The notes below the pieces were generated by a model. The model did no database searches and was not told where the DNA came from. It was given only the letters and a program-made list of their open reading frames with translations. From Chrysoporthe austroafricana (Eukaryota; Ascomycota; Sordariomycetes; Diaporthales; Cryphonectriaceae), in the NCBI GenBank assembly GCA_001051155.2, contig JYIP02000006.1, forward strand, positions 62,001 through 126,000: DNA of 64,000 nucleotides. The letters run 5' to 3'. Positions 1 through 64,000 of the stretch are shown one piece after another; positions within the stretch are counted from its first letter, which is position 1, and every line of letters starts with the position of its first letter. The position numbers and the translations under genes are program-made.

Positions 1-1175
1 AAAATAGTTTGGCAATCTATTAGCTAAGATTTTATTATTAAGCTACTCTTTTTACGAAAACTTTTAACCAAAATGTAATATAATAGTATTTTAATAATAG
101 TTTGTAAATTAAGCAAATACGCTTACTTTTTCCTTTATAAGGAAAGCAGCATAGCGGAAGATTTCGTATATATATTTCTTAAAATAATTATAGCTAATTA
201 TAGTATGCTTAAAGAAGTTATTTCCGATAAGTTATTTCCGATAGAAATAGAAAGTTTATATCAAATTTCTGGACCTTATTTATAAAATTACTCGGAATAT
301 AATAAAAAATATTTATAGTATTCTACTTATAAACGGATAAATAAATAGAACGAACGAATTAAATTATTAAACAATACTTATAATATTATATAAATTACGA
401 ATAGAATAATTGTATTAACTTGCTATTATTAATATAATTCGTATATAATAATGCAAATATAAATACGATAAAGAAATTACCGTTTTACGCACTTTATAGC
501 TATAACTTAATAGCTTATTATAACGAATTATTAAGAGCAAATACAGAAATAGCGGAAAAACGAATCCGGAAAATTAAGAAAATCCAAAAGGAATTTCAGG
601 AAAAACTGAAATTTATACAAAAAAAAAATAACAAAATATATTAATTCCAAAAGGATTGAAAGATTAATCCTATAAGAAAGGGATAAAATTTATCTTATTC
701 GATAAAAAGAATATATCAGAATAATAAAACCTTTTTATTCGTTAAATTATAGAAAACTTAGCTTATTCAGAATTTTAAAAAGAATTTCAGATATTAATTT
801 CGAATTTGCATTACCTTATAAAATAAGAATTTACCCGGTTTTTTACATTTCGCTTCTCGAATTAATACTAAAAATAATTAGAACGGATAAATCGATATAT
901 ATCGAAATTAACAAATCGGAATACGAAATCGAACGGATCTTTAAATATTGAAAACTTATTAAGCATAAAGAATACTTAATTAAATAGAAAGGATATCATT
1001 CAAGCGAAAATAGCTAAGAATTAGTTAATAACCTGAATAATGCATAATAAGCATTTAAGAAATATTAAAGAAAACAACTTATTAATTAGCTAGAAAAACG
1101 ATCAGAAAGATTAAAGACAGTTTTATTCCTTACAGTCGGATCGATATTAAACCAGTCGATATCAGAACCAAACTA

Positions 1176-1421
1176 TTATAAGACAGTATTTAAGTTAAAA
1201 CTTTTAGGAAAAGGACTTTCCGGGATTAGAAATTCCGTATTGCGATACTTAGCCTTTGCTTTACGGCGCTTTTCTGCAGCCTTTTCGGCTTTTAATTTCT
1301 TTAATTCTTCAAGATTGGATAACTTATAGCGGAAAGCCTTAGCTATTCTCTCTTGCCATATTCGTTTCTGTTTCCGCAACCGTATTAGCTTATTTTCTAA
1401 GCTTTCGATTTCGTTTTCCAA
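1176..1421 (-). pseudogene. Antisense coiled-coil ORF of element D
   Basis: An 81-codon open stretch antisense to pol, lying between the chromodomain region and the 3' LTR. It is very rich in Lys, Glu, Arg and Leu, with a conserved core IARLRKQ-like/SNLEEL pattern and a C-terminal PFPKSFN. The same protein can be read, with scattered stops, on the strand opposite pol in elements A (about 7240-7560), B (about 20404-20740) and C (about 15430-15740). Function unknown; probably an alpha-helical or coiled-coil protein. It opens on TTG rather than ATG here, so this copy is probably not translated. Confidence 0.6.
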
Positions 1422-1781
1422 CTTCTAGAACTAATTGGATACGAAAAAGAGCTCCGCAGCATTAATCGGTTCCAGAATATTATAGCTCGGCTAATTATAC
1501 TAAATGCATTTAAAATAGCGGGACGAATCCTGCTTGAATACTGCGCAAGTTTCCAGACTTAAACGGTTATAGTAGGAATAAAAGCGCATAATAATAGCGT
1601 AATGAATAATCCGAAAGATTAAAGATTTACGCTATTTACTCTTATTAGAACGAAAATTGAAAAACTTAAGTTTTGAAACTCTATTAATTATCTTAATTAG
1701 AAAAGCGTAATAAGCCGCAAAAATAAGTCGAATTTACTTATAAAGGATTATTAAGGATAATAATTAACGGAAAAAGGATAA

Positions 1782-2269
1782 TATTATAACCCGGCAAAGG
1801 ATCTATGCATGCAGAAAAAGGAAAGAGCTAGCTAAATGCTTTACTCCCAACTTTACTTAAAGGATTCTTTTTCCTTACTCATTTACGTAATCCGGGGTTA
1901 GGGTTGTAAAGCAGGCAAGATCTAGGAATCTGTTCCAGATCTAGCAAATCCAGGATTTGGGAATTTATTCCAGATCTAGCAGATCCAGGATCTGAAAATC
2001 TATTCCAAACTTGCCAGATCCAGAACTGAAAAGCTAGATATATAAGGATAAGATATTTACTAAATAGATTATTATAGCTTTTCAATCGTAAATCTAAATA
2101 CTACTTGAACTTTATTTTATATTCAAGTAATAGCCTTATAAGCTTATAAATATTGCGAATATTTATTAAATAAGTTTCCGATATTCAAAGCTATATTTAA
2201 TACCGTTTTTGCTAGTATAAACCTTTTAACTCTATAGTTTATTTTAAGATTATTGCAGCATTTATAATA
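1782..2269 (+). repeat. 3' LTR of element D (488 bp)
   Basis: Reverse-complement homologue of the LTRs of A, B, C and E. It runs from TATTATAACCC to ATTTATAATA (ancestral TGTTAT...ATAACA ends, RIP-mutated). It is longer than E's 397 bp because a 35-bp unit is triplicated inside it (1919-2023). It carries a telomere-like GGGTTAGGGTT-type stretch near 1895-1905. Confidence 0.7.
1919..2023. repeat. 3 x 35-bp tandem repeat within LTR
   Basis: Three adjacent 35-bp units (1919-1953, 1954-1988, 1989-2023), each ending in CAGATCCAG or CAAATCCAG and containing TTCCA(G/A)A. Element E's LTR has a single corresponding copy at about 30341-30377 in the other orientation. The expansion accounts for most of the extra length of this LTR. 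Confidence 0.85.
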
Positions 2270-4725
2270 ACTCGCAATATATTAGCGCTTTTTAATAGCT
2301 TTAAGCTTTTTTTCGAGCTTGCAATATTAATTTCCGATATATATAAGTTTAATAAAAAAAATACTTTGCATATTATAATGCAATCGGTTTAAGCAAACGT
2401 ATTCCAAATAACGAAAAGAATTCTAAAACGATATTTAATAAATAGAAATATTACGACTTTCGCAAAACGAATAGAATAGCATTATAAAAGAATTTTGAAA
2501 TATAACGGAAATAAAATAGTTTTAATATTCAAGATATACAGAACGAGATTTTAAAATATACAAATCTTTAACTCTATTTAATATCGTATTTAAGAAAATA
2601 TAATAAATTAAATAAATATCGGAAAAGCTTACGGAATTAAATTTTTAAAAATAAAAACTTATAAGAAAAAAATAATATTATAATTTGCTTAAAGAATCCG
2701 TTCCGGCTAAAAATTAATATATTTTTTTATTTAAAATTATATTTAAAATTATTTTTATTAATATAAACCTTTTCAACTTTATAATATTTTAAAATTGCTA
2801 TTATATTTATAATAATAAAGCGATAATATTTATATAAAATTTATAGAATTTAATATATTAATTAAAAATAAAATTATTTGCTATAATTATAATAGAAAAA
2901 AATATATTGCACGCAATTATAAGCAATTAAAAAAGGGAAAATAAAAGCTAATTCTTAAAAGATAAATTAATATTGCTTAATAATAAAAATTTAATTAATT
3001 AAATAAAAATATTTTATTAAAATAAATAGCGAATTTTAATTATAATAGCTTTTATTAAACGGCTTGTTATAAGAATTAATGCATATTATACTTTTCGAAA
3101 AAAGAAAATTCAAAATAATTTTTATATAAATTTAAAAAATAATAATAATTCGCTATAAGCTAAAAAAAGCTACTTTATAATATAATTATTATAAAAAGCA
3201 ATTCGAATTGCTTAAGCAAATTCGAATAAAGCAATTAAAACTTAAGAAAATTTATTATAAAATAATATAAAAAACGGAAATAAATAATAGCATTTAAAAA
3301 AAAAACTAATTTAGCAAATTTAATATTTAACGCTATTATTATAAAATTAAAATTTTCGGATAAATAAGAAAATAACTTATTTATATTTATTTTAAACTTA
3401 AAACTGAAATTAATATTAAAAGCAAATATTCGAAAATTTAAAAAATTAATTAATTAAATAAAAACTAATTATTTAAAATAAATATTAAAATATATAAAAA
3501 TCGAATATATTATTTACAATTTTATTACGAAAAAGCTTTTTTAAAGCATTTTATTTTAAAATAATAAAAGCTAATTAAAAAAAGAAAAATAAATTAATTA
3601 TTTATACTTTTATTATTATAAACTTGCTTGAATTTATTATATTTATTATAATTGTTAAATATATTTTTGCGAAAAAGTTAAATATAATTAATTTTCATTT
3701 AAAAAATAAAGCTAAATAATTTATTTTATTAAAAAATTATAAGAAAAATTCCGAAAAATTTTATTTATTAAAAATAATTATATTTATATTAAATTATTAA
3801 ATAATTATTTTAAAATATATATAAATAAAAAAAAAATTTAAAATTAATATTATATAATAATATATTCTTTATATATAAAAAATAAAGTTAATATAAATAT
3901 ATATATATAAATAATTATATATAATAAATATATAAATAATATAAAAAGCTTAAATAATTAAAAGAAGAAAAATTAATAAATAAATAATATTAAAACTTTA
4001 TTTTTTAATATTTTAATAATTATATAAATTATAAAATTAAAGTTATTATATTTATAACTATTATAAATTATTTTTATATATAAAATATAATTACGTAATT
4101 AATTAATTATATAAGCAAAAGCTATTAAAATATTTAAAAAAATAACGAATAGCAAATAGCAAATTTATATAATATAAAGCTTATTATAATAACTTTTTTT
4201 TTATTTTTTTCAAATAGATAAATTAAATAATATAAATGCAATTTTAATTTATAATAAAGTAATAAATATTTATAAATATAACTTATAATTATAAATTAAA
4301 TAATAAAAAATATTTGAAAAAAATAAAGATTTTAAATATATATATTTCGTTTTTATTTACTTTTAATAAAAGTAAAGAATAATAATAATAATATAATAAT
4401 TAATATAATAAAAATTAATTCTTTTTTTATTTTTTTTATTAATGCTTATATAATTATTTAAGCCGAATATTTACTTTTAATTTATATATTTATATATTTA
4501 ACTTATTAAAAAATATTAAAGCAGAAAATTTCGTTTTTAATATTTTTAAGCTATTAATATAAAGTTATATTTTATTTTTATAATTATTAATTAATAAATA
4601 TAACCGAAACTTTTTTTTAAAAAAAATTAATTGCTAAAAAAAAACAAAATCTAAAACGCTATTATATTTTTAATATTGCTTAAAAAATAATATATTAAAC
4701 CGTTTTTAAATAAAAATTATTAAAA
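2270..4725. mobile_element. Decayed Gypsy fragments, no intact gene
   Basis: About 85-90% A+T with no usable ORF. About 2700-2813 resembles the end of a reverse-oriented LTR. About 2870-3100 aligns with the reverse complement of the gag zinc-knuckle region of element A (12250-12420). About 3540-3720 aligns with the reverse complement of A's protease region (about 11580-11720), so this part is plus-oriented gag-pro. About 4640-4725 instead matches the minus-oriented leader that precedes the 5' LTRs of A, B and E. It is therefore a patchwork of at least two pieces in opposite orientation. Confidence 0.6.
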
Positions 4726-5445
4726 TATTATAAATATTATAATAATTTTAAAATATATTATAAAGTTAAAAGGTTTATATTAATGAAAACGATATTAAAT
4801 ATAAGCTTTTAATTCGGAAATATATTAAATATATAAATATAATAAGTTTATAAATTATAAAGCTATTATATATAATTAAAATAATATTTAAATTAATAAT
4901 TAAAAAGTTATAATAATTTATTTAATAAATATTTAATTTTTATATATTTAGCTCTTTAATTCTAAATTGCTAAAACCGCTTATTATTTTTATTAATTTAT
5001 AATTTTATTACAAAATTAATAAATCGGTTTTGCAATTTATTTCTATTTATTTATCTTTAACTCTGTATTTATATAAGCTATTCGGAAAATTCTTGCTTAT
5101 TTGTTGCTTTATAACCGAAACGGCGCTAAGCGAATTATAATAATTAACTTATCGGTTTTGCAATAAAACTATAAATTAATAAAAATAATAAGCAATTTTA
5201 ATAATTTAAAATTAAAAAGTTAAATATATAAAAATTAAATATTTATTAAATAAATTATTATAGCTTTTTAATTATTAATTTAAATATTATTTTAATTATA
5301 AATAATAGCTTTATAATTTATAAACTTATTATACTTATTAACTTAATATATTTTTATATTTAAAACTTATATTTAATATTGCTTTTATTAATATAAACTT
5401 TTTAACTTTATAATATATTTTAAATTTATTATAATATTTATAATA
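4726..5445. repeat. Inverted pair of decayed LTRs
   Basis: A forward E-type LTR starts with TATTATAAAT at 4726, and a reverse-complement copy ends with TTTATAATA at 5445. They form imperfect inverted arms of about 285-300 bp (4726-5010 and 5150-5445) around an about 140-bp centre. The forward LTR is preceded by a minus-oriented element leader. Both arms are almost pure A+T. Confidence 0.55.
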
Positions 5446-5629
5446 TTTTTATTTGCTATAATTATAATAAGTAATTTTGCTTTTTTAGCTTTTAATTAAA
5501 GTATTAAATTTTATAAGTTTTATATAAATGCTATTACTTTATATAATATTTATATATTATTAATTATTATTTAATTAATTTTAATACTTATATTTTCGTT
5601 TATTATTAATAGCATATTACATTGCTTAT

Positions 5630-6148
5630 TAATAATTATATATATGCTTAACTAGCTATATATAATATATTTAAAGCTTATAGCTATAAAATGCGTTTTG
5701 CAATTAATTTTGCAATATAGCATATTCTTTTAATTTAATTAAATTATAATTTATTAAATAATAGCTACGTTTAATACTAGCTTAGCCCTTTTTTAAAGCT
5801 AGCAAGTTAATTAAATATTATCGATTTTTTTTCGAAATTGCTAATTCGAAACCGTTCGCGCTAATTCGTATTAATGCTTTATTAAAAAAATTATAATTCT
5901 TTTAGCTAATAAAAGCAATAACGTATAAAAATGCAAGCTATTATATTAAAATTAATATAAAGTATAAAAAAGGATTATATATAACTTGTATAAATATAAG
6001 CACTTATATTTATAATATAATTAATAGTTATATATATATTTAACTAGCTATATATAATATATTTAAAGCTTATAATTATAAAATATATTTTGCAATTAAT
6101 TTTGCAATATAATATATTTTTTTAATTTAATTAAATTATAATTTATTA
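5630..6148. mobile_element. Candidate TRIM element with 127-bp terminal repeats
   Basis: Two direct repeats of equal length, 5630-5756 and 6022-6148, flank a 265-bp non-coding interior. Repeat tips are TAATA.../...TTATTA, consistent with TG...CA ends after RIP. The 519-bp unit is flanked by the exact 5-bp direct duplication CTTAT (5625-5629 and 6149-6153), as expected of an LTR-type insertion. The interior shows no coding capacity. I could not identify a primer-binding site. Confidence 0.6.
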
Positions 6149-6417
6149 CTTATAATTAGCTTTTTCTTTTATAATATTTTTCTTAAAACTTTTTGAAAAG
6201 TTAATTATTAATACGTATAGCTATTATTATAAATTCTAAAAAGTTATTAAATTTATTAACTTTAAAGAATTCGTTTTTTATTTCTTCTTTTAATTTTTAA
6301 TAGAATTAAAATATTATAAATTTATTATTTTAATTTAAATATATATAAATTTATTTAAATTTAGCAAAATATTTTGAAATTAACTGTATTTAATATAAAT
6401 TAACCAGTTATTATTCT

Positions 6418-6830
6418 TATTATAAACGCTGCAGTAAATCCTAAGACGTACTATAAAATCAAGGGGTTTATACTAATAAGAGCAATGCCAAGTACGGATC
6501 TTGAGCTTCAGGACGGGTTCATTTATATATCGCAATATTCATAAGCCAATGCGGCTATCAATAGTAGGGTCCAATTGATACTTAAATTAATAACTAAAGA
6601 ATTATCTATCTATCCGGCTAGTAATTCTCCTAGCCTTATATATCTAATCTTTTAGTCTTTAGCTTATAATTGCTTACTGGAACTCGCTACTGCTTACCGA
6701 ATCCCGGTAAGCTAAGCTAAGCCCTAATAACCCTAATCCTAGATTACGTAATTTTTGCAGGATATACTTCCCCATTATCTGACTTGGATTCTATTTAGGG
6801 TTTCTTTCGTTTATACGTTAGTTTATAATA
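6418..6830 (-). repeat. Element A 3' LTR (left)
   Basis: 413 bp, starts TATTATAAAC and ends GTTTATAATA, the RIP-mutated form of TGTTATAAAC...GTTTATAACA. Same length as the right LTR at 13328-13740, with differences that are mainly transitions. Confidence 0.85.
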
Positions 6831-7239
6831 TTATCCCTTTTTTATCGGGTATTATCCCCAATACTATTCCGTAAATGCCTTTATACGGTAATCTTTTTTT
6901 CACGCCTTCCTAATTAAGATATCTTATAGAGTTATCAAGTCTCGTAATCCCGTATTTATTCTTTCTTCCAAAAGCCTTGCCCGTCTTAAGCGATTTTCAT
7001 TTATCGAGTCCCAGGAATACGAAATCATGCCTTATTCTTTTTATCTTGAAAAAGGCTTGTCGTATCGCATAGTAGATAGGGTTAAGAGTTATTCTAATTG
7101 TACGAAAAGGGGGCGTTCTTGCAATACTGGACGGGTTCCGTTATTATTTCGTAAATTTCTTTCTGACTTATTTCCTTTATTTTCCTTCCTAATTTTGCTA
7201 TAGTATTACGAATTACTGATAAATTATCCCGGATTAATA

Positions 7240-7560
7240 ATCGTAAGGTTGAAGAAGAAAGGCGGCTTCTAGAGCTCTAATCTCGTATAACCGAATCTTT
7301 GGCTCGTCTTGCGCGGTTAAAGAAATAATGCCGCTTCTTTCAAAAGAAAGGAATAAAGTTAGTAAATCAAAGTCTAGAAGAAGAAGAGCGTAGCCGTATA
7401 GCTATCGAAATGCAGGCGGTAATTTCTGAAAAATCCGCGGCTACTATTACCGATCTTTCTTTTAGTGGTTTTGATTGGAATTCCGTAAGTATCGGTAATT
7501 CTGTAATAGACTGGTCTGGTTTTTTGGGTAAGGCTAGTTCCTGTTTTGAATCCGGGTAGT
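7240..7560 (+). pseudogene. Antisense coiled-coil ORF of element A
   Basis: Charged helical protein readable on the plus strand, opposite to pol, between the LTR and chromodomain. It contains an RITESLARLARLKK core followed by a FFQKKGIKLVNQSLEE-like stretch, broken by at least two stop codons. Homologous in position and sequence to the ORFs in elements B, C and D. Conservation in all four copies argues that it is a standard third ORF of the family rather than chance. Function unknown. Confidence 0.55.
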
Positions 7561-7674
7561 TTTCTTAAGTAATTCGGGTAAGTGGAGCTTTTATAAGCTT
7601 ATTCCTTTTCGTTATTGTTTGCCCAAGTAGTCTGCTAATATTCGGGATGCATTCTGTAAGTTGGATTTGGGTTC

Positions 7675-7935
7675 TTATAAATTCTTACTTGCCGAGTAGC
7701 TTTTCCATTTGATAAGGTATTCGGGATCGTAATCTGGTCCGCAATGCCTGAAGATTCGTTCGACCTTATATTCTGGCTTGTTATTTTCGATTTGGATACT
7801 TTTGTCTATTTTAATTGATTTTGGTACTAGTTCGAAAAGCGAGATATAGAATACCGGATAGATTCTTATTCTATAGGGTAATGCAAGTTCAAAATTGATA
7901 TTTGAGATTTTCTTTAGGATCCTGAATAGTCCCAA
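7675..7935 (-). pseudogene. Integrase C-terminal / chromodomain fragment of A
   Basis: An 86-codon fragment. It carries the family-typical stretch from an LP...RIYPVFYISLFE motif (usually RIHPVFHVSLLE) through EYKVERIF to YLIKWKSY, which is the chromodomain strand-helix pattern (usually YLVKWKGY). This identifies the element as a chromovirus. It is a remnant: neighbouring integrase sequence is interrupted by stops. Confidence 0.8.
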
Positions 7936-10900
7936 TTTCTTATAATCCAGTAAATGAGAAGGTTTTGTTATTTTAATATAATCTTTCTATTGAATAAGGT
8001 AAACTTTATCTCTTTCTTATAGGATTAGTCTTTCAATCTTTTTGGAATTAGCGTATCTCGTTATTTTTTCTTATATAAACCTTAATTCTTTCTGGAATTT
8101 TTTTTAAACCTTTTTAATTTTTCTAATTCGTCTATTTGCAGCTTTTACGTTTGCTCCTGGTATTTTATTATAATAGGCTATCGGGTTATAGCTATAGAAT
8201 GCGTAAAATAATAACTTTTTCGTTATGCTTATATCTGTATTATTATATGCAAATTGCGCTAAAAGTAAGAAGTCGACCCAGTTATTCTATTCGTAATTCA
8301 TATAGTATCGTAAATATTATTTGATAATCTGGTTAGTTCTTTCTGTTTGTCCGTCCGTTTGTAAATAGAATGCTATGGATATTTTTTATTATATTCCGAA
8401 TAGCTTCGTAAGTAAAGTCCAGAAATTTGATACGAACTTTCTGTCTTTATCGGAAATGATTTCTTTAAGCATGCTATAATTAGCTATAACCGTTCGGAAG
8501 AACGTATATACGAGTTCTTCTGCTATGCTGCTTTCTTTATATAGTAGGAAATAAGTATATTTGCTTAGTTTGCAAACTATTACTAAAATGCTATTATATT
8601 GTACTCTAATTAAGGGTTTTCGTAAAAGGGGTAATTTTGTAATAAAGTCCCAGCTAATGGATTGCTAAACTGCTTCCGGAATCGGGAATAGTTAGAGCAA
8701 GCTATAAGGCTTATAGTATTCAATCTTATTCTTTTTACAGCTATCGCATTCTCGTAAGATTTTTTCGATTTTTCGTCTGAATCCTAGCAAATTCCAGTAT
8801 TTCTTGATTCTTTCGTAAATAGCTCTGATTCCTTAATAACTATATGCTAGTGCATTATGCATAGTCCTGATATATTCGTCCTGTTTTTCGGGGATTATAT
8901 TTTCAGGATTTCTTTCCTGATTCTCGATTCTGATAATCGTATTGAGTTCTCTTGCTTCGTTTACCAGGCTGCTATTTTTGTTCTGCCTAAAAATATTCTG
9001 CAGTTTTTTGGGTTCCGTATTTTAGTAATCTGATTGTTTGCTAAAAGCGTTCGCTTTGCCGTTTTCTAATCCCTTGCAATATACGATTTTTAAATCAAAT
9101 TATAAAAGGAATTCTGCCTATTTGACTTGTCATTTATTCAAAATTTTTGTTATTATAAATATTATCAAGTTTTTGTAATCTGAATATACTATTATTTAGT
9201 ATTTTGTTCCGATTAGATAGTATTGCTATTCCTTAAATGCTTTAACAATTGCTATTAATTCTTTATCCGGGATGCCGTAATTGAATTCTGGGCCGTTTAG
9301 CTTTTTTGAGAAATTGCTTACGATTCTAAAGCGTCTTTAGTTATCTCGCTAGCCTAATTGTCCGCCAAGTACGTAATCTAATACGTCGGTTTCAATTTCA
9401 AATGGTTTATTTGAATTTGCTTTGCAGAGTATGGGTTCTGATATAACTTATTTTTTGATTTTATCGAATGCTTTTTATGCTTCCCTAGTCTATTCGAATT
9501 TGCAGTTTTTTTTTGTAAGGTTTATAAGTAGGCATGCGATCTTGCTATAATCCCGAATGAATTGCTAGTAGAAATTGGCATAGCCGAGAAATGCTCTGAC
9601 TTTTTTAATCTTTCCTAATATAAGCCATTCTTCTATTATTCGAACTTTATCTTTTTGCATGCTAATTTATTCTGGTTCGATAATATAGCTTAAATAATCG
9701 ATTTTCTGCTAATAAAACTGGCATTTGCTTGGTTCTATAAGAAACTTGTTATCCTATAGCATTTGAAATACTTATCGTACGTACTATTTATATAATGCGA
9801 GGTTTTTGGAATAAATAAGAATATTATCAAAATAGATAATAACGATAATATCCAAGTATTCGCAAAAGATATTATTGATTATTTCTTGGAAAAACGCGAA
9901 TGCATTAGTTAATCCAAAAGGCAAAATTATATATTCGAAATGTTTATAGCGGGTCCTGAATGCTATTTTCCAAATATCGTTTTCTTTAATCCGGATATAG
10001 TAATACTCTTCTTTGAGATCTAATATAGTAAACTATTTTATTTTTGTCAAATGATCTCGCATTTCTCCTATTAATAGTAGGGGATAGCGGTTTTTAATCG
10101 TAATATTATTGAATTGCCGATAATCCATACAAAATTGTAATTTGCCGTTTTTCTTTAGAACGAATAGGATTGGGTATTTTGCTAGTAATTGTAATTTCCG
10201 TATATAGCTTCTTTTGAGGTTTTCGTTAATATATTCTTTGAATGCCTTAAGTTTTGCTTAATCAAGCTTATAGATAGAGTAGTTTTGCGGCTTTGTCTTT
10301 TCTTTTAATAGGATCTTATAATCGAAAGGGCTATATTCGGATAAGCCGTTATCGAATCTTCCTTGCTATAGCTTTTTGAATTCGTAATATTCCCGTAATA
10401 CATTTTTAAAGTCTAATAATAGGCCTTTTTCGTTTTCTGCGATTTGTAAGAATATAAAGTATTGCTATGCGTACTTTGCTTTGTTAGCTTCTTATTTCTG
10501 GGGTTTTTTCGTTTCTGGTAATCTCGAGTATTTGTCGAATGCCAAGCCGAATTGCTTTCTGGCATATTCGTACTATAGGAGCTGTATTTCTTTATAGTTC
10601 TATAATCTATATTCTCTCGTATTGCTCTGTACTTAACCAAACTTTTATTAATCGATAATTATTTATAATCTTAGTTTATCCCTAACTTTCGTTTAAAGGT
10701 TCAAAATATCCGTAACCCTTCCTTATATCGTAGCTTGCCTTCTTGCTTTAAGAGTACTTATAAGCCTATTTGAACGCATTTCGCTTATATTATCCTTAAT
10801 AATTAAGTCTTTTCCTTTACTAATAATTGCAACCTTTTCAGTAAGTACGGCTTGTTCTTATAAAATCTGGCTAATAGTCCAATCGATTCGAGAATTATAT

Positions 10901-13327
10901 TTTTTAAGCCAAAATATTCCCAAAATTAACTTATATTATGCCGTATCTGTAATATCAAAAGTAACGTTTATTATAAAGCTTTAGATTAAAATAAGTAAAT
11001 GATTAGTTTCTATATCGATTATTCTTAAATTATATATAACCGATTTTCTTTTTACAGTATTGAATCTGTAAGGATCCTTCTTTTGTATCCAGGGAATTCG
11101 TTCTCTATTAACGATTTCTGGCAAAATGAAATTTCCTTATATGCTATTGTCCAGTAGTGCGCTATATCGTTATCCTTTAATATATGCGTCCAGAATAATA
11201 TATTCCTTATTCTTTCTAGTAGTAGCATATAGGGATTTCTTAATCCTGATCGGCTATTGTCCCATTATAAGCAATCCTTCCTTTTTAGGGTATTTCGGGC
11301 ATTTCTCGTTACTTGTTATGCTAGCTTCCTTGCTTGAGCATAGCCTCGCTACCGATTTTTCTCGATTTTCTGCAGCCTATACCAGTCTTTGGCCTTATCC
11401 TATGCATATATGGAATATGCTATTACGTAACATTATCCTTACGTAGTCTTTCTATCGATATATATTCGAGAGCAATTATCCGGTAGCCCAATATATGCGT
11501 TATTATTTTCGATATACAGAACCTTTCTATATTTTCTTTTCTTTTCCGTAACGGGATAGATCAATTAGTCCTATTCCTTAAATAAAAACTAATCGTATTT
11601 GACTTTCTCGCTAAAGTATATTTGGCAATTATAATAAATACAGCTAATCCAGGCAAGTTTATAATAACGAGGGTATAAGTAATTGATCCTTCCGTCTTCT
11701 TAGGGTAAGCATCCGCTATTCTGAAATAGTATGCTTTGGAAGAGTTCTTTTGTTATAAGCTTATAAATGATATGCTCAACTTCCGTATATTTGGATATCC
11801 ATTTGCTGCAATTTTGGCAGTTCTTTTGCTAGTAATAAGCTATTTTTTCTGATAATTTTTCGTCGGGAATTGGAATTGGTAGGTTATCCGGCTGCCTATC
11901 GGGATATATTAATTCTTTGACAATATTGCTAAGTATCGGTAATCCTGATTGCATAATGCCGATTTCTTCTTCTATTATGCTATTCCATTATCGTTCCAGA
12001 TAGTAGTTCAAAAAGTATTTCTTTAAATCTTCCTCGCTTTGCGAAAGCCTTTCGCTAAAGCAATCGGAATCGCTATCCTGGATAATAGTATTGTAAAGTA
12101 AGCCTTTCTTGCTTATAGCGAGTTATCGTTTTCCCTAAGGCTTATATAGGAACTATCTTGAACCTTCCTTTTCTGAGAAATGCAATACGCAATAATCGTA
12201 ATAGCAGGCTATCCAGCTAAGATTGCTATAATTAGAATCCGCTGCTTGCTTTAATAGGATATTTTTGTTTAGCTGATTGGGTTCTTGCTGCTAAGCGATA
12301 TTAAGCTATTTCTCTAAGACTAGCTTCCATTCTTGCTTTTTTCGTTCCTATCGATAATTGCGGGCAATATAACTTTTTTTATCGCAATTATAACAAGTAA
12401 CCCTTTTTCGTTGCTTATATATAAAGGTATCTAGTTCTATAGGCCTAGTATATATAATGCCCGAATAGGCCATACTATTCTTGCCTTTATATTAGAACTT
12501 GCATTTCTTAATATTTGGCTAATATTGCGGGATAATATCGTAATTCTTCTGCTATTATTATTATCGTTCATATAATCTATTATCGATTCGAATTGCTTTA
12601 TTAATAAATTCGCTAAGTTCTTTAGATCGGTTTTCCTTATAGAGTTTATCTTTAACTTCTTCCTTAAGTCCTATATAATAAGCATCTATAAGAAGTTCGT
12701 TCTCGTAATTTAGGTAAGCTACGATTTGCCGGAACCTGGCCGTATAGTCCGAGGCCGAACCGGTTTGTCGAAATGCTTCTAGTTACTATATTGCAATACG
12801 TTATTTATCCGGATTTCCAAAGGTTTTAATAAAAGCCGATTCGAAATTGGCATAGCGTTGGAAAATGCGTTTGGTATCTTCCGAGCGAAATTCTTTACTG
12901 TTATCCAAATAATCGCGGAAGGTTGGCTCTTACTACTAGAAAGCCGTTCTTTCAAAGCGACTTCTTGCGAAATCGATCTTATCGTAAGTAATCCTGAATT
13001 AGGGTCCGTAATGCTTGAAATAAGCCTTAAGTTATATTAAGAAAGCCTAAAAGTCTTTTCGAATGCCTTTATAAGGGCCGGGTTTGTCGAGCTTGAAAGC
13101 TTTTGCCTATTAAAGGGCGTTAAAGCGGATAACCTTATTTTTGATTTCCTCAAGTTATTAATACAGAGCCATATTCTGTTACTGGAATTGCTCGTTAGTA
13201 AGGACGGTTAGTATTTCTTCTTGAAAAGCTTAGTTATTGGATAAAAACGGGGTTTAGGGCGCTATCGTATCCTGGGTATTGCTTAAGGGGTATATACTGG
13301 ACCGATTTCGAATAAGAGTTATCAAAA

Positions 13328-13740
13328 TATTATAAACGCTGCAATAGATCCTAAAATATACTGTAAAGTTAAAGGGTTTATGCTAATAAGAGCGGTACTA
13401 AATACGGGTCTTGAGCTTTAGGACGGGTTCATTTATATATTGCAATATTCATAAGCCAATGCGGCTATCAATAGTAAAGTCCAATTAATACTTAGATTAA
13501 TAACTGAAAAACTATCTATTTATCCGGCTAGTAATTCTCTTAGCCTTATATATCTAGTCCTTTAATCCTTGGCTTATAATTGTTTACTGGAATTCGCTGC
13601 TGCTTACCGAATCCCGGTAAGCTAGGCTGAGCCTTAATAACCCTAACCCTAGGTTACATAATCTTTGTAAGGTATGCCTCCCTATTATCTGGCTTGGGTT
13701 CTGTTTGGGGTTTCTTTCGTTTGCACGTTGGTTTATAACA
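13328..13740 (-). repeat. Element A 5' LTR (right, complete)
   Basis: 413 bp, TATTATAAAC...GTTTATAACA. It is followed directly by a second, truncated LTR. Carries the telomere-like stretch AACCCTAACCCTAGG (about 13639-13653). Confidence 0.85.
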
Positions 13741-14099
13741 TCTAATAAGAGCGGTGCTAAGTACGGGTCTTGAGCTTCAGGACGGGTTTATTTATGTATC
13801 GCAATGTTTATAAGCCAATGCGGCTATTAATAATAGGGTCCAATTGATACTTAAATTGACAACTGAAGAACTATCTATCTATCCGGCTGGTAATTCTCCC
13901 AGCCTTATATATCTAGTCTTTCAGTCCCTGGCTTATGGTTGCTTACTGGAACTCGCTACTGCTTACCGAGTCCCGGTAAGCTAGGCTAAGCCCTAATAAC
14001 CCTAACCCTAGGTTACGTAATCTTTGCGGGGTATGCCTTCCCATTGTCTGGCCTGGGTTCTGTTTGGGGTTTCTTTCGTTTGCACGTTGGTTTATAACA
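13741..14099 (-). repeat. Extra truncated LTR at the right end of A
   Basis: 358 bp equivalent to LTR positions 56-413 and ending GTTTATAACA, so it lacks only the first 55 bp. It abuts the complete LTR directly. The target duplication ATTCT lies after it, not before, so it belongs to this insertion. It is visibly less AT-mutated than the other LTR copies. Confidence 0.8.
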
Positions 14100-14104
14100 A
14101 TTCT

Positions 14105-14644
14105 GCTATTTATTTCTTATCCGAATTGCTAAAAGCTTCTTTAATAGCTTTTTTAAAGCTAATAAAAGAATTAAAAATCTTCTTAATTTTAGCTTTATAA
14201 TTATTAAAGTAATTACAAAATGCTAATTCATATTAAACTAAAATATTGCTTTCTAAATAAATACTTGCAAAGATAATTTTGCTTTTTTCAATAAAGAATT
14301 AAATATAATTATATATAAAATAAGCTTTATATTAAATAATAAAAAACTAGAATATCCTTTTTAATGCTTGCCCGGTTATTAGCTAAAAGTAACGGTATTA
14401 TATTCAAAGAATTTATAATAAATAAACCGTATATCGATAGCGAATTTACCCGGTAATTTTATAATAAATTTACCGTTAAGTTTACAGGGAATTTACGGGT
14501 GAATTTAAGGTAAATTTACTATTGGAATTACGTATAAATTTAAATAAGTTTCGGACTTTTATCCTTTAATATATACGGGAAGAATATCTTTCTTTTATAT
14601 ATTAATAAAGTATTATTACTTTTATTTCTTTTATAAAAAATAAG
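14105..14644. other. AT-rich segment between elements A and C
   Basis: No gene recognised. 14435-14535 holds loosely repeated AATTTACCG/GAATTTACGG units. It may be interior of the older element (E) into which C inserted, but I cannot align it with certainty. Confidence 0.4.
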
Positions 14645-15083
14645 TATTGTAAACGCTGCAGCAATCCTGAAATATACTATAAGGTTAAAAGGTTTATGCT
14701 AGCAAGAGCGGTATTAAATATAATCTTGAATACTGAAATATATTTATTAAATATCGCAATATTTACAAATCTTAAGCAATTATTAATAGCGGGGTCCAAT
14801 TAATACTTAAATTGATAACTGAAAAGTTATTATTATTTATTTAATAAATATCTAATCTTTATATATTTAGCTTTTCAGTAATAATCACTTTGCTTATTTA
14901 ATAAGCGCAGCAAGCATATTTACTTTACTTATTTAATAATTCAAGTAATTACTTATAATTCTAACCCTTGCTTATATAAGCATTTGTATAATTATACAAT
15001 TAAGCTTGAAAATCCCAATACTGAATAAGCTGTTCTAAATAGCTTTAATATTATATCCTGATTTTATATATTAATTTATAATA
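14645..15083 (-). repeat. Element C 3' LTR (left)
   Basis: 439 bp, TATTGTAAAC...TTTATAATA. Same length as the partner at 28986-29424. It diverges from the A/B-type LTR in its second half, so C is a different subfamily. Confidence 0.8.
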
Positions 15084-15429
15084 TTATTTCTTATTTTATC
15101 GGTTAATATCTTTATTAATTTCTATAAGTTTCTTTAATTTTTCTCGTTATTTATTATATTTTCTTAATTAAGATATCGAATAGAATTAAGGATTCCTATA
15201 TTTTCAAATTTTATTCTATTCGTTTTGAATATCGTAATTGCTTTATATTTATTATTTTTCAAAATTCTTTTATTATATTATTTTATTCGTTTTATAAGGG
15301 TTATAATATCTTTTCTTATTACATTTCGCCTTAAAATTCCTTATATTACTCGGAATATATATGCTTGAATCGATTATATTATAATATATAGGGTATTTCT
15401 TTATCCGAACTTGCGTATATCGGTAATTA

Positions 15430-15740
15430 GCATTGCAAGCTCGAAAAGGAATTCGAAATTGCTAAAGAGCGCTAGCGGGCGGCAAATACCGAAATTGCCC
15501 GTTTGCGGAAATAGAAGAAATTATAATTTGAAAAGATAATACGGGCAATTCATTATAATTTATCCAATCTGGAAGAACTGGAATGGCTGGAAGCCGAGAA
15601 GGCTGAGAAGGAGCGTTATAAAGCCGAAACTGAGCGTCGTATTGCGGAATTTTTCATTTTTAAGAATCCTTTTCCCGAAAATTTTAATTTTGAAATTGCC
15701 TTATAGCAACTTGGTTCTAAGGTTAATTAATTTGCTATTA
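15430..15740 (+). pseudogene. Antisense coiled-coil ORF of element C
   Basis: Plus-strand reading, opposite to pol. It contains the core NLSNLEELEWLEAEKAEKER and C-terminal KNPFPENFNFE, closely matching the element D copy (1176-1421). Two TAG and one TAA codon interrupt the N-terminal half. This is the best-preserved C-terminal half of the family in the window. Confidence 0.6.
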
Positions 15741-18700
15741 TTTCAGAAATTAAGCCCGAAAATGCAGCCGAATTTTCTAATATTATTTATTTTTCTAATT
15801 AATTAATAAATCTTCTTAACTAATTATTCCTTTATTCTAATACTAAATATTAATTTGTAATAGCGTTTTATTATTTATATTATAAAACTAATTAAATTGC
15901 TTAATTAGGAATGCTTATTTATATTAGTAAATATTTTTTCTAATAAAATTCGATTGCTTATTTCGCATTATCCAAATTTTTAATTAATTCTTAATTATTT
16001 TCGTTCGAATAGTAATCTTTTTATTTGATTAAGTATTCCCTATAGTTTATTAATCCTTAATATTTAAAGATTTGTTCTATTTTGTATTCTAGTTCGTTAT
16101 TTTCTATTTATATTATATTATTTATTTCGGCTATCTTGAATATAAGTTTAAAAAGCGAAATATAAAAGATTAAGTAAATTTTTATTCTATAAGGTAATAC
16201 AAATTCAAAATTAACGTTTAAGATTTTTTTCAAAATTTTAAATAATCCGAATTTCTTATAATCTAGCGAGTAAAAAGGTCTGGTTATTTTAATATATTCT
16301 TTTTATCAAACGAAATAAACTTTATTTCTTTCTTGCAAAATTAATCTTTTAATTCTTTTAGAGTTAGCATATCGGGTTATTTTTCTTTATATAAATTTTA
16401 GTTCTTTTTGCAATTTTTTTTATATTTTCTTAATTTTCTTAATCCGTTTCTTTGCTATTTCCGCATTTATTCTTAGTAATTTATTATAATAAGCTATCGG
16501 GTTATAGCCGTATAATATATAAAGTAGTAACTTTTTTATTATATTTATATTTGCATTATTAAATGCGAATTATATTAAAAGCAATAAGTTAACCTAATTA
16601 TCTTATTCGTAATTTATATAATGCTATAAATATTATTTAATAATCTAATTCGTTCGTTCTATTTGTTTGTCCGTTTATAAATAGAATGCTATGGATATTT
16701 TTTATTATATTCCGAATAATTTCGTAAATAAAATCTAAAAGTTTGATACGAATTTCCTATTTCTATCGGAAATAATTTTTTTGAATATGCTATAATTGGC
16801 TATAATTATTTTTAAGAATATATATGCGAGATCTTCTGCTATGCTGCTTTCTTTATATAGAAAGAAGTAAGTATATTTGCTTAGTTTGCAAATTATTATT
16901 AAAATGCTATCGTATTATACTTTAATTAAAAGTTTTCGTAAAAAAAATAGCTTAATAATAAAGTCTTAGCTAATAGATTGCTAAACCGTTTCTGGAATAA
17001 AAAGTAATTAAAATAATCTATAAAGCTTATAATATTCAATTTTATTTTTCTTATAACTATTGCATTTTCGTAAGATATTTTCAATTCTCTTTCTGAAGCT
17101 TAATAGATTTTAATATCTCTTAATTCTTTCATATATAGCTCTAATTCCTTAATGGCTATATACGGGTATATTATATATATTTTTGATATATTCGTTTTAT
17201 TCTTTCATTATTATATTTTCTAATTTCTTTTCATTATTAAATATTCTAATAATCGTATTAAATTCCTTAACTTTATTTACGAAATTGCTATTTTTATCTT
17301 ATTAAAAAATATTTTATAATTCTTTCGGCTTTATATTTTAATAATTTAATTATTTGCTAAATATATTTGCTTTGCCGTTTTCCGATCTTTTGCAATAAAC
17401 GATTTTTAAATCGAATTATAAAAGAAATTCCGCTTATTTAATTTATCGTTTATTCAAAACTTTCATTATTATAAATATTATTAAGTTTTTATAGTCGGAA
17501 TATATTATAATTTGGTATTTTGTTCCGATTAAGTAATGCTGCTATTTTCCGAATGCTTTTACAATTGCTATTAATTCTTTGTCCGAAATGCTATAATTGA
17601 ATTTCGGACTGCTCAGTTTTTTCGAGAAATTGCTTACGATCCTAAAGCGTCTTTAATCGTTTCGTTAACCGAATTATTTTCTTAATGCATAGTTTAATAT
17701 ATCGGTTTCGATTTTAAATAATTTGTTTGGGTTTGCTTTATAAAATATCGGTTCTAATATTACTCGTTTTTTAATTTTATTGAATATTTCTTACGCTTTT
17801 TATATTTATTTGAATTTTTAGTCTTTTTTTATAAAATCCGTAAAAGAGCGTATAATTCGGCTATAATTCTAAATAAATTGCTAATAAAAGTTAATATAAT
17901 TAAAGAATGCTTTAATTTCTTTTATTTTTTCTAATATAAGCTATTTTTTTATTGCTTGAATTTTATCTTTTTATATATTAATTTTGCTTAATTTTATTAT
18001 ATAGCTAAAATAATTGATTTTTTATTAATAGAAATAGCATTTGCTTGATTTAATTAAGAATTTATTATTTTATAGAATTTGAAATACTTGCTATATATAC
18101 TATTTATAATTTAAAATCTTTTAAATAAATAAAAATATTATTAAAGTAAACAATAATAGTAATATCCAAATATTTGCGGAAGATATTATTAATTATTTCT
18201 TAAAAAGATATAAGCATATTAATTAGCTTAAAGGGTAAAATTATATATTCGAAATATCCGTAACGAGTCCTGAATGCCGTTTTCCAGATATCGTCTTTTT
18301 TGATTCGAATATAATAATATCTTTCCTTAAGATCGAACGTAATAAACCAATTTATTCCGGTCAATCGATTTCGCATTTCCCTTATCAGAAATAAAGGATA
18401 GCAGTTTTTTATTATAATATTATTAAGCTGCTTATAGTTTATACAAAATCGGAATTTATTATTCTTTTTTAATACGAATAAGATTAGATATTTTGCTAGT
18501 AATCGCGATTTCCGTATATAGCCTCTTTTCAGATTTTCATTAATATATTCTTTAAATGCTTTGAATTTCGCTTAATCGAATTTGTAAATAAGATAATTCT
18601 TAAGTTTTATCCTTTCTTTTAATAGGATTTTATAATTAAAAGAGCTGTATTCTGGTAATCCGGTATTGAATTTCCTTTATTATAATTTCTTAAATTCGTA

Positions 18701-19593
18701 ATATTCCTTTAATACGTTTTTAAGTTTTAGTATTAGTCTTTTTTCGTTTTCTGAAATTTAGAAGAATAAAAGGTATTGTTAAATATATTTTCTTTCTATT
18801 GCTTTCTTTTTCCGTCTATATATCCTGGTTTCTAGTAGCCTTGAATGCTTATTATTTATAAGGCCAAATCTCTTTTCGTAATCTTCTTATACTTGCTATA
18901 CTAGAAGCTGAATCTCTTTATAATTCTATAGTTTATATAGTTTCGTAATGCTTTATACCGGATTAGCTTTTTGCTAATCGCTAATTGCTTAAATTCTCAG
19001 TTTATCCTTAATTTGTATTTGTAAGTTCGAAATATCCGTAATCTTTCCTTATTATTTGGCAAGTGCTTTTGCTTTAAAAGTATATTTAAGCTTATTTAAG
19101 CGTATGCTTTTGCTGCTATCCTTAATAATTAGGACTTTCCTTTCTCTATTAATTGCAATCTTTTTAATAAATATAGCTAGTTTTTATAAAATTTGGCTAG
19201 TAATCCAATTGATATAAAAATTATATTCTTTAAGCTAAAGTATTTCTAAAATCAATTTATATTATACCGTATCCGTAATATCGAAAATAGTATTTATTAT
19301 AAGGCTTTAAATCGAAATAAGTAAGTAATTAATTTCTATATCGATTATATTAAGGTTATATACGACCGCTTTTCCTTTTACAGTATTAAATTTATAAGAA
19401 TTCTTTTTTTGCGTTTAAAGGATTTATTCCTTATTAACGATTTCTAGCAAAATAAAATTTCTTTATATACTATTATCCAATAATACGCCGTAATATTGCC
19501 CGTTAATATATATATCCAAAATAATATATTCTTTTTTATTATTTATAATAGCGTATAAGGACTTTATAATCCTGATCGGCTGCTATCCCTTTA

Positions 19594-20006
19594 TATTATA
19601 AACGCTGCAGTAGATCCTAAGACGTATTGTAAAGTCAAAGGGTTTATGCTAATAAGAGCAGTGCCAAATACAAGTCTTGAGCTTCAGGACGGGTTCACTT
19701 ATATATCGTAATATTTATAAGCCAATACGGCTATTAATAATAAGGTCTAATTGATACTTAAATTGATAATTGAAGAATTATTTATCTATCCGGCTAGTAA
19801 TTTTCCCAGCCTTATATATCTAATCCTTTAATCCCTGGCTTATAATTGCTTACTGGAATTTGCTATTGCTTACCGAATCCCGGTAAGCTAGGCTAAGCCC
19901 TAATAACCTTAATTCTAAGTTACGTAATCTTTGCAAGGTATGCTTTCCCATTATCTAGCCTGGGTTCTGTTTGGGGTTTCTTTCATTTGTATATTAGTTT
20001 ATAATA
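19594..20006 (-). repeat. Element B 3' LTR (left)
   Basis: 413 bp, TATTATAAAC...GTTTATAATA, terminal nucleotides RIP-mutated from TG...CA. Confidence 0.85.
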
Positions 20007-20403
20007 TTATCCCCTTTCTATCGGGTATTGTTCCTAATATTATTCCGTAAATGCCCTTATATAGTAGTCTTTTCTTTACGCTTTCCTAATTAAGATATCC
20101 TATAGAGTTATCAAGTCTTATAATCCCGTATTTATTCTTTCTTCCAAAAGCCTTGCCCGTCTTAAGCGATTTTCATTTATCGAGTCCCGGGAGTACGAAA
20201 TCATGCCTTATTCTTTTTGTCTTGAAAAGGGCTTATCGTATCGTATAGTAGATAGGGTTAAGAGTTGTTCTAACTGTACGAAAAGGGGGCGTTTTTGCAA
20301 TGCCGGATAAGTTTCGTTATCGTCTTGTAAATTTCTTTCTAACCTATTTCCCTTATTTTCCTTCCTGATCTTGCTATAGTATTACGAATTACCGATAAAT
20401 TAT

Positions 20404-20740
20404 CCCGGATCGATAGTTGTAAGGTTGAAGAAAAAAAGCGGCTTTTAAAGCTTTAATCTTGCATAACCGAATCCTTGGTTCGTCTTGCGCAGCTAAAGAA
20501 ATAATGCTGCTTCTTTCAAGAGAAGGGAATAAAGTTAGTAAACCAAAGTCTGGAAAAGGAAAAGCGTAGCCGTATAGCTATCGAGGTGCAAGCAGTAGTT
20601 TCTAAGGAATCCGTAACTGCTATTGCCAATCTTTCTTTTAGTAGTTTTAACTGGAATTCCGTAAATATCAATAATTCTGTAATGGACTAGTCTGGTTTTT
20701 TGGGTAAGGCTAGTTCCTGTCCTGAATCCGGGCAATTTTC
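20404..20740 (+). pseudogene. Antisense coiled-coil ORF of element B
   Basis: Plus-strand, opposite to pol. Same helical protein as in A, including an FFQEKGIKLVNQSLEK-type stretch and a C-terminal SGFLGKASSCPESG, with several in-frame stops. See the copies in A, C and D. Confidence 0.5.
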
Positions 20741-22959
20741 TTAAGTAATTCGGGTAAATGGAGCTTTTATAAGCTTATTCCTTTTCGTTATTGTTTGCCC
20801 AAATAATCCGCTAATATTCGGGGTATATTCTGTAGGTTGGATTTGGGTTTTTATAAATTCTCATTTGCCGGATAGCTTTTCTATTTAATAAGATATTCGG
20901 GGTCGTAATCTGGTTCGCGATACTTGAAAATTCGTTCGATTTCGTATTCTGGCTCGTTACTTTCGACTTGGATACTTTTGTCTGTTTTGGTTAATTTTGG
21001 TACTAGTTCGAGAAACGAGATATGGAATACCGGATAGATTCTTATTCTATAGGGTAATGCAAGTTCAAAATTAATATCTGAGATTTTCTTTAGGATCTTG
21101 AATAGTCCTAATTTCTTATAATCCAGTAAGTAAAAGGGTCTTATTATTTTAATATAATCTTTCCGTTAAATAAGGTAGACTTTATTTCCTTCTTGTAAGA
21201 TTGGTCTTTCAATTCTTTTGGAATTGGCATATCTTGTTATTCTTTCTTGTACGAACCTTAGTTCCTTCTGGAATTCTTTTTGAACTTTCTTAATTTTTCT
21301 GATTTGTCTGTTTGCAGCTTTTGCATTTATTCTTAATATCTTATCGTAATAGGCTATCGGGTTATAGCTATAGAGTGCGTAGAATAATAATTTTTTCGTT
21401 ATATTTATATCTGTATTATTATATGCAAATTGCGCTAAAAATAAGAAGTCGACTTAGTTATCCTATTCGTAATTTATATAATATTGTAAATATTGCTTAA
21501 TAATTTAATTAGTTCTTTCTGTTTATCCGTCCGTTTATAAGTAGAATGCTATAGACATTTTCTGTTATATTCCGAATAGCTTCGTAAATAAAGTCTAGAA
21601 GTTTGATACGAACTTTCTATCTCTATCGGAAATAATTTCCTTGGGCATGCCGTAATTAGCTATAACCGTTCGGAAAAATGTATATGCGAATTCTTCCGTT
21701 ATGCTGCTTTCTTTATATAATAGGAAGTAAGCATACTTGCTCAGTTTGCAAACTATTATTAGAATGCTATTATATTGTATTTTAATTAAGGGTTTTCGTA
21801 AAAAGGGTAATTTTGTAATAAAGTCCTAGCTAATGGATTGCTAAACCGTTTCCGGAATCGGGAATAGTTAGAATAAGCTATAGGGCTTATAGTATTCAAT
21901 CTTGTTTTTCCTGCAGCTATCGCATTCTTGTAGGATTCTTTCGATTCTTTATCTGAATCCTAACGAGTTCCAGTATTTCTTGATTCTTTCGTAAGTAGCT
22001 CTGATTCTTTAGTAACTATATGCTAGTGCATTATGCATAGTCCTGATATATTCGTCCTGTTTTTCGGGGGTTATATTTTTAGGATTTCTTTCCCGATTCT
22101 CGATTCTGATAATCGTATTGAATTCTCTTGTTTCGTTTATTAGGCTGCTATCTTTATCTTGCCTGAAGATATTCTGCAATTCTTTGGGTTCCGTATCTTA
22201 ATAATCTGATTATTTGCTAAAGGCATCCGCTTTGCCGTTTTCTAATCCCTTGCAATATACGATTTTTAGGTTAAACTGTAAAAGGAATTCTGCCTATTTG
22301 ATTTGTCGTTTATTTAAGATTTTTATTATTATAAACGTTATCAGGTTTTTATAGTTTGAGTATACTATTATCTAGTATTTTGTTCCGATTAAATAGTATT
22401 ATTATTTTTCAAATGCTTTGATAATTGCTATTAGTTCTTTATCCAGGATGCTATAATTGAGTTCTAGGCCATTCAGCTTTTTTGAGAAGTTGCTTATAAT
22501 TCTAAAGCATTTTTGGTTATCTTGCTAGCTTAATTGTTTGCTAAATGCGTAATTTGATATGTCGGTTTTAACCTTAAATGGTTTATTTGGGTCTGTTTCG
22601 CAAAATATAGGTTTTGATATAATTCGTTTTTTAATTTTATCGAATGCTTTTTGTACTTCTTTAGTCTATTCGAATTTGCAATCTTTTTTCGTAAGGTCTG
22701 TAAGTAAGCGTGCGATCTTGCTATAATCTCGAATGAATTGCTAATAGAAGTTGGCATAGCCGAGGAATGCTCTGATTTCCTTAGTCTTTCCTAATATAAG
22801 CCATTTTTCTACTGCTCGAACCTTATCTTTTTGCATGCTGATTTGTCCTAATTCGATAGTATAGCTTAAGTAATCGATTTTCTGCTAATAAAACTGGCAT
22901 TTGCTTAGTTTTATAAGAAATTTATTATCCTATAGCATTTGAAATATTTATCGTACGTA

Positions 22960-23304
22960 TTATTTATATAATGCGAAGTCTTTAGAATAAATAAAGATAT
23001 TATTAAAGTAAACGATAATGATAATATCCAAGTATTCGCGGAAGATATCGTTAATCATTTCTTGGAAAGACGCGAATGCATTAATTAATCCAAAAAGCAA
23101 GATTATATATTCGAAATATCTATAGCGGGTCCTGAATGCTATTTTCCAAATATCGTTTTCTTTAATCCGGATATAGTAATACCTTTTTTTGAGATCTAAT
23201 ATAGTAAACCATTTTGCTCCTGTTAAACGATTTCGCATTTCTCCTATTAATAGTAAGGGATAACGGTTTTTGATTGTAATGTCGTTAAATTGCCGATAAT
23301 CCAT
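22960..23304 (-). pseudogene. Reverse transcriptase fragment of element B
   Basis: A 114-codon open fragment with the Gypsy RT landmarks in order: DYRQFNDITIKNRYPLLLI (block 1), the LTGAKWFTILDLKKRYYYI block (usually F..LDL..GY..I), KIAFRTRYRYFEY, LFGLINAFASFQ (usually PFGLTNAPATFQ) and YFNNIFIYS. The last is the polymerase active-site box, normally Y(L/V)DD. Both catalytic Asp read as Asn, consistent with G-to-A on the coding strand. The fragment is non-functional. Confidence 0.85.
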
Positions 23305-26300
23305 ATAAAGTCGTAATTTGCCGTTTTTCTTTGGAACGAATAGGATTGAATATCCTGCTAATAATCGTAATTTCCGTATATAGCCTTTCTTAAAGTTTTC
23401 GTCAATATATTCTTTGAATGCCTTGAGTTTTGCCTGATCAAGCTTATAGATAGAATAGTTCTGCAGCTTTATCCCTTTTTTCAGTAAGATCTTATAATCG
23501 AAAGGGCTATATTCGGGTAAGCTATTATCGAATCTTCTTTGCTATAGCTTCTTGAATTCGTAATATTCCCGTAATATATTTTTGAGGTCTGGTAATGGGC
23601 CTTTTTCGTTTTCTGCAATCTGTAAGAATATAAGGTATCGCTATGCGTACTTTGCTTTATTAGCTTTTTGTCTTTAAGGTTTTTTTCGTTTCTAGTAGTC
23701 TCGGATATTTGTCGAATGCCGAGCCGAATTGCTTTCTAGCATATTCGTATTATAAGAGCTATATTTCTTTGTAATTCCATAATCCATATTCTCTTATATT
23801 ATTCCGTATTTAACTAAACCTTTATTGGTCGATAGTTACTTGTAGTTTTGGTCCGTCCTTAATTTTCGTTTGGAAGTTCAAAGTGTCCGTAACTTTTCCC
23901 TGTATCGTAGCTTGCTTTCCTGCCTTAAGAATACTTATAAGCTTATTTGAGCGCATTTCGCTTATGCTATTCTTAATAACTAAGTCTTTTCTTCTACTGA
24001 TAATTGCAACCTTTTCAGTAAGTACGGCTTATTCCTATGAAATCTGGCCAGTAGTCCAATCGATTTGAGAATTATATTTTTTAAGCTAAAATATTCCTAA
24101 GATTAACTTATATTATACCGTATCTGTAATATTAAAAGTAACGTTCGTCGTAAGGCTTTGGATCAAAACAAGTAAATAATTAGTCTTTATATCGATTATT
24201 CTTAAGTTATATATAACCGATTTTCTTTCTATAGTATTGAGTTTGTAAGGATTCTTTTTCTGCATTTAAGGAATTCGTTCTTTATTGACAATTTCTGGCA
24301 AGATAAAATTTCCTTATACATTACTGTCCAGTAATGCGTTATATCGTTATCCTTTAATATATATATCCAGAATAATATATTCCTTATTCTTTCTGGTAAT
24401 AGCATATAGGGACCTCTTAGTCCTGATCGGCTATTGTCCTATTATAAGCGATCCTTCCTTTTTAGGGTATTTCGGGCGTTTCTTGCTGCTTATTATGCCA
24501 GCTTCTTTGCTTGGGCATAGCTTCGCTACCGATTCTTCTCAATTTTCTATAGCCTATACTAGTCTTTGGCTTTATCCTGTATATATATAGAGCATGCTAT
24601 TACGTAGCATTGTCCTTATATGGTTTTTCTATCGACATATGCTCGAAAGCAGTTATCCGGTAGCCCAATATATGCGTTATTATTTTCGATATACAGGACC
24701 TTTCTGTATTTTCTTCTCTTTTCCGTAACGGGATGGATTAATTAGTCCTATTCCCTGAATAAGAACTAATCGTATTTGACTTTCTCGCTAAAATGTATCT
24801 GGCAATTATAATAAATACAGCTAATCCAGGCAAATTTATAATAACGAAAGTATGAATAACTGATTTTTCCGTTTTTTTGGAATAGGCATTCGCTATTCTG
24901 AAATGGTATGCTTTGGAAAAGTTCTTTTATCGTAAGCCTATAAATAATATATTTAATTTCCGTATATTTGGATATCCATTTGCTGCAATCTTAGCAATTC
25001 TTTTGCTAGTAATAAGCTATTTCTTCTGATAATTCTTTGTCAGGAACTGGAATTGGTAAGTTATCCGGCTATTTGTCGGGATATACTGATTCCTCGATAA
25101 TATTGCTAGGTATCGGTAATCTTGATCGTATAATGCCAATTTCTTTTTCTATTATACTATTCCATTATCGTTCCAGATAATAGTTTAAGGGGTATTTCCT
25201 TAAATCTTCTTCGCTTTGCGAAAGCTTTTCGCTAGAGCAGTCGGAATCGCTATCCTGGATAATAGTATCGTAAAATGGGCCCTTTTTGCTTATAACGAAT
25301 TGTCGTTTTCCCTGAAGCTTGCGTAGAAACTATCCTGAATTTTCTTTTTCTAAAAGGTACAATATGCAATAATCGTAATAGCAAGCTATCCAGCTAAGAT
25401 TGCTATAATCAGGGTCTGCTATTTGCTTTAATAGAATATTTTTGTTTAGCTAATTGGGTTCTTGCTGCTAAGCGATATTAAGCTATTTCTTTAAAACTGG
25501 CTTCCATTCTCGCTTTTTTCGTTCTTATCGGCAATTGCAAACGATATAACCTTTCTTATCGCAATTATAATAAGTAATCCCTTTTCGTTACTTATATATA
25601 AAGATATCTAGTTCTATAAGCCTAGCATATATAATGCCCGAATAGGTTATATTATTCTTGCCTTTATATTGGAACTTGCGTTTCCCAGTATTTGGCTAAT
25701 ACTGCAAAGTAATACCGTAATTCTTTTGCTATTATTATTATCGTTTATATAATCTATTATCGATTCGGACTGCTTTATTAATAAATTCGCTAAGTTTTTC
25801 AGGTCGGTTTTCTTTATAAAGTTTATTTTTGATTTCTTCTTTAAATCCTATATAATAAGCATCCATGAAAAGTTCGTCTTCGTAATCTAAATAGGTTATA
25901 ATTTGCCGGAACCTAGCCGTATAATCCGAAGCCGAACCGGTTTATCGAAATGCTTCTAGTTGCCGTATTGTAATATATCGTTCATTCGGATCTCTAAAGG
26001 TTTTGACAAGAGCCGATTCGAAATTGGCATAGCATTAGAAGATGCGTTTGGTATTTTCCGAGCGAAATTCTTCACTATTATTCAAATAGTCGCGGAAAAT
26101 TGGCTCCTATTATTGGAAAGCCGTTCTTTCAAAGCGATTTCCTGCGAAATCGATCTTATCGTAAATAGTCCTGAACTGGGGTCCGTAATGCTTGAAATAA
26201 GCCTTAAGTTATATTAAGAAAGCCTGAAAGTTTCCTCGAATGCTTTTGTAAAGGCCGGGTTTATCGAACTTGAAAGCTTTTGCCTATTGGAAAGCGTTAA

Positions 26301-26504
26301 AGCGGATAACCTCATTTTTGACTTTCTCAAGTTATTGGTATAAAGCTATATTCTGTTACTGGAATTGCTCGTTAGTAAGGACGGTTAGTACCTTTTTCTG
26401 AAAGGCCTGGTTACTAGATAAAAACGGAATCTGGGGCGCTATCGTATCCTGGGTATTGCTCAAGGGGTATATACTGGACCGATTTCGAATAAGAATCGTT
26501 AAAA

Positions 26505-26917
26505 TGTTATAAACGCTGCAATAGATCCTAAGATATACTATAGAGTTAAGGGGTTTATACTAATAAGAGCGGTACCAAGTACGGGTCTTGAGCTTCAGGA
26601 CGGGTTTACTTATATATCGCAATATTTATAAGCCAATGCGGCTATCAATAGTAGGGTCCAATTGATACTTAGATTGATAATTGAAGAATTATCTATTTAT
26701 CCGGCTAGTAATTCTCCCAGCCTTATATATCTAATCCCTTAGTCCCTAGCTTATGGTTGCTTACTGGAATTTGCTATTGCTTACCGAATCCCGGTAAGCT
26801 AGGCTAAGCCCTAATAACCCTAACCTTAGGTTATATAATCTTTGCGGGGTATGCTTCCCTATTGTCTGGCCTGGGTTCTGTTTGGGGTTTCCTTCGTTTG
26901 CATATTGATTTATAACA
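26505..26917 (-). repeat. Element B 5' LTR (right)
   Basis: 413 bp, retains the ancestral terminal TGTTATAAAC...TTTATAACA. Contains CCCTAATAACCCTAACC (about 26810-26826). Confidence 0.85.
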
Positions 26918-28985
26918 CTTTATAAGCGATTCTTTCTTTTTAAGTTATTTTATATTTATTTTATTGCTTGCTTTGCTAACCTTCTTGCTTAGCTTTAAGC
27001 ATACTGCTTTGCTTTTTCGGCTTTTTGCAATTAGTATTACTTTTTAGCTTTATTTTGCATATAGATAGAATATACCGATATATAATATTATTCTTATATT
27101 ATTTTTCTTTAAATATACTTCTATAGATAATTATTAAGTAATCCGATATAAGCGTTATTGCATTCGATATATAAAACTTTTCTGTATTTCTTTTAAAATT
27201 CTATAATAAATTAAATTAATTAGTCTTATTCTTTAATTAAGAACTAATTATATTTAATTTTCTTGCTAAAATATATTTAGCAATTATAGTATATGCAATA
27301 TATCCAGGCAAGTTTATAATAATAAAAGTATAAATAATTAATCCTTTTATCTTTTTAAGGTTTGCATTTGCTATTCTGGAACGGAATGCTTTGAAAGAGT
27401 TTTTCTAAAATAAATTTATATACGAAATATTCCATTTTCGTATGCTTAATTATCCAATTACGGTTTTTGGAATAATTCGGTTTAATATATTAAGTAATTA
27501 ATTTTCTTATTTTTTCGATAAATTCTTTTTCGAATATCTGAATTAGCAAGTTATTTAGCTATTTATTTTGTAATATTATTTTATCGAATATAGCGCTAAA
27601 TATTAATATTTGTATGCTAAGTTCTTCTTTTATTGCTTTTTCCTATTATCGGTCGAAATATATTTCTAAAAAGAATTTTCTTAAATCTTTTTCCTTAATA
27701 TCTAACGGGTTGCTTAAGCAATCCGAATCGCTATCGTTTATTGCTATATTATAGAATAGGCTTTTTTTTCTTATAACGAATTGCTATTATCTTTTAAGTT
27801 TATATAAAAATTATTCTAAATTTCTTTTTTCTGAAAAATGCAATAAATAATAATTTTGATAGCAAGCTATCCAGCTCGCATTACTATAATTAGAGTCTAT
27901 TATTTATTCCGGTTAAATATTATTATTTAGCTAATTAAGTTTCTATTGCTAAGCAATACTAATTTATTTTTCCGGAATTAATTTCTATTTTCACTTCTTT
28001 TTCTCTTAATAACAATTACAAGCAATATACCCTTTCTTATTATAATTATAATAAGTAATTCCTTTATATTATTCTCGTATAAAAGTATTTAGTTTTATAA
28101 ATTTAATATATATTATACCCGAATAAGCTATATTATTCCGGTTGCTATATTGAAATTTGCATTTTCTAGAATTAAATTAATACCGAAAGGTATTATTATA
28201 GTTTTTTTGTTATTATTATTTTCGTTCGTAAAGCCGATTATCGATACGAATGGCCTTATTAATAAATTTGCTAAATTTTTCGAATCGGTTTTCTTTATAA
28301 AGTTTATCTTTGATTTCTTTTTTGAATCTTATATAATAAGCGTTTATAAAAGGCTTATTTTCGTAATCGAAATAAGCAATAATTTATCTGAATTTGGCTA
28401 TATAATTTGCTATTAATTCTATTTGCCGAAATGCTTCCAATTACCGTATTGCAATACGTTATTTATCCGGGTTTCCGAAAATCTTAATAAGGGTTTCCTC
28501 GAAATTAGAATAGTACTGGAAAATGCGTTTAGTATTTTCAGAACGGAATGCATTATCGTTATTTAAATAATTGCGAAAAGTAAGCTTTTATTACTAGAAT
28601 ACTATCCTTTCGAATTAGCTTCTTACGAAATCGATTTTATCGTAAATAATCCTAAACTGGGTATTATAATGCTTAAAATAAGCCTTAAATTGAATTAAGA
28701 AGGCTTGAAAGTCTTTACGAATACTTTTATAAAGCCCGGGCTTATTAAGCTTAAAAGCTTTAACTTATTAAAAAGCATTAAAACGGAAAACTTTATTCTT
28801 AATTTCCTCGAATTATTAATATAAAGCTATATTTTATTCCTAGAATTATTTATTAATAAGAATAACCGGATTTCCTTCCTAAAAGGCTTAATTACTAGAA
28901 AAAAATAAAGTTTAAAGCGCTATCGTATTTCTAATATTGCCTAAAAAGTATATACTAAACCGTTCTTAAATAAAAGTTATCAAAA

Positions 28986-29424
28986 TATTATAAATGCTAT
29001 AGTAATTCTGAAATATACTATAGGGTCAAAAGGTTTATACTAGCAAAAGCGGTACCAAATATAATCTTGAGTACTGAAATACGTTTATTAAATATCGCAA
29101 TATTTATAAGTCTTAAATAACTATTAATAGCAAAGTCCAATTGATACTTAGATTGATAACTGAAAAGCTATTATTATCTATTTAATAAATATCTAATCCT
29201 TATATATCTAGCTTTTTAATAGTAATTACCTTGTTTATTTAGTAAGCGTAGCGAGCATACTTACCTTACTTACTTGGTAATCCAGGTAATTATTTATAAC
29301 CCTAACCCTTGCTTATATAAGCATTTGTATAATTATGCAGTTAAGCCTGAAAATCCCGGTACCGAATAGGCCGTTCTGGGTAGCTTTGGTACTATATCTT
29401 AGTTTTGCATATTGGTTCATAATA
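28986..29424 (-). repeat. Element C 5' LTR (right)
   Basis: 439 bp, TATTATAAAT...TTCATAATA, with ATAACCCTAACCCTTGC at about 29296-29312. Confidence 0.8.
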
Positions 29425-29548
29425 GTAAGTTTGTTTATTTTATATACTTTAATATTAGCTATAGCTTTAAAGGTTTTAATATATTTTTAAAAAGCTTTAA
29501 TAATTTCTATAAGTTTAAGGGCGTTATTGCTATTAGTTAAAGAAATAA

Positions 29549-30001
29549 TATTACGACCCGTAATTCCAGGTCGATTATATATACGGTTCGAAAGGATATT
29601 CGAATAGAGAGTTCGAATATTAGCTGATCTTTTAATCTATATAGCGCAATAGCACCTTCTATTACCGTTCGTAACATTATATTCAAACTTTCTAGATACT
29701 TATTATCCGGAAGTTGCAGGTTCGAGCCCTGGTTTTCCGGATTTTATACTTACAGGTTGCGACTGCTATTGCCGATTAGCCTTGTTACTCCATCGGGCTA
29801 GTGAAGATCTGGGGGTTAGCCATATGCCTGTCTTATCAGTTCAGTCCGGGACGGACTGATAAAGAGGAGATAGTATTACGACCCGTAGTTTTAAGTCGAC
29901 TATATATACGGTTGGAAGGGATATTCGAATAGAGAGTTCGAATATTAGCTGATCTTTTAATCTATATAGCGCAATAGCACTTTCCACCACCGTTCGTAAC
30001 A
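29549..30001 (+). mobile_element. Candidate TRIM element with 128-bp terminal repeats
   Basis: Terminal direct repeats 29549-29676 and 29874-30001, each 128 bp, begin TATTACGACCCG and end CGTTCGTAACA. They differ at about a dozen, mostly transition, sites. Exact 5-bp target duplication AATAA at 29544-29548 and 30002-30006. The interior is 197 bp and non-coding. A purine tract AAAGAGGAGATAG (29861-29873) directly precedes the right repeat, as a polypurine tract should in plus orientation. The interior also holds a tRNA-like B-box segment. Confidence 0.8.
29704..29742 (+). other. tRNA T-arm / acceptor-like segment inside the TRIM
   Basis: Contains GGTTCGAGCCC, a perfect pol III B-box-type sequence with a CAGG/CCTG stem. 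It is enclosed by the inverted arms ATCCGGAA...TTCCGGAT. No anticodon arm or A box is evident, so this is at most a tRNA-derived fragment, not a tRNA gene. Confidence 0.45.
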
Positions 30002-30481
30002 AATAAACATTTGAAAAACTATCGTATTTTCAATATTACTTAAGAGGTATATACTGAACCGTTCTTAAACAAGAATTATCAAAATATTATAAATATTATA
30101 ATAATTTTAAAATATATTATAAAGTTAAAAGGGTTTATGCTAATAAGAGCAGTATTAAGTATAAGCTTTAAATACGGAAATATATTAAATTTACGAGTAT
30201 AATGAGTTTATAAGCTATAAGGCTATTACTTATAGTTAAGATAATATTTAGATTGATAACTGAAAGACTATTCTTTTTATCTAGTAGCTGTCCCGTCCTA
30301 TATATATCTGGTCTTTCAGTCCTTTCGTTAGGGATATTACTGTGCGTCTGCTGGATCTGGAACAGATCCCCAGATCCCGCAACCTTTATAACCCTAACTC
30401 TGGGATTACGTAATCCTTAAGTCCTTTGCCAATGGTCCCCGTGGCCTGTCTTGCGGCCTGCTCGCTAGGTGGGTCATAACA

Positions 30482-30789
30482 GCTGCGCTTTTGCTCAGTT
30501 CTCGCTTGTTAAGCTAGTCTTGGCCGTACGATCCCCCTTTTGAAATTGGCCACAATGGCCTGATTCGCGCATTCTCGCGCGGCTCCTTACTTCCGGTCTC
30601 GTAACGTATGCTATATATAACTTTAAGTTTTAATAATATCCTCTTACCTCCTAACAATAATATTTAATATCATTTCTATTTACAGAATAGAAAGGGTTTA
30701 GCTAGGTCTATATACTAGAATATATTGTATTTAAAGCACGATAATATTGCTTCGAATATAAGACTATCTTATTCTTGAATTAGCCAATA
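30482..30789. other. Intergenic, LTR-to-LINE border
   Basis: Moderate GC then AT-rich. No ORF or repeat recognised. Confidence 0.4.
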
Positions 30790-32740
30790 GGCGGTCTGAC
30801 TTGCACGGGTTGCAAAGTCGCGGGTTGCAGTATCTCTGACAGCCTGGTTGTGGAGGTCGATGCGTGGCTTCTTGGTATAAAGCTATGACCGGCCAGATAC
30901 GCTAAATAGCCTGAATGGGGTGGGGATTTCTTCCAGGAAAGAGACGATCCAGGTTACCGAGCCGGTCTTAGGACTCACGCCCGACCTGCCATGCCGGCCA
31001 TCGACAGGGTGTATCTTCGTATAGACGAATGCTTCCTTGGCAACCATTTCCGTTGCAACGTTCAGAGGGGTTCCGTCGATTGCATTAACTACGCTTGGCG
31101 TTTACGAAAGGGTATAGTTATACCATTTGACTAGTAGACTGTGTTTCTGGGTTCCGAAGATGCGGTATGATTTCTCCAGGTTGTATGGCGTGAGCAAGAG
31201 ATCCCTTGCCGCCAGCGTGTTCATACAGGCGGCCCAGCCTGTATTGATTTTCTTTACCTCCACAAGGCCATCGGAAAGCTCAGGGAGCTACCTTATCAGT
31301 GCCTGACGCAAAGGGTATGCGTTCTTTGACTGTTTCGTTATGCTAGGGACTCTGAAGAAAATGCACAGGTCCTCTTTTGGGGCTTTTCGAGGATCTGACA
31401 CCAGCTTTGTAGCCGCCCGTCCAACGTTAGGTGTCCCAGGCTTTTTGTACTGTCCCCACTTGACAACCTCCGACCATGTGTTGTTCGTGTCCGCCTGCGC
31501 TATAGCAGCCGGCCCAGAAGGCGATGCTGCTGGGACAGGCGGTCTGACCGCCAACACAGGAGGAGGAGAGGTCCGGGGGCGGGGGGATTGCAGGAGGTGA
31601 GGGAGTTGCCGCTGCAAAAGAGTTTATCGAAGTTAAAGCACCCCCTTTCCGCGCACCTTTCCTATACAAACTATACATTTTCAGCATATCTTTATCTACC
31701 CCCCTTAAAAAAAATATAGGCTCGAAAATAAAATATTAATTAATAGAATATTTAAAGTTTATATTATATTTTATAATAAATTATTTTAATAATATGAATA
31801 TATTTAAAATATTTTTTAAATTTAATATAAAAAATTTATTAAAAATTATTAATATTTTATATATATATTTTTAATATAAATAAATTTATATTTATTATTT
31901 ATATAAAAATAAAAATAATTATAAAAAAATTTAATAATATTATAATAAAATATTATTATAAATAAATAAATTAAAAGAATTTACGTAATATAAATTTAAT
32001 ATTTTTAATTTTTATATATAAAATATTTAAGAATTAAAATTTTAAACGTTTAATATATTATATAAGAAATTTCTTATAAAATTTAAATTAAATTAAATTA
32101 ATTTATATATATTTTATATAATAATATATTATAAGTTATAATTATTGAAAATAATTAATAAAATTAAGCGGTATATTTTAATATATTATATAAGAAATCG
32201 TATTTTTTCAAAAATATATGCATTTTTATACAAGCATACAAAAAGTTATATTTAAATGATTTTTTTAGAAGCTAATTAAAATATACTGAAAATGTATAGT
32301 TTGTATGGGAAAGTGCGCGGAAACCGGGGTGCACGGAAAGGGGGTGCTTTGACCTATTCCTAAGGAATAGAGCTGCGAGGTGTTTGTTAACCTCCGTGCA
32401 GAGGATCTCGGATGCTTCAGCTGGAGGCCCTGGTAGCCCTTCTCCGAATAGAAGGCCACCAGTCTGTCTACAAGGGTCGCGTACTCCAAATGCACTGCGG
32501 GCCGGACCTTAGCATCCCTTTCCGCGTCTTCGGTATACTTGCAGAGCATTTCCATAGTGGGAGTCGATCTATCAGTCCCCTTCCAGGTGGAGGGCGCCAG
32601 AGTGCGCCTCCAGACCCACACGAGCGCGCGCTTGCCGGCCTGATCGTGATTGCTAACAGGCGCGCTGGGCATGGCAGCTTCCGGAGGCGATCAGGCCATG
32701 GCAGTGTTGGCATTGCTACGAGGGTGGTTTGAGGGGTTAA
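30790..32740 (-). pseudogene. LINE (Tad-like) ORF1/Gag remnant
   Basis: Minus-strand remains of a fungal non-LTR retrotransposon ORF1. Reading from 32740 down: an N-terminal part with EYATLVDRLVAFYSEKG (about 32440-32490), then a proline-rich stretch, NTWSEVV (about 31470-31490), DLCIFFRVPS (about 31350-31380), GSVTWIVSFLEEIPTPFRLF (about 30913-30972) and an RIDLHNQA stretch. The last is where the family carries CCHC knuckles (usually CQGYC), here degraded to VRDTAT. Several frameshifts and stops, and it is split by the inverted-repeat element at 31635-32350. ORF2 (endonuclease/RT) is not present. Confidence 0.75.
31635..32350. mobile_element. MITE-like inverted-repeat element in the LINE remnant
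   Basis: 716 bp. The left terminal inverted repeat (31636-31684) runs from AAAGCACCCCCTTTCCGCGC to ACTATACATTTTCAG. The right one (32286-32350) is its reverse complement with an extra about 16 bp (GCGGAAACCGGGGTGC) in the GC-rich part. The core (about 31690-32280) is over 90% A+T with no ORF, far more AT-rich than both arms and flanks. The target duplication is not clear. It looks like a non-autonomous DNA transposon with a RIP-decayed core. Confidence 0.65.
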
Positions 32741-33127
32741 TGTAAATATATCTAGCGCAAGTTTATTATACTTAAGGTTGTGCATATCCTATTTGTTGAC
32801 CCATTCATTATCCCTGCGAGGAATGCCACCTGCATATGTATGAGTGGATTCTGCTGCTCGCTTGTGATGATAAGCAGAAGAGTCGCTGCACTGACTAGGA
32901 ATAAATGTTCTGTTAGGAACAACTATTCTCTTAGTGGCCTCGAAGGAAACAGCGGCCAGAGGAAGCAGGAGAGAGTCAGGTATAAAGTGCGGGGCTGGCT
33001 GACTTCGTTGTGATGAGTGATGTCCCATTCGACGACAAATAAGTGTGCTCACCATCCCGAAAGGAAGCCTCGTGAACCCACTCCGTATACGTTCAACAAC
33101 TGCACAGTCCCGAGCCCAAGGCCAACT

Positions 33128-34698
33128 ATGGACTCCACGATGGGCATGTTTGAGCAAGGTTACAGGCTGCGTGGAGCCTGCGACCGCTGTCACGGCCAAA
33201 AGCTTCGGTGCAGACCGGGCAAGAATGAAGGCTGCGCTCGTTGCGAGAGGGCTGGGGTTCGGTGCACTCCAAGGGCTCAGACAAGATCCTCCCGTGCCTC
33301 CCGTCAGCGGCAGGATGCCAACACTTTGCTCGAGAATCATGCCCAAAACACTAGCAAGTTTGCTCATCAAGACAAACTGTTTGACGGGTGCTAACACTAT
33401 GAGAAGAGAATCAAAAGAACGGGCAGACTCCGAGAGACCTGCCAAGCCATGGCGGGCTCTCAGTATCACCAACGAGCTTGCTCCAAGATCCGGATGACTT
33501 GGACCTGAGTCTTGGCTTTTCCTCGCTTGATCCTGATCTTTGCCATTCGATGGACGGTTCTCTGGAGCAAATTGCCGTAGCTCACGACCAAGTCCACCTG
33601 GGTGGCCAGAGTTTCCTTCACGACATGCGCCAAACCCCCGGTGTCGAGCAGGGCGCACATGAGCCGCAAGGTAAGCAAGCGTTCTAAGTTGTCTTATCTC
33701 CGCTGGTGGCGTGCTCCGTCGTTTTAATACCTATTTGTGCCGTTTGCCCACGTCCAGTAGAGTCTTCGACCCCAAACCAGCACAGCCTATCTCATGCACG
33801 AAATGCGCATCAAACGTATAATGGCCACCGAGGAGGGGCTACTTTCCATTCGAGCAGCAGACATGGTGGTTCTGCTGCCGGATACGGACAGTGGGCGGGT
33901 CATATGCAGCCCGGAAGCCAAGTGCCTCTGGACTCTCGCGACATGGGCCAGCAGACTTCGCAATCAGCCACAGATCATGCCGGGGGGGCATGGATACGCC
34001 AGCTGTCAGAGCTCAATGTGGAAATCCACCAGCAGCTGAGCCTGATGCCTCCCACCGTGACCTGGCAAGGCGCGTGCGGCGACGCTTCGATCGGTGACAG
34101 GCCCGACTCTGCTCACTTCAACCAATCTCTGGGTGTAGATCATACACTGAGACTCTCGGCCGATTGCTTGGGAAGTATGAGGGACGCTATTTCCCAGGTC
34201 AAAAGTGGCCAGACCAACAACGGACCGATGATTGATGGCGCGATGGCATCGGAACTCCAGCCGCACTCTCAAATGCTCATTCTGTCCACCTATGCCTCTC
34301 TGATCGAGTTGCACTCCAAGACGCTGCATCATATCAGAGGATGGACTGAGATGCGACTGAGTGGCGAGCGCGCCAGTCCTGTCTCCAACGACTATCCCGT
34401 GCAACTGCCCAGCGTGGTAATCGGCTCCTATGAATTCCCCGCATCTTCGTCTATGCGGTCACTTATGCTCGTGAGCGCCATTGAGGGCATTTTCGAAAAT
34501 GCCCGCGATCTTTTGGGCCAGATCGTCAGACCGACGAGCGCCCTACGCAAAGAAGCAACCACTCCTGGCACGGCCGATTCTGATGCCCCGTCCAATGTGG
34601 CTCAAGCAAGCCTGCAAGCATTGCGGAGTCAAGAAGATGGACTGTTGGCACTTGTGGAGGAAACCTGGACGCTTGCCGTCCGATGTGGGACGTCTTGA
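33128..34698 (+). CDS. Zn2Cys6 transcription factor, AflR-like
   Basis: Nuclear DNA-binding regulator, probably pathway-specific for this cluster. ATG at 33128 is followed by a fungal binuclear zinc cluster with spacing C-x2-C-x6-C-x7-C-x2-C-x6-C (about residues 16-43, starting ACDRC) and a basic Arg/Ser-rich linker. Exon 2 (in frame from about 33427, with DPDDLDLSLG) ends at 33670 with donor GTAAGC. Exon 3 starts 33758 after a CAG, and phases agree (intron 33671-33757). The first intron lies between about 33358 and 33446 but lacks a clean donor, so its borders are uncertain. The C-terminal part (QLSELNVEIHQQL; SLMLVSAIEG) resembles the AflR regulatory domain. About 450 residues. An alternative ATG lies at 33017. 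Confidence 0.8.
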
Positions 34699-34784
34699 TT
34701 AGGCAAGCCGGACACATCAACGCGATACATGGACCCTTTGTAGGTAGCTAACTAGCTACAGAATTGATATTCAGATCTCGGTGT

Positions 34785-35340
34785 TCACGGAGCAGCACTC
34801 AGTTCGCGAAACGCTGGATAGGCAGACTTGTTGTCTCCTCGGATGTTCACGACCTTGCCATCATTCACGTATGTCTCTATCCACCCAATGCTGATCTCCG
34901 AGTGAATACCACTGACATACGGCTCCTCCTCTGCCTGCAGGGCTCGGAAGTCGGGATCAGACGCGCCCTTGTAGAACGTCGCCATGTCGCGGAACAGAAA
35001 CTCGACCTGAGCATCATAGTCACGGACGACCCAGGGGTTTCCGCGCTGGGCATTCAGCTCCGCTGTCATCGCGCGAAACGACTTAGGAGCAAAATACTAA
35101 GTTTAATGTAGCTTGTCAGATCCTACCGAAGGCGATCAATCACGGCACTCCCAAGGCGGTGGAGCTTACAATGGAGAACCCTTCGATGCCATTCTTGGCG
35201 TGGAGCCTGGCGGCGGGCACCGCATGGTGCTCTGTGACCCAGCGATGGAATTCCTCCTCGCTGACATGTGGCTGGCGGTAGTGGGCGACAGTCATCCGCA
35301 GAAGGCGGTGCTTCCGTAATTCATTGCTGGAGTTGGACAT
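34785..35340 (-). CDS. EthD-domain small dimeric alpha/beta-barrel protein
   Basis: 160 residues in two exons: 35170-35340 and 34785-35096. The intron 35097-35169 has GTAAGC...TTAG and phase 0. The N-terminal half has LRMTVAHYRQPHVSEEEFH and WVTEHHAVPAARLHAKNG, the EthD ferredoxin-like fold signature. The second exon opens with YFAPKSFRAMTAE, typical of EthD proteins of fungal aromatic polyketide clusters. Related proteins act as small cofactor-free enzymes (decarboxylation, dehydration or oxidation steps), but the reaction here is unknown. No signal peptide or membrane helix. The start is at 35340; a TTG two codons upstream is not used. Lies tail to tail with the regulator gene, 86 bp apart. 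Confidence 0.85.
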
Positions 35341-36169
35341 GATCAACTTGCACCACGCCTCTGCAGTATTTGAAATCCTTCAAACTGCAGGCGGCCGTTT
35401 AATCAAGGAAACGGAAAGACACAGAACAAGGATTTCTGGCTCGGTGTAAATGTTCTATATAAAGTCCCGCATACCCCTAAGCAGTGTGATAATATAATGC
35501 CGAGCATTCAGCCCGCAAAAGTAAACACTGGCGCCGATTCTGCGCCGAAAGAGCCACAGACCCTCGGAAACAACGCAACACATGGCCCGGAGCACCTGGC
35601 AGGTTTCGGAGTCTGGGCAGAGCCGTAACATTCAGACTCTTGCCCTGGTGGCCCTGGTGCACACCGTGTTTGGCGGAACGCGCTTACGCTTCTCGCTTCT
35701 CCCGACGACGTAGCTGGACGTCTCGCGCATGGAATGTGGCGCCGCCCCTCATTGATGTTGTGGGCATTCTCCTTCGCTGGCCTCAAGGATGCATGAAGCT
35801 CTCTTGTGAGCAATGAGACTATGAACATGTATCTGTCGACGCATCACAGGATTGACTGTTCTATCAAGGGACTTCCAAGAGGCCATTACTTACTGCGGGG
35901 CCGGCCCCATGACAACCTGAAGGTGCTGTGTCAACGTTTGAATCTACTAATTGCATTCGTAAGAAGCAGCCATTACTTTGCGGACCTGATCATCATCTAA
36001 CCATCAGCTCAAATACTTCATGACGACGTATCTGCAGATGGTGCCGAAAGAATAAGTACTCTGTCCATGAATGTTGCAAGGGATCTCACGCCAGATTGGA
36101 GCCCAAAAGTGGACGTGACCTTTTCAATAGTGACACACATTGGTTTGTTACATATGTCTACCGACCGAG
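35341..36169. other. Intergenic, no gene seen
   Basis: Normal base composition. ORFs here are short and have no recognisable family. Contains the upstream region of the EthD gene. Confidence 0.5.
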
Positions 36170-36905
36170 CTACACCAGCTCGGCCTCAATGATGCTCTCG
36201 TATCCCCAGCCGTCCGGGTGTATCTTGACCAATTTAAGCCCCGCGTCCTTGATGACCTTATTCCATACCGCTTCGGTCCTTTCATTAACTGACGCCTGCA
36301 GCACCAGGCAGTCCATCGCGGCCTGATAGCAGCTGGCCCCTGTCGACGGAATGACTATGTCGTTTATGAGCACCTTCGAGTAACCGGGCTTCATGACGGC
36401 CGCGGTTTGCGTGAGAATTTTGACCGACGTTTCGTCCGACCAGTCATGCAAAACGCAATGAGTGAAGTATGCCCTCGCATCTATCAGGATCCAACACCTG
36501 TTAGTCCAGTCTGCTCAGGGCAAATTCCGGTCCTCACACTTGTGTTTCCTGTATGCGTCGCAGGCTGGGTCTGGGATTCGGCTCACCTGAGACTGGTCGT
36601 GTCGGGTTCGACGAGAATAAGTCGATATCAATGGTCCGAGTCTTGTCCGTGGCGAGATGCACGGAGGAGATCACCTCCGGTAGGTCCTCGAGCACCAGAG
36701 ACCCCGTGGGAAGTTTCGGATGCTTTTCCAGCACCCGCAAAAGATCGATGCCGTGGTGTCCGCCCATGTCGACGACGAACGCGCTACCATCGCTCAAGTC
36801 GGCGCCCGGAGCAGCGCCGCCGTGTCGTAGAATAAGTTCAGTCGTATATTGGTGTGGGAAAATTCCTGGCCCTCCCGCGCGTGCTGAGTTGTTATCAAAC
36901 TGATT
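36170..36905 (-). pseudogene. O-methyltransferase, 5'-truncated
   Basis: C-terminal catalytic half of a fungal SAM-dependent O-methyltransferase (family 2). The visible part starts about 36905 and carries motif [15 protein letters not shown], then [13 protein letters not shown]. An intron at 36481-36586 (GTGAGC...TAG, phase preserved) joins to [16 protein letters not shown], which holds the catalytic His-Asp-Trp. It ends with [14 protein letters not shown]. The N-terminal dimerisation and winged-helix region (normally about 180 residues) is missing. The sequence upstream is instead the 5'-truncated NmrA-like gene on the other strand. Splice sites and frame of the remaining part are intact, so truncation is recent or the fragment is retained. 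Confidence 0.75.
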
Positions 36906-36918
36906 TTGCTGCTGGAGT

Positions 36919-37486
36919 TTGCTTTTCCTCACATCTGATTTCTTAGACAACTTCTCGGAGCTCGGCTATCATGTCAACTCCATCAAGCAGGAAAACAAGA
37001 TCTATTCGGCATCAGGGGACGGCAGAATCCCCTGGATTTCCTACGACGACATCGCCACTGTTAGATTTGAATGCCTGACAACGGCCCGCCTACCGCAAGG
37101 CGACCTCCTCCCCCTCAACCCAGAGCCCCTAACATATGACGATATGCCTTGCATCCTAGGCCATCCTTGGTGGACTCAAACTTGACCTGTTCCTCACAGT
37201 GTATGCTCCCAGAGCTGACGTCATGAATGATCTCAAGATAGCGAACATTTTCACGGAGGTCCTGGGTCGGGAGATTGTACACCACAAATTGAACCAGGAG
37301 CAGCTGGCGCAGCGCCACCGGGCCATCGGCAATTCCGAGGACTTTCCTCGGTATCTAGCGATGTTGGACGTCGGGATTGCAAACGGGGCTGAGAATCGCA
37401 ACAACGGTGTCGTAGAGGCTACGCTCGGACGTCAGCCACAGAGGTTCAGAGCCTTCGTCCAAGTCAACAAGGCAGTCTGGCTTTAG
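36919..37486 (+). pseudogene. NmrA-like NAD(P)-dependent reductase, 5'-truncated
   Basis: C-terminal half of an NmrA/SDR-type reductase resembling the festuclavine/agroclavine dehydrogenase group. It carries [11 protein letters not shown], then NKIYSASGDGRIPWISYDDI, the PLTYDD motif, and after a gap IANIFTEVLGREIVHHKL to the stop at 37486. Residues that would form the N-terminal Rossmann GxxGxxG part are absent. The link between TYDD (about 37144) and IANIF (about 37238) would need an intron, but no GT donor exists at the required place (the sequence reads GATATGCC), suggesting a lost splice site. Probably non-functional. Confidence 0.65.
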
Positions 37487-37962
37487 AGCTTGGGAATGTG
37501 CTGACCGTTTTCAGAAACTTTATGATTAGATCACTCAATACCAGGAGCCCCTGTGATTACACTTTTGTTTCTGATCTAGATTCGCGTGCTCCTGTGTAGA
37601 TCGTCGGGAGACGGGCTAGGACTCTTCCTCATTGATCTTAACGTGAACCAAGGGGCCAACCTGACCAATCTCGGCTATTGGGCCCGAGCCTTTCGACTAG
37701 CGCTGCAGGATGTTTAGCGAGCTGATTTGAAAATGATATCACAAATGACTTAATAATACCCAACACGCAAATGTAGATCCACTTCAACTAGTAAATGCTC
37801 TTTTAGTCAATTCAAAAGTCTCTTGCATTTCTTAGTAGAATCAGTCATGGTTACACGTTGGCGGGAATCAAGCGAGGTAACCGTCTCGTCAGGATGCTTA
37901 CGTGCAGCGCATGAAATCCAGATCATGAAAGCAGATGACTGATCAGGTCTCATCCAAGGTCA
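37487..37962. other. Intergenic, no gene seen
   Basis: 3' flanks of the reductase remnant and the methyltransferase gene. Nothing else recognised. Confidence 0.5.
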
Positions 37963-38858
37963 CTAGACACGCTGACCACACGCAATAACGATCTCAATCC
38001 TCCCGCCTTGCCTCTCCAACTCCTCCCTCACCCTTCCCTGCATGGCGTCAATCTGCTCCAACGACAAGGTGGACGGCACCGTCCTGGCGATCGATGACAG
38101 CGGTTTGATGGGCGAGGTGACGCCGTGCACGCTCGCGGCGCGCACCTCGGGTCTCGCCCTCGCACCCAGCTCGACCACGACGCGTTTCTCCTGCAGGTTC
38201 TTCAGCCCCGCCGCGCCAAGCATGTCCCTGAGCTCGTTGGCGAAGTCGCCGACGCCGATACCCGACCAGATGCCGCGCACCATCTCCGCAAAATCGCGCA
38301 TCGCAGGCCCGTTGTGCTCTTTGGGCGGGCGGAACACGTTGATCTCCTGCAGCTGGATCCAGCCCCCCGGGCAGACGAGCGTGGCAAGGTTGCGGATGGT
38401 CGCCGCGGGTGGGTTCGGCGCGGCTCCCGCCAGGCTGCCGCGGAGGTGGACAAGGTCCATCGTGCCGAGGTATTGGGCTGGCCACGGGTCGTTGAAGGAG
38501 TGCTGGAAGTAGGTGATACCGTCGGGCTGTGCGGGGAATAGCTCCCCCTCGATGTCGCTGCCGAAGTAGTGGTGGGACGCAGAGACCGAGCTGCGCACAT
38601 CACGGAGCCAGAGGCCTTTTGGTGTGGTGCGGATCATCAGTTGACTATAAGGAACATGATTCACCCATCAATTGCGTGGTTTTACTGACCATCAGCCGTG
38701 CCGGCCTCGAGGACCCTCTTGCCAGGTTCCTCTAGATTGAGGGGTGCCACTACCAGCTTGCCCTCAAGGGCATCGTTGTACACGGTATGAAGATCGGTCA
38801 GCCGGTTCAACTCTCCGGTGTGACCCTCACTCTTGGTCATGTTCATGAAGTTGTCCAT
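37963..38858 (-). CDS. Class I SAM-dependent methyltransferase (LaeA/UMTA-like group)
   Basis: 273 residues in two exons: 38690-38858 and 37963-38615. The intron 38616-38689 (GTCAGT...AAAAG) exactly joins the SAM-binding motif VLEAGTADG to LWLRDV. Next come DIEGELFP (motif II region), FQHSFNDPWP, MDLVHLRG (motif III) and PGGWIQLQEI (motif V). Full-length for this Methyltransf_23-like group. Substrate not predictable: O-, N- or carboxyl-methylation, or a regulatory LaeA-type role, are all possible. Cytosolic, no membrane segment. Start at 38858 is the first ATG; an upstream TTG continues the frame. Confidence 0.85.
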
Positions 38859-40054
38859 TGTGTGTTTATTTGCAAGGTGGTCCAATCAGAATTCAGGTAC
38901 TTTGGGTTCTCACAAGCCTCGATCATTGGCGGCCCAGAAGTCTTCTACATCAGCATTTCTATGCAAATTTGCTGACGGTGCTTTGTGTATGTGCGCATAG
39001 GCGCGCTGGATACGCTTCGGGAGGACCCATTTCTGCTCCTGCTGACTAAATGCCTGCAGTCGTGTTGGACGTGTCTCGGCTCGTCAGATCACGCCGATAG
39101 CATTCTGGCACCTCACTAGAGTCGCGTCGAGCCTATCGCTAGGGCTGGAAAGTTAGCGAAGCAAGACAATTTCGGTCTGTGAAGACCTTCTCTCACGATC
39201 TCGCCATCAGGCAAGAGATGGCGAAAGTCGGCTCCGGATTGACAGCTCCAAAATGAGTCGCACCGAAAAGACCGTATATACCTCTGTGCGGTTCCGTACC
39301 ATGTACACAGTACAGCACCGAAAATGCAACCCCTGTAGTCCCGGAAACCCACTCGGTGCCGAAAGGCGTGAGCCGAATACATACTTTTGTAGTAGTGGAT
39401 ACCCAAATGTAGAAAGCATCCGCTTGCTGCAGATCCTGTGGGTCACGGTGCCGAAGCTTTCGGCCGAAAATTGTCCCTATACGGATACCAATCAAGACCC
39501 TGCAAGTCGTTAGATTTATCAATGGCCGAAAATAGTTCTCTACCTTGGTTCCGAATGTACTATATACGGACAACACGGTTCATCCTTCACAAAGTCGAAC
39601 GCTTGTCTGCAACTGCGGCAGTGCGGGTTGTATATCTGAGTAGCGGCTCGGGATCTGCCAGGTTATCACAAGCGCTGCGATTCCCGGGTCAGTAGTGAGG
39701 CAACGTCTCCTATTATGCTTGTGACCCCTGTCGCTACCTCAATTGTGGATTAAGTACAACTTGACGCCCCTGTTAGACTGCAAACTTTCTTTCAGAGAGA
39801 TGTACTGGATGGGTGGGTCTTGTAGACTTGGCGAAGAACGAAGCCCGAATGATCTGCGCAAGGGGTCCCGCTAATGTTGGCCAGAACACAGTAGCATCGA
39901 ACCTGAGGCACTTGGAAGCAGTGCGTCAGACTCGACCAGGCAAGGGAAGGTGAACATGTCATTTTTTGGCCACGGTATCGCCAGAAATGTGCTCCCTTTG
40001 TTATCAAGCCCTCAGTATGCTCCATGTGTAGAAAATGCCAACCTCCCGTGCCTG
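38859..40054. other. 1.2-kb intergenic segment, no gene seen
   Basis: Short overlapping ORFs without a recognisable family. 39230-39560 is rich in CCGAA/GGCCGAAAA words, including the 10-bp palindrome TTCGGCCGAA at 39459-39468. It could be a worn repeat, but no borders were found. Confidence 0.4.
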
Positions 40055-41679
40055 CTAGTAGTCCTCGCCACGGCTGATAACCTCCTTGACGGTCGGGCGT
40101 AGTAGGATTGTCTGTCTTGTCGCATCAGAATCCATCTTCCCGAGATCAGCCATGGAAATGACTTACGTGCTCAAACTGAGCGGTGTATGTGCCCTTCTTC
40201 TCTACCATTGGGGGATAGTCTTCGACAATCCCGGATTTGACAAGATGGTTGAGCTACATGTGGGTCAGTGAGTGATATGAGCAACAGTGGTACAGCGAGG
40301 CGGGGAGTCATACGCCAAGCAAATATTTGTCCTGTCCAATGCGGTCCAGATAGCGCCGACAAAAGGGAATGGTGCCAAAATTCTGTTTGATGACCCTGAG
40401 CAAGGACTTTGCTGAGGAGAGGCGCAGGTCGGCGTGTGGAGCATCGCGACGAAGGGCGTAATGCGACGTCTCGTCCTGCTCGACCCATCGACCGGTACCA
40501 GTGCTGCCAAATGTCTCGATTGCGAACACGTCGCCCTCTTCCATCTTGGTAGGATCGTCGGTCCTGACGAGAGGAACGCTCTTGGTGCCGTGGATAGAGT
40601 ATGGCAGAATAGTATGGCCACCTAGATTGCGGACTGATTTGATGGGATAAGTGGTCCCCCTGATCTCACATTCGTAACTTTCCATAGTCTCTTGGATATA
40701 ACCACCCAGCTCGCCGAGGCGGACATCAATTCCTGCCTCCCGAACACCGGTATTCGTGGCATCCTTGACGGCTGCAAGGAGGTTGTCATACGTGGGATCG
40801 AATGCCATGGTGAAGGCGCTATCAACGATGCGGCCACCGACATGCACGCTATCCGTAGAAAAAGATGAGCAGATGTGTCTCCAAAAAATATCTATGAACA
40901 ACATACCCAATGTCGACCTTGAGAACGCTGTCTTGGTTCAGGACAACTTTGCAGCCTGCGTTTGGACTATAATGGGCAACAACATTGTCAATGTTCAAGC
41001 CAGTGGGGAAGCCCATACCGGCCAACAAGGCATCACCTTGAGACAAGCCGTCATGGCCGACGAGGCGTCGCGCAGCATCCTCGATGGAGTTGGCAATGTT
41101 GAGAAGGGTCTGGCCAGGCTTGATCGTCCTTTGGGCCCACTGGCGGACCTGGCGATGGGCCTCTGCGGCATGACGGTAATCGTCAAGGAAGTCGGGGTTG
41201 AGATTGTCCAGATGGCGCTTCTCCTCACTGGTGGTGCGGTAGCGGTTCTCGTCCTTATATTCGACCTCCTCGCCCTTGGGATACGTCTTGTTGGGGAACA
41301 GCTGGGAGATAAGGACTAATGGAGGATCCGTCTGCACTGTCGGGACCGCCTTCTTCTTCTTCTTCTTGTTCTTCTTGGACTTATTCTTCTTCTTGGGATT
41401 GGCAGCAGACTCCGTGTTATTTGCAACATGCTCACCAGGAGCACCATCAACATCCTCTTCTGACTCGGAATCTTGGCCTGGCATCTCTGGATCATCGCCG
41501 TTGGCTATTGGTGTAGCAGCCCCGTTCGCCGCGGCGGCGGAGGGCCGCTTGGCGCTACCAGCAGAGGCTTCTTCTACTGCAGACGGCCCTCAGTCAGCTG
41601 TGTAAATGCAGTTAATGCAGTTTGCCATTGGAAGAGGTCTCCTTGATGAGTGTCTGAACATACCGCTGAAAGCAGCCAT
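40055..41679 (-). CDS. MAP2: Methionine aminopeptidase type 2 (cluster copy, probable fumagillin-type self-resistance)
   Basis: Removes the initiator Met from nascent proteins; type 2 enzymes are the covalent target of fumagillin and ovalicin. Five exons: 41664-41679, 40907-41576, 40314-40848, 40167-40253, 40055-40111. All introns are GT-AG with matching phases; 454 residues. The N-terminus is acidic then poly-lysine ([15 protein letters not shown]), as in eukaryotic MetAP2. All catalytic residues are visible: the inhibitor-alkylated His in [10 protein letters not shown], metal ligands in KVDIG and IVDSAFT, His in LGGHTI, Glu in FAIETFGS, Glu in QFEH. The residue two before that ligand Glu is Ala, as in drug-sensitive human MetAP2. 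Divergent from the MetAP1 gene. Location in the cluster suggests extra target dosage or altered binding as resistance. Confidence 0.93.
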
Positions 41680-42029
41680 TTTGCTTGAGACCCAAGCGCA
41701 ATGTGCTCACTGTGGACGGATGAAAACAAAAAGCTCGCGCTGGTTTAGAACAAAACAAGACGAGGCGAGACGGGCCCAACCTTGCCTGTCAAAGACGCCA
41801 AGCTGGAGACTAAAAGCAGGAAAGAGCGGGGTGGCAAGGGTTTATGCCCCATATGGTCGTAAACGTTTCACTGCAGGGTCTAGGTCACCTGAGTGGGAGT
41901 CCCCAGCCATTTATTGGACAAAGCATGGAACCGTACAAATCTACAGTGGATGTCGTCTGTCTTTCAAAGTCTCCGCAATTATCACACCTCACACACAATC
42001 CTTTACGCACACACGCCCACACACCTATA
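41680..42029. promoter_or_regulatory. Shared divergent promoter of MetAP2 and MetAP1
   Basis: 350 bp between the two start codons. A CA-rich stretch (ACACACGCCCACACACC) lies just upstream of the MetAP1 ATG. No TATA box is convincing. The arrangement would allow the two aminopeptidases to be co-regulated. Confidence 0.55.
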
Positions 42030-43424
42030 ATGACCGACGACGCACCAAGCCGCCGCAAGTGTCTTGGAGGAGACTGTGAAAATGATGCTGGCGATTTACA
42101 ATGCCCGACTTGCCTGAAGATGGGCAAAGACAGTTATTTCTGCTCCCAAGACTGCTTCAAAAGGAACTGGGTCGGTTGAAATTCCACTGAGATGTTCTAA
42201 CCTCGATGCAAAGTCACTTACTGACTGACTGCGAGCCTCACAGAGCCAACACAAGGCGCTCCACAAGGCTGCCCAAGGCAAGACGATCCAACATGCTGTG
42301 CGCAACTATTTGACCACAGGCCTCATTTCTAACCCGCACCCAGACGCTCGCCAGTACAACCCATTTCCAACATTTCCCTACACCGGCTCCGTGCGACCTG
42401 TTTATCCTCTTTCCCCCATGCGCACTCTTCCCCCTTCTATCAAGCGCCCTGATTGGGCCGAGACGGGCGTCCCTGAGGCCGAAAAGCGTCTCAACAGGTC
42501 TAAGATTGAGCTCCTCGACGCCGATGCACAACAGGCAATGCGCAAAGTCTGTCGACTGGCCAGGGAAGTTCTTGATATCACTGCTGCAGAACTCAAGCCA
42601 GGCATCACTACAGATTACCTCGACGAGGTCTGCCATAGAGCTTGTGTAGAACGACAAGTAAGCACGAACCAGATTCCCCCTTCTGATATGACCAAGGCAT
42701 TTGGCGCGCTAAGCGAATTTTTATTAGGCCTACCCGTCTCCCCTGAACTACAACCGCTTTCCGAAATCCCTGTGTACTTCTCCAAATGAAGTCATCTGTC
42801 ATGGGATCCCTGATCAACGGATCCTTCTCGACGGCGATATCCTCAACCTCGATATCTCTTTATACTACGGCGGCTATCACGCTGATCTGAACGAGACTTA
42901 TTACATTGGCGACCGAGCCACGGCCAATCCAGACGCGGTTCGGGTCGTCGAGACCACGCGAGAATGCTTGGACAAGGCTATCGAGATTGTCAAGCCCGGA
43001 ACCCCGATACGGGAGCTCGGCAAAGTTATCGAAAAGCATGCAAAGTCGAGAAACTGCAGTGTCGTTCCTATCTGGGGCGGCCATGGCATCAACACCGAGT
43101 TCCATCCACCGCCATGGATCCCCCACTACGCCAAGAACAAGGCCGTCGGAGTTTGCAAACCTGGCATGACTTTCACTATCGAGCCCATCCTCGCGCTTGG
43201 AAAGCCTCGCGAGGTCTATTGGCCGGACAAATGGACCAATGTGACTGTTGATGGCAAGTGGACCGCTCAATTCGGTGTGTACATAAGTCCCCATCCTGCG
43301 GGGCTCATCCGTCGCTGATGATCCTCTAGAACACACCTTGCTTGTCACAGAGACTGGAGTTGAAGTGTTGACTGCAGGCAGCAAAAACTCGCCAGGAGGT
43401 CCCATACCAATGCCGGTAGCTTGA
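42030..43424 (+). CDS. MAP1: Methionine aminopeptidase type 1 (cluster copy)
   Basis: Cytosolic, ribosome-associated type 1 enzyme. Exons 42030-42170, 42244-42657, 42728-43274, 43330-43424; 398 residues, normal for the family. The first donor is the weak GTCGGT. N-terminal MYND-like zinc finger (CLGGDCENDAGDLQCPTC...YFCSQDC) as in eukaryotic MetAP1. Catalytic core intact: ICHGIPD (His), NLDIS and ADLNE (Asp ligands), GGHG and FH (His), TIEP and FEH (Glu). The loop after GHG reads INTEFHPPPWIPHY, differing from the usual IHKLFHTAPNVPHY. Thr two before the ligand Glu is the normal type 1 residue. Unusual to find beside MetAP2; both together fit a fumagillin-type resistance cassette. Confidence 0.93.
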
Positions 43425-43743
43425 GGACGAAACCGCAAAAGCCAACTGACTGCACGATTAGTAGAGGTACAACGTGTCCCTCTGCCAATCTAGACTTACC
43501 GGCTATTTGTAGAGTGTTGAGCAAATACGGAACCGCGCTGTCTTTATGGTTTCAGACCGAGGCGGAGCGCCAGTTTTCTCATGCGATGGTGGTAACAAGT
43601 ACCGCGAGGGAGAAAGGTCGCAGAAACATCTTTTAGAGGGCCAATGCGAAGCCCAAGAATGATATCCCTTCCGTCCCTACGTCCCATGACTTCTTACCTC
43701 CTCCAATGAATGGTGCATGCTTGTTGCCGTTCTTTGCAAAGTA

Positions 43744-45600
43744 AGTCAGAGGGGGTAACTTCCGGCCGGCCCCACTTCCGGCCACCCCTGGCCGGCCACA
43801 CTACATATAGATAGATATAATATATATTTATCTTATCTCTTCTATTCAGCTACCACGATACAATCCTCTTCAATACTAGATAATTCAATATCAATCTCTC
43901 TATCAGAACTATCCGTTTCTCGATTGATTGCATTTTGAGCCTTCCGTATAGCCCTGATATCTGCAAATTTCGAATTTGGGCTTATATCAACTCTCTTCCT
44001 TTTACTAGACCTCGAGCTTTCAGCCTGTGCTTTTAAAGCTTTATTCTCTTCCAGAGCTTTAGCCAGGGCTATATCCCTTTTGTCGAATGTTTTTTGTATC
44101 TTTCTGAATAGTATACGTTATGCTGATATAGTTGAAAGTTGATATCGATTTCTTTGCAGCTGATAGTATAGATCTTTAGCATTTCGAGGGGTCGAATATA
44201 TATCCGGCTGGACTAAGGATAATTTAGGAGTAATATTGATTGCGATCGGTCGGTCTGAGTTTGATATCGATAGCTGTTTCTTCTGTTATTGATTGTTCTC
44301 GAGAAGAAAAGGGCTTAAAAGGGGCTTGGCTAGCCGGAGGGGCCGAAGACCTGTTGCTTTCTACCCAGACCTGATATTCTGGCTAGATAGGCCTTCTATC
44401 CGTGCCTGATAGTAGTTTTGAAGGAATAATCGTTTTCCGAAAGCTATTGAATCCCCCTATTGGCTCAAAAGGCTGACATTTTTCCTATAGGCTCTCTTAA
44501 GGGAAGAAAAGATCCCGAGATTAAGAGGCTGGAGAATGTAAGAGCTATAAGGAAGTAGATAGATCAATAAGATATTATTCTGAAAGCATTCTTATATAAA
44601 CTTGTCGGTTGTATAGCTGCCGTGGCTATCCAGGATTAATAGCCTGGCTTCTGAGGGGTCCTTTGGCTGGCTGCCAGGAATAAAGATTTTCTGGAGCTAT
44701 TCGAGGGCTGTTTCGTTACTAGTCCAGCCGTTTTTCGTAGCATAGAATTGCTAGCCTTTAAAAGGTTCCAGAATAATAAGGAACTATTATTGCTATATAG
44801 TTTTGCCTTTAAAGATAACGAGAGGAAAGAGGTAGGTACCCGTAGCTGAAATATATTCGAGGAACGAAATCCAGGACTTCGACCCAGGCTCTTTTCTCTG
44901 GATTGTACGTAAGAAAGAAGCCCCGAGAACTAATCCGTTCTTTCCTTAGCCCTCTATTATCCCAGTTTCGTCTATATTCTATCGGTTGGCTGGCTTGATA
45001 GCTTCGATATAAGGAAGATCGAATAAACGGAATTAAGGCTTGATTATTTCTGTTATTGCTCTATTGATTCGTTCTGAAACTATCCTTCGAGACTTTTGAA
45101 CCTTAATGCCGGGGTTTCTCTTTAAAAAAGACCTTATCCATTTCCTTCCAAGGGGCTGAGGGTCTCCCTTGACTTGCAATATCCTCTCGGCGAAAAGCTT
45201 CAGTTCTGAATGCGTCGGTAGCAAGCCTAAGTTGGCTTAACAGATAATCCATTTCGCTAGTTCAGCTTCCTGGCTAGTAAAGAGCTTTTGCTTATCTTGA
45301 TAGGCTGTTTTATGCGATTCTCTTCCTGCAAGGCGATCTTGAAGAGTGGCCCTTGGGATGCCCCATTCTTTCGAGGCTTGCCGTTGAGATAAGCCGTTTT
45401 TGATAGACTCAATGGCCTGGGCTAGCTCAGATTCAGTATATGGCTTCATAATAGTCGTATTAAGGTTCTGTAAAAAGATGAAGGTGTCCGGAATAAAATT
45501 GATTCAGAAAGGTCTATAGAAAGGGAGGTGGTTAAGGGAGCGGTATGGCCGGCCAGGGGTGGCCGGAAGTGGGGCCGGCCGGAAGTTACCCCCTCTGACT
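43744..45600 (-). mobile_element. pogo/Fot1-type DNA transposon with 55-bp perfect TIRs
   Basis: 1,857 bp. Perfect 55-bp terminal inverted repeats at 43744-43798 and 45546-45600, beginning AGTCAGAGGGGGTAAC and containing repeated GGCCGG words. Target duplication TA on both sides (43742-43743, 45601-45602), as for Tc1/mariner-pogo elements. It carries one decayed transposase on minus. It inserted into the 3' end of the acyl-CoA synthetase remnant, whose reading resumes at 45601. Confidence 0.9.
43900..45449 (-). pseudogene. Transposase (HTH_psq, CENP-B HTH, DDE_1), inactivated
   Basis: ATG at 45449. The N-terminal psq-type helix-turn-helix (SQRQASKEWGIPRATLQDRL) is followed by an in-frame TAA (CAA-to-TAA type). 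The same frame continues with the CENP-B-type HTH (GRKWIRSFLKRNPGIKVQKS, 45033-45224). The DDE domain follows with NIDETGIIEG, LILDSHGSYTTDKF and LQPLNLGIF, where the third catalytic Asp (usually PLDVGIF) reads Asn. Many further stops at former Gln/Trp codons are consistent with RIP. It would have cut and pasted its own element; now dead. Confidence 0.85.
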
Positions 45601-46805
45601 TACTGCTTGATCTTGACGCGAGCAGCATTCACTACAGCTACATTCTCCACTGTGCTAGGCACCACAACTTCCTTTAAGAAATCTACGAACGCCGTTTTCG
45701 ACTATTTCGTAAAGTACGTAAGGTATGGCTTTCCTAGATCTTGTCTTTGGGATAAGGTCTCTACTTTGGACAATGCCTTCTAAGGATACAAATGCGCCGA
45801 CTTGCCTGCGCACTAGCGACTAAATCTCAGACATAATATTGTTAGTTAGCATAGCTGAGTCGTCCTCAAATAAGGTTATAAATGCAAACGGAAGTTGGCC
45901 TTTAAGCTTGTCGGAAATACCCACCACGCAGCAGTCGACAATTAGTAGATAGGACAAAATGGCTTTCTCGATAAATCCTGTAAGCACAAATGTACATTAG
46001 CGAATTCAAAAAGCACATAGGCAATCTTTTGTCTCTCCGAATGCAACCCTATACTTCGGAACGCCTTTTTTCAATCCCGAGCGCTGCAAATTTTACATAT
46101 TGCTGGATAGCCAATAGTCGTTAATGTTCAAACGTCATTGTTCCTACTGGTTACATACATGCGGCCTTTTTTGTCTATCCATTCTGCGTCGCCTGTGTCC
46201 AAAAACTTGCTTTTGGATTTTTTTAAATAGCTTTTGTGAAACCCCTTGTTGTTGTTCCACAAGGTGCAAAATGCAGTTGGCGCAAAAGGCAGAGTTAAGA
46301 TAATGTTGCTTTTGGTTTCACATAGTACTTTATTGCCCTGTACGTCCACAACTCGGAGGTTAAAGCCCGGCATTAGCCTTCCGACGCTTTTCGCTTTGAT
46401 TCGAAGTAGCTCGTGGCTCTGCACGCAAGCTTTGCCTCGGTGCGGCTGCATTACGGCGTGCGGCGCAAGCGCGTGGCTTTTAATCGGTAATCCTGCCTTT
46501 GTCGACCACCAATTGTTGATAACATGCGAGGAGAAAGGGGCGCCATATTTATTTAGAAGATCCCAGTAGTGAGATATTAAACTACTTTCGGAGCGCTCGC
46601 TGGCTAGAAATAGAGATTTCAGCGACTGCAATCCTTTGCGCTCTCCGACACGGGAGAGGCAGTAGTTGTGCGGATCCTCTTGCCGGATGGCGCGGAGAGC
46701 CGTCAGCGCCGTGAACATGGTATTGACTTGGTACTCCTCCATCACCCCCCAGAAGGCAGACGCATCCGGTGCCCCTACCGGCTTCCCCTTATAGAGTCGG
46801 TTGCA
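45601..46805 (-). pseudogene. Acyl-CoA synthetase (ACSS-like), truncated and broken
   Basis: Remnant of an AMP-forming acetyl/propionyl-CoA synthetase-like enzyme. From 46805 down: LYKGKPVG (frameshift before it), VNTMFTALTALRAIRQEDP, LKSLFLASERSESSLI, INNWWSTKAGLPI, then FLDTGDAEWIDKKGRMYV (46128-46745). After stops come a VVGISDKLKGQLPFAF stretch (about 45900) and IPKTRSRKAI, where the family has PKTRSGK (catalytic Lys retained). The C-terminus with VENVAVVNAARVK (about 45610-45650) abuts the transposon. The N-terminal half is missing. I recall that the A. fumigatus fumagillin region contains an acetate-CoA ligase gene near its P450 and terpene cyclase, so this may be the decayed counterpart; unverified. 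Confidence 0.75.
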
Positions 46806-47485
46806 GGGCGGCAGTGGTCATTCTCAGTGGTGGGAAGGAGACAAGCAGAACAAGAAGGACACGAAGCACCGAGCTCATCCAGAGAATAAAACAAGGTACC
46901 TGCCTCAGCCTGACAAGTGTCAAATTCGAAAACAGGGCCAGTATCTTGGGTTTTCTCAGCGCTTGACCCTTCAGTTGCTACCGGATGCATTTCTCTCACT
47001 GCGTCGATGATCATTTCGACGGCCCAGGTGCTGAAGCACTTCATGTGTGCCACCCTGTAGTAGACTAGACTCTAGGCTGCGTGCAAGTCCATACCAAACT
47101 TTAGAACGATCTCGGTCTGTCGCCCCTATTGGCCGGTGTGTCTCTGACTTGCGAAGTCTCTGGGCGAGTAGGAAGTGGGCGACAAACAACCTGCCAACAC
47201 CCATTGTTCAATCAAGTCAATCACAGGTGCGATCATAAGGACTCAATGGAACGATTGAGCTGAGTACTATTTTAACCGGAATCGGAGTAGGCTAGCATCC
47301 TGCTCAGGGGGCTAGTGCATTCAGCCTATTCTTTACGGGAATGATCGCGGGGACACCCAGGGGGCAGTGCGATTAGTGCTCTAATATCACAGCTATGAGC
47401 GACCTCTAGGACTCTAGAACCCTTTGTCCGGTGTGAAGTCTCTGCAATAATTGGACACTATCAACGACATTGCGGTGCCAAAATC
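46806..47485. other. Intergenic, no gene recognised
   Basis: The minus-strand ORFs at 46775-47053 and 46971-47204 have no recognisable family. They may be leftover 5' sequence of the decayed synthetase or unrelated. Confidence 0.35.
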
Positions 47486-49253
47486 CTAATCAAAACCTAG
47501 CCTCTCAGCTGCTTTCTGGACTATTTTCAGCTTCTCAGGGCTTCGGGCCTGGATATTGCAGCCAAATTTCAGCGGTCTTGGAGCCGGCACTGGTTCAAAT
47601 TTAAGAGTCTCTCGAGCCTCGTTTCCATGCTGGTCTACAGGCCACCGGATGTTCACTGCCCATCCCAATTTGGCAAGCAAGATTACCAGGCTCCGCTCCG
47701 CGAACCGAGTTCCAACGCAGGCCCGTCTGCCGTAGCCAAATGCCTCGTAATTGTCGCAGTTTGGGTACACTGACAAGGGCTCCTTATACGTTGGATAGCT
47801 AGGTTCCAGCCATCGGGCAGGATTGAACAATTGGCCATCTGGGTAGACCGCTTTGTCCATGAGGATCGAGCTGATATGGTAAGCAACCAGTATAGCGGCG
47901 GCGAGATGATTAGGCGTTCTTTACTTACGCGAAGGTTGCATGAAATATGGTGCCACCTTCAAAGAAATACCCATCGTAATTGTCATCCTCCTCCAATTGG
48001 TGACTGATACCCATTTCTGCGACAATACTCCTGTAACGGACTCCTTCCTTCACGATTGCCCTGACTGTCGGTAGGTTGGGGATGTCCTCGTAAGTTGGAA
48101 GTCTGGTGCCGCCAACAACCCTGTCGACTTCCTCTTGCAGCTTCTTCTGCCACTGAGGATATTCCATCATCAAGAAGAAAAGTGTCAGCAGGTTGTTGTG
48201 TGGAGAGCGCGTGCCCCCATCTATCATGCCCTGAAACGTATGGACCGACTCCTCTTCCGTGACGGCATAGTCCGCCCGGTTCAAAAGGAAGTGCTTGTAT
48301 ATGGAGTCCATGGCTGACCCGTCTTTCACGCTCTGCTCGATCTTGCGCCGCAGTGACCACATCTGGTCCGAGTATTCAACTCTGAGGCGCTCCATTTGCG
48401 CCAGGCTGGTTACCAACCAGCTTGGCAAGTGCTTCAGTATAGGAAAGACATTACTGGGAAAGCAATCCGGACGGAACGAGTTCATAATCTCGCTGGTGAA
48501 GTCTTCGTTGTGGCGGATGAAGGCATCGGAAGCAGAGCGGATCGAGAAACCCAACATCGAGCTCGTGAGGACAGAGTAGGCGTATCTGAGAAGCTGGTCG
48601 TCAAACGTCAATGGCGAGCGGAGTAAGGCTTGGAGGGTGAAGGTCGCCTCATTGTCCATCAGACTTTGGTACTGGTTGATGGCGGTGACGTTGACCGCAC
48701 TTTGCATCAAGCTCCTTTGGCGGCGCCATCCCTCTTTGACCTGTCAGTGAAGTGAGACGGGCCAATGCTACCGCTGAAACACGGCGGATTGGGTGACTCT
48801 CAGCTTACCATCCTTGGGCCTGAAACCAGGGCTTTGGTTCTTCGAGATGTACTCAACAGCATGGGGGGCTCCGCGGTTTGAGTACTTGCTCCCCCTTTTG
48901 ACAAAGAGGTCACTCGCCATCTGCCCATCTGATAACACCACCTGTTTGATTCCCATGGTATTGAACTGGACAACCGGGCCATACTTCTCAGCCCACCTGC
49001 GATAGACGGTAATGATCCCGGTGCTATCCAAGGAAGCCAGCTCCAGTGCATTCCCGACGATAGGCCATCCTAGGTTGGTCATTGTCAGTCACCAAGTAGA
49101 GATGATTGCGTTGCGCATATAGTGGCTCATACCTCTGGGTCCGGGGATTGGCTTTCCGCGTTTCGCGCGCCAGGGTTTCAAGATATCCAACGCGAGGTAG
49201 TAAAACACAATACCGAGAAGCGGAAGCCACCAAGAAGTTGGCAACGAGATCAT
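47486..49253 (-). CDS. Cytochrome P450 (with atypical I-helix)
   Basis: Membrane-anchored (ER) haem monooxygenase, 523 residues. Exons 49133-49253, 48809-49069, 47929-48733, 47486-47870; all introns GT-AG with matching phase. N-terminal anchor WWLPLLGIVFYYLALDIL, hinge PIPGPRG/WPIVGNALELA, EGVR (ExxR, K helix), PARWLEP and haem loop FGYGRRACVG with the Cys ligand. The I-helix reads MIDGGTRSPHNN where most P450s have (A/G)Gx(D/E)T(T/S), so the acid-Thr pair is replaced by Arg-Ser. Resembles O-methylsterigmatocystin oxidoreductase-like P450s. Tandem upstream of the P450 at 50157-51860, probably oxidising the same terpene or polyketide scaffold. Confidence 0.9.
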
Positions 49254-50156
49254 GGTTGTGGTTTTCCTATAGTTCTGCCTGGATCTCCCGCTTCTCGCGC
49301 TCTATGACCGCCTAGATAGGTACCGAGGTGCGCACTGGGTTCCTGAACGCGCTGTCCAGGCAGCTGGCACTGACAATGAGAAAATTGACAAGGGCTCCCG
49401 GCCGGGGCTGCATCAATCCATAAAACAGAGGGTGAGGCTGTGTTGAAAGCGAGCTCACGTGCTTCAAACCGAAACAAACCAACCAACCATTCAGTGGCCT
49501 TCGGCGTGTGTTCCGCTTTTGGTGAGCTTTCGGCACGCCACGACGCACGTCGGTGCAGAATCTGCCCAGGTGCAGAATTCACTTCCTGCTTATCGATTTT
49601 ACGTCCGAACTGCACACGTGGCTGACTTCGGTGTCGGACCATCACCGCATTGCCTTACTCTACCAGCACGCAAGATGCGGTCAGAATTCGAGGACAGATG
49701 ATTGCGTACGCTCCATTCTCGCCCGGCGATCTTGCTACCCGTCCATGGCCTTCCGGAGGCCGTGAAAACTTACTGAGGACCACGCGAACGCCGCTGGGTA
49801 CGGTCCTATGTCTGACTTGATTGTGAAGAATGCATAGGCGTTGAAGTATCACGTGCGGGCCTTTGGAGGACAAATGAGCATTCCTTCGCGTGGGTGCGTT
49901 TTCCAAGGTCGTCATGGGTTGTCCAGTGCCAAAGTATCAGCATCTGTCTCACAAACCAATCACTGTATATGATAAAACTATTTGACTACGCCCAAAGTCA
50001 CCAAGTGCAGATGTTCCGTACCACCTAGGAACTATCAAGTTATCATAGCAAGGTGGGTAGGCCAAAGTCATGAAATCTGATTTGAAGATCTGGGTGACAA
50101 TGGCGCTATCGTAGACCGTAGAAATACTTGATAGCATGAGTCCGGCTGTGGCACAA
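49254..50156. other. Intergenic between two P450 genes
   Basis: No gene recognised. Contains the P450 upstream region with the palindrome CCCGGCCGGG at 49397-49406, a possible zinc-cluster site. Confidence 0.45.
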
Positions 50157-51860
50157 CTATGCCTGGGTATGTGCGAGAACTCTTTCCGCCTCCTGACCCA
50201 GAAGATGTGCGTCACCAAGATCCTGTTCCTGCTCCGACTCAATGCGACGAATAAGATCAGCATGACGCGGGCTGCGCGGCTCGATCTTGTACGCGAAGGG
50301 CACGGGGCGGTTGACCATGCCCGCAACGGCCTCTAGCTTGACTGGAATCTCGTTGCCGTGCGTGTCCGTAGCCTTGCGGACGTTGAAAGCCGCGAGTAGC
50401 ATCGCGATCGTAATGTAGACACTCCCATCGGCAAAGTATCGGCCAGAGCACGATCGCCGTCCGTAACCGAACGCGATTTCGCTCGGGTCGGGCTCGTTGC
50501 GTGGCGCCAGGTATCTTTTGGGCTTGAACACCATCGGGTCCGAGTAGTCCTTCGGGTCGTGCAGAAACCACCAGAGGGAGGGAAGCAAGAATGACCCCGC
50601 AGGGATGAGGTAGTCCTTGTAAATGATGTCCTCCTCCGACTTGTGTGTCAAGCCCATTGGTCCGACGGGATTCCACCGCCAAGCTTCCTTGACGATCCCG
50701 TCCACGTAAGGCAGATTCTTCCTGTCGTCGAAGTTGGGAAGTCGATCGGAGCCGACGACGCGGTCGATCTCTTCTTGCGCCTCTGTCACCACTTCGGGAT
50801 AAAGCAGCAGACCGAGAATCACACTCTCCATTATGGCAACCGTGCTGTCCGAGCCTGCCGCGTAGAGACTGACAGCACTCCATTTGATGGCTTCTTCGTC
50901 GTCTGGTGCCAAACGAATGCCAATGTCGCTCTTGATCCTCCTCTGCTCGACCAAGTTTGAAACGTAGGATGGACGATTGGCGGCCCGTGACATTTGCCGC
51001 TTCACAAAGTTGTACGGCAACTCTGCTGCGGCCTCATTGATGGCTTTCCACTGCTGAGCCGTCTTTCGATAGCCCAGGCCCGGGAACCACGAGGGCAGGA
51101 GATCTATGGCTGGGATGGAATCGATCACCCAAGACAGCGGCACAAACGCCAGAGACAGATTGTCCATGGCGTGCTCAATCAGCGTGACGAGCGGGTCTGC
51201 CTTGATCCTCTCGATCGAATAGCCATACGTGATTTTTAAGATGATGGCCGCTGCTAGACTATGGCCCAAGATTGATATTAGCCTGCGACCTTGCAACTCA
51301 AGTCGACACCACGGAAGAGCTGTGACATACGTTTTCAAATACACCATCATGCTGTTTGGGTTGTGAAATGTCTGGATAATGAATCGCAAGGCTTCCTTCT
51401 CCTGCGTGGCCTGGAAGCCAGCGGCAAGTCCTTTGGTGCCAATTTCCTGGTGGACCATCTTTCGATGTTTCCGGTACTTGTCTGTGTACTGGTGTGTGAT
51501 GAGGAAGTTCTCAAAGCCACAGAGCCTGGCGAAATTCAGCTGCGGCCTCGCCGAGGTCTTCTGTGCCTTCTTGCCCATCACCGTGTTGGCAGCCTCCTTG
51601 TCGTGGAAAATAACGAGCGTCTGGCCCATCACTGTGACAGAGCTGATGGAACCATAAGTGTCCTTGTGATTGAACCAATGCTGATATTCAGGTGTCCCGT
51701 GTGGTGGAAGATCGCGAATATTGCCCACGATGGGCAAAGGCTTGGGCCCCGGAGGCAGACTGTGGTCTGTTGTTCGCCACAGACATTTTCGAATCACTAA
51801 TAGGCCCAAGGCTATCACAAACGCTATGGTACCGACTTCAAAGGACAATGTGTTCGCCAT
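50157..51860 (-). CDS. Cytochrome P450
   Basis: 543 residues in two exons: 51331-51860 and 50157-51258. The intron 51259-51330 (GTATGT...CATAG) is 72 bp and has no stop, so an uninterrupted ORF misleadingly reads through it. Start at 51860 gives an N-terminal anchor (TIAFVIALGLLVI) and LPPGPKPLPIVGNI. I-helix AAGSDST (proton-relay Asp/Ser-Thr present), EAWRWNP (ExxR), and haem loop FGYGRRSCSG with Cys. CYP64-like general family. Divergent from the UbiA-type cyclase gene across 483 bp. In fumagillin biosynthesis a multifunctional P450 acts directly on the cyclase product, and this neighbour is the natural candidate. Confidence 0.93.
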   Translation of the reverse strand: MANTLSFEVGTIAFVIALGLLVIRKCLWRTTDHSLPPGPKPLPIVGNIRDLPPHGTPEYQHWFNHKDTYGSISSVTVMGQTLVIFHDKEAANTVMGKKAQKTSARPQLNFARLCGFENFLITHQYTDKYRKHRKMVHQEIGTKGLAAGFQATQEKEALRFIIQTFHNPNSMMVYLKTYVTALPWCRLELQGRRLISILGHSLAAAIILKITYGYSIERIKADPLVTLIEHAMDNLSLAFVPLSWVIDSIPAIDLLPSWFPGLGYRKTAQQWKAINEAAAELPYNFVKRQMSRAANRPSYVSNLVEQRRIKSDIGIRLAPDDEEAIKWSAVSLYAAGSDSTVAIMESVILGLLLYPEVVTEAQEEIDRVVGSDRLPNFDDRKNLPYVDGIVKEAWRWNPVGPMGLTHKSEEDIIYKDYLIPAGSFLLPSLWWFLHDPKDYSDPMVFKPKRYLAPRNEPDPSEIAFGYGRRSCSGRYFADGSVYITIAMLLAAFNVRKATDTHGNEIPVKLEAVAGMVNRPVPFAYKIEPRSPRHADLIRRIESEQEQDLGDAHLLGQEAERVLAHTQA

Positions 51861-52343
51861 GATGTTTTGACAAGGAGGACGATGTTGAAACTCTTCGTGC
51901 GCGAGACCATAAACGACCAAGTGATGTAGCCCGTATGAGTAAGACCTTGTGTGTCCCTTTTCCCCGGATGCGCAATGAGCGTGTGGGACGCGAGGGGAAT
52001 TTAAACTCATTTTCTCCCTTAGTCCACAATCATGACTTCCTCCGAAACTTCAGGGTGACGTTCGGTGAGAATCATGTTGGCAGCCGATGGTGGAGAGGTA
52101 GGCGACGACCTCGGCCTCGCAGTGCTTCCCATCCCCACCCACATGCACATGGTTTCGGTACTTAATCTTGATACTTCATGTACAACAGATAGCAGGGCAG
52201 GTTTCCTATAATGGTACGCATAAGATGCCTGCTGCTCGCAGGGAAGGGAGATCAGCCAACTCTGTCCTGGAACACGAGCTTAGCTACCCTACCTACTCTT
52301 ACGCGTACCAAATCGCTTTTACACGACTTCATCAACAGCAAAC
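51861..52343. promoter_or_regulatory. Divergent promoter, P450 / UbiA-type cyclase
   Basis: 483 bp between start codons. Contains CCTCGGCCTCG near 52108-52118. No clear TATA box. Confidence 0.45.
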
Positions 52344-53588
52344 ATGAAAATATACGTAAGATCAGCGACTCGAATTACCGAGTGTATAAGGGTTCTGTAC
52401 CTATTCGGTAAATCTGATATCCCTGTGGCTGTTCTACCCACGGTGCGTTTTTCGGCTCAGAAAATATCCTAACCATTTGTCTGCGAGCTTGCTACTGACG
52501 AATGCAAAGATGGCAATCGCCATCGTCCTAGCTGGTCCATCGAGTCCCTATCTCATCTTGAAAAGCTTTCTATGGACTCAATTGCATTTACTTACCTTTC
52601 AGGTATGTTTACGACACTCTGGAGACTGACTTGTGCTTGGCTCACAATGGCGCAGATAAAAAATCAAGTCAGTCTATTATCCCACCACCTGCTTCTCGAC
52701 CGTCCTTTTACTTACGTAGAGAGCTAGATAAACGGCATAGAAGAGGACAGGATCTCGAAACCCCATCGACCTCTGACCTCGGGTATGATATCCAGTTACA
52801 ATGCTAACTTGCTCTATTATGGCCTATTCATATCCATGTGGGCGGCAGCCTATTTCATGGAGACCGTCTCATGCACACTGATCTACTCTGTGGCCATCGT
52901 GATCTATAACGAGGGAGGTCTGGCTGCAATACCCATCGTCAAAAATGTCATTGGCGCGATAGGGCTTGGTTGCTATTGCTGGGGAAGCACCATTATCCTC
53001 GGTATGGTCCTCGAGCATCTTCTTGACTTGAAAAAGAATCTCGGACTGCGCTGACAGTATCACAGATCAGGGAAGGCAATTAAGTGGCACGAAAGCAATC
53101 GCCTTGATCGTAATACCTGCCATATTCAGTACTACCGTAAGTAGATTATTCTGCGCCGAGTGGAATCTTGGAATTGGTACCGACGACCAACCTTGAATTG
53201 TAGGGTCACGCTCAAGATTTCCGTGATCGCTCAGGCGATCTCCTGATGGGCCGCAAGACGATCCCACTGCTCCTCTCACAACCAGTAGCCCGTTGGTCCC
53301 TCGCCATCATGATCGCAGGATGGACAATAGCCTTGGTTGCACTGTGGCAACCCCCGGTCTTGGCTAGCATTGCATTTACTGCACTGGGCTTGCAGTGCCT
53401 GAGTGGCTATCTCCGGAGCTACGACGAGAAAGACGACTACGTGTCGTATTGCTGGTACGGGGTTAGTTACAACCACCCAAGCTCAGTTTTATGACCACTA
53501 TGAAGCTCACAATTTGCTGAGACAGGTCTGGCTTCTTGTAGGCAACCTACTGCCTATTTTTCCTAGATTGAGGGGCGAGATGTACTAG
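52344..53588 (+). CDS. UbiA-superfamily membrane terpene cyclase/prenyltransferase (Fma-TC-like)
   Basis: Integral membrane enzyme of about 289 residues in seven exons: 52344-52442, 52510-52602, 52656-52667 (a 12-nt microexon), 52728-53001, 53066-53136, 53204-53461, 53526-53588. Introns are GT-AG; exon phases are consistent. First Mg/diphosphate motif NQINGIEEDRISKPHRP; second QDFRDRSGD followed by GRKTIPLLL, both UbiA hallmarks. Hydrophobic helices between them (LLYYGLFISMWAAAYF, IALIVIPAIFSTT). C-terminus VWLLVGNLLPIFPRLRGE. Related small fungal UbiA proteins include Fma-TC, which cyclises farnesyl diphosphate to beta-trans-bergamotene in fumagillin biosynthesis. MetAP genes nearby favour that role, but a prenyltransferase acting on an aromatic acceptor cannot be excluded from sequence alone. 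Confidence 0.85.
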
Positions 53589-54127
53589 ATGCATTTTGGT
53601 GCTACTGCACACAATGAGTGCCAGGGGGGTCCGGCGCCACCGATGACGAGAAAGAGAGTTGGAAACGGTGACGGTTGAAATATTATGATGATGAATGCTT
53701 TTCATGTCCATTTACTATTTCCCTGCTGGCAGCCTGGGTGGACTTGTTAAAAGGGCCGGAAAATTGGTGATTAGTACTTCCTCTTCGTGGTGGAACAAGT
53801 TCGATCCTAGCTTGTCTTTCTTCGATGCTATTTCATCACTCTCTGACTCATGAATGACTGCTCATCGATCACAAATGTCACCGCCCTGGACACTTGGAGA
53901 CCGTGTTGTTTCGTGGCTTTCACTTTTCCCGAGTCGTGACTGAGATTCTATATACTGCGTTGGCATACGGTGCAACGGCGGGCTGGACGTTCACATTATA
54001 CAGCTTCACTATCGTTTGAGGGAAACAAAAATGTACCTTAGTATATGTCTGCTTAGACTTGAACTGCATCATTGATTCATAGGTAATAATATCTCATAGT
54101 GAGACGCAACGATCTCGATCACTCAAC
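53589..54127. other. Intergenic between convergent genes
   Basis: 3' flanks of the UbiA-type gene and of the monooxygenase-methyltransferase. No gene or repeat recognised. Confidence 0.5.
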
Positions 54128-56887
54128 TCAGACTGCCGTAGACAATAAGAGAGCGGTGTGTCTCTCGGGCTCTGGAAAATCGTAAGCAGCCAGATCGACG
54201 CCGGAAAAGCCAGCATTTTTGAGATGTTCGTCCCATTGCTCAGCAGACTGCAGGGGGCTCTCCGTCCTTCCTTCATCAACACCCAGCCACCAACCTGAGA
54301 GACATCCAAAAGCCATATTGATGTATGGAGTCAATCTGGTGAGTTCGACAAGCCCAAGTACCCCGCCGGGCTTCATCAATTTGCGAATAGTGCCCAGGGA
54401 TTTGGCCAAGGATCGCGTTGCGTGAATGACGTTGGCCGCGATGATCAAGTCGTAAGCGTGCTCTTCGAAGCCCTGCTTCGCCGCGTCAATCTCCACATTC
54501 AGGGTCTTGAAGGTGAGGAGATGTTTCCATTTCTTCAAGGTGGATTCACCGGTCTTGAAGAACCCGTGAGAGATGTCAGTGTACATGTATTCTCTGCAGA
54601 ACCTCTCCCCATGAGGACTGCACGCCTGAAGGACTTGAAGGGTCGTGCTACCGGTTCCGGCGCCGACTTCGAGGATCCTAATGTTCTTTTTCTGGGAGAC
54701 CAGCCGCTTTGCGTATTCCGCCACATAGCGGTTGGTCCGGGCGCCTTCGTCGGACAGATACATGCGAAACAGGAGGTCGCCCTTCAGGATGTGGAAGAGC
54801 GGGTCGGTCTTTCCGGTCAGCAGTCGGACCAGCTCAGGCCCAATCCTGTCAATTGCTTCGCCCTCGACGCCCATCTTCGACGTCAGCCGATCCAGCTCTT
54901 CCCTGGTATTCGGACATCGCTGAATGAGCGCTGACCCGGAATCCGACTTGACGAACTGCTGCAGCACTTTCCACCAGTGGACTTGGTAATCCTGTTTGAC
55001 CGCAAGACGCTGCTCATGCATCTCATTGACAGCCCAGTCGATGTACCGAGCACAGATGGCAGAGCCCAGATTGAATTTCTCTTCCGGGGATATTCCAGCT
55101 TGATCAGACTGCAAGGGCACAGTGACCGACTCTAGTTCGTCAGCTGTGATGATCACGCCGCCCACCTTGGTGTTGTGGTCTGCTCCGCCGTTCGTCAAAT
55201 GAGAGGTGAAGTTCATGTGCGCCCAATTCGTGTTGACTTCGTCATCCAGCCAGGTTCTCCACGACGGGACGCCGCCGAAATAGAACATGACCATGGGAGG
55301 CCTTCCCGGTATGTTGGCTCCCACAAACCAGGAGCGAGTCTCCTTGGCTGACTTTCCGAACCGATACGAGTCCCAGATGCCGTCAACGTGATCCGTCCAG
55401 GCCTTTTGTGCTTCCTCCTTGACGTCGATACTGGCGAGACCTTTTTTCTCCATGTGACGGATCGTTTTGCCGACCCAGTTTCCGACGATGTCCAGAGGGA
55501 CCGGGAGATTCCCGATGGGCACATGAGGGCCCAAGATCATGAACATGTTGGGGAAGCCAGACACCAGAGCCCCCGCGAAAGTCGCAAGCTTTTCGTCCCA
55601 ACACGCCTTAAGAGACTTGCCCTGCGTCCCTTGGATGTCCACGTCGATCAAGGCTCCAATGCCGGTATCGAATCCCAATGCGAACACAACCACATCAAAC
55701 TCGCATTCGGTCCCAGCCGTCCGGATCCCTTTCTCGTAAAACACGATGTCATCCTGACTGACATCGATCAGGTTGACATTCGGCTGATTGAAAGCTTCAT
55801 AGTAGAAGTTGCCGCAGGGCGACCGCTTGGCGCCGAAGGGGTATTTGGGACACAGAAGCTCGGCCGTTTCTGGATTCCGAACAATAGCGCGAATCTTCTG
55901 ACGTATGTACTCCGCTGTCATCTCGTTGGCACTCGGGTCCGTGAAAATGTCATCAAACGTCTCGTATTGAAAGGGAAAATTCCCACGTTCCCAGCCCTGA
56001 TCGAAAACTTGCCGAATGTCACTGGCGGCCGCCGCACCCTTGATTGTCTTCCCGTTTGTTGTGTTGAGCGCGTGACCGCCTGGGTGAGATACTGCACGCT
56101 GCCAGGTAGCAGCATGGTGCTTCTTGATGCCGAGAGCTTCACACTCATCCATGGCATGATTGCGGCCCGGGAGTACGTAGCTAGGTGTGCGTTGGTAGAC
56201 AGTGAGTTCTTTGGCAACGTGGGCCAGCTCAGGAATAAGCTGGACTCCGGTAGACCCCGTTCCGATGACGGCGATGCGCTTGTCCTGAAGGTCGACCTTG
56301 TGCGTAGGCCAGCTGGACGCCTGATACCACTCGCCCTGGTACGACTCGAAGCCATGAAAATCTGGAACCTTCGGTTTGGAAATGAGCCCGACGGCCGGTA
56401 AAAAGTAACGACAAGTCGTGGAAGAGCCGTCTGCGGTGGTGACTGTCCATATTTTCTCGGCCTCGCTGTAGTGAGCGGCCAAAACCCGTGTTTCAAACTC
56501 AATATGCTTGCGAAGCTGGTAGCGATCTGCCTTTCATGTCAGTGAACGAGGTTCATTGGCCTAGATTGATTTGGGTGAGAACTGAGGAACAGGAGACTAA
56601 CCAGCAATACGACTCAGATATCGTTGAAGCTCTTGTTGGGAAGGACAACGGTCACGGAAGTCCCAATCCTCCAGCAGCTCCGAAGCGAAGCTCAAGAGGT
56701 ACACTGATGCATCGCAGTCACAACGCGATCCAGGGTAGCGGTTCCACCACCAGGTGCCTCCCACGTCCGATGCAGCGTCGAAACACTTGATGGTGAGGCC
56801 CAGCTGATCCAACTCCCACATCGTTCTGATGCCGCTGAAGCCTGCACCGACGACGATGGCATCGTAAGCCACAGCTTGACTCTTCAT
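54128..56887 (-). CDS. Flavin monooxygenase-methyltransferase fusion (PsoF-like)
   Basis: 894 residues, exons 56602-56887 and 54128-56526 (intron 56527-56601, GTTAGT...GGCAG). The N-terminal about 540 residues are a Baeyer-Villiger-type flavoprotein: GAGFSG (FAD), [17 protein letters not shown] (NADPH). The fingerprint FxGxxxHxxxWP appears as [12 protein letters not shown], with Gln for the usual His. The C-terminal about 300 residues are a PKS-type C-methyltransferase: [14 protein letters not shown] (SAM motif I), [29 protein letters not shown]. The pseurotin enzyme PsoF has this same order and does both methylation and oxidation. Here it may methylate the polyketide in trans and oxidise or epoxidise the product. 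An upstream frame to 56929 adds 14 codons. Divergent from 57510. Confidence 0.9.
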
Positions 56888-57509
56888 GGCTGGCTCGATT
56901 TTGCGTTCTCCCGCACAACGCCTTTCCAATGTCTTCTTTCTTTGTTTCTAGCTACAGCACTGGCCTTGCGCTTGAGCAGTCAGCACCCATGGATTCCAAG
57001 GGCTGAATACTCATATTGGCAAAGTTTAGCATCGCCATCTACGACTATTTATCACCTGTTGTACAATCGTGACAGTCTGCACTAAAGCCGTCCAAAAGGG
57101 AAAAAAAGATAAGGCGCTAAGCCATGGTCGTCGTCAAGACTGCCCAGGTGGAGAATTCGGAAAAGGATGCTCCGTGGTGCGGAGCAAACGCCGGCAAACG
57201 AACAAGCAGCCGAACTTTTCGGATGCAATCCAGGGCAGCCCGAACGCCCCGTCTTGATGAGAGGCTTGCGGCGACGTCCAACGCGGGTGGCCTGTTTGCA
57301 CAGCCTGTAGCTGGAATGGCATCACGCGGCCGAAATCTAACCACCATGCTGTATTATGGCCGACCGGATATGTGACCTGACATCTTTGGCCGGTTTTAGT
57401 GTAGACAGCACAATGCCATGTACTTATCCCAGAGGTCTGAATTCGTCAACCACCCAGCCGGAGTGAATCTAGCATAGGCAGCACGAGCAATCAAATCGTT
57501 CAACTCGAA
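56888..57509. promoter_or_regulatory. Divergent promoter, FMO-MT fusion / membrane protein
   Basis: 622 bp. Contains GCGGCCGA (CGGCCG at 57327-57332), GGCCGACCGG (about 57358) and GGCCGG (about 57390), plausible zinc-cluster-factor half-sites. Confidence 0.45.
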
Positions 57510-58055
57510 ATGCCGAGCATGTCGTCCCTGATCAACACCGACAAGTGCCCCCAGCTGGGTGCGGCCCTCCTGCGAGTCTCCCCGCTGGTCGTCTCGTCGG
57601 CATCTCTCATGTTCAGCTGGGCCCAAGACATCTCGCTCGGCGCGTTCCTCCACCCCAGCCTGCGTGACGACCCAGCTCACCCGAGCGGCAAGATCCTGCC
57701 GCGCTACCTGCCTGCGTTCATGGGACCGGGCATTTGGGGCATCGGCCTGACCTACCCATCGGCTACCATCCTGTGCATCGCCAACGGACTCAGCGGCCAG
57801 AGTCCTGGCGTTCGTCATTTGTATCTCGCCGGGGCGGCGTTCAGCATCGCGCATTTCTGCTGGGGACCCAAGATGTTTGCCATTCTGGCTCGCATTCAAG
57901 ATGCAAAGACGGCTGGGGTTCCCAACGAGAAAGCCCTCCAAGATTGGCTGCCCAATCACCACACGCGCACCCTGTTGGTAAACGCCCCAGCGTTTCTCTG
58001 CATCTTCGGTGCCACCTTGGCTACTGTCATGGAGGGATTGGCCATAGAGGCTTAG
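57510..58055 (+). CDS. Small integral membrane protein, DUF1772/anthrone-oxygenase-like
   Basis: 181 residues, single exon, ATG at 57510. About four hydrophobic segments: SPLVVSSASLMFSWAQDISL (about 24-43), PAFMGPGIWGIGLTYPSAT (about 69-87), LYLAGAAFSIAHFCW (about 104-118) and LLVNAPAFLCIFGATLATV (about 154-172). The layout and the final WLPNHHTRTLLVNAPA stretch resemble DUF1772 proteins, some of which (HypC-like) assist anthrone oxidation, but similarity is weak and no reaction can be assigned. Divergent from the FMO-MT fusion; convergent with the hydrolase gene, 144 bp apart. Confidence 0.75.
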   Translation: MPSMSSLINTDKCPQLGAALLRVSPLVVSSASLMFSWAQDISLGAFLHPSLRDDPAHPSGKILPRYLPAFMGPGIWGIGLTYPSATILCIANGLSGQSPGVRHLYLAGAAFSIAHFCWGPKMFAILARIQDAKTAGVPNEKALQDWLPNHHTRTLLVNAPAFLCIFGATLATVMEGLAIEA

Positions 58056-58199
58056 GCAGGGAAAGCTATTGGATCACACAAGCCTTACACCGCAAAGGCA
58101 TGCAATTCTTAGACAGACTGTTACTCCATCGACGGTATGGTTGTCATGTAGTATATACTTCAGTACCTAGGCTAGTTCTTGTTGAGCACACCCAATTAT

Positions 58200-59507
58200 T
58201 TATTCTGCCACCAACGGCTCCCTCACAACGCCAAATCGGTCATCCAACCACTGAAAGGTTTTCTGCGCGGAGTAGCCGAAGGCACCGACCTTAGCTTGCA
58301 ATCCTCCGAAGGCTATGTCATGGGAAATCCACTTCTCCTTGTCGACTCCGTCCTTGAGACTCGTGAGGCTAGCATAAATCTTGTCCGTAGTAGTCGCCGG
58401 GTCAAACAGCCAGCTAGCCCCTGCTCCAGTGACTAGCGTTGGACACTTTACGCCGGCTAGATACTCTGTCCCGTCGGGATTAAGCAGCGTGTACGAGGTG
58501 AAACTTCGCATGATGTCGGCCTCGGTCGACGTGCCAGTGGCCCACTTGAGATGATTGAATTCCCAGCGTGCCTGAAAATCGAGTTTCTGCAAGGTCCTCA
58601 GGATAAAATTAAACGCACTGTCGGACAGCCAACCGTTCATAAAGCCGTTGAAGAGGGGGCCCGGCATCCTCCCGCCGACAAAGCTCGCCAGACTGTAGAA
58701 TCCATCCACGCTGACGCACGCCTTGATCCGTTCGTCTGCGGCGGCCCGCAAGGCGAAGTACCCTCCCATCGAAGCGCCAGTGACGGCGATGTGGTCAAGA
58801 TCAAGTTCGAGATCTGCATGCTGGGCGGCGAAGTAGAAGAGGTGATCCAGGACCGCGCTGGTGACGACCTCCCAGTCCGGGCGCATCGGCAGCTTATCGC
58901 GGCGAAGAACGATGCCCTGACCCGGTCCCTCGAATGTGACAACTGCGTAGCCCACCTCTGGTCCGAAAGCTGGGTTGACGAAGTACACTTCTTCCTGCGT
59001 GGAATCACCACCGCCAGAGTTGAGGAGGATGGGGATTTTTCGGCCGGGGATGCGTCTGGAACATTCTGGCAGATACAGGTAGCCCGGCAGCTTGATTCCA
59101 TTCTCGTACGGGATCTCCAGGAAGAATGTCGCACCGGCTCGGTATTGGACTCCCTTGCGGAAGTTCGCAATGGCATGCTCGATCGTGGGGAGAACGCGCT
59201 CATCCTTTCCAATGGGGCCTTCATTCAACATGAACTGGGCCGCACGAAGGTAATTAGACGATCTCAAGTAAGCCCGCCGCGCACCTACTCTGTCACCTGC
59301 TTCCTCGGCCTCCCTCGCTATTCCCTCAGCCTTCTTCCCGACGTCACAGAAGGCAGAAAACCATGACTCCGGATCCAAATCCTTGATTTTAGCTACCGCT
59401 TCCAGTGCCTCTCCTATCTCCGCCCCTTCATGTGGTGCCATTGCCAAGAGGCGCAGGTACTCAAAATTGAAAAAGGCGGACTTGAAGAAAGTGTGCATCA
59501 AAGCCAT
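58200..59507 (-). CDS. Alpha/beta hydrolase, Ayg1/polyketide-transferase (AF380-like) group
   Basis: 435 residues, uninterrupted. Start at 59507 (MALMHTFF); the frame continues upstream to 59591 but family length supports 59507. The N-terminal helical cap domain is followed by the hydrolase fold: strand PGRKIPILLNSGGGDSTQEE (oxyanion region), FEGPGQG, nucleophile elbow TGASMGGYFALR (Ser), and LFDPATTTDK (probable acid Asp). Where relatives carry the catalytic His (usually a GA..HCQ.GA-type segment), this protein reads FGGLQAKVGA, so the His appears to be Gln. Relatives release or transfer polyketides. In fumagillin biosynthesis AF380 transfers the PKS product to the terpene alcohol, which would fit its place divergent from the PKS gene. 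Confidence 0.9.
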   Translation of the reverse strand: MALMHTFFKSAFFNFEYLRLLAMAPHEGAEIGEALEAVAKIKDLDPESWFSAFCDVGKKAEGIAREAEEAGDRVGARRAYLRSSNYLRAAQFMLNEGPIGKDERVLPTIEHAIANFRKGVQYRAGATFFLEIPYENGIKLPGYLYLPECSRRIPGRKIPILLNSGGGDSTQEEVYFVNPAFGPEVGYAVVTFEGPGQGIVLRRDKLPMRPDWEVVTSAVLDHLFYFAAQHADLELDLDHIAVTGASMGGYFALRAAADERIKACVSVDGFYSLASFVGGRMPGPLFNGFMNGWLSDSAFNFILRTLQKLDFQARWEFNHLKWATGTSTEADIMRSFTSYTLLNPDGTEYLAGVKCPTLVTGAGASWLFDPATTTDKIYASLTSLKDGVDKEKWISHDIAFGGLQAKVGAFGYSAQKTFQWLDDRFGVVREPLVAE

Positions 59508-60082
59508 GTTCGACTCGCGGGGTTTGATCGGGTGAGAGCACGGTCGTGAATAAAGCATAAGAAAGAGCAGTCGAACGGCTCGAAATTCCACTTAATCTCA
59601 AATCAACTTTGGTCCAAAAGTGCTTCAAGTCGGGAGTTTCAGGAAACCGAAATGCGAAGCATCACCACAGTTGTGCAATTCGCTGTAAAGTAGCTATCAG
59701 GTGCGATGCACAGTGCCCATTGAACCTGAAGGCTGGTGTACAAGGCTCGGTCGCTCCTCATGTGACGCTCACAACTCGGCCGAGGCCTACTTGAGCATCC
59801 TTTCGGAAGCCATTCGGGCGGCAACTACCTGCTGAGGCATATCGGAGCTGTTTTCGGTTCATACTGGTAATTGTTCGGTCGGGTTTTCAATTGGCACGCA
59901 TAGTATCTTAACTAGCCTACTCACTCTTGGCTAGCCTGTGTCAATAACTCTTACGATGTGTCCTCTGGGGAGATTCTGAACAGCTAGGGCGACACTCTAT
60001 GTTAAGTTCTGCGAGGCACTCTCTCTCCTTACTCACCTGCTGATTATTCATCCTGTTATTCTGCATTGTGTCGCTGAAAAAT
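59508..60082. promoter_or_regulatory. Divergent promoter, hydrolase / PKS
   Basis: 575 bp between start codons. Contains the palindrome CTCGGCCGAG (59775-59784) and further CGG words (ATCGGAGC, TTTCGGTTC, TTCGGTCGGG; about 59840-59882) suited to a Zn2Cys6 factor. Confidence 0.5.
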
Positions 60083-63000
60083 ATGACGTACAGGCACCCA
60101 CCAAAGGAACCTATTGCGATCATTGGCGCTGGCTGCCGGCAAGTTTCGTATAGAGCCCGGCGTGAAGGACAGCCTTGCTGATTGTTTCCCATACAGATTC
60201 CCGGGAAATGCGACCTCTCCATCAAAGCTGTGGGACTTGCTCCACGCGCCTCGAGATCTGAGAAAAGCGATCCCTTCCGAGTCACGCTTCCATGCGGAGG
60301 GTTTCTACCACCCCAACGGCGAGTACCATGGCTGCAGCAACGTCACCAAATCGTACTTCATCGAGGAGGACCCGAGGCTTTTCGACTGCGGATTCTTCAG
60401 CATCGCCCCTCGGGAGGCCGAATCCATCGATCCGCAGCAACGTGTGCTGCTTGAGACGGTGTATGAGGCCATGGAAAACGCGGGCCTGACTTTGCAGGGC
60501 CTCAAAGGAAGCCAAACGTCAGCTTATGTTGGCGCCATGTCGGCTGATTACACGGATACCCAGACGCGGGACCTTGAGGACATGTCTCAATACATGATCA
60601 CGGGTACTTCGCGCGCCCTCCTTGCCAACCGTTTGTCGTACTTTTTCGACTGGCACGGGCCATCCATCTCGGTCGACACGGCATGCTCCTCGAGCTTGGC
60701 AGCGGTGCATCTCGGTGTCCAAAGTCTCCGGAACGGCGAGTGTACCATGTCGTGCGTGGCAGGTTCCAACTTAATCATGGGACCTGATGCCTATGTTGCG
60801 GCCACAAGCCTCCACTTGCTCTCGCCCTCGGGCAGGTCGCAGATGTGGGACCAGGCAGCCGATGGGTATGCCCGTGGCGAGGGTGTCTGTGCCTTCTTTC
60901 TGAAGACGCTCTCCCAGGCCCTCAAGGATGGGGACCGGATCGATGCCCTCATCAGAGAAACTTGCGTCAACTCGGACGGCCGTACGGTGGGCATCGCCTT
61001 GCCCAGTGCCGAGGCGCAGGCTGCATGTATTAGCACGACTTACAAGAATGCCGGCCTCGACCTGCTGAGGACGGAAGATCGACCGCAGTATGTTGAAGCA
61101 CACGGTGAGTTACTTGCCACTAGGCCGCCATGTCATAATCGAGTGCGGGAGCTGACGAAATGTAGGCACTGGCACACAAGCTGGAGACCCAAGAGAGGCG
61201 TCCGCGTTGAGCCAAGTGTTTTTCCCACCTGGCCACGATCACGACGACCGGCCCAATCTGATTGTGGGATCAATCAAAACCATTATCGGCCACACAGAAG
61301 GAAGTATGTGCATAGAGACCTTGATTTTGATGGATATAACCCTGGAAAGCATATGCTGATGTAAAATGCTTTAGCTGCTGGTGTCGCCGCCATGTTGAAG
61401 ACACTTCTCTCCATGCAAAATAACACGATTCCGCCGAATCAACATCTTCACAACCTTAATCGTAGCGTTAGACCTTTCTACAAAAAGCTCCGAATTCCTA
61501 CAGATCCACAGAAATGGCCCCCTGTTCCGCCTGGTCAGCCGCTTCGGGCGAGTGTGAACGGGTTTGGGAGTGGTGGGACAAACTGTAAGTGGCCTACCTT
61601 CCGAAAATTGGGATAAACTTGGCGCACTCAAAGCTGATGCGGCACAGGTCACGCCATCATGGAAAGTTATGTTCCGGAGATTCATGATCACGGGCCATGG
61701 GGCTGGAAGAATGCGCTGGCACATACAAGGCCCAAGGCCATACCCCCCGACAATGTTGGATTCACTCCAAGTCCCATAGTCTTCTCAGCTGTCTCCGAGC
61801 CAACCTTGGTTGCAATGCTGGAGAGATATTCGCATTACTTGGAGACTACCAAGAGCGATCTGTCCATGCAACGCCTGGCAGCGACTCTTCACACGCACCG
61901 CTCGACCCTGCCGGTCCGTATCGCCTTTCCCGCCAGCAGCTCAAGGCAAGACTTACTCGAGGCAATCGACACACAGCTGTCCAATGTGCGAGCAAGTCCA
62001 GGCACAGAGATCGGCACCCGTCCCCCAGCCATCGAACTTGATGAGGCCAGACGTCCTCGCATCCTCGGCATCTTCACCGGACAAGGTGCGCAGTGGCCCG
62101 GAATGGGCCAGAGCCTTATGCGCACGTGCGTCTTGTTCAGAGAGACCATACAGCTCATGGAGGCGTCGCTGGCAGCGCTGCCAGACCCTCCGGCCTGGTC
62201 GCTCACAGACGAGCTCATGGCGCCGCCCGCCACCTCCCGCATGAGCAACACCGAGCTGTCGCAGCCCCTCTGCGCGGCGGTCCAAGTAGGCCTGTGCCGG
62301 GTGCTCGCCCGAGCCGGCATCACATTTCACACGGTGGTCGGTCACTCTGGGGGAGAAATCGGCGCCGCGTACGCTGCGGGAAGGATCTCCGAGTCGGACG
62401 CGGTGAGGATCGCCTACTACCGCGGCATTGTGTGCAAGCTCGCGGTCGGTGCGGATGGCAGGCGAGGCGCCATGATCGCCGTCGGGTTCGGCTACCAAGA
62501 GGGTCTCGATTTCTGCTCGGCCGCGAAGATGCACGGTCGACTGACGGTGGCGGCGAGTAACTCGTCCAAGAGCGTGACACTCTCCGGCGACGAGGATGCC
62601 GTGCAGGAGGCGAAGCAGATCCTGGACGAGCAAGGCCTGTTTAATCGCGTGCTCAAGGTAGACACAGCCTATCACTCGCACCACATGGCACTTTGTGCGG
62701 AGCCCTACACTGCCCAGCTCAAGAAGTGTGACATTCAACCGAGACAGGGTAATGTTACTACCGCTTGGGTTTCGAGTGTATATGAAAATTGCCGCACCAT
62801 CACGTCCGAGAACGACACCGACCTGCGGGCCGAGTACTGGGCTGACAATTTGCGTGGGAGGGTGCTCTTCTCACAAGCACTCGAACGTGCCTTGGATGAC
62901 GGCAGAGGCTCTCTCGACCTCGCGCTGGAAGTTGGGCCCCACCCGGCCTTGAGAGGCCCGTCACTGGAGACAATGAGAGTGCAGTGGGGTTATGAGATCC

Positions 63001-64000
63001 CCTACTCTGGTGTGCTTGATCGGAAGGCTGACGATATCTCGGCACTTAGTGCCGCTCTCGGTCTCGTTTGGACGCACCTGGGACCCAATTGTGTCAACTT
63101 CGGTGGCTACGACTCCATATTCAGCAGAGACAGCATCGATCCGACTCCTCTGTCTGATTTACCAACCTATCCCTGGGACCACAAGCAGGTCCTGTATCGG
63201 GAATCACGGCTCAACAAGAAGATTCGGTCGAGAACGGAGAGACCCCATGAGCTTCTTGGCAAGAGGACTCCAGATGACGCCGATTATGAGCCGAGGTGGC
63301 GCAACATTTTCAAGCTAGATGAGATACCCTGGCTGCGAGACCACCGCGTCCAGGACCGAAACATTCTTCCTGCCGCTGCATATGTGGTCATGGCTTTGGA
63401 GGCCGCCCAGACCATCAGCAGGGGCAAGAATGTGGAGAGCATAGAGCTTACGAACATCGCCATCTTACGACCAATTGTCCTAGATGAGTCGTCTGGGGGC
63501 ACAGAGACGCTGTTGTCGCTCCGCACTAGTCTGGACGCCGGCAAGGTCGAAAAAAATGCCATCTTGGCAGACTTCAGCCTGAGTGCCAGCACAGTCGAGG
63601 ACAAGCACTTGAGGACTGTTGCCACGGGACAGATACGCATCTCTCTCGCAGACGACAAGCCCGAGGATCCAGCCTTGTTTCCTGCCAGATCAGCCGAATC
63701 GCCGTCTGAGCTGTTACCGGTGCAGGTCGACCAATTCTACAATGAACTGCGCGACATAGGCCTGATCTACAACGGCCCGTTCAGAGCCATCACCTCGGCA
63801 GCAAGGCGGTTGGACATGGCTTCCGCCACGGTAGCCATCGATGGGGAGGTGGCAGGGTCCATGTCAATCCATCCGACGTGGCTTGATGCCTGCTTCCAGA
63901 CATTCTTTGCTGCATTTTCCGCTAATGGAGATGCATCTCTGTGGACTGCCTTCATGCCGACGACTATTGGTCGCATGACCTTCTTGCCAGCATCACCAAA
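60083..64000 (+). CDS. Highly reducing type I polyketide synthase (KS-AT-DH..., cut by window edge)
   Basis: Exons 60083-60138, 60197-61104, 61166-61303, 61375-61584, 61648 to beyond 64000. The first intron has a GC donor (GCAAGT...ACAG); the rest are GT-AG. About 1,220 codons are visible. KS: GAGCRFPGN, active-site Cys in VDTACSSS, His in EAHGTGT and [19 protein letters not shown], nucleophile [24 protein letters not shown], where the usual HxxxGxxxxP has Asp for Gly, and LDACFQ with the second catalytic Asp. Downstream domains (expected CMeT, ER, KR, ACP) lie outside. An HR-PKS builds a reduced or polyene chain; fumagillin's PKS makes the decatetraenedioate side chain. No NRPS module is visible. 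Confidence 0.92.

What the first reader, a model, noticed from the sequence alone, without database searches (positions are those of the whole stretch)
40055..64000. Fumagillin/ovalicin-type meroterpenoid cluster with a new gene composition
Seen: UbiA-type membrane cyclase with a divergent P450, an HR-PKS with a divergent polyketide-transferase-like hydrolase, an FMO-methyltransferase fusion, and both MetAP types in 24 kb. Known: in A. fumigatus, fumagillin uses a UbiA-type bergamotene cyclase, a P450, an HR-PKS and AF380, with MetAP2 and MetAP1 genes in the region, interleaved with pseurotin genes including PsoF. Inference: this is a related pathway making a MetAP2-inhibitor-like terpene-polyketide. 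The order differs, and I see no ketoreductase, ABM monooxygenase or phytanoyl-type dioxygenase here, so the product may be undescribed.
Basis: partly seen in the sequence, partly recalled or inferred. Interest (0 to 1): 0.9.

Follow-up and report, generated by a model that had tools for sequence, protein, structure and literature searches.

The report
Pseurotin–ovalicin type fungal gene supercluster
This stretch of a fungal chromosome holds a known kind of double gene cluster, one half for a pseurotin-like compound and one half for a terpene that would block the enzyme MetAP2, together with spare copies of the target enzymes; the gene read as the terpene's polyketide partner really belongs to the pseurotin half.

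Summary
The listed genes are real and their frames are open. The PKS is misread. It is not a stand-alone HR-PKS but a 4014-aa PKS-NRPS hybrid that runs 8.6 kb past the window (60083-72569), with a degenerate methyltransferase region. Beside it lie an FMO-methyltransferase whose MT domain is 62% identical to A. fumigatus PsoF, and an alpha/beta hydrolase at the place expected for PsoB. That trio is a pseurotin-type core, not a fumagillin polyketide arm.

Both MetAPs are second copies; the others lie on other contigs.

Best reading: an intertwined pseurotin/ovalicin-type supercluster, like those published from Metarhizium robertsii and Pseudallescheria boydii, and partly decayed. The acetate-CoA ligase is a remnant beside a transposase, only a C-terminal part of the O-methyltransferase was found, and a genome-wide ABM search found nothing.

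Beyond about 37 kb of repeats to the left lies an island with a dioxygenase, a GrgF-type hydrolase and an ER-less, MT-less HR-PKS. It could be a displaced fumagillin arm, but all four such hydrolases found sit beside a PKS, so this stays open.

The parts
33176..34698 (+). Zn2Cys6 transcription-factor gene; orthology to FapR/UpmR not testable
   Evidence: Zn_clus at 33176-33283, E 8.2e-5; predicted frame 33550-34698, itself without Pfam match
34785..35295 (-). EthD-domain protein; an EthD gene (Afu8g00430) lies next to psoF in A. fumigatus (PMC7020470)
   Evidence: EthD E 1.2e-14
36170..36767 (-). O-methyltransferase, only a C-terminal part found (FmaD-type candidate, apparently 5'-truncated)
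   Evidence: Methyltransf_2 matched only at profile 130-209; no match in three minus frames of 36700-40100, a scan that also missed the intact methyltransferase at 37963-38858; frames
37963..38858 (-). SAM methyltransferase, 273 aa (PsoC-type candidate)
   Evidence: Methyltransf_23 E 5e-10 on the spliced model
40055..41679 (-). MetAP2, second copy, 454 aa, 5 exons
   Evidence: 241/326 identical to the C1 copy over the catalytic part
42030..43424 (+). MetAP1, second copy, 398 aa, 4 exons
   Evidence: C21 copy 51-75% identical piece by piece
44367..45437 (-). pogo/Tc5-type transposase match
   Evidence: HTH_psq, HTH_Tnp_Tc5, DDE_1
45730..46769 (-). acetate-CoA-ligase-type remnant: only the last part of AMP-binding and the C-terminal domain
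   Evidence: AMP-binding profile 243-364 (24.3 bits, under its cut-off of 29.9) and AMP-binding_C (E 2.5e-12) in different frames; 716 bases remain before the P450, too few for the missing 242 profile positions; A. fumigatus has such a gene at Afu8g00500 (PMC7020470)
47486..49253 (-). cytochrome P450 'a', 523 aa, 4 exons; heme motif FGYGRRACVG
50157..51860 (-). cytochrome P450 'b', 543 aa, 2 exons, next to the cyclase (FmaG-position candidate)
52344..53588 (+). UbiA-type membrane terpene cyclase, 289 aa, 7 exons; NQINGIEED and QDFRDRSGD
   Evidence: PF01040 E 6.2e-25; motifs
54128..56887 (-). PsoF-type FMO-methyltransferase fusion, 894 aa
   Evidence: PDB 6kjg (PsoF MT domain) E 6.3e-147, 215/346 identical
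57519..58055 (+). 178-aa predicted protein, hydrophobic by eye, no Pfam match
58200..59558 (-). alpha/beta hydrolase, 452 aa, PsoB-position candidate
60083..64000 (+). 5' part of PsoA-type PKS-NRPS (continues to 72569 outside the window; 4014 aa in all, 8 exons)

Best explanation
The locus is an intertwined biosynthetic supercluster of the pseurotin / fumagillin-ovalicin kind. Arm 1 (pseurotin-type): the PKS-NRPS builds a polyketide joined to an amino acid. Its cis methyltransferase region looks dead, so the PsoF-type enzyme methylates the chain in trans and later epoxidises the ring, giving an azaspirene/pseurotin-type spiro-lactam; the hydrolase, a P450 and a small methyltransferase tailor it. 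Arm 2 (terpene): the UbiA-type cyclase turns farnesyl diphosphate into a sesquiterpene, most likely beta-trans-bergamotene, and the adjacent P450 oxidises it towards an epoxide of the ovalicin/fumagillol type that attacks MetAP2. The extra MetAP2 and MetAP1 genes give self-protection. Shown: genes, domains, motifs, PsoF homology, second MetAP copies, the ligase remnant. Inferred: substrates, products, self-protection, and the roles of both P450s. Because the ligase gene is broken, the O-methyltransferase seems to be, and no dioxygenase lies in this island, the terpene arm may stop early, depend on genes elsewhere, or be failing.
For: PKS-NRPS architecture; no methyltransferase family hit in it, motif I reading LQVGPSAAK, only a weak 30% match to the PsoF-type MT domain (E 3.6e-6). 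FMO-MT fusion 62% identical to PsoF in the MT domain and the only fusion found in the genome (of 45 matches 2 are this gene; the other 43 cover only the FMO or only the MT half). [quoted passage not shown] these are the motifs given for Fma-TC-group synthases in PMC9835599. Both MetAPs are extra copies. The published M. robertsii and P. boydii clusters hold the same blend of two pathways.
Against: No dioxygenase in the island, no GST_N match near it, O-methyltransferase seen only in part. PsoB, PsoC and PsoD assignments rest on position and domain only. The UbiA motifs also occur in bisabolene synthases. No expression data.
Confidence: 0.82

Rival explanations
1. Fumagillin-type meroterpenoid cluster: the PKS at 60 kb makes the polyketide ester of the terpene and the hydrolase at 58 kb transfers it.
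For: UbiA, P450, PKS, hydrolase and MetAP genes are neighbours.
Against: The PKS is a PKS-NRPS and sits with a PsoF homologue; GrgF is not among the 5 solved relatives of the hydrolase; no ABM match in the genome.
Confidence: 0.03
2. Displaced fumagillin arm: the dioxygenase, GrgF-type hydrolase and ER-less, MT-less HR-PKS at C19:41.7-50.9 kb, cut off from the rest by about 37 kb of mutated repeats, are the C6 hydroxylase, transferase and polyene PKS of the terpene pathway, so the genome still holds most of a fumagillin-type set.
For: Three genes in a row with the expected functions; hydrolase matches GrgF; no ER or MT match in the PKS, as an unmethylated polyene needs; both islands are flanked by copies of the same repeats.
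Against: All 4 hydrolases of this family found in the genome lie within 4 kb of a PKS match, so the pair is ordinary; about 63 kb to the cyclase; no comparison with FmaB/FmaC/FmaF possible; no ABM match for the last step.
Confidence: 0.2
3. Pseurotin-type cluster alone is active and the terpene arm is a leftover under decay.
For: Ligase remnant and a transposase between the MetAPs and the P450s; O-methyltransferase seen only in part; no dioxygenase in the island.
Against: UbiA, both P450s and both MetAPs keep open frames, and catalytic motifs where checked.
Confidence: 0.22
4. The UbiA gene makes a different sesquiterpene (for example a bisabolene) and its place among pseurotin genes is accidental.
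For: The same motifs occur in bisabolene synthases (PMC9835599); this genome has 7 other UbiA places matching it at 26-36% identity.
Against: Two extra MetAP copies beside it point to a MetAP inhibitor; of 8 UbiA paralogues fetched none shows both motifs in an unspliced six-frame scan.
Confidence: 0.1

Closest known systems
Pseurotin / 12-hydroxy-ovalicin blended cluster of Metarhizium robertsii (mPsoA, mFmaA, UpmR; PMC9600275)
   Same: PKS-NRPS, UbiA terpene cyclase and other pseurotin/fumagillin accessory genes in one locus without a fumagillin HR-PKS beside them; two methionine aminopeptidases are listed for the M. anisopliae counterpart (PMC5088523).
   Different: M. anisopliae lists two phytanoyl-CoA dioxygenases, a GST, an O-methyltransferase and an acetate-CoA ligase; here the island has no dioxygenase, no GST_N match, a ligase remnant and only part of an O-methyltransferase.
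Ovalicin / pseurotin cluster of Pseudallescheria boydii (Pbo_Ova, Pbo_Pse; PMC8877094)
   Same: Intertwined sesquiterpene epoxide and pseurotin genes.
Fumagillin / pseurotin supercluster of Aspergillus fumigatus (Afu8g00370-00520; PMC7020470)
   Same: UbiA cyclase next to a P450, PsoF, EthD protein, both MetAP types, acetate-CoA ligase (here a remnant); subtelomeric in A. fumigatus, near a contig end here (no telomere repeat seen).
   Different: No HR-PKS/AF380 pair in the island, no ABM match in the genome, altered order (PsoF-type gene between cyclase and hydrolase).

Membership tests
Pseurotin biosynthetic cluster | Hybrid PKS-NRPS | tested here: met
   Domains; KS match; landmarks and 4014 aa
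Pseurotin biosynthetic cluster | PsoF FMO-methyltransferase fusion acting in trans | tested here: met
   MT domain 215/346 identical to PsoF; cis MT of the PKS without Pfam match. Trans action itself not tested
Pseurotin biosynthetic cluster | PsoB alpha/beta hydrolase | tested here: inconclusive
   Fold and position only
Pseurotin biosynthetic cluster | PsoC methyltransferase and PsoD P450 | tested here: inconclusive
   Candidates 37963-38858 and one of two P450s; no reference sequence
Pseurotin biosynthetic cluster | PsoE glutathione S-transferase | tested here: not met
   GST_N: 12 places in the genome, none on C19:1-180000; other GST families not searched genome-wide
[quoted passage not shown]
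   motif definition from passages of PMC9835599
Fumagillin/ovalicin (bergamotene) pathway | Cyclase in the Fma-TC clade, product beta-trans-bergamotene | not testable with these tools
Fumagillin/ovalicin (bergamotene) pathway | Multifunctional P450 FmaG | tested here: inconclusive
   P450 with heme motif adjacent to the cyclase
Fumagillin/ovalicin (bergamotene) pathway | C6 dioxygenase FmaF | tested here: inconclusive
   None in the island; one PhyH gene at C19:41693-42496
Fumagillin/ovalicin (bergamotene) pathway | O-methyltransferase FmaD | tested here: inconclusive
   Only a C-terminal part found, 36170-36767; the scan upstream is weak, as it missed a neighbouring intact methyltransferase
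Fumagillin (ester) branch | HR-PKS FmaB with transferase FmaC in the cluster | tested here: not met
   Window PKS is a PKS-NRPS. A candidate pair lies about 63 kb from the cyclase
Fumagillin (ester) branch | ABM monooxygenase FmaE | tested here: not met
   PF03992: 0 matches in the genome (rings in 11 of 14 prokaryote controls, no fungal control)
Fumagillin/pseurotin supercluster | Second MetAP2 and MetAP1 in the cluster | tested here: met
Fumagillin/pseurotin supercluster | FapR/UpmR-type Zn2Cys6 regulator | tested here: inconclusive
   Two Zn2Cys6 genes towards the two ends of the island; orthology untested

The most novel reading that the evidence does not exclude
The genome keeps nearly a whole fumagillin-type pathway split over two islands by an array of RIP-like mutated repeats. 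The pseurotin core, cyclase, P450s and MetAPs stand in one island; a polyene HR-PKS, a GrgF/AF380-type transferase and the dioxygenase stand 37 kb away in the other. With no ABM, the product would be a new prefumagillin-like or otherwise acylated ovalicin, and the case would show a supercluster being taken apart by repeats.
Probability: 0.18. Interest if true: 0.65.

Novelty: new variant of a known kind. Interest (0 to 1): 0.42.

Why it matters
It adds a rearranged and partly eroded case to a supercluster published from several fungi, and it corrects a likely misreading: the PKS next to the cyclase belongs to the pseurotin arm. If the left island belongs to it, the locus would show how the fumagillin polyketide arm is gained or lost, a question raised by its absence in Metarhizium (PMC9600275).

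Tried and rejected
Reading the 60-kb PKS as a fumagillin HR-PKS: rejected after the right flank showed condensation, AMP-binding, carrier and reductase-type domains. Reading the 58-kb hydrolase as an AF380-type transferase: rejected, since its 5 solved relatives include pseudo-oxynicotine hydrolase and AntI but not GrgF, while the left-island hydrolase matches GrgF. Apparent frame break in the KS of the PKS: explained by a GC-AG intron and two ordinary introns. Left-island hydrolase as proof of a fumagillin arm: weakened, because 4 of 4 family members found lie beside a PKS match. A first gene finder without strand competition gave overlapping nonsense and was dropped. Solved-structure search of P450 'b': the 60 shown of 199 matches are animal and plant enzymes by name. 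No structure prediction was run. Six-frame scans of gaps covered most but not all gaps of the island, some on one strand only.
Full report
What was checked. The window is C19:62001-126000 of a 48.15-Mb, 22-contig genome without names; that it is fungal is read from its genes and introns. I fetched C19:1-62000 and C19:100001-180000 and made gene models with a small splice-aware gene finder plus hand correction. In 40055-64000 the following are intact by frame: MetAP2, MetAP1, two P450s, UbiA, an FMO-methyltransferase fusion, a 178-aa protein, an alpha/beta hydrolase and the start of a large PKS gene. Pfam supports these except the MetAPs, which were identified by PF00557 and, for MetAP2, by solved relatives, and the 178-aa protein, which has no match.

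The PKS. The gene starts at 60083 and ends at 72569, 8.6 kb past the window, with 8 exons and 4014 aa. Pfam finds AT, DH, the start of KR, condensation, AMP-binding, carrier and NAD_binding_4 domains in the two exon pieces given to it. The KS lies in the earlier exons, with the active site DTACSSSL at residue 179 and a KS C-terminal match at C19:123165-123332; the first carrier is seen by its GIDSL motif. The methyltransferase region has no Pfam match and its motif I reads LQVGPSAAK; a weak 30% match to the PsoF-type methyltransferase (E 3.6e-6) shows that the region is still there but diverged. This is a PKS-NRPS hybrid, not a stand-alone HR-PKS.

The FMO-methyltransferase. Its methyltransferase domain matches PDB 6kjg, named PsoF, with E 6.3e-147, 215 of 346 aligned residues identical. 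Its FMO half matches Baeyer-Villiger monooxygenases. It is the only fusion found in the genome: one search lists 45 matches, two of them this gene; the other 43 cover one half or the other. PMC4979870 (one passage) describes PsoF as a bifunctional epoxidase and C-methyltransferase that methylates the nascent chain in trans. A PKS-NRPS with a degenerate cis domain beside a PsoF homologue fits that scheme.

The UbiA protein. [quoted passage not shown] The window protein has NQINGIEED and QDFRDRSGD and no NDXXDXXXD. One search lists 16 PF01040 places, two of them this gene; 8 of the others were fetched. In an unspliced six-frame scan, 4 of the 8 (L002-L005) show the prenyltransferase motif in context, 3 (L006-L008) show motif II but a different motif I, and 1 (L001) is unclear. 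The window protein matches 7 divergent UbiA places at 26-36% identity and does not match the five best-scoring PF01040 genes at E 0.001. A tree with Fma-TC itself could not be built because the protein database was switched off. The same motifs occur in bisabolene synthases, so the product bergamotene is an inference.

MetAPs. The window MetAP2 has a second copy at C1:2506309-2507657, with 241 of 326 residues identical over the catalytic part. The window MetAP1 has a second copy at C21:958459-959903, 51-75% identical piece by piece. Which copy is the housekeeping one is inferred from place. The cluster MetAP2 aligns to solved MetAP2 structures and keeps the histidine of the AHYSPN stretch; that this corresponds to human His231 is my reading. 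PMC7020470 (passages) reports both MetAP types in the A. fumigatus cluster and suggests resistance to the own product. Self-protection here is inferred.

Signs of decay. Between the MetAPs and the P450s, six-frame Pfam scans with X at stops found the last part of an AMP-binding enzyme (46769-46326, 24.3 bits against a cut-off of 29.9, and AMP-binding_C at 45972-45730, E 2.5e-12, in another frame) and a pogo/Tc5-type transposase (45437-44367). Only 716 bases remain between the ligase match and the P450 upstream, too few for the missing 242 profile positions. A. fumigatus has an acetate-CoA ligase in its cluster (PMC7020470), and so does M. anisopliae (PMC5088523, Table 2 as seen). An O-methyltransferase at 36170-36767 shows only the C-terminal part of its domain. 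The scan upstream of it found nothing, but that scan also missed the spliced methyltransferase at 37963-38858, so its silence is weak evidence. No GST_N match lies on C19:1-180000 (12 places elsewhere; other GST families were not searched genome-wide). No ABM match exists in the genome; the search rings in 11 of 14 prokaryote controls and has no fungal control.

The left island. At C19:40-55 kb, outside the window, lie a PhyH dioxygenase (41693-42496, +), an alpha/beta hydrolase (42797-43725, -), a reducing PKS (44204-50852, +; KS-AT-DH-KR-ACP, no ER or MT match) and an MFS transporter (52633-54310, +). The gene finder split the PKS into two models; I read them as one gene because the frame runs on between them. 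The hydrolase matches GrgF (E 7.9e-82). PMC8902786 (passages) lists GrgF and Fma-AT together as enzymes that add polyketide chains; that they share a family is from recall. These three genes are what a fumagillin polyketide arm and C6 hydroxylase would need. But the hydrolase family has 4 members found here and all 4 lie within 4 kb of a PKS match, so the pairing is ordinary. Only this one of the 4 pairs has a PhyH neighbour among the 10 PhyH places. Between the islands C19:55001-92000 is 27% GC with TpA/ApT 1.10, against 0.68-0.71 in the islands, and shares repeats with the outer AT-rich blocks. RIP is my reading of these values.

Comparison with print. PMC9600275 (parts 1-3 of 6 read): M. 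robertsii holds a blended pseurotin and 12-hydroxy-ovalicin cluster lacking FmaB, FmaC and FmaE; its cyclase is 76% identical to FmaA and makes beta-trans-bergamotene. PMC8877094 (passages): P. boydii holds an 18-gene ovalicin cluster intertwined with pseurotin genes. PMC5088523 (passages): the M. anisopliae counterpart and others. The founding paper (Wiemann 2013) was not held. This locus works like these and most likely belongs with them, with a changed order and losses; it is not a fumagillin ester cluster as far as the window shows. The A. fumigatus places of psoA and psoB, and the roles of PsoB-PsoE, are from recall.

Verdict. The finding is a variant of a known kind, of moderate interest. 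The open question worth a follow-up is whether the left island is the missing polyketide arm.

Noticed in passing
C19:40001-55000 (about 7-22 kb left of the window start; L048, L049): Second gene island with PhyH dioxygenase, GrgF-type hydrolase, ER-less and MT-less reducing PKS and MFS transporter.
   Followed up: partly
window 1-31000 and C19:1-40000, 150001-180000: Long AT-rich blocks (about 26-27% GC) sharing repeats; the best 40 of 149 aligned pairs are 1.3-7.3 kb long and 73-87% identical, with RIP-like dinucleotide ratios.
   Followed up: partly
window 44367-45437: Pogo/Tc5-type transposase beside a truncated acetate-CoA-ligase-type gene.
   Followed up: partly
window 47486-49253 and 50157-51860: Neither P450 matches the usual [AG]Gx[DE]T[TS] I-helix pattern: 'b' reads AGSDST, close to it, while 'a' reads DGGTRSP; both heme motifs are normal.
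   Followed up: no
window 60139-60196: First intron of the PKS-NRPS uses a GC-AG splice pair (GCAAGT).
   Followed up: no
genome-wide (C2, C19, C20, C22): All four GrgF-type hydrolase genes found lie within 4 kb of a PKS match.
   Followed up: partly
beyond the window, extended coordinates 79125-86138 (L013): MFS transporter, a Zn2Cys6 transcription factor and a second EthD protein near the right end of the island.
   Followed up: no
window 57519-58055: 178-aa predicted protein, hydrophobic by eye and without Pfam match, between the PsoF-type gene and the hydrolase.
   Followed up: no
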